This document shows positions 1 through 43,169 of a stretch of 43,169 nucleotides of DNA, piece by piece. Position 1 is the stretch's first letter. Each line of letters opens with the position of its first letter. The stretch comes from Chloroflexota bacterium (GTDB taxonomy: Bacteria > Chloroflexota > Limnocylindria > Limnocylindrales > CSP1-4), in contig VEOW01000054.1 in NCBI GenBank assembly GCA_012026785.1, positions 1-43,169 on the forward strand. The letters are read 5' to 3'. Under the pieces are notes generated by a model that ran no database searches, had not been told where the DNA came from, and saw nothing but the letters and a program-made list of their open reading frames with translations. The translations under genes were made by a program, and so were the position numbers.

Positions 1-2
1 AG

Positions 3-143
3 GAAGGCGGCACCCAGATCGAGTTCGAGGACCAGGATCCTCATATCCACGAGCTGTTCGTCGATGAGATGCGCCGGGTGGGCCTGCCGGTCGACATGCT
101 TGACCCGACGCCGGTAGCGACCCGCCGACCGCAGCCCAGCTGA
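3..143 (+). CDS. C-terminal fragment of an unidentified protein, truncated by the window edge
   Basis: Open frame from base 3 to TGA at 141-143: EGGTQIEFEDQDPHIHELFVDEMRRVGLPVDMLDPTPVATRRPQPS*. No family recognised. Confidence 0.35.
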   Translation, partial: EGGTQIEFEDQDPHIHELFVDEMRRVGLPVDMLDPTPVATRRPQPS

Positions 144-295
144 CGAAGGCCCGCAAATCAGAGCGCTGTCGCCGATCGACGCTTGGTCGTCTAGCGCGTG
201 CAGCCCACGGTGAAGCCGGACACCCCGGACATGGAGAAGGGGCCACTGGATACCCTGACGCTGTTGATGTTGCAGTCGACAGCGGAGGTTCGCCC

Positions 296-1345
296 GTGGC
301 CCCGGCCGACAGTTTGGCACGCCTGCGAAAGGCGCTCATGGATCGGGCCGAGCGCCGGGAGGCGCCAGTGACCCAGCTGTGCCGCGAGGCCGGCATCAGC
401 CGCAGCCGGTTCTACGAGCTCCGCGCCCGCTACCGGGCGTACGGTGAGACGGGCCTCCGGCCCAAGCCCCGACCGGCCGAGCGACCCGAGCGGCAGCTGC
501 CAGAGCCGCTCGTCGATGCGATCGTCGCCTATGTCGTCGAGCACCCGACCCACGGTCAGCGGACGATCGCCCTCGTCCTCGCCACGCCCCGCTACGGCGG
601 CTGGCGGGTCAGCCACGGCGGGGTCGCCAACGTCCTCCGCCGGGCCGGGATCGGACGGCGCCTGGCACGGCTCGCCGCGGCCGAGAGCCTGGCTGCCAGC
701 GAGGGTGGGCCCCTGACCGAGCGGGTCCTCCGCCAGGTCCGCGCGATCGAGCGAGCCAAGACCGTCCACATCGGCTCGGAGGTTCCCGGCGAGGAGCTGT
801 TCTTCGACACCTTCTACGTCGGCCACCTCAAGGGCGTCGGCAAGGTCTGGCAGCTGCCGGCCGTCGACGGCGCCAGCTCCTTCGGGATCGCCCGGGTGGT
901 CGCCGGCGACAAGACCGCGGCGGTCATGGCCCGCTTCCTCCTCGACGATGTCCTGCCGGCGGTTCGGCGGGCCGGCCTGCGCCTGGCGAGGGCGACGACC
1001 GACAATGGCCCGGAGTTCGGCCGGGCGTTCGGCGAAGCCTGCCGCGACGCCGACATCCGCCATCACCGGATCCCGCCCCGCAGCCCGAACCTCAACGCCT
1101 TTGTCGAGCGCTTCCAGGGGACGGTCCTCCACCTCCACTACCGGGTCGCCTTCCGGTACCGCTACTACCTGAACCTCGAGACGATCGATGCCGACCTCCA
1201 GGCGTTCCTCCGCTTCTACAACTTCGAGCGCCCGCACCGTGGCTACCGGACGAAGGGCCGCGCACCCGCGAGCATCTTCTTCAGTCAACAGCCTGAGTTC
1301 CTTCAGCAGATGGGAGCGTGGCACGATGACCGACATGCAGCCTGA
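296..1345 (+). CDS. IS481-like DDE transposase / integrase-core protein
   Basis: GTG start. N-terminal HTH (VTQLCREAGISRSRFYELRARY) and an rve-type catalytic core with D (FFDTFYVG), D (ATTDNGPEF) and E (NAFVERFQGTV), then FYNFERPHRGY. Confidence 0.85.
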   Translation: MAPADSLARLRKALMDRAERREAPVTQLCREAGISRSRFYELRARYRAYGETGLRPKPRPAERPERQLPEPLVDAIVAYVVEHPTHGQRTIALVLATPRYGGWRVSHGGVANVLRRAGIGRRLARLAAAESLAASEGGPLTERVLRQVRAIERAKTVHIGSEVPGEELFFDTFYVGHLKGVGKVWQLPAVDGASSFGIARVVAGDKTAAVMARFLLDDVLPAVRRAGLRLARATTDNGPEFGRAFGEACRDADIRHHRIPPRSPNLNAFVERFQGTVLHLHYRVAFRYRYYLNLETIDADLQAFLRFYNFERPHRGYRTKGRAPASIFFSQQPEFLQQMGAWHDDRHAA

Positions 1346-1453
1346 GCTGTCCGGCCGGAACGTGGGCCGCAAGGTCTAGCGCAGAACGAGCCCCGACGTG
1401 CGACAACGCCTGACGTTGACAGGGCGGTTGGCGACTGGGTAGGCTGAGGAATC

Positions 1454-1468
1454 TGGAATGCCGTTCCA
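1454..1468. promoter_or_regulatory. Candidate IclR-type operator (inverted repeat TGGAA-TGCCG-TTCCA)
   Basis: Perfect 5-bp arms with a 5-bp spacer, upstream of the PyrD-like gene. Its 11-bp core GGAATGCCGTT recurs just upstream of the IclR gene (3769-3779). Confidence 0.45.
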
Positions 1469-1555
1469 TATAGTTGAACGTCCGATGGCGCAGACCCAGC
1501 CCGACCCCGCCGCCGAGGCCACACTAGGGGTGGCCTCAGACCGAGGAGACCGCCA

Positions 1556-2650
1556 GTGGATACCTATCGACAGATCGTGCGGCCGATCCTGTTCAAGCTT
1601 GATCCCGAGACGGCCCACTCGCTGGCGAAGTCCGCGCTTCGATGGAAGCGGCCCTGGTCCGCGCTGGGCCCTGGTGATGCCGTTGCCCACCCGAAGCTGG
1701 GCCTCGACCTGGCGGGCATCAAGCTAGAGAATCCGGTCGGACTGGCGGCTGGCTTCGACAAGGATAGCGAGATGCTGGCGGCCTTTTCGTCGCTGGGGTT
1801 CGGCTACACGATCCCGGGGTCGGTGCGCCCGAAGGCGGCCGGCGATCTCCCGTCGCCCAAACTGCATCGCTACCCCGACCGCCAGTCAATGATCAACAGC
1901 CAGGGAATGCCCAGTAAGGGCGCGCACTACGTAAGCCGCCGCCTCGAGGAGTTCCGGAGGCTCGACCGTACGACACGTGTCATCACGAACATCACAGGCT
2001 GGACGATTGAGGAATACCTGCAGGCCCTCGCCGCTGTCGAGCCACGATCCGATGGCATCGAAATCTCGCTGTCGTGCCCAAACGAGACGTATGACGAGAC
2101 CGTTGACTTCCTGACTCCAACAAGATTCAGAAGCCTTGTCGAGCGCTTGAACGAACGACGCCGCAAGCCGCTGTTCGTCAAGATCCGCAATTACAATAGC
2201 GATGAGGAGAAGGACAACCGATTCGAGTTGATTCAACTCTGTCTTCAGCTCGGCGTCGACGGGGTCACCCTTCCGGGGTCGCACATCGCAGCTGAGCCAA
2301 GGCTGGCTCCGGGCCGGGGCAATCTCAGCGGGAAGGCAGTGTTCGGAAAGACGCTCCAGAACGTCCAGGATGTCTATCGGGCGACTGGGGGTCGGCTCCC
2401 AATCAAGGCGCTCGGCGGAGTGTTCACAGCCCGTGATGCGTTCGAGGCCATTGCGGCGGGAGCCTCCGCAGTCGAGCTGTTGACGGGACTCGTGTACGAA
2501 GGTTGGAGTGTTGCCCAGCAGATCAACAGGGGTCTTCTCGAGTTGATGAGTTCGCACGGAATCGCGAACGTTGTTGAGCTCAGAGGCCGCTCGACGCTTG
2601 AACTCGAACGAGCCCCGACCACCAGAGCGGCCAGCGCTGTCGCACACTGA
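1556..2650 (+). CDS. Dihydroorotate dehydrogenase-like (class-2 PyrD-like) flavoprotein, divergent
   Basis: NPVGLAAGFDKD near the N-terminus, INSQGMPSKG, SLSCPNE, FVKIRNYNSDEE, GGVFTARDAFEAIAAGASAVELLTGLVYEG. GTG start. Confidence 0.75.
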   Translation: MDTYRQIVRPILFKLDPETAHSLAKSALRWKRPWSALGPGDAVAHPKLGLDLAGIKLENPVGLAAGFDKDSEMLAAFSSLGFGYTIPGSVRPKAAGDLPSPKLHRYPDRQSMINSQGMPSKGAHYVSRRLEEFRRLDRTTRVITNITGWTIEEYLQALAAVEPRSDGIEISLSCPNETYDETVDFLTPTRFRSLVERLNERRRKPLFVKIRNYNSDEEKDNRFELIQLCLQLGVDGVTLPGSHIAAEPRLAPGRGNLSGKAVFGKTLQNVQDVYRATGGRLPIKALGGVFTARDAFEAIAAGASAVELLTGLVYEGWSVAQQINRGLLELMSSHGIANVVELRGRSTLELERAPTTRAASAVAH

Positions 2651-2738
2651 CCTGTAGCGCTCTCGCGGCAGGTGAGGACGCGAGATTGACCGGGGAGTCG
2701 GGAGGATTCAGGCACTCAATTCGGCCGGGAGGTCATCG

Positions 2739-3725
2739 GTGAAGCCGAGCTTCGGCGTGCTGCTCCCGCAGTTCGGTGAGTACGCCAGCCGCGATACGCT
2801 TCTCCGCACGGCGATGACCGCCGAGCACCTCGGCTTCGACTCGGTGTGGGTTCGGGATCACATCGTCTACCAACCCCGCCCATTCGACGATCAGGATCGG
2901 ACATTCTTGGAGCCGATGGTGACGCTTGCGGCCGTGGCAGGTGTCACCGACCATCTCATCCTTGGAACCGCTTGCCTCATTCCGTATCGCCACCCGATTC
3001 GCACGGCGTTGTCGTTGGGTTCCCTGGAGACGATTGCCGGCGCGGGCCGTGTCATCGCAGGTTTCGGAGCGGGGCTGCGAGACGAAGAGTTCGCCGCACT
3101 TGGCCTAGGCGACATCAAACGCGGTCAAATGCTACGGGAACAAGTGCAGATCATCCGTGAGCTTTGGGCGGGCGGGTCCGTCAGCTAAGCAGGCACGCAC
3201 TACTCATTTGCAGATGTCGACATTCGTCCGGTCCCAACCCGAGTCGGAGGTATTCCCATCTGGTACTGCGGGGAGTCCGAGGCTTCGGTCCGTCGCGCCG
3301 TTGACTTTGCAGAGGGCTGGATGCCCGGGCGTATCACGATCGCGGATTTCCGAAACCGGGTTCACCTCCTTCGGCAGCTTTCAGATGATCGCGGTCGCGA
3401 AACACCCACGATCGGCGTCATCCCCCTGGTGAGCCCGGGGCCATCCTGGGAGATCGGAATGGCTTCAGTTCCGTGGCAAGAGATGATGGCCTTCGAGTTC
3501 GCGGAAGGTCAGTTCGATACCCCGGCGTCGGGCGGTTGGACCTCGCCGAAGGACCTCGATGGGGCGATCCTGGCCGGGACACCAGCTGACATCCTGGAGG
3601 GCGTCCATGGATACCTCGATGCCGGGGTGGAGCATCTTGTGTTCGACCTTCGAGCGCGATTCGCCGACTTGGATGAATGCCTCGCGGCGCTCGGAGAAAA
3701 CGTCTTGCCTCGCCTACGAGGTTGA
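2739..3725 (+). pseudogene. LLM-class flavin-dependent oxidoreductase interrupted by one in-frame TAA (3186-3188)
   Basis: 2739-3188 and 3189-3725 are in the same frame and together align end to end with the intact paralog at 4573-5616. GGSVS*AGTHYSFADVDIRP matches GESVTYEGQFYRFENVDIHP, so the stop sits at a Tyr position. Confidence 0.75.
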
Positions 3726-3750
3726 CACGGTTCGGTCGACGGGATAATGT
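3722..3750 (+). promoter_or_regulatory. Candidate sigma70-like promoter for the IclR-led operon
   Basis: TTGACA (3722-3727), 17-nt spacer, TAATGT (3745-3750); overlapping GATAAT at 3743-3748. Confidence 0.5.
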
Positions 3751-3767
3751 CCAGCTGCTCCATGATG

Positions 3768-3782
3768 CGGAATGCCGTTTTG
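3768..3782. promoter_or_regulatory. Second candidate IclR operator (CGGAATGCCGTTTTG)
   Basis: Shares the 11-mer GGAATGCCGTT with the palindrome at 1454-1468; lies just before the IclR start and downstream of the candidate -10. Confidence 0.4.
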
Positions 3783-3784
3783 AG

Positions 3785-4576
3785 ATGCAGAACATGAGCT
3801 CGGTCGACAAGGCGCTCCAGATCCTCCTCCTGCTGGCCCGCGAGCCGGGCCCATTGGGCGTCCGCGAGATCGGGCGCAGGCTGGGGATGAGCGCGCCAAC
3901 GGTCCATCGCCTGCTCACCACGCTGAGCACGTACGATCTGGTTCAGCACATCAACGGCAAGTCCGAGTACCGGCTGGGTTGGGCCTGCCTGGGTCTCGGC
4001 CGGGCCGTCCTGAGTGGGACGGAGTTCGCCCAAGCCGCACAGGAGATCGCCCGTGCGCTTCGAGACGCGACCGAGGAGACGGTTACCGGGCAGGTCCGCG
4101 TCGGCGGGGAGCAGGTGGTCGTTGTTGAGGCGGAGGGCCTCCACGAGCTACGGCGCCGCGTTGGGGTAGGGCGTCGCATTCCACTCCATGCCGGCGCATC
4201 GGGCAGAGCCATGCTCGCGTTCCTGCCGTCCGAGGAGGTCGAACGCTATCTGGCGCAGCCCCTCACGAAGATTGGTCCGAACACGATCACCGATCCGATC
4301 GAACTCCAGGCCCGATTGGCCGAGGTCCATCGACTCGGCTACGCAACGAGCTTCGAGGAGAGCGTGACGGGCGTCGGAGCCGCCTCCGTGCCGATCTTCG
4401 GAGATGACGGCCGGGTGGCCGGAAGCCTGTCCGTTTCTGGACCGGAGGCGCGGATCGGCGTGGACCTGGAGCAGCGGATCGTGCCTCTCCTGCTCGATGC
4501 CGGCGAGGCGTTGTCGAAGGCGCTCGGATACCGCGCCCCGGAAGGACGCGGCCAGCTCGTGGGATCGGTTCGGTGA
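3785..4576 (+). CDS. IclR-family transcriptional regulator
   Basis: SSVDKALQILLLLAREPGPLGVREIGRRLGMSAPTVHRLLTTL wHTH plus IclR effector domain (LHAGASGRAMLAFLPSEE, SFEESVTGVGAASVPIFG). ATG at 3785 is preferred over the longer ORF from 3677. Confidence 0.9.
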   Translation: MQNMSSVDKALQILLLLAREPGPLGVREIGRRLGMSAPTVHRLLTTLSTYDLVQHINGKSEYRLGWACLGLGRAVLSGTEFAQAAQEIARALRDATEETVTGQVRVGGEQVVVVEAEGLHELRRRVGVGRRIPLHAGASGRAMLAFLPSEEVERYLAQPLTKIGPNTITDPIELQARLAEVHRLGYATSFEESVTGVGAASVPIFGDDGRVAGSLSVSGPEARIGVDLEQRIVPLLLDAGEALSKALGYRAPEGRGQLVGSVR

Positions 4577-5616
4577 GTCCGAGGGAGGAGATGGGATTGG
4601 CAGGGCAAATTCGACGATATGGCCTGTTGCTCCCCCACTTCGGCGCACATGCCTCGCGTGAGAACCTCCTGGAGGGTGCTCGACTGGCCGAGCAACTCGG
4701 ATTCGACTCCGTCTGGGTCCGCGACCACCTCGTGTTCCATCCACATGGCATGGAGGGGCAGGACCGAACGCACGTCGAGCCCTTCGTCACCTTGGCAGCC
4801 ATCGCGGGGGCGACGAACCGGTTGGTCCTCGGGACGGGCTCCCTCATTCCGTATCGCCATCCCATCCACACTGCACTCTCGCTCAGCTCGCTCGAGCGAA
4901 TGGCCGGCCCTGGCCGGGTGATCGCAGGCTGGGGCATCGGCACGTTCGACCACGAATTCGCCGCGGTCGGGCTCGGCGACGTCAAGCGCGCCGACCTGCT
5001 GCGAGAGCAGGTCGATGTCATGCGGCGCCTGTGGACCGGCGAGTCGGTCACCTACGAGGGGCAGTTCTACCGGTTCGAGAACGTTGACATTCATCCCTCG
5101 CCGGCTGACGGGACTATTCCAATCTGGTACTGCGGGAACTCGGTCCTGTCGGTCCGCAAGGCCGTTGAGTACTGCGACGGCTGGATGCCCGGACGGATCA
5201 CCCTGAAGACCTTCAGGAAGCGGGTGGAGCGCCTCGAGATGCTGTCCGCTGAGTACGGCCGCGTGCAGCGACCCGTTGCGGGAGCGATCCCAATCGTGAG
5301 TCCCGGAAGGACGAAGGACGAGGCCCTCGAGTCCGTCAATTGGCGGGAGATGATGCAGCAGGCCATCAGCTCCAAGTGGGAGTTGCCCGATTCCGGCGGC
5401 TGGACGGCGCCAGAGGATCTCGATGGGGCCCTGATCGCCGGCACCGCAGACGACATCGTCGACGCGAGCGAGCGCTATCACGACGCCGGGCTCGAGCACC
5501 TTGTCTACGACCTGCGGTTCCGCTTTGATGGTTGGCTCGACCACATCGCGTTCCTTGGCGAGGAAGTGCTGCCACGGCTGCGGAGGGGTGCTGCTGTCGG
5601 CTCCGTCGGGGGGTAG
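4573..5616 (+). CDS. LLM-class (luciferase-like) flavin/F420-dependent oxidoreductase
   Basis: RYGLLLPHFGAHASRENLLEGARLAEQLGFDSVWVRDHLVF, GRVIAGWGIGTFDHEF, WTGESVTYEGQFY, DGWMPGR. Overlaps the IclR stop by 4 nt. Confidence 0.88.
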   Translation: MSPREEMGLAGQIRRYGLLLPHFGAHASRENLLEGARLAEQLGFDSVWVRDHLVFHPHGMEGQDRTHVEPFVTLAAIAGATNRLVLGTGSLIPYRHPIHTALSLSSLERMAGPGRVIAGWGIGTFDHEFAAVGLGDVKRADLLREQVDVMRRLWTGESVTYEGQFYRFENVDIHPSPADGTIPIWYCGNSVLSVRKAVEYCDGWMPGRITLKTFRKRVERLEMLSAEYGRVQRPVAGAIPIVSPGRTKDEALESVNWREMMQQAISSKWELPDSGGWTAPEDLDGALIAGTADDIVDASERYHDAGLEHLVYDLRFRFDGWLDHIAFLGEEVLPRLRRGAAVGSVGG

Positions 5617-5623
5617 GGCGGAG

Positions 5624-6538
5624 ATGCGGGAAGAGCGCGTCGAGTTCTACAGCTACGGGCAACGGCTCGCCGGACTGCTTCGAATGCCGGACGCGGTGGC
5701 GGGTCGGCAGCCGGTCATCGTTCAGGCACCCGGCTGGCTCGGGCTGGCTGATGCCAAGACATACGAGCCGTGGCACCGCGCCTTCACGGAAGCGGGCTAC
5801 GCCCTGCTGGTCTTCGACTATCGCGGTTACGGTCAGAGTGAGGGCGAACGCGGTTGGATCCTGCCCGATCGAATGGTCGAGGACATCTGGAACGCAGTTA
5901 CGTTTGTTGGCACTCGCGACGACCTCGACCCTGATCGCATCGGTGCATATGGGATCGGTGGGATAGGCGGGGGAAACGTCATCATCGCTGCCGCCCAGGA
6001 TGAGCGTATCCGCTGCGTCGCGGTGCAATCGGTCGTCGCCGATGGCCGCGACTGGCTTCGCCGGATGCGGCGCGAGTACGAGTGGGTCGAGTATGTCGAG
6101 CGCGTTGGGGACGATGCCCGCTCATGGGTTTCGACGGGCGACAGCGAGCTTGTCAATCCTCGGACCGACATCATGGTTGCCACTCCGGAGCGGCAGGCGT
6201 ACACGAACAAGGGCGATGTCGATACCCGCATGGAGCCCCAATTTCACCTCCAGAGCGCGGCAGCGCTGATGCGGTACCGACCACTTGACCACGTGCCTCG
6301 TCTGTCGCCCCGGGCGCTACTGCTGACCAGCGTCGCCGACGACTCGGTGACCCCCGAAGACCATGCGTTACGCCTGTACGAGGCTGCCGGCCCGCCCAAG
6401 CGGCTGATCCGCCAGACCGGCACCACGCATTACCGCTCGTACACCGACAACTACGAGGTGCTGGCCCGCGAGCTCGTCAATTGGTACGACCGCTACCTGA
6501 CTGCCGCACCCATCAACGCACGGGAGGACCAGGGATGA
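5624..6538 (+). CDS. Alpha/beta hydrolase fold protein lacking a canonical GxSxG
   Basis: APGWLGL, FDYRGYGQSEG, GAYGIGGIGGGN at the elbow, late DSVTPEDH and QTGTTHY. Paralog at 21088-22056. Confidence 0.82.
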   Translation: MREERVEFYSYGQRLAGLLRMPDAVAGRQPVIVQAPGWLGLADAKTYEPWHRAFTEAGYALLVFDYRGYGQSEGERGWILPDRMVEDIWNAVTFVGTRDDLDPDRIGAYGIGGIGGGNVIIAAAQDERIRCVAVQSVVADGRDWLRRMRREYEWVEYVERVGDDARSWVSTGDSELVNPRTDIMVATPERQAYTNKGDVDTRMEPQFHLQSAAALMRYRPLDHVPRLSPRALLLTSVADDSVTPEDHALRLYEAAGPPKRLIRQTGTTHYRSYTDNYEVLARELVNWYDRYLTAAPINAREDQG

Positions 6539-8025
6539 ACAGCCGAGCCGCCGAGCTCATCGTCCGCTCCCGGAGGATCCTCACACCGGAGGGGTGGCGG
6601 GACGGTGCGATCGTGGTGCGGGATGGCCGAATTGCAGAGATCGCAGCGCCCGAGAACGAACCGCCCGCCGATCGGCGCGTCGACGCCGTTGACCAGGTCG
6701 TCGTTCCCGGGCTGATCGACTCCCACGTGCATCTGCGAGACCCGGGCTTCACCGACAAGGAGGACTACACATCGGGAACGCGGGCTGCGGCCGCGGGCGG
6801 GGTAACGACGGTTCTCGACATGCCGAATGTCCAGCCGCCGACGACCACGGCCGAGCGGCTCACGGCGCATTTCGCCAATGCGGCCACGAAGTCAATCGTT
6901 GACTTCGGCCACAACGCCGCCGCCACGATTCCCGAGGAGATCCACGGCCTGGCCGCGGCGGGCGCGACCGCCTTCAAGGTGTTCATGATGGCTGACGTGG
7001 GTCGCGACTACCCCCACATGCCAGGCGTCGCGGTGGCTGATCACGCCACCCTCCTGCAGATCTGCGAGCAGGTCGCTGCCACCGGTCGCCCGCTCTTCGT
7101 CCATTGTCACGACCAGTCGATCTACGAGCTGTTCGTGCAGCGCGCTTGGCAGACCTGGGGACGCGACTACCGATCCTATGCGCGCGCTTGGCGCGAGGGC
7201 GAGGGACTCGTGGTCGACTCAGGCGTCTCGACGATGCTGCTGCTCCAACGGGAGACGGGTGTCCGCCTCCACATCCTCCACCTCAGCACGATCGGTGGGG
7301 TCCGAATGATCGCGCAGGCAAAGGCGGAAGGCCGCCAGGTCACGGCGGAGGTGAATCCGCACGCCCTTTTCGTGGCCAACTCCTGGAACAACCTCGAGAA
7401 GCTCGGGCCCTACGTACTGGGCATGTGGATCCCAGATCACCATGCGGCCGCGATTCGTGAAGCCACGCTGAATGGCATCGCGGACGTGATCGGCACGGAC
7501 CATTCCCCGCATACCCTGGCCGAGAAGGAACAGGGCTGGACCGACATGTACGCCACACCCGGCGGCAGTCCCATCATCCAGCATTACCTCTCACTGTTCC
7601 TTACCGAGGTGAACAGGGGCGCCTTCACCCTCGAGCGCGTCGTCGAGCTCTGTTCCACCGCCCCTGCGAAGCTGCTCGACCTTTATCCAAGGAAGGGCGC
7701 CATCACTCCTGGCGCCGATGCGGACCTCGTGGTCATCGACATGGACCGCGAGATGGTCATCCGCGCCGCCGAGAGCTACTACAAGTGCGGCTGGACGAAT
7801 CTCGAGGGCCGGGCAGTGAAGGGCGTGCCCGTCATGACCGTCCTTCGAGGTCGGGTGATCTTCGAGGACGGCGAGGTCACCGCTGAACCCGGCTATGGGC
7901 AGCTTGTCCGCCCGAAGGGCGGGCCAGAGGTTGATGGACACACCAGCCTCACGCCCGACGTCACGGTCGCCCGACCAGTCAGCGACCTCAGCGTTAGCCT
8001 TGTGCGCCGAGCAGGTAAGGAATGA
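6535..8025 (+). CDS. Hydantoinase / dihydroorotase / allantoinase-family cyclic amidohydrolase
   Basis: VVVPGLIDSHVHLRDPGFTDKEDYTSGTRAAAAGGVTTVLDMPN, TAFKVFM (candidate carboxylated Lys), ILHLST, GTDHSPHT. 4-nt ATGA overlap with the upstream gene. Confidence 0.88.
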   Translation: MNSRAAELIVRSRRILTPEGWRDGAIVVRDGRIAEIAAPENEPPADRRVDAVDQVVVPGLIDSHVHLRDPGFTDKEDYTSGTRAAAAGGVTTVLDMPNVQPPTTTAERLTAHFANAATKSIVDFGHNAAATIPEEIHGLAAAGATAFKVFMMADVGRDYPHMPGVAVADHATLLQICEQVAATGRPLFVHCHDQSIYELFVQRAWQTWGRDYRSYARAWREGEGLVVDSGVSTMLLLQRETGVRLHILHLSTIGGVRMIAQAKAEGRQVTAEVNPHALFVANSWNNLEKLGPYVLGMWIPDHHAAAIREATLNGIADVIGTDHSPHTLAEKEQGWTDMYATPGGSPIIQHYLSLFLTEVNRGAFTLERVVELCSTAPAKLLDLYPRKGAITPGADADLVVIDMDREMVIRAAESYYKCGWTNLEGRAVKGVPVMTVLRGRVIFEDGEVTAEPGYGQLVRPKGGPEVDGHTSLTPDVTVARPVSDLSVSLVRRAGKE

Positions 8026-9443
8026 CCGACGCGCTGCCGCTGGATCTGCTCGTTCGCGGTGGGACCGTCGTCACGGATGGTGCCGTTCGTCGAGCCGACG
8101 TGGGCGTCCGCGGCGGCGTGGTCGCCGGAATTTGGGAGGACGGCGGGCCGCAGGCTGCAGCCAGCGGCGTCGACGCCACAGGCAAGATCGTCATGCCCGG
8201 CGCGATTGATGCGCACTTCCATACCAACACGGGTTGGGCGCAGATGGCCGTCAAGGCGGATGATCCGACTTCCGCCACGCGGAGTGCCGCAGCGGGTGGC
8301 GTCACGACCGTCATCACCTTCGTCTGGGGCAATGCCGGACAGCCGCTGCCCGAGTTCTTGGGCGCCTACTTCGAGATGGCGAGTCAGCTCTCGATCACGG
8401 ATTTCAGCGCGCATTGCGGGGTGCGCCCCGAGCCGGCCCTGATCGAACAGATCCCCGAGGCGATCGCCATGGGGGTGACCTCATTCAAGTTTCACTACGC
8501 CTATCGCCGAACGTCGCAGGGTCGGACGACGGACGATCGTGATCGTCTCGCGGCGATGCGACTCATCGAGCGCCACGGCGGCCTCGCCCTGTTCCACTGC
8601 GAGAACGGCGAGATCACGGACTTCCTCGAGGACGAGCTCGGAACAGCCGGCAAGGTTGGCTACGAACACTACCTCGCCTCGCGACCGAATCTCGCCGAGG
8701 CCGAGACGGTTCACCGAACGATGCTCCTGTGCGAGCTGACCGGCTGCCCCGTCTACATCGTCCATACCAGTGCCCGGGAGAGTGTCGCCGAGATCGTCGC
8801 CGCGCGCGCGCGCGGGCTACCGGTCCATGCCGAGACATGCCCGCAGTACCTGACGCTGACGAATGATGCTGTCCTGGAATGGGGCCCCCTCGCGAAGGTG
8901 GCTCCCCCGCTCCGGACTAAGGCCGACGCGGAGGTGCTGTGGCAGGCCGTTGCCCGTGGCGAGGTCGAGGTGGTCGGTAGCGATCACTCGGCGAACCGGC
9001 GGGAGGACAAGGACGCTGCCCGGGACGACTTCCGAAAGGCGCCGTTCGGGACCCCGATTGTCGAGTTGATGGTGAACCTCCTGTACTCCGAAGGCGTCGT
9101 GGCAGGCCGCCTGAGTCTCGAGCGTTTCGTCGATGCGGTCACCGCCAGCCCCGCGCGGCTGTTCGGAATGTACCCGCGGAAGGGGACGCTCCAGGTCGGT
9201 GCCGACGCCGACATCCTGATCTGGGACCCGGACGCGTCGTGGACTGTGCGAGCCGCGGAGCTGGTGAACCCGGCTGGTTACAGCATCTTCGAAGGCCGCA
9301 ACTTGCGCGGCCGGGCGTGGCGGTCGTGGCTTCGCGGTCAACCGCTGCTGACGGAGGCGGGCGTGGTCGCCGCGCCGGGGCATGGCCGTCCTGTCGCGCG
9401 AATGCCACGGCCGGGATTGGAGGGGGTGCAGGGTGCTGCTTGA
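8022..9443 (+). CDS. Second hydantoinase/dihydropyrimidinase-like amidohydrolase
   Basis: VMPGAIDAHFHTNTGW, AAAGGVTTVITF, TSFKFHYAYRR, YIVHTSARESV, GSDHSANRREDK, PRKGTLQVGADADILIWDPD. ATGA overlap. Confidence 0.86.
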   Translation: MTDALPLDLLVRGGTVVTDGAVRRADVGVRGGVVAGIWEDGGPQAAASGVDATGKIVMPGAIDAHFHTNTGWAQMAVKADDPTSATRSAAAGGVTTVITFVWGNAGQPLPEFLGAYFEMASQLSITDFSAHCGVRPEPALIEQIPEAIAMGVTSFKFHYAYRRTSQGRTTDDRDRLAAMRLIERHGGLALFHCENGEITDFLEDELGTAGKVGYEHYLASRPNLAEAETVHRTMLLCELTGCPVYIVHTSARESVAEIVAARARGLPVHAETCPQYLTLTNDAVLEWGPLAKVAPPLRTKADAEVLWQAVARGEVEVVGSDHSANRREDKDAARDDFRKAPFGTPIVELMVNLLYSEGVVAGRLSLERFVDAVTASPARLFGMYPRKGTLQVGADADILIWDPDASWTVRAAELVNPAGYSIFEGRNLRGRAWRSWLRGQPLLTEAGVVAAPGHGRPVARMPRPGLEGVQGAA

Positions 9444-9906
9444 GATTGCCAAGTCGGTCACGCTCGACCAGCCCACCGACACCGTGTGGGAAATCGTGCG
9501 CGTGCCGGAAACCGTTGCGGCTTGCCTTCCGAACATCCGTGAGTTCGAGCGACAGGGAGAGGGTGCGACATACGCCGCGACCATCGAGGACAAGCTGGGC
9601 CCGTTCAAAGTCGAGGTGCCGGTGACCATCGAGGTCGGCGAGGACACGCAGGATCGTCGGATGACGGCCAACGTCGCCGGCAACGACAAGCGCGGGCAGG
9701 CCCGGGTCCGTGGTGAGGTTGCGGCCTCAGTCGTAGCTACTGACGGGGGATCTGTCCTCGAACTGACGTCGCGGATCGAGGTCCTCGGACGGCTGGCAAC
9801 GCTCGGCGCGGTGCCGATGCGACGGCGAGCCGATCAGATCTTCGACGTGTTCGTCCGCAACCTCTCGGCGCGGCTCAGCGCGCCCACGAGCGGACCGGAC
9901 CATTGA
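9433..9906 (+). CDS. CoxG-like SRPBCC-family protein
   Basis: LEIAKSVTLDQPTDTVWEIVRVPETVAACLPNI and the CoxG-like body (EDKLGPFKVEVPV); adjacent to Mo-hydroxylase genes. GTG start inferred. Confidence 0.75.
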   Translation: MLLEIAKSVTLDQPTDTVWEIVRVPETVAACLPNIREFERQGEGATYAATIEDKLGPFKVEVPVTIEVGEDTQDRRMTANVAGNDKRGQARVRGEVAASVVATDGGSVLELTSRIEVLGRLATLGAVPMRRRADQIFDVFVRNLSARLSAPTSGPDH

Positions 9907-10385
9907 GTCCCACCGCGCCAGCCGAGATGCTCACGATGACGATCAACGGTCGCCGGGTGAGCATTGATGCCGACCCAAGCGAGTCACTCGCGTATGTGCT
10001 CCGGGAGCGCCTTCGGCTGACGGGCACCAAGATCTCCTGCGACGTCCAGGTCTGTGGCGCCTGCACCGTCCTCGTCGACGGGCTTCCGGTCAGCTCGTGC
10101 ACCTACCTTGCCTACGAGGCCCGGGGCCGCGAGGTCCTCACGGTGGAAGGGCTCGCCCATACGGACGGCGCGCTCGATCCGCTGCAGCGCGCGTTCATCG
10201 AGGACAACGCCTTCCAGTGCGGCTACTGCACTGGTGGCATGCTCCTCGCGGCGCACGCCTACCTTGCCGACGAGCAGGACGGCGACAGCGGCGAGAACGT
10301 GTTCGAGGCGCTCGCCGGAAACATCTGCCGATGCACCGGCTACGTGCCCATCGTTGCAGCGGTGCTGCGCGTCCGAGACGGCTAA
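9903..10385 (+). CDS. Mo-hydroxylase small subunit, [2Fe-2S] (CoxS/XDH-type)
   Basis: CDVQVCGACTVLVDGLPVSSC and FQCGYCTGGML ... GNICRCTGY. TTG start with TTGA overlap. Confidence 0.9.
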   Translation: MSPTAPAEMLTMTINGRRVSIDADPSESLAYVLRERLRLTGTKISCDVQVCGACTVLVDGLPVSSCTYLAYEARGREVLTVEGLAHTDGALDPLQRAFIEDNAFQCGYCTGGMLLAAHAYLADEQDGDSGENVFEALAGNICRCTGYVPIVAAVLRVRDG

Positions 10386-10386
10386 C

Positions 10387-13300
10387 GTGCCCAGCTACCC
10401 CTATCCCTTCAAGATCCTCCAGCCAGCATCGGTGGCTGAAGCGGCGCAGTTGATCGTCGCCGATCCGGACGCCACGCTGTACGCCGGCGGCACTGAGCTC
10501 CTCCTGGCGATGAAGCAGGGTGGGCTGCGGTTCGAGACGCTCGTCGATCTGAAGACTGTTCCCGGGCTGACGGGCCTGGGTGTCCAGTCGAACCGCCTCC
10601 TGATCGGCGCGCTGGTTACCCATCGCGCGATCGCCCGATCGCCGCTCGTGCGAGCCCGGCTGCCGGAACTGGCCGATCTCGAGTCCCGGATCGCCAATCC
10701 CAGGGTTCGCGCGACGGGCACGCTTGGTGGGAACCTTGCGTTCGCCGAGCCCCATTCGGACCCGGCGACACTCCTGATGGCCCTGGACGCCGAGGTCGCC
10801 TCGGCGGGCCCAAGCGGCGACCGAGTGCTGCCCATCGGCGATCTGATCGCCGAGCCCTACGAGACGATCCTGGAGCGCGGTGAGATCCTGCGCGAGATCG
10901 CTATCCCGCTTCTAGCCGCCACGCAGCGCATCGCCTATCACAAGGTCCAGCTCCACGAGCGGCCGATGCTGGGCATCGCCTTCCGCCTTGACCTGAACGA
11001 TGCCGGAAGCCGCGTCGATGCCGCGCGCCTCGTCGTCGGCGCCGCGAGCCCGGTTCCACGCCGTAGCCCCAGCGCCGAAGCACTGCTGATCGGCTCGGTG
11101 GACGATCTCGAAGACCGTCTGCTGTCGGCTGCGGCGTTGCTCGCGAACGAGGCCGAGCTCGTGGACGACGAAGAGGGCTCGGCCGATTACAAGCGGCACC
11201 TCATCGAGGTTCACGTCGCCCGCCTCGGCCGGCGGCTGCTCGGGTCAGAGGATGGCCCCGAGGCCGGGGCGCCCGATGCGGGAGCGCTCGTCCGAAGTTG
11301 GCGCGAGTCGCAGCGACATGAGCCGAAGCCCGGGTTCCGCGTGGTGGGCCACTCCGTCCCTCGGACGGACGGTCCGTCAAAGGTGACCGGGCAGGCGGTC
11401 TACACGGCCGACGTCCGCGTTCCGGGGATGACGTACGCAAAGGTCCTGAGGAGCCCGGTCGCGCATGCCCGGATCCGCTCGATCGATGCCGCTCCCGCCC
11501 GATCTGCCCCCGGTGTCGTGGGCATCCTCCTCGGGGAGCACCTTCGTGCTCTCGCGAGCCCGCGATACGGCCATGCCGTTCGAGATCACTGGATCCTCGC
11601 GGTCGAGAAAGTGCGCTACGTCGGCGAGCCCGTCGCAGTGGCGATCGCCGAGACAGAACCCCAGGCGCAGCACGCGCTCGAGCTGATCGACATCCAGTAC
11701 GAGGAGCTCGAGCCGGTGATGACGGCCGAGACGGCTCTCGCTGATGGGGCGCCCTTGATCCACGAGGAGCAGTACGAAACCGGTGCATCACCGGGTCACG
11801 TCAACCTCGAGGCGATCGCCGAACGATCGAACCTGCTGAGCCACGATCTCCTGAAGTGGGGCGACGTGGACAGTGCGTTCGCGCGGGCCGACATCGTGGT
11901 TGAGGGTGAGTACTACTACCCGATGGCGTTTGCCTATCCCCTGGAGCCATATGTGGCCGTCGCGGACTACCAGGACGACATGCTGACCGTGTACTCGTGC
12001 GGGCAGCACACGTACATGGTTCGCAGGGACCTCGTCGACGTCTTCGGTCTGCCGTTGAGTCGAGTCCGCGTCATCACGCCATTCGTTGGTGGCGGCTTCG
12101 GCTCCAAGTCGTACACCAAGATCGAGCCGCTCACCGCTGTCTGCTCGTGGCATGTCCGGCGCCCGGTCCGCCTCGAACTGACCGTCGAGGAGACGGTCCT
12201 GACGACCCGCTCTGATGACGCTCGCATCCAACTTCGCACCGCGGCGGACGCGACGGGCCGGCTGATCGCTCGCCAGGCCCGGTGTCTCCTGAACAGCGGC
12301 GCGTACGCGGAGAACAGCCTGCTCGTCTCGGCCAAGACGGCCGCTCGCCTCGTTGGCCCCTACGCCCTCGAGGCGGTGGATCTGGAGTCTCGTGCGGCGT
12401 ACACCAATACCGCTCCGGCAAGCTCGTACCGGGGCTTCGGCGGTTTCCACGCCACTCTCGCCTCCGAAGTGCAGCTCGACGAGCTGGCCGAGCGCCTTGG
12501 GATTGATCCGCTGGAGATCCGCCTTCGAAACCTGGCTCCTCCCGGAACGGTGTTCTATCCGGGCAAGCGGCCGATGACCGCCGACGCGGCGGGCGACGTG
12601 TCCCTCGTGGCCGAGGCCCTCGATTGGGGAACCCCGCGGCCGCGCGGCCGCGGCCTTGGCATGGCCATCAACGCCATCGATGCCGGCGCGGCTCCCGTCG
12701 GTCGGAGTGAGGTGCGGGTCCATGGCGACGGTTCGCTGACAGTGCTGAGCGGGAGCGCCGAGCTCGGTCAAGGCAGTCGGACCGTGCTCGCCCAGATCGC
12801 CGCCGAGGAGTTCGGTGTCGACCTCGCCAGAGTCCGTGTCGTCCAGTCCGACACCGCGGTCACGCCGTTCGCTCGATCAACTGGCGCTGACAGGACCACG
12901 ACGATGGAGGGCACGACCGTCCTGCTCGCCTGCCGCGACGCGAAGGCGCAGCTCCAGGAGATGGCCCAGGACATCTGGGAGGCACCGCCCGAGCTCGTCA
13001 CGCTTGAGCCGACGGGCGTCCGACTGGCAGACACCGACGAGCGCATGGGCTGGGGCGACGTCATCGGCCGCTACTTCCGCCAGCGGGACATGGAGATCAT
13101 CGGCCGGGGGCACATCAGGCCAGTGGGCGACTGGGGCCTGCTGCCGCCGTTCTGGGAGTTGCCCCTCGCGGGCGTCGAGGTGGACGCCGACGGCGAGACG
13201 GGCGACTGGCGCCTGCGGCGCCTGGTCACGCTTGGCGACGTGGGACTGGCAATCAACCCGGCGATGGCGGAGGGCCAGGACCTGGGCTCGGCGATCATGG

Positions 13301-13647
13301 GACTCGGGGTCGCGCTGCGCGAGGAGCTCATCTACGAGGGCCAACAGCTCCTGAACGGCTCGCTCCTCGGCTATCGCGTCCCAGGCTTCGGTGACCTCCC
13401 GGATACGGTGGCGGGCATCCTCGTCGAGGGCCAGGACGGGATCGGACCCTATGGAGCGAAAGGCCACGGCGACGGCTCGCTGAGCTCGATGTCCGCGGCC
13501 GTCGCCAACGCTCTTCATGCTGCGCTGGGCGTTCGGCTCCATCAACCGCCGTTCACACCGGAGCGGGTTTGGCGTGCTCTTCGAGAACGTGAGGCGGCGG
13601 CGGCGGCCACCGGCGCGACGGCGGGCAGCAGCGGTGGGGTTCGCTGA
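10387..13647 (+). CDS. Fused FAD-binding (CoxM-like) and molybdopterin-binding (CoxL-like) subunits in one polypeptide
   Basis: N-terminal part has ATLYAGGTELLLAMKQG, ATGTLGGNLA; C-terminal part has VPRTDGPSKVTGQAVYTADV, FVGGGFGSKSYTK, SSYRGFGGFH, ELGQGSRTVLAQIA, GIGPYGAKGHGDGS. No stop at the junction (about 11230-11340). Confidence 0.88.
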   Translation: MPSYPYPFKILQPASVAEAAQLIVADPDATLYAGGTELLLAMKQGGLRFETLVDLKTVPGLTGLGVQSNRLLIGALVTHRAIARSPLVRARLPELADLESRIANPRVRATGTLGGNLAFAEPHSDPATLLMALDAEVASAGPSGDRVLPIGDLIAEPYETILERGEILREIAIPLLAATQRIAYHKVQLHERPMLGIAFRLDLNDAGSRVDAARLVVGAASPVPRRSPSAEALLIGSVDDLEDRLLSAAALLANEAELVDDEEGSADYKRHLIEVHVARLGRRLLGSEDGPEAGAPDAGALVRSWRESQRHEPKPGFRVVGHSVPRTDGPSKVTGQAVYTADVRVPGMTYAKVLRSPVAHARIRSIDAAPARSAPGVVGILLGEHLRALASPRYGHAVRDHWILAVEKVRYVGEPVAVAIAETEPQAQHALELIDIQYEELEPVMTAETALADGAPLIHEEQYETGASPGHVNLEAIAERSNLLSHDLLKWGDVDSAFARADIVVEGEYYYPMAFAYPLEPYVAVADYQDDMLTVYSCGQHTYMVRRDLVDVFGLPLSRVRVITPFVGGGFGSKSYTKIEPLTAVCSWHVRRPVRLELTVEETVLTTRSDDARIQLRTAADATGRLIARQARCLLNSGAYAENSLLVSAKTAARLVGPYALEAVDLESRAAYTNTAPASSYRGFGGFHATLASEVQLDELAERLGIDPLEIRLRNLAPPGTVFYPGKRPMTADAAGDVSLVAEALDWGTPRPRGRGLGMAINAIDAGAAPVGRSEVRVHGDGSLTVLSGSAELGQGSRTVLAQIAAEEFGVDLARVRVVQSDTAVTPFARSTGADRTTTMEGTTVLLACRDAKAQLQEMAQDIWEAPPELVTLEPTGVRLADTDERMGWGDVIGRYFRQRDMEIIGRGHIRPVGDWGLLPPFWELPLAGVEVDADGETGDWRLRRLVTLGDVGLAINPAMAEGQDLGSAIMGLGVALREELIYEGQQLLNGSLLGYRVPGFGDLPDTVAGILVEGQDGIGPYGAKGHGDGSLSSMSAAVANALHAALGVRLHQPPFTPERVWRALREREAAAAATGATAGSSGGVR

Positions 13648-14510
13648 TGCAGCCGTTCGAGCTCCTCCAGCCGCGAACGCTCGAGGATGCCCTGGATCGG
13701 CTTGCCGACGACGAGGAAGCGCGGCCGCTGGCCGGAGGAACGGCGCTCGTCGTGCTCATGAAGCATGCGCTGCTGCGACCCGAGCGGCTCGTCAATCTCA
13801 AGCGGATCCCCGCGCTCCAGGGCATCGATTGGAGCTCGGAGACGGGCCTTCGAATCGGCGCCCTCACGACCATCCGTGAGGTCGAACAGCACCAAGCCGT
13901 GCGAACCTGGTTTCCCGCTCTCGCCGAGGCCTGCCACGTCGTCGCCAACGTGAGGATCCGCAACCTCGCCACGCTCGGTGGGAACCTCGCCCACGCAGAC
14001 TACCAATCGGATCCGCCAGCGATGCTCATCGCGCTCGGAGCACGTGTGCGGATTCGTTCGGTGAGCGGTGAACGCGAGGAGCCTCTTGAGACCTTCCTCG
14101 TCTCCGGCTATCAGACAACCCTGGAACCAGGCGAGCTTGTAACCGACATCCTCGTCCCGCCGCCGACCGCTGGTCGACGAATGCAATACCTGAAGTTCAC
14201 GACCCGGTCCGCCGAAGATCGGCCGTGCGTCGGCGTCGCCGTCAGCCTCGGGCTCGAGGGCACGGCCTGCAGGGACCTTCGGGTCGTCGTCGGAGCAGTC
14301 TCCTCGACTCCGGTTCGAGTCGCCGAGGGCGAGGAGCTCGCGACGGGCAAGGTCCTGACCCCTGATCTCATCGACGAGATCGCGGGGCGGGCCGCTTCGG
14401 CGGTCGACCCGATCGGCGACGTCCGCGGATCGCCCGAGTACAAGCGACGGCTCGTCCAGGTGCTCGTCAGGCGATCCCTGCTCGGGTCCGTCACGGAGGT
14501 GTCAGCTTGA
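13647..14510 (+). CDS. Mo-hydroxylase FAD-binding medium subunit (CoxM-like)
   Basis: RPLAGGTALVVLMKHALLRPERLVNLKRIP, IRNLATLGGNLAHADYQSDP. Overlaps the previous stop. Confidence 0.9.
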   Translation: MQPFELLQPRTLEDALDRLADDEEARPLAGGTALVVLMKHALLRPERLVNLKRIPALQGIDWSSETGLRIGALTTIREVEQHQAVRTWFPALAEACHVVANVRIRNLATLGGNLAHADYQSDPPAMLIALGARVRIRSVSGEREEPLETFLVSGYQTTLEPGELVTDILVPPPTAGRRMQYLKFTTRSAEDRPCVGVAVSLGLEGTACRDLRVVVGAVSSTPVRVAEGEELATGKVLTPDLIDEIAGRAASAVDPIGDVRGSPEYKRRLVQVLVRRSLLGSVTEVSA

Positions 14511-16816
14511 CCGCCATCGGAACGAGCGTCGCTCGAGCGGACGGACCGCTGAAGGTCACTGGCCAGGTCCAGTACACGGTCGATACGCAGTTGCCTGGCA
14601 TGCTCCACGCCAAGGTCCTGCGCAGCCCATATCCCCATGCGCGCGTCCTGGCCGTGGATGCGACAGCCGCAGCGGCACGACCCGGCGTGGTGGTCCTGAC
14701 GGCGGCTGACCTCACGAACCTCGACCACGCATTCGGCGTGGCCCTGCGCGACCAACCCATCGTCGCGATCGACCGAGTCCGGTTCGTGGGTGATCCGGTC
14801 GCGGCCGTCGCGGCCGATACGCCCGAGGCGGCCGAGGCTGCGCTCGAGTTCATCGACGTGGAGTACGAGCCCCTCGAAACCGTCATGGACCCCGAGGCGG
14901 CCGCTGCCGACGACGCGCCGGTACTCCACCCGGTCGAGCGGCCACGAGCACCGATGTTCGTCGGATGGCCCGCCGAGCGCTTCCGCGGGAGTCTCAACGT
15001 CTGTTCGGGCTATCACGTGGAGCAGGGCGACCTCGATGCGGGATTTGCGAGCGCCGACCACGTGTTCGAGGACACGTACCGGGTCCCGCCGATCCACCAC
15101 GGTAACCTCGAGCCCCATGCCGCCGTGGCGAGCTGGGATCATCGCGGGCACCTGAACGTCATCAGCTCGACGCAGAGCCCATCGATCGTGCGCTTGCAGC
15201 TCGCTGAGATCTTCGGTCTCACGGAGAACCAGGTTCGCGTCGTCGTGCCGTACGTTGGCGGCGCCTATGGCTCGAAGGTGTACGCGAAGATCGAGCCCCT
15301 CGTCGCGGCGATCGCGCGCAAGGCCGGACGTCCGGTGCGCCTCGTTCTCACTCGAGAGGAAGTGTTCGCCACGGCAGCGCGCCATGCCTGCACCGTACAC
15401 ATCCGCACAGGAGTCCGGAACGACGGGACGATCGTCGCGCGCGAGGTCCGGGCGTTCTATGACACCGGCGCCTACGCGGACACCGGCCCAAGGGCATCCA
15501 AGAAGGGTGGCTACCTCGCGGGCGGTCCGTATCGCATCGAGCACCAGAGCCTCACGTCGTACTGCGTGTACACGAACAAGGCGCCGGCCGTCGCCTACCG
15601 CGGCTTCGGCGTTCCGCAAGTCGTCTGGGCCTACGAGTCGCAGATGGATGACATCGCCGCGCGCCTCGCGATCGACCCATTGGAACTGCGGCGGCGCAAT
15701 CTCATCCGCGACGGCGACACGTTCGTGACTGGAGACGTGCTTCGGAACCCGGGACTTGACGAGGCGCTCGAGGCGGTGGCCGAGGCGGGCGATTGGGGTT
15801 CCCCGGTCCCGGAGGCCCGCCCGGGATTCGCGATCGGACGCGGCGTTGCCTGTGCGATCAAGAGCACGTCGACGCCGTCGAACTCCGCAGCCTCCGTTCG
15901 CCTCAATGCCGACGGCTCCGTCCATCTCCTCACGAGCAGCGTAGAGATCGGCCAGGGCTCCACGACGGCGCTCGCGCAGGTCATCGCCGAGACGCTCTCG
16001 ATCCCCGTCTCCAGGGTGACCGTCAGCCTGCCCGATACGGACGTTACGCCGTTCGACCAGTCAACGATCTCCAGCCGGACGACGTTCAGCGTGGGCCGCG
16101 CAGCAACCGACGCCGCGGCGAAGATCCGTCAGCAGCTCATGAGTCTCGCTGCGTCGCAGCTCGAGGCAGCCGTGACGGACCTCGACGTCGACGAGGGCAG
16201 TGTGTTCGTCCGGGGCTCCCGGGACCGGAGCCTGACATTCGCCGAAATCATCCGGCGCCATTTCGGATCGCCAGCCGGAAGCCTCTTCGGAGACAGCGTC
16301 TTCCAGACCCGGGGTGGTCTCGACCCGCTGACCGGCAAGGGCAAAGCCTCCGCGACATGGTTCTACTCGGCCGCAGCGGCCGAGGTCGAGGTCGATCTCG
16401 AGACCGGTAAGGCCCGTGTCCTTCGAATTGCCACATCGGCCGACGTCGGTAAGGCCATCAACCCCGCGCAGTGCCACCTTCAGAACGAGGGCTCGATGCT
16501 CACGGCGCTCGGCTCGGCACTGTTCGAGGAGGTCGTGTACGACGCCGGTCAGCCAACGAACTCGAGCTTCCTGGATTACGGCATGCCCTCGCTCGAGGAT
16601 CATCCGCTCGAGTTCCACTCGATCCTCGTGGAACACCCGAGCGAGGACGGCCCCTTCGGTGCTCGGGGGGTCGGCGAGTCGGTCATCTCGCCGGTCGCAC
16701 CGGCGATCGGCAATGCGGTGGCGGCCGCCCTCGGTGGAGCTCGAGTCCGCGAGCTGCCGATCTCGCCGGAGCGCGTGCTCGCAGCCGTCGACCAGCAGCC
16801 GGAGGCTCGCGCATGA
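14507..16816 (+). CDS. Mo-hydroxylase large subunit (CoxL/XDH-like)
   Basis: VARADGPLKVTGQVQYTVDTQLPG, YVGGAYGSKVYAK, VAYRGFGVPQVVWAYESQ, EIGQGSTTALAQVIAE, DGPFGARGVGES. Lacks the AYxCSFR loop of form-I CO dehydrogenase. Confidence 0.9.
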   Translation: MTAIGTSVARADGPLKVTGQVQYTVDTQLPGMLHAKVLRSPYPHARVLAVDATAAAARPGVVVLTAADLTNLDHAFGVALRDQPIVAIDRVRFVGDPVAAVAADTPEAAEAALEFIDVEYEPLETVMDPEAAAADDAPVLHPVERPRAPMFVGWPAERFRGSLNVCSGYHVEQGDLDAGFASADHVFEDTYRVPPIHHGNLEPHAAVASWDHRGHLNVISSTQSPSIVRLQLAEIFGLTENQVRVVVPYVGGAYGSKVYAKIEPLVAAIARKAGRPVRLVLTREEVFATAARHACTVHIRTGVRNDGTIVAREVRAFYDTGAYADTGPRASKKGGYLAGGPYRIEHQSLTSYCVYTNKAPAVAYRGFGVPQVVWAYESQMDDIAARLAIDPLELRRRNLIRDGDTFVTGDVLRNPGLDEALEAVAEAGDWGSPVPEARPGFAIGRGVACAIKSTSTPSNSAASVRLNADGSVHLLTSSVEIGQGSTTALAQVIAETLSIPVSRVTVSLPDTDVTPFDQSTISSRTTFSVGRAATDAAAKIRQQLMSLAASQLEAAVTDLDVDEGSVFVRGSRDRSLTFAEIIRRHFGSPAGSLFGDSVFQTRGGLDPLTGKGKASATWFYSAAAAEVEVDLETGKARVLRIATSADVGKAINPAQCHLQNEGSMLTALGSALFEEVVYDAGQPTNSSFLDYGMPSLEDHPLEFHSILVEHPSEDGPFGARGVGESVISPVAPAIGNAVAAALGGARVRELPISPERVLAAVDQQPEARA

Positions 16817-17286
16817 AGGTCGGGGTCCAGATCAACGAGCGGGAGCTCGAGCTCGAGGTCGCTACGAACAGCACTTTGATCGATCTGCTCCGCGAGGACC
16901 TCGGCCTTCGGGGCACCGTAGAGGGTTGCGGCGTCGGCGTCTGCGGCTCCTGCACGGTCCTCGTCGACGGCCGACCCGTGAGCTCCTGTCTCGTCCTGGC
17001 GGCGGATGTCGACGGTCGTGTGGTGACGACCATCGAAGGGCTGGGCCGCAACGGTGCGCTCGACCCGGTCCAGGAGGCATTCCTCGAACATCAGGCATTC
17101 CAGTGCGGCTATTGCACGGCAGGAATGATCATGGCCGTCAAGGGCCTGCTGGCCGAGAATCCTCGACCCAGCGCCGCAGAAGCGAAGGATTACCTGAGCG
17201 GGAACATCTGTCGCTGCGGCACGTATGAGGAGGTCCTCGGCGCGGTCGCCACGGCTGCCGCCTCGTCTGACGGCGGAGGAGACTGA
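16813..17286 (+). CDS. Mo-hydroxylase small subunit, [2Fe-2S] (CoxS-like), second copy
   Basis: EGCGVGVCGSCTVLVDGRPVSSC and FQCGYCTAGMIMA ... GNICRCGTYEE. ATGA overlap. Confidence 0.9.
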   Translation: MKVGVQINERELELEVATNSTLIDLLREDLGLRGTVEGCGVGVCGSCTVLVDGRPVSSCLVLAADVDGRVVTTIEGLGRNGALDPVQEAFLEHQAFQCGYCTAGMIMAVKGLLAENPRPSAAEAKDYLSGNICRCGTYEEVLGAVATAAASSDGGGD

Positions 17287-17288
17287 CG

Positions 17289-18641
17289 ATGCCCACCGAT
17301 TTCCGAAGCTTTCTCCGTCTGCTCGAAGACAAGAACGACCTCGTGCACGTGACACGCGAGGTGTCTCCCGACTTCGAAGTCGCCGCCGGGATGCGGCGGA
17401 CTTCGGACCTGAAGGGACCTGCCCTGTGGTTCGATCACGTCACGGGTTCGGGCATCCCGGCCGTGGGAGCCGTGTACGGGGTCCGGCGCCGGGCCATCTG
17501 GGGTTTCGACACGACCGACGCCGAGTACCCGGACAAGTTCATGAACGGGCTCCGAAACCCGATCGCGCCGCAGGTCGTCGAGGATGGGCCATGCAAGGAA
17601 GTCGTCCTCCTGGGGGACGACGCCGACTTCGGCTTGCTCCCGATCTGCAGCCACAACCGGCTCGACAACGGACGCTTCATCACGATGGGACTGACCATCG
17701 CGGCCCACCCCGAGTTCGGGACCAACGTATCGATCAGTCGGATGCAGATCCACGATGGCAAGCATGCTGGCATCCTCAGCGTGCCGCCCCAGCACCTGGG
17801 CGTCTACTTCCAGGAATTCGAGGCTCGCGGCGAGTCGCTGCCGATGGCCGTTGCCCTCGGCGTGGATCCGTACACGACGATGGCCTCGGGCTTCAAGGGC
17901 AACATCTACCTCGACGAATACACGATCGCCGGTGGCTGGATGGGCCGTCCGCTCGACGTCGTCAAGTGCGAGACCAGCGACGTTCTCGTGCCCGCGGAGA
18001 GCGAGATCGTCATCGAAGGCGAGCTCGTTGCCGGTGAGCGTCGCCTGGAAGGTCCGTTCGGCGAGGTTCCTGGCTATTACAGCCCGGCGGGCCAGCGCCC
18101 CGTGTTCCGCCTGAAGGCGATCACGCATCGACAGAACCCGGTCTACCTGGCCGGGCTGACCGGTCGGCCGCAGACGGACAACCACGTCATCCGCGACCTG
18201 ACGTATGAACCCATCATCCGCGATCGAATTCGGCAGCTTTGCCCTGGCGTGCGCGACGTCTATGCCATCGAGGGCAGCGCGGGCAAGCACATCGCGGTCT
18301 CGATCAAGCCGACCTTCGCTTCCCAGGCGCGTGACGTCATGATGGCCGCCCTGACGACTGAGCGGATCCGTCCCAAGCTCGTCGTGGTCGTCGAGGATGA
18401 CATCGACGTCCGCGACCCTGCGCAGCTTCAGTGGGCGATGACGTTCCGTGTCCAGGCAGATCGGGACGTGCTGATCATCCCGGGCATGGTCGGCCAGGCG
18501 CTCGATCCCTCGACGCCGAAGCCCGGCGTCGGAACGGTCATGGCCATCGATGCGACGCGACCGTACGGCGAGCCGTTCTGGGAAGTGACGGACGTCCCGG
18601 GCGCCGAGTCATTCGAGATCCCACTGCCTGCTCGATCGTGA
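17289..18641 (+). CDS. UbiD-family (prFMN-dependent) decarboxylase
   Basis: FRSFLRLLEDKNDLVHVTREVSPDFEVAAGMRR, NVSISRMQIHDGKHAGI, LEGPFGEVPGYY, VVVEDDIDVRDPAQLQWAMTFR. Confidence 0.88.
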   Translation: MPTDFRSFLRLLEDKNDLVHVTREVSPDFEVAAGMRRTSDLKGPALWFDHVTGSGIPAVGAVYGVRRRAIWGFDTTDAEYPDKFMNGLRNPIAPQVVEDGPCKEVVLLGDDADFGLLPICSHNRLDNGRFITMGLTIAAHPEFGTNVSISRMQIHDGKHAGILSVPPQHLGVYFQEFEARGESLPMAVALGVDPYTTMASGFKGNIYLDEYTIAGGWMGRPLDVVKCETSDVLVPAESEIVIEGELVAGERRLEGPFGEVPGYYSPAGQRPVFRLKAITHRQNPVYLAGLTGRPQTDNHVIRDLTYEPIIRDRIRQLCPGVRDVYAIEGSAGKHIAVSIKPTFASQARDVMMAALTTERIRPKLVVVVEDDIDVRDPAQLQWAMTFRVQADRDVLIIPGMVGQALDPSTPKPGVGTVMAIDATRPYGEPFWEVTDVPGAESFEIPLPARS

Positions 18642-18669
18642 TGGTTCGTGAGCCACCCACGCCCGTGCG

Positions 18670-19665
18670 CTACGTAAGGACCGCCTCGTCCTGAGACACC
18701 TTCGGCAGAACATCCCCGGCAAGCATCTCGATCTGCTCCAACCAATCTGGGAAGCGCATCCGGAAGTCGAAGACGAGAAGATCGCAGCCGATCTGCTGGT
18801 AACGCCGAACCCCACGGATGATGTCCTCCGGGGTTCCGGTAAGGATCGAGCCATCCAGCTCGTCGATCCTCGTGAACTCGCCACCCTGCGGCTTGAGCCA
18901 GAACTTCTGGGCGTTGGCGTTCTTGATCAAGCCGGGGACGTTCAGGCGGTCGAGGGCAGCCTGGGCAGAATCGCCGATGCTCGTCACCGGCACAGCGCCG
19001 GTCATGATCATCGGTTTACCCTGCTCCGCGCACATCTCCCGGATCTTCGCTACCCGCGCCTCATAGGTCGGAAAGGTGATCCGACCGGGCAGCCATCCCT
19101 CGCAGAAGTCGACGGCGAGCCGGGCGGACGCAGGTGTGGCACCACCCCACCAGACCGGAACCGGGAACAGCGGCTGAGGCTGAAGGTCGACGTCGGTAAA
19201 GTCATAGGTCTCCGAGTGCCAGTCGACCGTCTCCCCTGTCCACAGGCGCCGCGCGATCAAGGTCTGTTCGCGCATCAGCTCCGGCCGCTTGAGATCGCCC
19301 TGTCCGATCACGTCGAACTCGTGCTGGAAGGTGCCAGAGCCGATCCCGAGGTCGAACGGGCGCCGAGTGGCCCACGACAGCGACGCGACACTGTAGGCCA
19401 TGAGGATGGGGTGCCGGAAGGGGATGATCGTCGCTGCCCCAAGGCCAATCCGGTCCGTCTTTGCGGCCAATAGCGTCAGCGTGATGAACGGCTCGATGAA
19501 CGTTCGATCTGTCCCCTCCATGCCGTGGGGGTGGAAGACGAGATGGTCGCGCACCCATAGAGAGTCGAAGCCGAGGCGGTCGGCCAGCTGGGCACCCTCG
19601 ATCAGCAGATCCTGGTCAGCGTCCTCGCCGAAATGCGGCACGAGGAGCCCGAAACGGGTGGGCAT
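18670..19665 (-). CDS. LLM-class flavin-dependent oxidoreductase, third copy
   Basis: MPTRFGLLVPHFGEDADQDLLIEGAQLADRLGFDSLWVRDHLVFHPHGMEG; clearly related to 4573-5616. ATG at 19665 preferred over the upstream ORF extension. Confidence 0.87.
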   Translation of the reverse strand: MPTRFGLLVPHFGEDADQDLLIEGAQLADRLGFDSLWVRDHLVFHPHGMEGTDRTFIEPFITLTLLAAKTDRIGLGAATIIPFRHPILMAYSVASLSWATRRPFDLGIGSGTFQHEFDVIGQGDLKRPELMREQTLIARRLWTGETVDWHSETYDFTDVDLQPQPLFPVPVWWGGATPASARLAVDFCEGWLPGRITFPTYEARVAKIREMCAEQGKPMIMTGAVPVTSIGDSAQAALDRLNVPGLIKNANAQKFWLKPQGGEFTRIDELDGSILTGTPEDIIRGVRRYQQIGCDLLVFDFRMRFPDWLEQIEMLAGDVLPKVSQDEAVLT

Positions 19666-19672
19666 CGACGTC

Positions 19673-21091
19673 CTACTCCTTGCTGCTCGTGGGTGGCTGC
19701 TCGCGCTTTCCGATGCCCTCCGGGCGCGCCTGGCGGCCCCACCCGGGCTGGCCGACGACGTGTCCGTCTTGGTAGACGACCTGGCCACGGACGATCGTGG
19801 TCTCGACGACGCCGCGTACGCGGCTCCCTGCGTATGGCGTCCAGCCGATCTTGCTGAGGACGATGTCATCGCTGATCTCGAAATCGGCTTCGAGGTCGAC
19901 GATCGCGATATCGGCGTCGCAGCCGACCTCGAGGCGGCCCTTCCTGGCGAGGCCGAAGACGCGCGCCGGCGCCGTGGCGACGAGCTCGACCACGCGCTCG
20001 ATTGAGATCAGCCCGCGGTGCACAGCGTCGAGCAGCAGTGGCACGTAGAACTGCGTGGACGGCGTGCCGGTATGGGCCTTCCAACCATCGGTCCACCCCG
20101 GCTCCTTCTCGTCGCGCGTGTGGGGTGCATGGTCCGTCGAGACGAGGTCGATCGTTCCATCGTTGAGGGCTGTCCATAGCGGCTCGGTATTGTGCTCGGG
20201 CACGTAGTAGCTGAGCGCGTACGAGCCGAGCCGCTCGATCGTCGCCCAGTCATTCCCAAGGAACAGAGCCCAGGGGTTTACCTCCGCGGTCACCCGCTGC
20301 CCTGCCGCCTTTGCCCGCCGCAGCTGCTCAATGACCCCACTCGACTGAGTGTGCAGCAGGTGGAGCGGCGTGCCCGTCGCCTGCTGGATACGCAGCAGGA
20401 CGGCGACGGCTGTGTCCCAGATGATCCCGTCGTACGCACTGTAGGCCCGCGCGTACGCGCGCGCGTCGCGTTCGCCGCGCTGCCAATACCCCTGTTCGAT
20501 GTGGCTCATCAGGCCCTGGTCATGGGGATGGACCATCAACGGCAGCCCGGTCTCCCCAACCGCCTCGAAGATCCCGAGCAGCTCGCCGTGGTCGTGGACG
20601 CCGATCCCGGGCATATGAGGGTAGTCACGGCCTGTGTCGACGACCATGAAGACCTTGAATGCGGCAATCCCACGACTGGCCATGCTCGGGAACTGATCGG
20701 GTATCGTCGCGGCCGCGTTGACGTTCCAGTCAATGATCGAGCGCTGGTCGTAAAGCGCCAGCATCCCGTCCAGTCGCTCGAGGGTGTTCGGCGGTGGCTG
20801 GACGTTTGGCATGGCAAAGGAGGTCGTCACGCCCCCGGCCGCTGCGGCCGATGTCGCCGTGACGATGTCCTCCTTGTGCGTGAAGCCCGGCTCGCGATGG
20901 TGGGAGTGGACGTCGATCGCCCCCGGCAGGACGTGCCGCCCGGTCGCGTCGATGGTTCGCTTCGCGCTGGCGTCCGCACCCGATTCGAGAAGCGCGGCAA
21001 TGCGAGTGTCGATGATGGCGAGGTCCGCGAGCGTTCGTCCAGATGCGGTAACGAGCGTTCCCCCTCGGATGACGAGGTCGTAGGTCGTCAT
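19673..21091 (-). CDS. Hydantoinase/dihydroorotase-family cyclic amidohydrolase, third copy
   Basis: MTTYDLVIRGGTLVTASGRTLADLAIIDTRI, VLPGAIDVHSHHREPGFTHKEDIVTATSAAAAGGVTTSFAMPN, AAFKVFMVVDTGRDYPHMPG, STDHAPHTRDEKEPGWTDG. Confidence 0.88.
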   Translation of the reverse strand: MTTYDLVIRGGTLVTASGRTLADLAIIDTRIAALLESGADASAKRTIDATGRHVLPGAIDVHSHHREPGFTHKEDIVTATSAAAAGGVTTSFAMPNVQPPPNTLERLDGMLALYDQRSIIDWNVNAAATIPDQFPSMASRGIAAFKVFMVVDTGRDYPHMPGIGVHDHGELLGIFEAVGETGLPLMVHPHDQGLMSHIEQGYWQRGERDARAYARAYSAYDGIIWDTAVAVLLRIQQATGTPLHLLHTQSSGVIEQLRRAKAAGQRVTAEVNPWALFLGNDWATIERLGSYALSYYVPEHNTEPLWTALNDGTIDLVSTDHAPHTRDEKEPGWTDGWKAHTGTPSTQFYVPLLLDAVHRGLISIERVVELVATAPARVFGLARKGRLEVGCDADIAIVDLEADFEISDDIVLSKIGWTPYAGSRVRGVVETTIVRGQVVYQDGHVVGQPGWGRQARPEGIGKREQPPTSSKE

Positions 21092-22056
21092 GCGATGGCC
21101 GAGGTCTCGGAGCTTGCGGGTCGGGATAGGCGGAGCGTGACCGCCGATGCATCGTCCTCGCGAACGATGACCTCCCCGACGTCCAGGTAGCGCTGAAACC
21201 ACTCGACGATCAGCGGGCTGACGAGGTCCCGGTAGTCAGCGTAGGCGGCATAGTGAGTCGTGCCGGTCTGGATCACGAGTCGCTTTGGTGACCCAGCGCG
21301 TTCGTACAACGCGGCGGCATGATCCTCGGGCGTTGTCGCATCTTTCTCCACGCAGATGAGCATCAGCGCGCGTGGAGCGATCCGATCGACAAGGTCGAGC
21401 GGCCGATACGCCATGATTGCCTCTGCGCTCGCGAGCTGCACGTCTGTCGGAACGCGGCCATCGACGTCCGCCTTGACAGTCGTCGTCCGTCGCTCGGGCG
21501 TAGGCACCATGATCTCCTCGCGCACGGAGACGAGGCGTGACTCGCCGGTCGCGGCGCGTTGTCGGCGGTCATCCTCGACCTGCTGGAGGAAATCCAGCCA
21601 TTCATGCTCACGGCGCATCCGCCTGAGCCATTCCCGCCCGTCCGCGATCGGCACCTGGCTCACCACGGCCTTGACCCGCGAGTCGAGCGCCGCGACGCAG
21701 ACGGCATTGCCGCCGCCTGTACCGCCAGAGCCGAACGCGCCAATTCGTTGTGAGTCGATCTCAGGCCGCGTTTCGAGAAAGGAGTTGGCGGCCCGCCAGT
21801 CCTCGACCTGTGCCATCGGATCCAGATAGCTGGCATCGCCAGCCGAGCCACCAAAGCCGCGATAGTCGAACACCAGGACGGCGATGCCGGCGGCAAGAAG
21901 GGCCTGATGATATGGCTCGTACAGCTTCGCTCCACGAAGGCCAAGCCATCCTGGACCCTGGACCACGGCCGGAACCGGCCGCGGTCGCGCAGGCAGCTTC
22001 AGCGTGCCTGCGAGCGCCAAGCCCCGGCTATGGAAAGAAACCTCCTCGACCGTCAT
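21088..22056 (-). CDS. Alpha/beta hydrolase fold protein, second copy
   Basis: Same architecture as 5624-6538 (GPGWLGL, FDYRGFGGSAG, GAFGSGGTGGGN, IADGREWLRRMRREHEW, TTPEDH, QTGTTHY). ATGA overlap with the hydantoinase. Confidence 0.82.
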   Translation of the reverse strand: MTVEEVSFHSRGLALAGTLKLPARPRPVPAVVQGPGWLGLRGAKLYEPYHQALLAAGIAVLVFDYRGFGGSAGDASYLDPMAQVEDWRAANSFLETRPEIDSQRIGAFGSGGTGGGNAVCVAALDSRVKAVVSQVPIADGREWLRRMRREHEWLDFLQQVEDDRRQRAATGESRLVSVREEIMVPTPERRTTTVKADVDGRVPTDVQLASAEAIMAYRPLDLVDRIAPRALMLICVEKDATTPEDHAAALYERAGSPKRLVIQTGTTHYAAYADYRDLVSPLIVEWFQRYLDVGEVIVREDDASAVTLRLSRPASSETSAIA

Positions 22057-22341
22057 GGCATCCCCGTGAAGCAGTGATCCAACGGGCCACAGGTTTTCGT
22101 CTCCGGGCTCGCCCCGGCGGCTACGAGCAAGCGGCGGCGAAATCTTACCAAGTTAGGTATTTGTGGTGTCAGTCACACTGCAGCTGAACACAAGAGACAG
22201 TCGGACGTATACAAGGACCGTTCCGCGGTCGGCCGGCAATTAGGTCCTTGTGGCCAGGCTGATCAGGGTCATTTGGCTCGCGAGTGCGACCCGCGTCGCG
22301 CACGATCTTTGTCATCATCTCACCGAGGCGGGAGGCGTCCA

Positions 22342-22554
22342 ATGCAATGCCGACGTTTGGTGCGATCGCGACGAGTCGCACGGGTCAGGCCACCGTGTCG
22401 GGGTCGGATACAGTGTCCGATCCGGGGTGACATCGACGTGGACCACTGCGACGGCTGCGAGTGGCTGCGGTTGGCAAGTCGGGGGGCAGAGGTGCGCTGC
22501 GCCTGGAACCGTTCGGTGCTCGATCCCGGTCTCATGGCCGAGATCGTCAGCTAA
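22342..22554 (+). CDS. Small Cys-rich protein with CPxxGDxDxDxCxGC motif
   Basis: RIQCPIRGDIDVDHCDGCEWLRLASRGAEVRCAWN; homologous motif in 33260-33514. ATG preceded by GGGAGG. Confidence 0.55.
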   Translation: MQCRRLVRSRRVARVRPPCRGRIQCPIRGDIDVDHCDGCEWLRLASRGAEVRCAWNRSVLDPGLMAEIVS

Positions 22555-22591
22555 GTCATCCGGGTCAGGCGCCCGACCCAGCCGCGTCAGG

Positions 22592-23341
22592 CTACTGCCC
22601 GGGAGTCGACCCGTCTCCCCGTGGCCGCTCCGTCGTGGCTGCGATCGGGGCATCTTTCGCGTGCTCTGCCTGTCGGAGGAATCGCCGGATCAGCGCAGCG
22701 ACCTTCCGGTAATGCTGCGTCAACTCCGCGACCGCTGCGTCGGCATCGCCCCGTCGCACAGCATCGTAGAAGCTGTCGTGGTGAACCGGTGAGTGCTGGA
22801 CGAGCTTCCAGCGGAGTGAGCGAGCGACTTCCTGGTGGAGCCGTGCGATCAGGCCAACGAGCCGCGGACGAGCCGTGACCGAGTACAGCCGCATGTAGAA
22901 CCGCTCTCGCTTTTCGAGTTGGTCCTCGGGATCCGTGGCACGCCCCATTTCCGCGTGGAGCTGGTCGAGCTCGGCCAGGTCGCCCTCGGTCAGTAGTGGG
23001 ATGGCCTGTCGAATCGCATGTGCCTCGAGCACGATTCGCAGTTCGTAGATCTCCTCGACCTGATCCGCATCGAGGGCGGTTACGGCGAACCCCCGATGCG
23101 GCTCAGACCGAACGAGGCCCTCGTGCTCGAGGACGCGGAGTGCCTCCCGAACAGGGATCCGACTCGTCCCGAAGATGGCTGCCAGGTCCTCCTGTCGAAG
23201 CTTTACGCCGGGCTCGACGACTCCGGAGAGCACCGCTCGCCGGACGACCGCGAGGATCAACTCCTGCACGGTCTCAGCCTGCGGCCTGAGCTCGTCGGCA
23301 AGAGCCTTGAGCTGGCCGCTGTCGAATGTCTCGGTCTTCAT
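22592..23341 (-). CDS. GntR-family (FCD-type) transcriptional regulator
   Basis: ILAVVRRAVLSGVVEPGVKLRQEDLAAIFGTSRIPVREALRVLEHEGLVRSEPHRGFAV wHTH plus FCD-like C-terminal domain. Start inferred at MKTETF. Confidence 0.88.
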   Translation of the reverse strand: MKTETFDSGQLKALADELRPQAETVQELILAVVRRAVLSGVVEPGVKLRQEDLAAIFGTSRIPVREALRVLEHEGLVRSEPHRGFAVTALDADQVEEIYELRIVLEAHAIRQAIPLLTEGDLAELDQLHAEMGRATDPEDQLEKRERFYMRLYSVTARPRLVGLIARLHQEVARSLRWKLVQHSPVHHDSFYDAVRRGDADAAVAELTQHYRKVAALIRRFLRQAEHAKDAPIAATTERPRGDGSTPGQ

Positions 23342-23462
23342 CTTGACCGCCGTCGCGCCGCTACGTTCGAACACGCCATCTACTGACCTCCCTCGAGTGC
23401 CTCGTCGTGCAATGTACTCGACGGGACGCAAGGAATTGCAGGCGGGTTCAATGTGATCGACC

Positions 23463-24872
23463 TCATCGGAGCGACACGTTGATGCTCTTGATGAGCGAGT
23501 AGGCCTGCAGCTCATCGGCCGAGTACTCGGTGCTCGTGCCGCTGTCCTTGAACCCCCCAAACGGGACTCCGATCCAGCGTCGCTCCACCGTGTTGATCCA
23601 GACGTAACCCGACTCGACGAGGGCGGCGAGCCGATGGGCCATCACGAGGTCCCGGGTGAAGATCGACGCTGTGAGCCCGAATCGGACATCATTCACTGCC
23701 CTCAGCATGTCGGCCTCGTCGTCCCACTCGATCACCGACAGAACGGGCCCGAAGATCTCGTCGCGCCCGAGTTGCATCGAGCCGTCGACCCGGTCGAACA
23801 AGGTGGGCCGGTAGTAGTAGCCGGAGTCGAAGGGTGGATCACCGCGATGACCACCTGTGACGAGGCGCGCACCCTCCTGGTGTCCGACCTCGACATGGCG
23901 TTCAACGCGCTGTCGATGCGCCGCCGAGATGAGGGGGCCGAGGCCGGCCGCTTCGTCCTGGGGCCAACCGAACGCAAGGTCGCCGAAGCGGGCGGCGACG
24001 CGCTCGACGAATTCATCGTGAACGGACCGATGGACAAACGCCCGGGACGTCGAGCCGCATGATTGCCCAACCACGTTCCCGAGGTTCATGCCCTCGACGG
24101 CGCCGTCGACCGCGCGGTCGAGATCTGCATCGGGGAGCACGATGAGCGGGTTCTTGCCGCCGAGCTGAAACGAAAGACGCTTGACGGTCCCGCTCTGGGC
24201 GGCGAGCTCCTGGATACGCAGGGCGGTGTTGACGCTGCCGGTGAAGCCGATTCGACGAACGAGCGGATGCGCGACCAGGGCAGAACCTGTCTCGGCCCGT
24301 CCGGGCACCACGTTGAAGACGCCGGCGGGGAAATGCTCACGCGCGAGTTCACCGAGGCGGACCGCCGACAGCGGCGTCTGCTCTGCCGGCTTCAACAGAA
24401 CGCAGTTGCCGGCCACGAGGGCGGCCGCGGTTCGAGCGGTCGCGAACAGCGTCGGATGATTGAACGCGGTGATGACGCCAACGACCCCGAATGGCTCCCT
24501 TACCGTGTAGTGCAGGTGATCCGTGCTCGCCGGGATCGTCGTACCGCCGATGGTCGGGGCCAGCCCGGCGAAGAAGTCGAGGGCTTGGCTTCCCTTGATG
24601 ACGCCGTTCCGCGCCGACGTGAGTCGGAACCCACCGTTACGGCTATCCAACAGAGCGAGCTCGTCGAGATGCGCCCGCACAGCGTCCGCGAAGGCTCGGA
24701 CCCGCTCGGCGCGCGCGAGTGGCCCGAGGGCGCGCCACTCCGGTGCCGCGGCGGTCGCCGCCGCCACCGCTGCGTCGATCCCCGAGGCGCCCGTTTCCGG
24801 CACGTCTGCCAGCTTCCTGCCGAGGGCCGGCTCGAAAACCTGATAGGACGCCTCGGTGCGGATCGCAGCCAT
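23463..24872 (-). CDS. Aldehyde dehydrogenase superfamily protein
   Basis: PFGVVGVITAFNHPTLF, LLKPAEQTPLSA, GFTGSVNTALRI, SFQLGGKNPLIV, GQSCGSTSR, DEIFGPVLSVIEWD, GVPFGGFKDSG. Confidence 0.88.
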   Translation of the reverse strand: MAAIRTEASYQVFEPALGRKLADVPETGASGIDAAVAAATAAAPEWRALGPLARAERVRAFADAVRAHLDELALLDSRNGGFRLTSARNGVIKGSQALDFFAGLAPTIGGTTIPASTDHLHYTVREPFGVVGVITAFNHPTLFATARTAAALVAGNCVLLKPAEQTPLSAVRLGELAREHFPAGVFNVVPGRAETGSALVAHPLVRRIGFTGSVNTALRIQELAAQSGTVKRLSFQLGGKNPLIVLPDADLDRAVDGAVEGMNLGNVVGQSCGSTSRAFVHRSVHDEFVERVAARFGDLAFGWPQDEAAGLGPLISAAHRQRVERHVEVGHQEGARLVTGGHRGDPPFDSGYYYRPTLFDRVDGSMQLGRDEIFGPVLSVIEWDDEADMLRAVNDVRFGLTASIFTRDLVMAHRLAALVESGYVWINTVERRWIGVPFGGFKDSGTSTEYSADELQAYSLIKSINVSLR

Positions 24873-24924
24873 GCCCTCGTTCCTTGAGCCGCAAACATGA
24901 GTACAAAATGACTGGCGGCGGATA

Positions 24925-24941
24925 GCATAGTATGCCATAGT
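24925..24941. promoter_or_regulatory. Candidate operator: palindrome GCATAGTATGC overlapping a CATAGT direct repeat
   Basis: Perfect palindrome at 24925-24935; CATAGT at 24926-24931 and 24936-24941 (10-bp period). Lies in the divergent ALDH / VOC-ABC intergenic region. Confidence 0.35.
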
Positions 24942-24994
24942 GTCGACGTTCGACGGACTGGGAGGATGCGTCGAAGTCTCCCAGGCGCGGCGAA

Positions 24995-25387
24995 TTGGTG
25001 GAGGTACCGGTGGACATCAGGGGCATCGTCGTCGTTGGGACCTACACCGACCGCCATGCAGAGACGGTCAGATTCTTCCGGGAGGTCCTCGGTCTACGGG
25101 CCGACCATGATGAGCCCGGGTTCACCAACTTCCGCCTCCCAGACACAGGGAAGATCGAGGTCCTCGGACCGGAGCACGGCCACGAGCACGGTCACGCTCG
25201 GTTCACGACGGCGCCCGTACCCGGCCTGCTCGTGCCGAATATCGTGGCAGCGCGTGCGGAGCTCGAAGCTGCCAACGTGGAGCTCCTGGGGCCACTTCTC
25301 GGCGATCCGGCCGTCAACGCGTGGCAGCATTTCCGTGCTCCGGATGGGAACGTCTACTCGCTGACCTTCGGGCAGTATCGACGCTGA
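24995..25387 (+). CDS. VOC (glyoxalase/bleomycin resistance) family protein
   Basis: RGIVVVGTYTDRHAETVRFFREVLGLRADHDEPGFTNFRLPDTGKIEVLGPEHGHEHGH ... HFRAPDGNVYSLTFGQ. TTG/GTG start uncertain. Confidence 0.72.
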   Translation: MVEVPVDIRGIVVVGTYTDRHAETVRFFREVLGLRADHDEPGFTNFRLPDTGKIEVLGPEHGHEHGHARFTTAPVPGLLVPNIVAARAELEAANVELLGPLLGDPAVNAWQHFRAPDGNVYSLTFGQYRR

Positions 25388-25452
25388 GGACGGGCTCTGG
25401 CTCGCCCTCCCGCGGCTGCAGCCTGTCGACCTCCAGCGGCACAATCATTCGG

Positions 25453-26289
25453 ATGGTGGCCAGCAACGGCTCGATGGCGACGCAATCCATGGCTCATGCT
25501 GTCAAGGCGAGTTCCTCATCGGCTCTGGGCGCGATCCAGGTCGAAGGTGTCGGCAAGGTATACCCGAGCCGCAGGGGGGCGGCGTCGATCGTCGCGGTGA
25601 AGGATGTGTCCTTCTCGGTCGCGGCCGGCGAGTTCGTCTCACTCGTGGGCCCGAGTGGCTGCGGCAAATCCACGATGCTCATGGCCATTGCGGGGCTCAC
25701 CCAGCCATCCGGTGGCCGCGTGGTCATTGATGGTCAGCCAGTGACCGCACCTCGCCGCTCGGTCGGAGTCATGTTCCAGACCCCCGAGCTCTTCCGCTGG
25801 CGGAATGTGCTCGAGAATGTCCTCCTGCCCGTCGACGTCTTCGGGCTGAACCGCGCGGCGTACCTGGAACGGGCGCGTGAGCTCCTTCGGCTCGCGGGCC
25901 TTGGAGCCTTCGAGCACGCGTATCCACAGGAGCTGTCCGGCGGGATGGAGCAGAGAACCGCCCTCTGCCGTGTCCTCGTTGCCGATCCGTCGATCGTCTT
26001 GATGGACGAGCCCTTTGGCGCGCTTGACGAGTTCACCCGCGAGCGTCTCAACATCGAGTTGCTGCGGATCTGGGACGCCACGCGAAAGACCGTCGTCTTC
26101 GTCACCCACAACATCGGAGAGGCCGTCTTCCTCTCCGATCGGGTGATCGTGATGGGCACCCAACCCGGTCGAGTCCTCGAGGACGTGCAGGTCCCGCTGC
26201 CGCGGCCGAGGACGGTCGAGAGCATGCGCGAGCGCCCCTATCACGAGACGCTCTACCACATCCGGGATCTCCTCGGGCTCTCGCACTGA
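25453..26289 (+). CDS. NitT/TauT-type ABC transporter ATP-binding protein
   Basis: Walker A GPSGCGKST, LSGGMEQRTALCR, Walker B SIVLMDEPFGALD, FVTHNIGEAVFLSDRV. Confidence 0.92.
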   Translation: MVASNGSMATQSMAHAVKASSSSALGAIQVEGVGKVYPSRRGAASIVAVKDVSFSVAAGEFVSLVGPSGCGKSTMLMAIAGLTQPSGGRVVIDGQPVTAPRRSVGVMFQTPELFRWRNVLENVLLPVDVFGLNRAAYLERARELLRLAGLGAFEHAYPQELSGGMEQRTALCRVLVADPSIVLMDEPFGALDEFTRERLNIELLRIWDATRKTVVFVTHNIGEAVFLSDRVIVMGTQPGRVLEDVQVPLPRPRTVESMRERPYHETLYHIRDLLGLSH

Positions 26290-26298
26290 GGCGCGGCG

Positions 26299-27108
26299 AT
26301 GGCTGCTGACGGGAACGGATTCGCTCCCGAGATGACAACCTCCTCACGACTGCTCTCGCCCCGGGCCGTCGACGCCCTCCTGACGATCGGGACGCTGGCC
26401 GGGCTCCTCGTCTTGTGGTACTGGGCAAATGCATCTCGCGCTGTCTCCTCGCTGCTGCTACCGGCCCCGCTCGCGGTGGCCGAAGGGTTCATCACGCTGG
26501 TGACCTCGAGCTTCTTCTACGGCCACCTCTTCGCAACCGCCTTCGAGACGATCGTCGGGTTCGCGCTCGCGGCCGTGGCCGGGATCCTCCTGGCGGTTGC
26601 CCTCTCCCAGTCCCGCTTCGTCGAGCGGATCGCTCAGCCATATATCGTCGTCTTCCAGGTGCTCCCGAAAGTCGCCCTTGCACCGGTGCTCGTGATCTGG
26701 CTCGGCTTCGGATTCGAGTCGAAGATCGCCTTATCGGCAGCCATCGCATTCTTCCCGGTACTCGTGAACACGATGAAGGGCATCGAAGGGGTTCCCGCCA
26801 ACGCCGTCCGGCTGATGCGATCGCTGGCGGCCTCGCGACGCCAGGTGTTCACCATGCTGACCGTCCCTGTGGCGCTTCCGTACATCTTCGCCGGGCTGCG
26901 GTCGGCCGCGACCCTCGCACTGATCGGCGCGGTCGTTGGTGAATACGTGACCGCTCGCGAGGGCCTCGGCAAACTCCTGGTGACCTTCAGCGCGAATGCC
27001 CAGCAGCCCCTCGTCTGGGCGACGACTGCCGTGATCGGGGCACTCGGACTGTTGCTCTACGGGATCATGATCCTGATCAGCCGACGGGTGGTCTGGTGGC
27101 GGGCGTGA
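26299..27108 (+). CDS. ABC transporter permease (NitT/TauT type)
   Basis: VFQVLPKVALAPVLVIWLGFGFESKIALSAAIAFFPVLVNTMKGIEGVP; C-terminal RRVVWWRA. Confidence 0.9.
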   Translation: MAADGNGFAPEMTTSSRLLSPRAVDALLTIGTLAGLLVLWYWANASRAVSSLLLPAPLAVAEGFITLVTSSFFYGHLFATAFETIVGFALAAVAGILLAVALSQSRFVERIAQPYIVVFQVLPKVALAPVLVIWLGFGFESKIALSAAIAFFPVLVNTMKGIEGVPANAVRLMRSLAASRRQVFTMLTVPVALPYIFAGLRSAATLALIGAVVGEYVTAREGLGKLLVTFSANAQQPLVWATTAVIGALGLLLYGIMILISRRVVWWRA

Positions 27109-27968
27109 GCGCGGTCGACCCGACCGTCGAGTCCTCCATCGAAGGCCAAGCCAATGCGAGGGCACCGGGAACCGTCCCTGGCAGTAACGACGACAAGCCG
27201 GGCCTGGATCCACTGCAGCGACGTTGGGTGGAGCCGATCGTGTCGCTCGGTGTCCTCATCACATTCCTGCTTGCCTGGACCCTGTCCAGCCAGCTCCGAC
27301 TGATATCGCCGCTGGTACTGCCGCCACCCGCAAGCATCGCGACCGAAATCATGGACGTCGTGCGCGCACCGTGGTTCCTCGGTGACCTGGTCGCGACAAC
27401 GACCGAGACGATCGTCGGCTATCTCCTCGCCGCCGTCGTGGCCATCTTCCTGGGTGTCGTCCTCAGCACCTTCCGACGTCTGCGCCGGATCGTCTACCCG
27501 TACGTTGTCGTGTTCCAGGTGATCCCATCGGTCGCACTTGCGCCCGTCCTGATCATCTGGCTCGGGCCCGGAATATCGTCGAAGATCGGCCTCGCCTTCA
27601 CGATCTCCTTCTTCGTCGTCCTGGTCAACACCATCGAAGGGCTCGAGCGGGTGCCGGCGAACAGCCTACGACTCATGACTTCGCTGGCGGCCTCGCGCCG
27701 ACAGACCTTCCTGATGCTGTCGCTGCCCGCGGCCCTACCGTACGTCTTCGCCGGCCTCCGTACCTCTGCCACCCTCGCGCTCATCGGCGCCCTTGTCGGC
27801 GAGTTCATCACGTCGACGGCGGGCCTGGGCCGTCGCCTCGTGGAGTTCAGCTTTGCGATGAAGGCCGACTCCGTGTGGGCTCTGCTCGTCCTCATCGGCG
27901 CACTCGGCATGGTGCTCTACGGCATCGTCGCGCTCATCGACCGGCGGGTCGTGTGGTGGCGAGCCTAA
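27096..27968 (+). CDS. ABC transporter permease (NitT/TauT type), tandem paralog
   Basis: VFQVIPSVALAPVLIIWLGPGISSKIGLAFTISFFVVLVNTIEGLERVP; same C-terminal RRVVWWRA. Confidence 0.9.
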   Translation: MAGVSAVDPTVESSIEGQANARAPGTVPGSNDDKPGLDPLQRRWVEPIVSLGVLITFLLAWTLSSQLRLISPLVLPPPASIATEIMDVVRAPWFLGDLVATTTETIVGYLLAAVVAIFLGVVLSTFRRLRRIVYPYVVVFQVIPSVALAPVLIIWLGPGISSKIGLAFTISFFVVLVNTIEGLERVPANSLRLMTSLAASRRQTFLMLSLPAALPYVFAGLRTSATLALIGALVGEFITSTAGLGRRLVEFSFAMKADSVWALLVLIGALGMVLYGIVALIDRRVVWWRA

Positions 27969-27971
27969 AGG

Positions 27972-27992
27972 TTTTCGGATCGTCGCCGAAAA
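27972..27992. repeat. Inverted repeat TTTTCGG-ATCGTCG-CCGAAAA
   Basis: Perfect 7-bp arms with a 7-nt loop, starting 3 nt after the permease stop; no clear T-tract. Confidence 0.45.
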
Positions 27993-28048
27993 TGTATCCA
28001 AAGCACCGATCGAGCGGTTGCAGTGAGATGTGGATCGAGTACAGAATG

Positions 28049-28078
28049 TTGACAAGCGCAGACGAGCACCCATAGTGT
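28049..28078 (+). promoter_or_regulatory. Candidate sigma70-like promoter for the first substrate-binding protein
   Basis: TTGACA (28049-28054), 18-nt spacer, TAGTGT (28073-28078), upstream of ATG 28121. Confidence 0.45.
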
Positions 28079-28120
28079 GATCCTCCCCGGTGCGGGGAGT
28101 CTGCGAGGAGGAGACAGAAG

Positions 28121-29281
28121 ATGCGCGCGTTCCGGCTGTCGCGAGTGATCCTCGCCATGACGGCCTCGGTCGTGTTGTTCGCCCAGGCATGTACGACCAC
28201 GCCGGCCACCACCCCCGGGCCGACGGGAGGCGGGCAGGCCACGCCTGTCGCCACCGAGGCGCCGACCACGAAGCCGGTGGTCACGGTTCGCGCCCTGCTC
28301 CCGTTCGTTCGAGGCCCGGCGTTCTTCGCCCAGATGATCGCCGAGCAGAACGGGTACTTCGCCGAGGAAGGCATCGATATTCGCTGGGAACCGTCAGAAG
28401 GTAGCTCCTTCGCGGTCCAGCAGGTGATCGCCGGGAACGCCGACGTCGCGATCACCATCACCGACAACGCAATGCTCGGCTTCGCCCAGAGCCCGACATT
28501 CAAGAACACCTACAACATGAACGGCGAGGCGACCGGCCATCTCAACGACACGTGGGCGCTCAAGTCGAGCGGTTTCGATTCGATGGACGACCTCCGTGGC
28601 TCGGACATCGGTGTCAAGGACCTCGCTGGTGGAGAAGTCCCGGGGCTCCGCGTCGCCCTGCAGAAGGTCGGCCTCACCGAAGGCACGGACTACAACATCG
28701 TGCCCCTCGGCGAGGACCCCGCCGTTCAGGCGGAGGCCTTGAGCAGCGGCAAGGTCGGAGCGTTCCGGGTGACCTTCCTCAGCCTCGTCGCCGTAAAGGA
28801 GGCGGTGGCGTCGCAGGGCGACGAGCTCGTCTGCATCTCGTGTGACGAGAGCGAGCTCATCAGCTCGCTGATCATCATCGCCAGCAACGACCTCATCGAG
28901 AACCAGCCGGAAGTCGTCGCCGGGCTTGGACGCGCGATCGCAAAGGGCACGCTGTTCGGACTGACGAACCCCGAGGCGACGGTCCAGATCGTCATGGCTG
29001 CAGCGCCCGAGCAGACCGATGCCGACCTTGTTGCGGCCCAGCTCGCCGCTACTCTCGCTCAGCACGAGCCCGGGCCTCCGCCCGCGGACCGGAACAACTT
29101 CGGCTACATCAACGCGGAGGGGCTCCAGAACACCATGGATGTCCTGCTCTCGCCGGGCAACCCGAGCGGACTCGAGGCGCCGATCGACCTCAATGCCTTC
29201 CACACGAACGACTTCGTCGACGAATACAACGACTACGATCAGGCGGCGATCATCGCGGCCGCGGAGGATTGGACGCCGTAG
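28121..29281 (+). CDS. NMT1/THI5- or SsuA-like ABC substrate-binding lipoprotein
   Basis: Signal peptide with lipobox (VLFAQAC); FVRGPAFFAQMIAEQNGYFAEEGIDIRW, QQVIAGNADVAIT. Confidence 0.85.
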   Translation: MRAFRLSRVILAMTASVVLFAQACTTTPATTPGPTGGGQATPVATEAPTTKPVVTVRALLPFVRGPAFFAQMIAEQNGYFAEEGIDIRWEPSEGSSFAVQQVIAGNADVAITITDNAMLGFAQSPTFKNTYNMNGEATGHLNDTWALKSSGFDSMDDLRGSDIGVKDLAGGEVPGLRVALQKVGLTEGTDYNIVPLGEDPAVQAEALSSGKVGAFRVTFLSLVAVKEAVASQGDELVCISCDESELISSLIIIASNDLIENQPEVVAGLGRAIAKGTLFGLTNPEATVQIVMAAAPEQTDADLVAAQLAATLAQHEPGPPPADRNNFGYINAEGLQNTMDVLLSPGNPSGLEAPIDLNAFHTNDFVDEYNDYDQAAIIAAAEDWTP

Positions 29282-29360
29282 CGGAGGCAGCGGCGAATCA
29301 TCGCGTGGGATCGGGCTCGCTGCGCGCCTGGAGCGCGGTCCCGCCGTTGGAGGAAGTGTC

Positions 29361-30251
29361 TTGATCACGCAACTCGGATATGTCGGCTTCGCCGTGACCG
29401 ACCTCGAGCGCTGGGAGCTTGTGGCGACCAAGGTCGTTGGGCTCGCGGTCTCCGCGCGCGGCGATGACGGCACGCTCTACCTGCGGATGGACGAGTATCA
29501 CCATCGCATCCTCGTTCATCCGGGAGACTCCGATGACATCTCGTACATCGGATGGCAGGTAAAGGGCCCGGCCGAATTGGTCGCAATGACGGAGCGTCTC
29601 CGGGCAGCGGGGGTGGAGGTGACACCAGGAACGACAGAGCAGATCGAGGTCCGCAAGGTCCGCGACCTGGTCCGGTTCGAGGACCCAGCCGGCTACGCCA
29701 TGGAGATCTTCTACGGGCCGCTTGATCGCGTACACGAACCTTTCGTGCCGGCCCGACCGATGGTCGGCTTCAAGGCGTCGGAGCAGGGCCTGGGGCACGT
29801 GGTCCTGCGCGTCCCCGACCGGGACGCCTGCGAGCGGTTCTACATCGACGTCCTCGGCCTGAAGCTGAGCGACTACGGCTCAGGCAAGCTCGCGTTCTTT
29901 CACTGCAACCCCCGTCACCACTCCCTCGCGATCGCCCCAGCCGACCAAATCCCGGGGCCGCGGCGAATTATCCACATCATGCTCGAGGCGCTCAGCCTCG
30001 ACGATCTCGGCACGGCGATGGATCTGTGCGAGCAGCACGGCGTCCCCATGCTCGAAACGTTGGGCAAGCATCCCAACGATCTGATGGTCTCGTTCTACCT
30101 TGAGACGCCGTCGAAGTTCGGGATCGAGTACGGGTTCGGGGGACGCGATATCGACGACGCGACCTGGGAGGTCCGGCGCTACGACAAGCGTGACCTGTGG
30201 GGTCATCGGCGAATCGCCCAGCCCGCCACCGCGCCCACCGGCCATGGCTGA
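29361..30251 (+). CDS. Two-domain type I extradiol dioxygenase-like (VOC) protein
   Basis: TTG start after GGAGGAAG. LGHVVLRVPDRDACERFYIDVLGLKLSDY, PRHHSLAIAP, PSKFGIEYGFGG, matching H/H/E ligand positions of BphC-type enzymes. Confidence 0.82.
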   Translation: MITQLGYVGFAVTDLERWELVATKVVGLAVSARGDDGTLYLRMDEYHHRILVHPGDSDDISYIGWQVKGPAELVAMTERLRAAGVEVTPGTTEQIEVRKVRDLVRFEDPAGYAMEIFYGPLDRVHEPFVPARPMVGFKASEQGLGHVVLRVPDRDACERFYIDVLGLKLSDYGSGKLAFFHCNPRHHSLAIAPADQIPGPRRIIHIMLEALSLDDLGTAMDLCEQHGVPMLETLGKHPNDLMVSFYLETPSKFGIEYGFGGRDIDDATWEVRRYDKRDLWGHRRIAQPATAPTGHG

Positions 30252-31641
30252 TCTTATTCAGCGGCCGCAGCCGAGATCGCGCGCCGCTCAGGCCGATACT
30301 CACTCGATCGTGATCGACACGGCCCGCGGTTTCGTGGACCGGCGGATCTACAGCGACGAGGAGATCCACGCTCTCGAGATGGAGCGGATCTTCGCGCGCT
30401 GCTGGCTGTTCCTTGGCCATGAGTCCCAGATCCCCAATCCAGGCGATTTCGTCACGAGCCGGATGGGCGAGGACGCGATCATCCTGTGTCGAGACAGCAA
30501 TGGGAAGGTCCACGCCTTCCTGAATACCTGCCGCCATCGCGGTAATGCCGTTTGCCTCTTCGACCGCGGCAACACCCGGACCTTCACCTGTAGCTACCAC
30601 GGCTGGTCCTATGACCTCGAAGGTAAGCTGACCGGGGTCCCATTCCTGACCGAGGCGTACTACGACCAACTCGACAAGAACGCTTGGGGCCTGATCGAGG
30701 TGCCTGGACTCCAGACGTACGGTGGCTTGATCTTCGGCAGCTGGGATCCGGCGAGCTGGACCCTCGAGGAGTACCTCGGTGAGATGCGCTGGTATCTCGA
30801 CAACATGCTCGTCGCGGAGGATATGGGCGGTCTCGTCCCCTATACCTCACGGCAGGGCTACACCGTCCACTGCAATTGGAAGATCATCGCCGAGAACAAC
30901 GTTGGCGATCACTACCACACCTTGCACACGCATGGATCGCTTTACAAGCTCGGCCTGCGCGATCGAAAGACCGGGTTCGAAGGCGGGCAGAGCCCCAATG
31001 GACCGTTTGAAATCTCTCTCGCTCCAGGGCACGGAATCGGCGGCGTCGAAACCGGTCCTGGCGGTTATGAACGGGAGCTGAAGGCAGCGGAGGCCCTTGG
31101 ACCAGAGGCGGTCGACTGGGTCCGCGAGCGCTACCAGCGTGTCCTCAAGCGGCTCAAGGGTGTGAGGGCCAAGCCTTACTCGTACAGCCACGCCAACGTC
31201 TTCCCGAACTTCCCGTTCTTCGGTCGCGGTGGCGCCCTGAATGGCCGCACGTTGTTCATCCTCTGCCCGGTCGGTCCGCTGCAGACCGACGTCTGGCAGT
31301 GGTTCTACGTCGAGCGCGACGCTCCTGAAATCATCAAACAGAAGTCCTGGGAGAACCTCGGGCGCGAGGGGCACCTCGGTAGCGGGCTGTTCGCTCAGGA
31401 CGACGCCGAGAATTTCGAACGGGTCACCGAGTCGACTAGGACGACCGTGGCTCGCCGATATCCATTCCACTTGGGGATGGCAATCGATGTCGAGGGCAAG
31501 TGGCCCGGCCAGGAAACGTGGGACGTGGAAGGTTTACCGGGCGTCATCGGGCCGCGCTTCACGGAGCACAGCCAACGCCGCTTCTACCAGTTCTGGGCCC
31601 AGCTCGTTCTCGACGACCAGCGGATCGGCCATGGCGATTGA
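30244..31641 (+). CDS. Rieske non-heme iron ring-hydroxylating dioxygenase, alpha subunit
   Basis: Rieske motif CRHRGNAVCLFDRGNTRTFTCSYHGWSYD; mononuclear Fe region NWKIIAENNVGDHYHTLHTHG. Confidence 0.93.
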   Translation: MADLIQRPQPRSRAAQADTHSIVIDTARGFVDRRIYSDEEIHALEMERIFARCWLFLGHESQIPNPGDFVTSRMGEDAIILCRDSNGKVHAFLNTCRHRGNAVCLFDRGNTRTFTCSYHGWSYDLEGKLTGVPFLTEAYYDQLDKNAWGLIEVPGLQTYGGLIFGSWDPASWTLEEYLGEMRWYLDNMLVAEDMGGLVPYTSRQGYTVHCNWKIIAENNVGDHYHTLHTHGSLYKLGLRDRKTGFEGGQSPNGPFEISLAPGHGIGGVETGPGGYERELKAAEALGPEAVDWVRERYQRVLKRLKGVRAKPYSYSHANVFPNFPFFGRGGALNGRTLFILCPVGPLQTDVWQWFYVERDAPEIIKQKSWENLGREGHLGSGLFAQDDAENFERVTESTRTTVARRYPFHLGMAIDVEGKWPGQETWDVEGLPGVIGPRFTEHSQRRFYQFWAQLVLDDQRIGHGD

Positions 31642-32149
31642 CGTCGCCGATCGGCAGCGCCTCCACTGGGAGGTCGAGCAGTTCTACTTCGAGGAGGCCC
31701 AGCTGCTTGACGCGCGCCGGCTCGAGGAGTGGGTGGAGCTTATCGCGGACAATGGGTTGTACACCCTCTCGATCCACGAGAAGCTCCTCAACCGGGCGAG
31801 GCCGTCGGGACCCGATGCTGACCACACCGAGATCGTGTACACGGATGACAAGGAGTTCATGCGGGTACGGGTTCGGCGCCTCCTCGAGACCGCGCTGGCT
31901 CATGCCGAGAAGCCACCCTCGGTCACACGTCGACTGATCTCCAACATCCGGGTAGACGGACTCGAGGGCGAGGTCCACGTGAGCTCGAACTTCCTCGTCT
32001 TCCAAGCGCGCTTCCACATCGACGAGACAACATTTGTCGGGACGCGCCGCGACCTCCTCGTCCGGGACGAGGGCCGTTGGCAGATTCGGCGGCGCGATGT
32101 GCTCCTGGATCAGTTCATCCTCGCCCGGTCCCTGACGACCTTCTTCTAA
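31631..32149 (+). CDS. Ring-hydroxylating dioxygenase beta subunit
   Basis: EVEQFYFEEAQLLDARRLEEWVELIADNGLYTLS ... TRRLISNIRV ... FVGTRRDLLVRDEGRWQIRRRDVLLDQ. Overlaps the alpha stop. Confidence 0.9.
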   Translation: MAIDVADRQRLHWEVEQFYFEEAQLLDARRLEEWVELIADNGLYTLSIHEKLLNRARPSGPDADHTEIVYTDDKEFMRVRVRRLLETALAHAEKPPSVTRRLISNIRVDGLEGEVHVSSNFLVFQARFHIDETTFVGTRRDLLVRDEGRWQIRRRDVLLDQFILARSLTTFF

Positions 32150-32162
32150 GGCCATACGACCC

Positions 32163-33119
32163 GTGAGGATCAGTCGGACCGACCTAGGCGGCATCATGGC
32201 GATGATGCCGGCCTTCGCGACCGACGATGCCGCCTCGATCCACGCTACGGCAACGGTGGATGTTGACCGTTTGGCGCGAGGCGTGGATCGAATCATTTCG
32301 GACGGCATCGACGTCCTCGCGACGACCGGTTCGTTTGGCGAGTTCCATACTCTGTTAGATGATGAATACGCCACGCTCGCCCGCGCCACGGTGCAGGCGG
32401 TGCGGCATCGCGTGCCACTATTCATCGGCTGCACGGCTTTGAATACCCGTGAGGCATTTCGCAAAGCGCAAGTCGCACGCGAGGCGGGTGCCGACGGTTT
32501 GCTTGTCGGGGTGCCCTTCTACTTCCCGAGCACCGTCGAGAATGCCGTGCGCTTCTACCGGGACCTCGCGGTCGAGTTCTCCGACCTCGCGGTCATGATC
32601 TACCACAACCCGACGCTCCACCACGTGACCCTGCCAGTCCGCGCGATGACGGAACTGGCCGAGCTCCCGAACATCGTGGCGATGAAAGACGCCCACCGCG
32701 AGACGCGGGATTTCGTCGCGCTGCTGCGGGCCACGCAGGGTCGGATTCGGACGTTCGTCGCGGCATGGCAGTTCCACGGATACCACTCCCTCGGGGCCGC
32801 GGGCTTCTGGTCCTACGACTGCTGGATGGGACCCGATCCGCTTCTTCGGCTGCGGGACGCCGTGCTGGCCGGGCGACTCGACGAGGGGGCGGACGTCACG
32901 CTCGATCTGTACCCACCGCGAGAGCAGCTCCCATCGCTCTCGTGGCGTGAGACGCTGGCGAAGGTCGCCATCGCCCATGCCGGCTACGTTGAACCCGGTC
33001 CGCTTCGACCGCCGTTCGTGATCATCCCGCCAGAGGTCGACCAAGCGGCTCGCGACCGCAGTGCTCGCTGGCTGGCGGCCTGCGAGCGTTACAGCGGAGC
33101 AGTGCCAACCTCGAGTTAG
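32163..33119 (+). CDS. DapA-superfamily hydratase-aldolase (NahE/PhdJ-like)
   Basis: GGIMAMMPAFATDDAASIHATATVDVDRLARGVDRIISDGIDVLATTGSFGEFHTLLDDE, MIYHNPTLHHV, NIVAMKDAHRETRDF (Schiff-base Lys). Confidence 0.82.
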   Translation: MRISRTDLGGIMAMMPAFATDDAASIHATATVDVDRLARGVDRIISDGIDVLATTGSFGEFHTLLDDEYATLARATVQAVRHRVPLFIGCTALNTREAFRKAQVAREAGADGLLVGVPFYFPSTVENAVRFYRDLAVEFSDLAVMIYHNPTLHHVTLPVRAMTELAELPNIVAMKDAHRETRDFVALLRATQGRIRTFVAAWQFHGYHSLGAAGFWSYDCWMGPDPLLRLRDAVLAGRLDEGADVTLDLYPPREQLPSLSWRETLAKVAIAHAGYVEPGPLRPPFVIIPPEVDQAARDRSARWLAACERYSGAVPTSS

Positions 33120-33259
33120 TGGCGCTTTGGGGGCGTCCGAGACGAGAGGGCCGATGCGCGGGTCAGATGGGCCGCCGCCGTAGGCCGAATGGCCTTTGTG
33201 ACATTCGGGCCAGCCACTCACGCTTGCCGTGTCTTGTCAGTTCGCGGGAAGGAGTCGGC

Positions 33260-33514
33260 ATGCGATTTCCTTGGTACAGCCGGAACTCGGCTGATTGGCT
33301 GGAATCGCCGAATGGTCGAATCATGTGCCCGCTTGTCGGCGACGCGGACATAGACAGGTGCATCGGCTGTCCGATGTTGCATGACGTCCGATACAAGGGC
33401 GAGGTGGTATCGATCTCGTGCCGGCCGACCATGTCGCGCCACGAGTCGACGGCAGACCCGAGCGCAGGAGATCACCCTTTCGTTGGTAGACGTCGCCTCA
33501 ATCTGCGGGCCTAA
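33260..33514 (+). CDS. Small Cys-rich protein with CPxxGDxDxDxCxGC motif
   Basis: RIMCPLVGDADIDRCIGCPMLHDVRYKGEVVSISCRP; strong RBS GGAAGGAG upstream of ATG 33260; motif shared with 22342-22554. Confidence 0.6.
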   Translation: MRFPWYSRNSADWLESPNGRIMCPLVGDADIDRCIGCPMLHDVRYKGEVVSISCRPTMSRHESTADPSAGDHPFVGRRRLNLRA

Positions 33515-33553
33515 GGTCCCCCCGCAAGCGGGCGAGCGCCTCCAGGGGTATGC

Positions 33554-35002
33554 CTACGCGGATGGGGTTTGCGCCTCCAAGATCCAGCCCCATTTCCGCC
33601 GCGTCTCACGTTTTGTGTTCGCGTCAGAACCCGAGGTCGGGGGAAAGCGATCCCGCCATTCCCAGGGCCGGCAGGCGTCGATCAGCAGGCGGGAATTGAA
33701 GACCCTGTCATCCGGGTGCATCGCTGAATCCATGCCGCCCCCATATGCGCGGCGGACAATATCCATTGAGCGCTCTGGATCGGCGCGCGTGAGGATAGCC
33801 CACATGACATCGTCCAGATCGGTGACATCGATATCGTCGTCAACCACCACGACGATCCGGCCCATGTACGCTCCGGCTTGGCACATCGCAGCGACGTGAA
33901 GGGCCTGCCGAGCATGACCGGCATACTTCTGTTGAATAGAGACGACGTTAAACAGTCGGTTGCCGCCCAGCGCGAAACAGTTTGCGTCGACGACTCCGGG
34001 GACGCCCGCACCGCGAAGACCACGCAGCAGGAGCGCTGAGCGAAGGTACTCACGGAAGCGGTGAGGTTCGCATGGGGGACGATTCGGTGGCACGCCGAGC
34101 ACGATCGGGTCCGTACGGTAGTGGACTCCCTGGATGTCGAGCACCGGCTGGTCAGCGCGCTCATTGACGTAGTAGCCCGTCCACTCCCCGAATGGACCTT
34201 CGGGGGCGCGCCTGTCGTGGGTCAGATAGCCCTCGAGGACGAGCTCGGCGGTGGCGGGGATTGGAAGGCCAGTAACTGGAGCGCTCACGACTGGATACGG
34301 CTCGCCGCGGATGCCACCAACCCAGTCGTACTCGGAGAACCCGTATGGTGCCTCGAGCGTAGAGGTGACGAACATGAGGGGATCCATCCCGCAAATGACT
34401 GCGATCGGACATGGCTCCCGGCGCTTGAAGTAGGTATCTCGAATGAGCGCCCCGTGCTTTCCGGGAATAATGAAGACACCGACGCTGCGCTCGTCTTGGA
34501 CCATGGCACGATAGGTCCCAACGTTGATCCACCCGGAATCGGGATCCTTCATCACAACGGCAACGCCTGTACCGATGTATGGACCTCCGTCGCCCGGGTG
34601 CCAATGGGGAGCTGGAAACCGAGAGATATCGATATCGTCGCCGTACATTGAATTCTCGAGGACTGGGCCATCACCGGCGACTTGGGGCTTGATGGAGCGA
34701 TCGGTCTCCGTCATCTCGAGGAACCGCTCCATGAGGCTCGATCGATCAATGTCTACTGAAAGGCCGAGGGTCAGGGCGAGTCTCTCCCGATTGCCGTTTG
34801 CGTTGACCAAGATCCTCGCACCTTTTTGTAGGCTCGGGATGTCATCGAACAGAACCGCGGGCGAGTCGTCCGTGTGGTGAAGCATTTCGGTGATGAGGCC
34901 GATCTCCCCCTCCTGCGCCACCCCGGCCACATCTCTGAGGGCGCCCATTCCACGCGCTTGGTCGATCCACTCACGAAGATCACTGTAAGGAAATGAACTC
35001 AA
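33554..35002 (-). CDS. UbiD-family decarboxylase, second copy
   Basis: SDLREWIDQARGMGALRDVAGVAQEGEIGLITEM, GTYRAMVQDERSVGVFI, APEGPFGEWTGYY, VVDDDIDVTDLDDVMWAI. TTG 35002 has GGAGGGG upstream; an upstream ATG at 35071 is an alternative. Confidence 0.85.
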   Translation of the reverse strand: MSSFPYSDLREWIDQARGMGALRDVAGVAQEGEIGLITEMLHHTDDSPAVLFDDIPSLQKGARILVNANGNRERLALTLGLSVDIDRSSLMERFLEMTETDRSIKPQVAGDGPVLENSMYGDDIDISRFPAPHWHPGDGGPYIGTGVAVVMKDPDSGWINVGTYRAMVQDERSVGVFIIPGKHGALIRDTYFKRREPCPIAVICGMDPLMFVTSTLEAPYGFSEYDWVGGIRGEPYPVVSAPVTGLPIPATAELVLEGYLTHDRRAPEGPFGEWTGYYVNERADQPVLDIQGVHYRTDPIVLGVPPNRPPCEPHRFREYLRSALLLRGLRGAGVPGVVDANCFALGGNRLFNVVSIQQKYAGHARQALHVAAMCQAGAYMGRIVVVVDDDIDVTDLDDVMWAILTRADPERSMDIVRRAYGGGMDSAMHPDDRVFNSRLLIDACRPWEWRDRFPPTSGSDANTKRETRRKWGWILEAQTPSA

Positions 35003-35101
35003 TGCGCTGCCCCTCCGCTCTCGCGACGGCCGAAGAGTCAGGTAGCCGCCGTCCCTATCCGGGCGAAGCATCCCCGCTCAGTGGAAACCATATTGACCGC
35101 G

Positions 35102-35113
35102 ATTGTACACAAT
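35102..35113. promoter_or_regulatory. Candidate GntR/FCD-like operator ATTGT-AC-ACAAT
   Basis: Perfect 5-bp inverted arms with a 2-bp centre, upstream of the reverse-strand UbiD gene. Confidence 0.35.
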
Positions 35114-35176
35114 CTGGAGGGGGCTGCCCTTTGAACCCGAGGGCGGCCCGTCGAACGGCCTAGCTTCGGCGACCAG

Positions 35177-35656
35177 CTATCCCTGCGCTAGCCGTGCGAG
35201 AACGCGTCGCCAGCGTTCGACAACGCGAGGTGGGTCCTTCAGTCGGTACCTGATTCCCGAGAGGACTTCGGCATACGCCACTTCATCGCCTCTGACCTCG
35301 CTGACCTGCATGTCGAAACAGGCGACACCGCCATCATTCCCTTCGCGGTCATCGATTCGGTGACCTGCCAATCGGATGTAATACGCGATCCCGTCCGCGA
35401 TATGGATCATTAGAGCGCGACCAGTGCGATCCAGGTTGGAGGTAGTGGTCGATCTCGGCCATAGCGCCAATCGAAGGCTGGACTCCGAAGTGGACAGCAC
35501 CTCTCCGACCGACAGTAGAGCGATGTGGGGCCAGCCGCTGGCATCGACAGTCACGAGACAGAGAGCGTCGCTATCTTTGGTCTCTAGGTCTCTCCCATTC
35601 GTGAGTTGACGAAGAGATTTCGGCAGGAACCTCGAAACGTCTCGCGGTCGCTTCAC
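35177..35656 (-). CDS. Pyridoxamine 5'-phosphate oxidase-like (flavin-binding split-barrel) protein
   Basis: DSDALCLVTVDASGWPHIALLSVGEVLSTSESSLRLALWPRSTTTSNLDRTGRALMIH. GTG start inferred. Confidence 0.6.
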   Translation of the reverse strand: MKRPRDVSRFLPKSLRQLTNGRDLETKDSDALCLVTVDASGWPHIALLSVGEVLSTSESSLRLALWPRSTTTSNLDRTGRALMIHIADGIAYYIRLAGHRIDDREGNDGGVACFDMQVSEVRGDEVAYAEVLSGIRYRLKDPPRVVERWRRVLARLAQG

Positions 35657-35886
35657 TGCAAGAGCGTAAACCTTCCCGTCGAACGCGGCCACCAATCGAA
35701 AATGCCCGCTGCGCGGACGGCTGGCGACCATTGAGCTGGGCGACGCCGAGGGGTGGGGCGGTCGGGGGAAGCGGCTGGCGGTCGGCGTTTCACCGGCTCG
35801 TCCGCACTCCGACCAGATCGATGCCGGACGCCGGCGCTAGCCGCGCGCCAAGGCGATCGATCTGCCACAAGATGTATGCAAGGCCG

Positions 35887-35915
35887 TTGCCATGACTTAC
35901 AAGGCACGCTATGAT
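35887..35915 (+). promoter_or_regulatory. Candidate sigma70-like promoter for the second ABC operon
   Basis: TTGCCA (35887-35892), 17-nt spacer, TATGAT (35910-35915). Confidence 0.5.
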
Positions 35916-35923
35916 GGCGCCAC

Positions 35924-35963
35924 GTTCCTCTTCCTGTCGTCAGGGAGGAACTCTCGGAGGAAC
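35924..35963 (+). ncRNA. Candidate structured 5' leader (hairpin with competing arm) of the second ABC operon
   Basis: GTTCCTC-tt-CCTG / TCGT loop / CAGG-GAGGAAC gives an 11-bp stem with a 2-nt bulge; a second GGAGGAAC follows at 35956-35963. Lies between the candidate promoter and ATG 35986. Confidence 0.35.
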
Positions 35964-35985
35964 CTCGGACAGAGGGGAGCGCAGC

Positions 35986-37107
35986 ATGAACCGGCTTGGT
36001 CGACGGCAGTTCCTGATCCGCACGGGTGCCCTGGGTGGGATTGTGGTGGCCGGCGGCGGCCTGAGCAGCATCCTCGCAGCGTGCGGAGGGACACCTGCTG
36101 CCACCGCGACCCTTGGTCCTACACCCCCTGGGACGTCGCCGACTCCAGGGCAGTCGGCCGCACCTCCTGTCCTCACGGCGCCGCGAATTGCTTCGGCGTC
36201 TGGCCTGGGGGCTCCTTGGATCCTTAGGGACATGGGACCGATCCTGTACGGAGAGCCCTATGGCCTCAAGATGACTAAGGACAACTTCATTTCCTTTGAT
36301 TCCGGAGCTGTCGCCACGCAGGCACTAGTCAGCGGCCAGGCCGACATTGTGACCGGTTCGTATCTGTCCGCGCTCTCGCTCGTCAATCAGGGTCTACCGT
36401 TCAAGGTGTTCATGCCGTACCAGAAGGTCGATGAGGTTGTGCTCGCAGCGCGGCCTCCGGTGGCGAGCGTTCAAGATCTCCTCACGCCGAGCAACTTGGT
36501 AGCCGTGGACTCGCCGGGAGGCGCTGCGAGCGTCGCGCTGCAGGCCATCTTCGAGGCGAATGGGATCGATGTCGCAGTGCCGACCCTGACTAACGCGCAG
36601 CTTCTTGAGTCGTCCGGGCAGCGGGTTTCGGCACTTACGAACGGGGACGTTCAAGCGGCCGTGATGCGTCAGTTCCAGTTCAACGCCGCCAAGGCGGAAG
36701 TACCCGAGCTTGAGATCCTGGCAAATCTCTACGAGGATACGCCGAACTACCTCGCGCTGACCTTGACTGCAAGCGAGGCGTGGCTAGATGCCAACCTCGA
36801 TGTAGCGACAGCGGTATGCCAGTCGATGATGGCCGCTGCCCGCGCGTTCGGAGAGAGCTTTGAGGCCTACAACGAAGCCTGTCAGGAGGGGCTCGAGAAT
36901 CCCCCCGCAGAGGAGGTCCTTCGCGAAACCTGGTCGCTAGCGACGGAGCACGGTTTCTGGCCAACCGACGGCCGGATCACGAGCGCGCAACACGACTTCA
37001 TGGCCAGTCTCGGCACCAAAGAAGAACTTTTCGAGCAGGCGCCGAGCTACGAGGATACCGTGGACGACCGAGCGATGGCCGCCGCTCGAGCGTCATTTGG
37101 GGTTTGA
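35986..37107 (+). CDS. ABC transporter substrate-binding lipoprotein with Tat-like signal
   Basis: MNRLGRRQFLIRTGALGGIVVAGGGLSSILAACGG (twin Arg plus lipobox); SSUA/NMT1-like body. Confidence 0.82.
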   Translation: MNRLGRRQFLIRTGALGGIVVAGGGLSSILAACGGTPAATATLGPTPPGTSPTPGQSAAPPVLTAPRIASASGLGAPWILRDMGPILYGEPYGLKMTKDNFISFDSGAVATQALVSGQADIVTGSYLSALSLVNQGLPFKVFMPYQKVDEVVLAARPPVASVQDLLTPSNLVAVDSPGGAASVALQAIFEANGIDVAVPTLTNAQLLESSGQRVSALTNGDVQAAVMRQFQFNAAKAEVPELEILANLYEDTPNYLALTLTASEAWLDANLDVATAVCQSMMAAARAFGESFEAYNEACQEGLENPPAEEVLRETWSLATEHGFWPTDGRITSAQHDFMASLGTKEELFEQAPSYEDTVDDRAMAAARASFGV

Positions 37108-37958
37108 TGGAGGAACGAGACGCTCGCCCTGCCGCTCCACCCTACATCCAGGTTCACGGGATAACGAAGCGTTTCCCGGCCGCGCTAAAGGGGCAGGCAT
37201 TAGTCACGGTCCTCGACCAGGTCGAGACCTCCATCGCGCGCGGGGAGTTCGTCGTCCTCATTGGCCCAAGCGGCTGCGGGAAGTCGACGCTGCTCCGGAT
37301 CATGAACGGTCTCATTCCGGCGGATGAAGGGCGGGTCACGATCGACGGCGCGACAGTTCAGGGGCCCGCCGGGGACCGGGGAATGGTCTTCCAGAGCTTC
37401 AACCTGTTTCCCTGGCGCACGGCGCTTCAGAACGTTGCTTTTGGGCTTGAGCTGCACGGAGTTGGCTCGCAAGAGCGTGATGGGCGTGCGCGGCGTTTGC
37501 TGGCAGCGATGGGGCTGGGAGGATTCGAGAACTACTACCCTAGGCAGCTGTCCGGCGGAATGCAGCAGCGTGTCGGCCTGGCCCGGGCGCTGGCGATCGA
37601 CCCTGAGATCTTGTTCATGGACGAGCCATTTGGGTCTCTGGACGCCCAGACGAAGTTGCTCATGCAAGACGAGCTTGAGACGATCGTCCAGCGTCACAAG
37701 CGGACCGTCGTCTTCGTGACCCATGACATGGAAGAGGCCGTTTTCCTTGCGGACCGGATCCTGATCATGTCACAGCGACCTGCCAAGATCATCGAGGAGG
37801 TGAGGGTAGACCTCCCGCGACCGCGCATGGATCACATGCGCGCAGCTCCCGAGTTCGGGGAACTCAAGGCACACATCTGGAATCAGGTCCGCACAGCGCA
37901 AGAATTCCGGCCGACAATTGGGGCGGTCGATCATCCAACTGCGGCAACTCATGGTTGA
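37107..37958 (+). CDS. NitT/TauT-type ABC transporter ATP-binding protein, second copy
   Basis: LIGPSGCGKSTLLRIMNGLI, QLSGGMQQRVGLARALAIDPEILFMDEPFGSLDAQT, FVTHDMEEAVFLADR. Confidence 0.93.
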   Translation: MEERDARPAAPPYIQVHGITKRFPAALKGQALVTVLDQVETSIARGEFVVLIGPSGCGKSTLLRIMNGLIPADEGRVTIDGATVQGPAGDRGMVFQSFNLFPWRTALQNVAFGLELHGVGSQERDGRARRLLAAMGLGGFENYYPRQLSGGMQQRVGLARALAIDPEILFMDEPFGSLDAQTKLLMQDELETIVQRHKRTVVFVTHDMEEAVFLADRILIMSQRPAKIIEEVRVDLPRPRMDHMRAAPEFGELKAHIWNQVRTAQEFRPTIGAVDHPTAATHG

Positions 37959-38793
37959 TGCCCGGGCACTCAGTCAGACCCGTCGGGGGGCTTCCGCAAG
38001 CGCGCTAGGAACCGCGGGGAGACTCTGGCGCTACAAGTGGATACAGCGCGGCGTGGTGTGGGGGATCATTGTTGTCGCCTGGCAGACATTCGGCTTGATA
38101 CGAGGGCCATTCTACTTCCCGACGTTCACCGACACGATTCTGGGTTTCGTCCGCCTTGTGGTCGAAGGTGACTTGATCGTCATGGCCGCGAGCCTTCAGC
38201 AACTCCTGGTTGGGTTCGCCCTCGCCGTCGTCATCGGGATCCCGGTGGGCCTCATCCTCGGCGGCTCGCGATCTGGCGAAGCAGTTCTCGGCCACTACAT
38301 CAATGCCTGGTACGTGACGTCCAAAGAAGCCCTCCTTCCGCTGATGATAATTCTATTGGGCGTTGGATTTGAGTACCGCGTCGGGATCGTCTTCGCGTTC
38401 TCTGCGCTGTATGTCATTGTGAACGTGGCTACAGGAATGCGCGACGTAAGTCCTAGCCTCATCGAAACAGCTCGGTCATTCGGGGCATCGCGACGGCAAG
38501 TCATCGTGAAGATTGCTCTTCCGTCAGTTGTACCGTTCATGTTCGCGGGGATTCGACTCGGGTATGGATTCGCCATCAAGGGGATGGTCATTGCTGAGCT
38601 ATGGGTGTTGGGAGGGACGGGCGGGCTGCTCGCCGATCTTGCCCTGCAGCGTGAACTCGATCGCTACTTTGCCATCGCGCTGATTATCGCTCTCGTCGGA
38701 GTCGCCGGCTCTTCGATCATCCGCACTTTGGAGCGACACATTACACCCTGGGGAGCTGGGGCGATGCGGACCACCGAGAGGAGGGCCGTGTGA
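37951..38793 (+). CDS. ABC transporter permease (second transporter)
   Basis: BPD-type region ETARSFGASRRQVIVKIALPSVVPFMFAGIRLGYGFAIKGMVIAELW; multiple TM segments. Confidence 0.9.
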   Translation: MVDARALSQTRRGASASALGTAGRLWRYKWIQRGVVWGIIVVAWQTFGLIRGPFYFPTFTDTILGFVRLVVEGDLIVMAASLQQLLVGFALAVVIGIPVGLILGGSRSGEAVLGHYINAWYVTSKEALLPLMIILLGVGFEYRVGIVFAFSALYVIVNVATGMRDVSPSLIETARSFGASRRQVIVKIALPSVVPFMFAGIRLGYGFAIKGMVIAELWVLGGTGGLLADLALQRELDRYFAIALIIALVGVAGSSIIRTLERHITPWGAGAMRTTERRAV

Positions 38794-39563
38794 TGCGTAT
38801 TCCCGGGGTCGACGTGCGGTTCGCAATTATCCGGATCGCCTCGACGGCTGCCCTGTTCACGGCGTGGGAGTGGTATGGCTCGCAACCTGGCCAGTTCGCA
38901 CTGCCGCCGCCTTCGAAGGTGTTTCCCGCACTCGTCGAATCGATCGTCGATGGGGGCTTGGTCCAGGCGGCCATAGGAACCCTCTGGGTTGGAGCCGTTG
39001 GATTCTCGATCGCAGCAGTCCTGGGCGTGACACTTGGCCTTGTCATTGCAAACGTTTCATGGGCCGACAACACTCTGACACCGCTCGTGAATGCAGCCTA
39101 TGCCGCCCCGATTACGATGCTCGTGCCCATCATAGGGATCTACACTGGGCTTGGTTTCACGGGCAAGGTGACACTCGTTGTGTTATTCGCGTTCTTCGTC
39201 ATTCTCATAAACACCGAGGCTGGCGTGAGGCAGGTTCGCGAAGACCTCGTCGAAACCGCTCGCTCGTTCGAGGCATCGCGCATCCAGATCGCCCGCCACG
39301 TCATGCTCCCGTCGACGATGCCTTTCATCCTAAACGGGCTCAGGCTCGGCGTAGGCCGTGCAGTCCGAGGGGCAATCGTCGCAGAACTTCTGTTGCTGGT
39401 GTCAAACCTTGGTCTGTTCCTCATTCGTGCCGGAGCGACGTTCAATATGCCTCGCCTCATGGCCGGGATCTTCTTCACCATGCTCATGGGCTACGCGGTG
39501 ATGTGGTTTGCAGGCTATCTCGAGCGTCGATCACTTCGGTGGCGAGGAGAGGCAACATACTGA
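38793..39563 (+). CDS. ABC transporter permease (second transporter), tandem
   Basis: ETARSFEASRIQIARHVMLPSTMPFILNGLRLGVGRAVRGAIVAEL; multiple TM segments. Confidence 0.9.
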   Translation: MRIPGVDVRFAIIRIASTAALFTAWEWYGSQPGQFALPPPSKVFPALVESIVDGGLVQAAIGTLWVGAVGFSIAAVLGVTLGLVIANVSWADNTLTPLVNAAYAAPITMLVPIIGIYTGLGFTGKVTLVVLFAFFVILINTEAGVRQVREDLVETARSFEASRIQIARHVMLPSTMPFILNGLRLGVGRAVRGAIVAELLLLVSNLGLFLIRAGATFNMPRLMAGIFFTMLMGYAVMWFAGYLERRSLRWRGEATY

Positions 39564-39659
39564 TGCAGACAAGGGCAGCATCGGGCAGTACCCGGCACTG
39601 AATATTGGAGCGGGCCGGCCATCCCCATTGGGGTGGGCGGGAAATCACAGGAGGACGAT

Positions 39660-40193
39660 ATGACAGACGCCAGACAAGGTCTGGGAGCTGGCAGGCCCCA
39701 TGTCACGCCGCACCCATATGACGTGTTCTCAGACTTCATGCGGCAGCGGCGGGAGCTCTCTGAGTCCGGGCAGATTGTGGTCAAGGGCAAGGGTCGGAGC
39801 TTCCGAAACTCACGCCAAGGCTACAGCAGGTACTACCTCCACCTTAATTCCGATGCCGCGGTCCCCGAATGGCTGCTCTTCATCAAGGACGTTTCCGCGG
39901 GTTCGGGACGCCACACGCATCAGGGCGGGCTCGTTCTGTATGTGACAAAGGGACGAGGGTACTCCGTGTTCAACGGAACACGGATTGACTGGAAGGCCGG
40001 TGACCTGATGGTCATGCCGGTGCTTCCGGGGGGCGTCGAGCATGAGCACTTCCCGACCGATGAAGTGAGCATGTGGGCGGCGTTCATCTATATCCCGTTC
40101 CAAGATGCGATCGGATCGATGTTCGATCAGGTAACCGAACGTCCCGATTGGCAGCGGCTCCAGGCAGAGGACCGACAGGGAGAGGTGGCATAG
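39660..40193 (+). CDS. Single-domain cupin protein (HxH motif intact)
   Basis: GSGRHTHQGGLVLYVTKGRGYSVFNGTRIDWKAGDLMVMPV ... EHEHF; AGGAGG ribosome-binding site. Confidence 0.78.
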   Translation: MTDARQGLGAGRPHVTPHPYDVFSDFMRQRRELSESGQIVVKGKGRSFRNSRQGYSRYYLHLNSDAAVPEWLLFIKDVSAGSGRHTHQGGLVLYVTKGRGYSVFNGTRIDWKAGDLMVMPVLPGGVEHEHFPTDEVSMWAAFIYIPFQDAIGSMFDQVTERPDWQRLQAEDRQGEVA

Positions 40194-40194
40194 G

Positions 40195-40695
40195 ATGGCA
40201 CGAACGCTGTTCGAAGAGGTTTTTGAGCGAGCGGAGGTGGAGCGAGCCCGCCGCGCCTCCAGCAAGAACCTCATCACACGAGATGAGTGCCAGGCCGAGA
40301 TCTCGCCGATGGGCGTGCAGCGCTGGTACCTACACCCGCGTCTCGATACACCAAGCACGCAGGCGCTGTACTTTCACGAGCTGGAGATCCCTGTTGGCTC
40401 GCGAAGCGGGAAGCTGTTCTGCCAGGGAGGAATCGTCCACCTCGTCCTCGAAGGCGAGGGTTACACGGAGGTCGACGGCGAGCGTCATTCCTGGGAGGCC
40501 GAAGACCTGATCGCGATCCCGATCCGTGAGTACGGCGTCACCTATCAACACGTGAACACCGGATCGACTCCGGTTCGAATGGTGGTAGCGTGGCCGAATC
40601 TCGACTCGGCGATTGGGCCCGAAGGCGGCGTGGAGATGAAGGTCCTCGAGAATGCCCCTGAATTCGAGGCGCTGCTGACCACATCCGCGTCCTAG
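40195..40695 (+). CDS. Single-domain cupin protein (first metal motif degenerate)
   Basis: SGKLFCQGGIVHLVLEGEGYTEVDGERHSWEAEDLIAIPI ... YQHVNTG; 1 nt after the previous stop. Confidence 0.76.
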   Translation: MARTLFEEVFERAEVERARRASSKNLITRDECQAEISPMGVQRWYLHPRLDTPSTQALYFHELEIPVGSRSGKLFCQGGIVHLVLEGEGYTEVDGERHSWEAEDLIAIPIREYGVTYQHVNTGSTPVRMVVAWPNLDSAIGPEGGVEMKVLENAPEFEALLTTSAS

Positions 40696-40856
40696 CCTAA
40701 TCGGTGGCGGACCTAGCCACGTCGGAGCTCCTGCCGGCCGGTCGATATCACAGTCAGGCGACGTCCCCTTGACTCTACCCAGCAGCGTCGGGCTGTCTGG
40801 AAGTCGACTGCGCACGAGCAGACGGCTCATCGTCGGCCCATGCATTCGACGATGCG

Positions 40857-42122
40857 GTGACGGCTCGAACGTGCGCGGCGCCTGGCAACGGAACACGCAG
40901 GCGCGCCGTGGCCACCCCGTCTAGTCCAGAAGGAGTACGGCTGTACCAGCTACCGTACCTTGCTCTGCTGGCCACCGTCTTCCTCGGATTCTCGAACAAT
41001 GGCATCGTCCAGCCGATTCTCCCGATCTACGTTCTGGATCAGGGAGGGGACGCGGCGCTCGTAGGAGCACTCCTTCTCGCCTTCACCGTGCCCTCGATCG
41101 TAATCCGTCCGTTCATCGGACACCTGATTGATACGAGGGGCACACACTCGACGTTCAGGCTGGGTGCCGTCGGGCTTGGCGCTGCGGGCTTCCTGTTCTT
41201 AGGGCCGGGTCTCCCGGGTGTGTTCCTCGCCCGGTCACTCCACGGCGCGGCCTGGGCGGCATTCAACACGGCAGGGAACTCCGCTCTTGCTGAGCTTGCT
41301 CCGCTTTCCCGTCGGGCAGAGGCGTCAGGAATGTACAACCTGATGTCGAACCTGGCCCAAATGCTCGCCCCTGCCTGCGGCCTCATCCTCCTGGCTGGGT
41401 TCGGGTTCGCTGGCCCGTTCGTGGCCTCCGCATCGATTGGCTGTATCGCCGCAATCCTTCTCACGATCGGACCATTCGAGCATGAGACGCAGGCCTCGCC
41501 TCGAAGGTCGGATTCAGGCTTCCTCAGGGGCCTCGTCGACCGCGCGGCTGTCTTGCCAATGTCGGTGGGATTCGTCTGGGTCAGTGTCCAAACGCTCTTC
41601 GTTGTCTTTCCGCCCGTCTTCGCTGCTGAGCGAGGCATCCCTGTGTCGGAACTGACGCTCTACTACCCCGTGATGGGGGGAGTACTCATCGCCGCGAGGC
41701 TATTTGCCCGCCGCATCACGGACCGGCTTCCGAGACTCCATGTCCTTGTGTTTGGGCTCGCGATGGGCATCATCGCGATGGGAGTGGCTACGACGGCTCG
41801 CTCGGTGGCCGATCTCCTGCTTGCCGCTTGCCTGTTCGCGATAGGTTCGAGCGCGACGCCGACGATCGCGACAGCCATCGCGATTGACCGAGCGGATCCA
41901 CAACGTCTTGGTGCTGCCATGGCGACCTTCTCACTTGGCTATCCACTCGGGCTTGGCCTGGGCGGGGCAGTGTGGGGCCTCACCATCGAGGCGTTGGACT
42001 ACCCCGCACCCTTCCTTGGCGCCATTTTGGTGCTCGGGACTCTGCTCGTCCTCGTGCTATCTCCTCAGGTCAGACGCGGGCTGGCAGTCGCGGCAGGAGC
42101 GCACGCGGAGAGCAGCCGGTAA
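40857..42122 (+). CDS. Major facilitator superfamily transporter
   Basis: About 12 hydrophobic segments; FIGHLIDTRGTHSTFRLG loop; APLSRRAEASGMYNLMSNLAQMLAPACG. Start codon uncertain. Confidence 0.82.
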   Translation: MTARTCAAPGNGTRRRAVATPSSPEGVRLYQLPYLALLATVFLGFSNNGIVQPILPIYVLDQGGDAALVGALLLAFTVPSIVIRPFIGHLIDTRGTHSTFRLGAVGLGAAGFLFLGPGLPGVFLARSLHGAAWAAFNTAGNSALAELAPLSRRAEASGMYNLMSNLAQMLAPACGLILLAGFGFAGPFVASASIGCIAAILLTIGPFEHETQASPRRSDSGFLRGLVDRAAVLPMSVGFVWVSVQTLFVVFPPVFAAERGIPVSELTLYYPVMGGVLIAARLFARRITDRLPRLHVLVFGLAMGIIAMGVATTARSVADLLLAACLFAIGSSATPTIATAIAIDRADPQRLGAAMATFSLGYPLGLGLGGAVWGLTIEALDYPAPFLGAILVLGTLLVLVLSPQVRRGLAVAAGAHAESSR

Positions 42123-42130
42123 GGGACACA

Positions 42131-43072
42131 CTAGGAACACAACGCAGGTCGTCGCCGACTCGGATCACCGCTGTGCGGCAGGAGTCGCAGCGCATTCTTG
42201 GTTTCTATGAGTCGTTGATCGCTGCTACTGAAGCCAGCATCAGAAAGCTGATGCACATACTCTTCGGCGCTCCGGTACGGAAAGTCCGTCCCCCAAAGCA
42301 ACTGTGACGGCTGTGTCATTCGCGACAGCGCAGACATGGCGATGGGATTCGCAACTTGGGCGATGTCGTAGAAGAACTGTTTGAGTTGAGCCTCCGTGGA
42401 TCGCCGACTCAGGCCATGTTCGCTTTCGACGACCCTGAGTAGTCGCTCGTGGACCATGGGGAGAACGCCACCGCCGTGGGAGAAGATCCAGGCGACGTTC
42501 GGAAAGCGATCTGGGATTCTCGAGATGATGAGATTGGCGATCGCCCGCGTCGTGTCGGCACCATATTCGATGATCGCGTCCTTGATCCCCGGGAGCACTG
42601 ATCGGCAGGAAGGGGAGGCGGTCGGGTGCGTGTACACCACCGCCGCTCGACGATCCAGCTCAGCCAACACTGGATCAAACGCGGCATGTCCGAGCCACTG
42701 GGTGTCGTAGCTGGTGAACAGGCACACGCCATCAGCTCCCAGATGCTCGAAGGCGTACTCGATCTCGGCAAGGCTATCGTCGATGTCGGGCAAGGGCACC
42801 GCGGCGAAGAACCCGAAGCGCCCGGGAAAGTCCGCCACCAGTGACGCCGCGTACTCATTGCAGGCTCGAGCCACATGGCCGCCGAGCCCGTCCGCGCTCG
42901 CCCCAACTCCAGGTGTGGTTATCGAGACAATCGCAGTCTTGACCCCGGCGCGATCCATGTCCCGTAACGACCGCTCCACCGACCACCCGAGCAGTGGCCC
43001 AGCAACCCGGCGATGCAGGGCCGCAACCCAGCTGGGTGGGGCGATGTGGTGATGGACGTCAATCCGTGCCAG
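42131..43072 (-). CDS. Amidohydrolase-2 (ACMSD-like) family protein; possible CTG start
   Basis: ORF track begins at GTG 42979, but the same frame upstream encodes (M)ARIDVHHHIAPPSW, the family's N-terminal HxH. Downstream FSHGGGVLPMVHERL and LLWGTDFPY fit ACMSD-type enzymes. Confidence 0.75.
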   Translation of the reverse strand: MARIDVHHHIAPPSWVAALHRRVAGPLLGWSVERSLRDMDRAGVKTAIVSITTPGVGASADGLGGHVARACNEYAASLVADFPGRFGFFAAVPLPDIDDSLAEIEYAFEHLGADGVCLFTSYDTQWLGHAAFDPVLAELDRRAAVVYTHPTASPSCRSVLPGIKDAIIEYGADTTRAIANLIISRIPDRFPNVAWIFSHGGGVLPMVHERLLRVVESEHGLSRRSTEAQLKQFFYDIAQVANPIAMSALSRMTQPSQLLWGTDFPYRSAEEYVHQLSDAGFSSSDQRLIETKNALRLLPHSGDPSRRRPALCS

Positions 43073-43169
43073 TAGTGTCCCGGGACGTGGTGTAAATCGA
43101 GGGCCATGACGGCAATGGCCACCGCCTAGGCTTCCAGCGGATTTCTGACGTCAGCTGGGAGGACCACAG

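Follow-up and report, generated by a model that had tools for sequence, protein, structure and literature searches.

Two diverged sets of F420-type hydride transferase, hydantoinase-type amidohydrolase and nucleophile-less alpha/beta hydrolase genes in a Chloroflexota contig: a conserved module with a possible role in N-heterocycle catabolism

Mo-hydroxylases convert N-heteroaromatic compounds to lactams and hydantoinases open cyclic amides. Reductive pyrimidine catabolism employs dihydropyrimidine dehydrogenase, dihydropyrimidinase and beta-ureidopropionase, reduction being followed by the action of a hydrolase of the hydantoinase family. F420-dependent LLM enzymes are abundant in soil bacteria, most of them without a known substrate. 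The npd system for picrate acts on a nitroaromatic substrate and is not known to include a hydantoinase. Picrate degradation is an example of the addition of hydride to electron-poor aromatic rings by LLM enzymes using F420H2 (PMC8498797), and in this it shares enzyme family, cofactor and chemistry with what is proposed below. Reduction of hydroxylated pyridines followed by hydrolytic ring opening is also a known logic, and the nicotinate pathway of Eubacterium barkeri and Azorhizobium, with a Mo-hydroxylase, 6-hydroxynicotinate reductase and enamidase, hydroxylates, reduces and hydrolyses in this way (PMC9304392). The hxn pathway of Aspergillus is related to it.

The window analysed here (the whole stretch of 43,169 nucleotides) makes up the whole of contig C123 in a metagenome-assembled genome (MAG) of 3.77 Mb. 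Its likeness to the nicotinate pathway is one of logic only, as that pathway has a reductase other than an F420 LLM, opens the ring with a different enzyme and has no described serine-less alpha/beta hydrolase. Reductive pyrimidine catabolism uses an NAD(P)H flavoprotein reductase where the window has an F420 LLM, and the window hydantoinases fall below the dihydropyrimidinase cut-off. The Rut cluster also holds both an LLM and an alpha/beta hydrolase; however, RutA is an FMN monooxygenase and the window LLM scores far under the RutA model. The UilS-type alpha/beta hydrolases are the best family match, UilS being the top NCBIfam match of both window hydrolases (134 and 131 bits against a cut-off of 400), but the nucleophile serine is missing in the window proteins. 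No paper describing this combination of enzymes was found in a literature search.

Gene content of the window

The first-pass annotation had described the three families as two sets in opposite orientations, each member paralogous to its counterpart. Positions and strands were confirmed for both sets and the gene bounds refined (Table 1). Set A has the order LLM2–hydrolase–hydantoinase (4591–8025, + strand) and set B the order hydrolase–hydantoinase–LLM3 (22056–18670, - strand). The counterparts are indeed paralogous, with identities between A and B of 51% for the hydrolase, 44% for the hydantoinase and 45% for the LLM. Convergence of the sets at about 18.65 kb, around two Mo-hydroxylases and a UbiD, was also borne out: the facing gene ends lie at 18641 and 18670 beside the UbiD gene, with the two Mo-hydroxylases between the sets. 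The arrangement of both sets is far beyond chance.

Table 1. Features of the window relevant to the two gene sets.
Feature	Coordinates	Strand	Remarks
LLM1	2739..3716	+	LLM hydride-transferase family pseudogene; in-frame TAA at 3186-3188
IclR-family regulator	3785..4576	+	5' of set A; Pfam
LLM2 (set A)	4591..5616 (alternative start 4573)	+	F420-type luciferase-like hydride transferase; TIGR03619, trees, fold
Alpha/beta hydrolase A	5624..6538	+	No nucleophile; elbow GIGGIGGGN
Hydantoinase A (HYD_A)	6535..8025	+	Hydantoinase-like cyclic amidohydrolase; intact metal ligands
Hydantoinase-like C	8022..9443	+	TIGR02033, 386 bits against cut-off 393
CoxG-like protein	9433..9906	+	Syntenic with module A in relatives
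Mo-hydroxylase 1, 2Fe-2S subunit (CoxS type)	9903..10385	+	
Mo-hydroxylase 1, fused FAD and Mo-cofactor subunits (CoxML)	10387..13647	+	Belongs to module A in relatives
Mo-hydroxylase 2	13647..17286	+	CoxM 13647-14510, CoxL 14507-16816, CoxS 16813-17286
UbiD-family decarboxylase	17289..18641	+	Not seen beside the module in other loci
LLM3 (set B)	18670..19665	-	F420-type luciferase-like hydride transferase; TIGR03619 138.5 bits (below cut-off), trees
Hydantoinase B (HYD_B)	19673..21091	-	Hydantoinase-like cyclic amidohydrolase
Alpha/beta hydrolase B	21088..22056	-	No nucleophile; elbow GSGGTGGGN; AlphaFold pLDDT 89
GntR/FCD regulator	22592..23560 (called start 23374)	-	Kept near set B in relatives (53-67%)
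NMT1/SsuABC-type ABC importer	25321..29281	+	Such importers frequent beside the module in other loci
Tandem cupin genes	39633..40695	+	Five Acidimicrobiia loci have homologues (53-63%) close to the module

A third LLM had been noted at 2739. It is present but is a pseudogene with an in-frame stop. An independent assembly, FR_1, is nearly identical to the window (99.2% over 16.5 kb), and it contains the same 140 bases around the TAA, so a sequencing error was rejected and LLM1 is taken to be a genuine nonsense pseudogene. It is closest to LLM2 (57%), its neighbour in the tree with moderate support (82). The FR_1 record carries the label Acidimicrobiia.

Set A is flanked by the IclR regulator and by the additional hydantoinase-like gene C, whose product is far from both HYD_A and HYD_B and has no counterpart in the other module loci. 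Nor were counterparts of the window's UbiD, Rieske, BphC and NahE-like genes found near the module in other loci, and these genes were therefore excluded from the core. The cupin genes at 39.6–40.7 kb were considered as a single frameshifted gene; this was rejected, as there are two genes in relatives too.

Conservation and divergence of the module

The neighbourhood was examined by a pattern scan of GTDB species genomes from which the best 80 loci were taken. This sample includes some closely related genomes, two loci from FR_1 (L057 and L121) and a few contigs that are also among those taken from relatives. A hydantoinase lies within 6 kb in 63 of the 70 loci with a serine-less hydrolase, an LLM within 6 kb in 64 and both in 58. 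About half (33/70) have a Mo-hydroxylase within 10 kb. Only one of 11 loci of the serine-bearing outgroup has both partners, and that one adjoins a serine-less copy. Actinomycetota, Chloroflexota and Acidobacteriota all have module loci. Gene order (hydrolase–hydantoinase–LLM) and spacing are shared by the loci of Microbacterium, Agromyces, Jiangella, Leifsonia, Amycolatopsis, Mycolicibacterium, Acidimicrobiia and Chloroflexota. Cox genes are interleaved with the module in the Acidobacteriota loci. No relative was found on viral contigs. The relatives found on plasmids do not exceed 38% identity, the level of the serine-bearing outgroup.

A reverse test covered 100 relatives and the MAG itself. 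The hydrolase occurs in 17 of these 101 genomes (the copy in one of them, G053, having the serine), the hydantoinase in 14 and LLM3 in 15, and all three families are found together in 14. LLM3 and HYD_B are never seen in a genome that lacks the hydrolase (0/101). At the thresholds used none of the 14 genomes of the same genus has the hydrolase, hydantoinase or LLM3, which indicates that the region is accessory.

Quick trees, with SH-aLRT support only, were made for each family. In each of them A, Chloroflexota B, Actinomycetota and Acidobacteriota sequences form separate clades whose members largely correspond between families, and the pairwise distances correlate as well (r = 0.72, 0.75 and 0.83; 0/2000 permutations each). 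The matching A and B clades indicate that the duplication is old. Three relatives have both modules, two of them (G019 and G045) with A and B on a single contig, 9–16 kb apart, and the third being G017; the A modules of all three have no adjacent LLM and retain CoxG–CoxS–CoxML. The earlier suggestion that the three families were duplicated together thus holds in that they diverged together, but the event is ancient and, with LLM absent from several A modules of relatives, it was not a local triple duplication. The three families diverged together long ago, and the window retains both sets and did not create them.

The proposal of joint action by the three families would have failed if the counterparts had been unrelated acquisitions and co-occurrence elsewhere had been rare. 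What was found is the reverse, namely frequent proximity (the 58/70 loci), co-occurrence at the genome level and mirrored trees and distances. The three-family set is a real, conserved and widespread catabolic module.

Features of the three enzymes

Each of the six metal ligands of the hydantoinases (HxH, carboxylated Lys, two His and Asp) is retained in 84 or more of the 86 proteins aligned. HYD_A and HYD_B fall under every equivalog cut-off shown (D-hydantoinase, allantoinase and dihydroorotase); for HYD_A the scores are 286 against 358 for TIGR03178 and 237 against 393 for TIGR02033.

LLM2 matches the F420 LLM family TIGR03619 with 173.8 bits, above the cut-off of 166.9, and LLM3 falls below it with 138.5 bits. 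In profile and fold searches the F420-dependent Mer comes first and Fgd and Adf rank high, with FMN enzymes such as SfnG close behind. Of the 42 module genomes searched for CofD, 41 have it. The one without, Ruania, has CofE, as do all 15 module genomes examined for that gene (Ruania included); thus 42/42 have CofD or CofE. In the MAG itself both genes are on contig C158. CofH was not found in this MAG, which is 89% complete; F420 may be salvaged, or the CofH gene may be absent from the assembly. Among 150 Microbacteriaceae genomes, 68 have CofD and 4 have the module, all 4 with CofD, though such genome-level co-occurrence alone is weak support given that the ability to make F420 is widespread in these phyla. 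Physical linkage of F420 genes to the module is stronger evidence. A putative F420-0 ABC transporter (TIGR03868, 460 bits) lies close to the module in ten loci of Microbacterium, Agromyces and related organisms, abutting it in Microbacterium and Agromyces, and several of these ten loci also contain CofE, CofC and CofD. CofD or CofE is near the module in loci L058 and L095. As judged from sequence and fold, the module LLM probably belongs with the F420 enzymes, and not with RutA.

The description of the alpha/beta hydrolases as serine-less was correct and applies to the family as a whole. Alignments show an elbow of F-G-[STIM]-G-G-[TI]-G-G-G-N in the module hydrolases, which varies slightly and has an insertion of one residue relative to GxS-xGG in the outgroups. 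All readable module members fit FG[STIM]G[GA][TIL]G with the inserted residue, as in FGSGGTGGGN in place of the serine elbow, and the serine is kept in the outgroup. There is no conserved Ser, Thr or Cys, the A members including Ile/Ile and Met/Ile combinations. The Thr of GSGGTGG was considered as a substitute nucleophile and rejected, since it is Ile in some A members and Leu in locus L045. His268 and Asp239 are invariant. The family has therefore lost its nucleophile and retained His and Asp. The AlphaFold model of hydrolase B is confident, with a pLDDT of 89.

Proposed reaction sequence and alternatives

The enzyme families and the neighbouring genes suggest N-heteroaromatic compounds as a candidate class of substrate. 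We propose, with about even confidence for and against, that the two anciently diverged modules, each comprising an F420-dependent LLM, a hydantoinase-type amidohydrolase, a nucleophile-less hydrolase and often a Mo-hydroxylase, serve the reductive-hydrolytic catabolism of N-heterocycles. The NMT1-type ABC system would import the substrate and the Mo-hydroxylase would hydroxylate it adjacent to the nitrogen, giving a lactam or imide. Hydride from F420H2 would then be delivered by the LLM to the electron-poor ring, removing its aromaticity, and the reduced cyclic amide would be hydrolysed by the hydantoinase. The serine-less hydrolase may act through its His–Asp pair as a general base, for tautomerisation or for cleavage of a C-N or C-C bond, either ahead of ring opening or following it; enzymes of this fold can work with a His–Asp pair in the absence of a nucleophile (PMC10548524). 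An M20 hydrolase, ALDH and other enzymes would complete the pathway, and the two copies of the module may be for two related substrates. In outline, the module probably reduces an N-ring with F420 and then opens it hydrolytically. The analysis establishes the conservation of the module, the missing nucleophile, the intact metal ligands and the F420 link, from which the class of substrate, the sequence of steps, the direction of the hydride and the task of the hydrolase are inferred. More tentatively, we suggest an aerobic and widespread route in which F420H2 dearomatises hydroxylated N-heterocycles for the hydantoinase, together with a new class of alpha/beta hydrolase reliant on His and Asp only, the nucleophile having been lost by insertion in the elbow.

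The hydride may flow in the other direction. LLHT enzymes catalyse oxidation and reduction alike (PMC8498797) and, with Fgd and Adf among the nearest folds, the LLM could be a similar F420-dependent dehydrogenase, acting on an alcohol or hemiaminal after ring opening or producing a cyclic imide for the hydantoinase. In most loci the LLM comes after the hydrolase and hydantoinase, and none of the adjacent genes indicates the direction. We regard an oxidative role as fairly unlikely. Less probable again is that the serine-less hydrolase works as an HOD-type, cofactor-free oxygenase, opening the ring with O2 and leaving the products to the hydantoinase and LLM. Such a role would suit the N-heteroaromatic context, and dioxygenases of this fold need only the His–Asp pair and can have Ala at the elbow (PMC10548524); however, the solved structures closest to the hydrolase are the ordinary hydrolases 7qjm, GrgF and PA2218/YcjY and not HOD, and the elbow has been altered by an insertion, which goes beyond replacement of Ser by Ala. 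The first-pass annotation likened the combination of flavin monooxygenase and alpha/beta hydrolase to RutA/RutD logic, without claiming orthology. Read in this way, the LLM would be an FMN monooxygenase splitting a cyclic ureide by oxidation, with removal of the product by the hydrolase. This reading rests on the same broad families paired with a cyclic amidohydrolase and is very improbable, since the RutA model TIGR03612 gives LLM2 26.5 bits where 498.3 are required (29.9 for LLM1, the best window LLM), the evidence above favours F420, no RutD model is among the NCBIfam matches at E <= 1e-3 and no flavin reductase is among the main window ORFs scanned.

By tying one clade of F420 LLM enzymes to a hydantoinase, a Mo-hydroxylase and a nucleophile-less hydrolase, the module narrows the chemistry to be considered to cyclic amides and imides. 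If the reductive-hydrolytic route is correct, the catabolic uses of F420 would extend past picrate-type compounds, the hydrolase would be a natural example of an alpha/beta hydrolase possibly switched in reaction type, and the route would be one for N-heterocycle breakdown that we did not find described in the literature. The chemistry is testable in culturable Microbacterium, Agromyces, Jiangella and Mycolicibacterium. The three-enzyme set occurs in many soil and freshwater bacteria.

LLM1 and the aromatic-degradation genes of the contig

LLM1, the third LLM gene of the window, is a pseudogene with an in-frame TAA at 3186-3188; the same codon is present in the independent assembly L121. The module was not found in 14 genomes of the same genus. 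The dioxygenase, Rieske oxygenase and aldolase genes form an aromatic upper pathway which is separate from the module though carried on the same contig.

Features of the window and of module loci elsewhere
Feature	Location	Remark
IS481-like transposase	window 296-1345	left end of contig
LLM1	window 2739-3716 (+)	pseudogene
BphC-type extradiol dioxygenase, Rieske oxygenase alpha + beta, DHDPS/NahE-like aldolase	window 29019-33119	
Tandem cupin genes	window 39633-40193 + 40195-40695	
AAA ATPase	L041:13829-14716	after LLM3 (set B LLM), conserved B operon
Fumarase/aspartase-type lyase, class II aldolase	L106:13311-15463	M. iranicum
ALDH, TPP enzyme	L102:13296-16491	Amycolatopsis
F420-0 ABC transporter, CofE/CofC/CofD	L079:3438-9772	
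Third HYD_B-like hydantoinase, with another LLM	contig C70:2296-6350	window's own genome

Neighbours of the module

The B operon order ABH-HYD-LLM-cupin-AAA-MFS-M20 is conserved across several genera. The window's tandem cupins have 53-63% homologues about 10 kb or less from the module in Acidimicrobiia (L061, L069, L072, L090, L120) and are more weakly related to the two-cupin protein downstream of LLM3 in Chloroflexota B operons. The lyase and aldolase adjoining the module in M. iranicum, with TctABC close by, and the Amycolatopsis pair adjoining it are clues to a ring-opened product.

Apparent F420 precursor salvage

The transporter and its Cof genes also occur at L071 and L076, and no convincing CofH was found in these Microbacterium and Agromyces genomes. 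Salvage of F420 precursor thus appears to be linked to the module there. In the window's own genome, a third HYD_B-like hydantoinase (54%) lies within 2 kb of another LLM.
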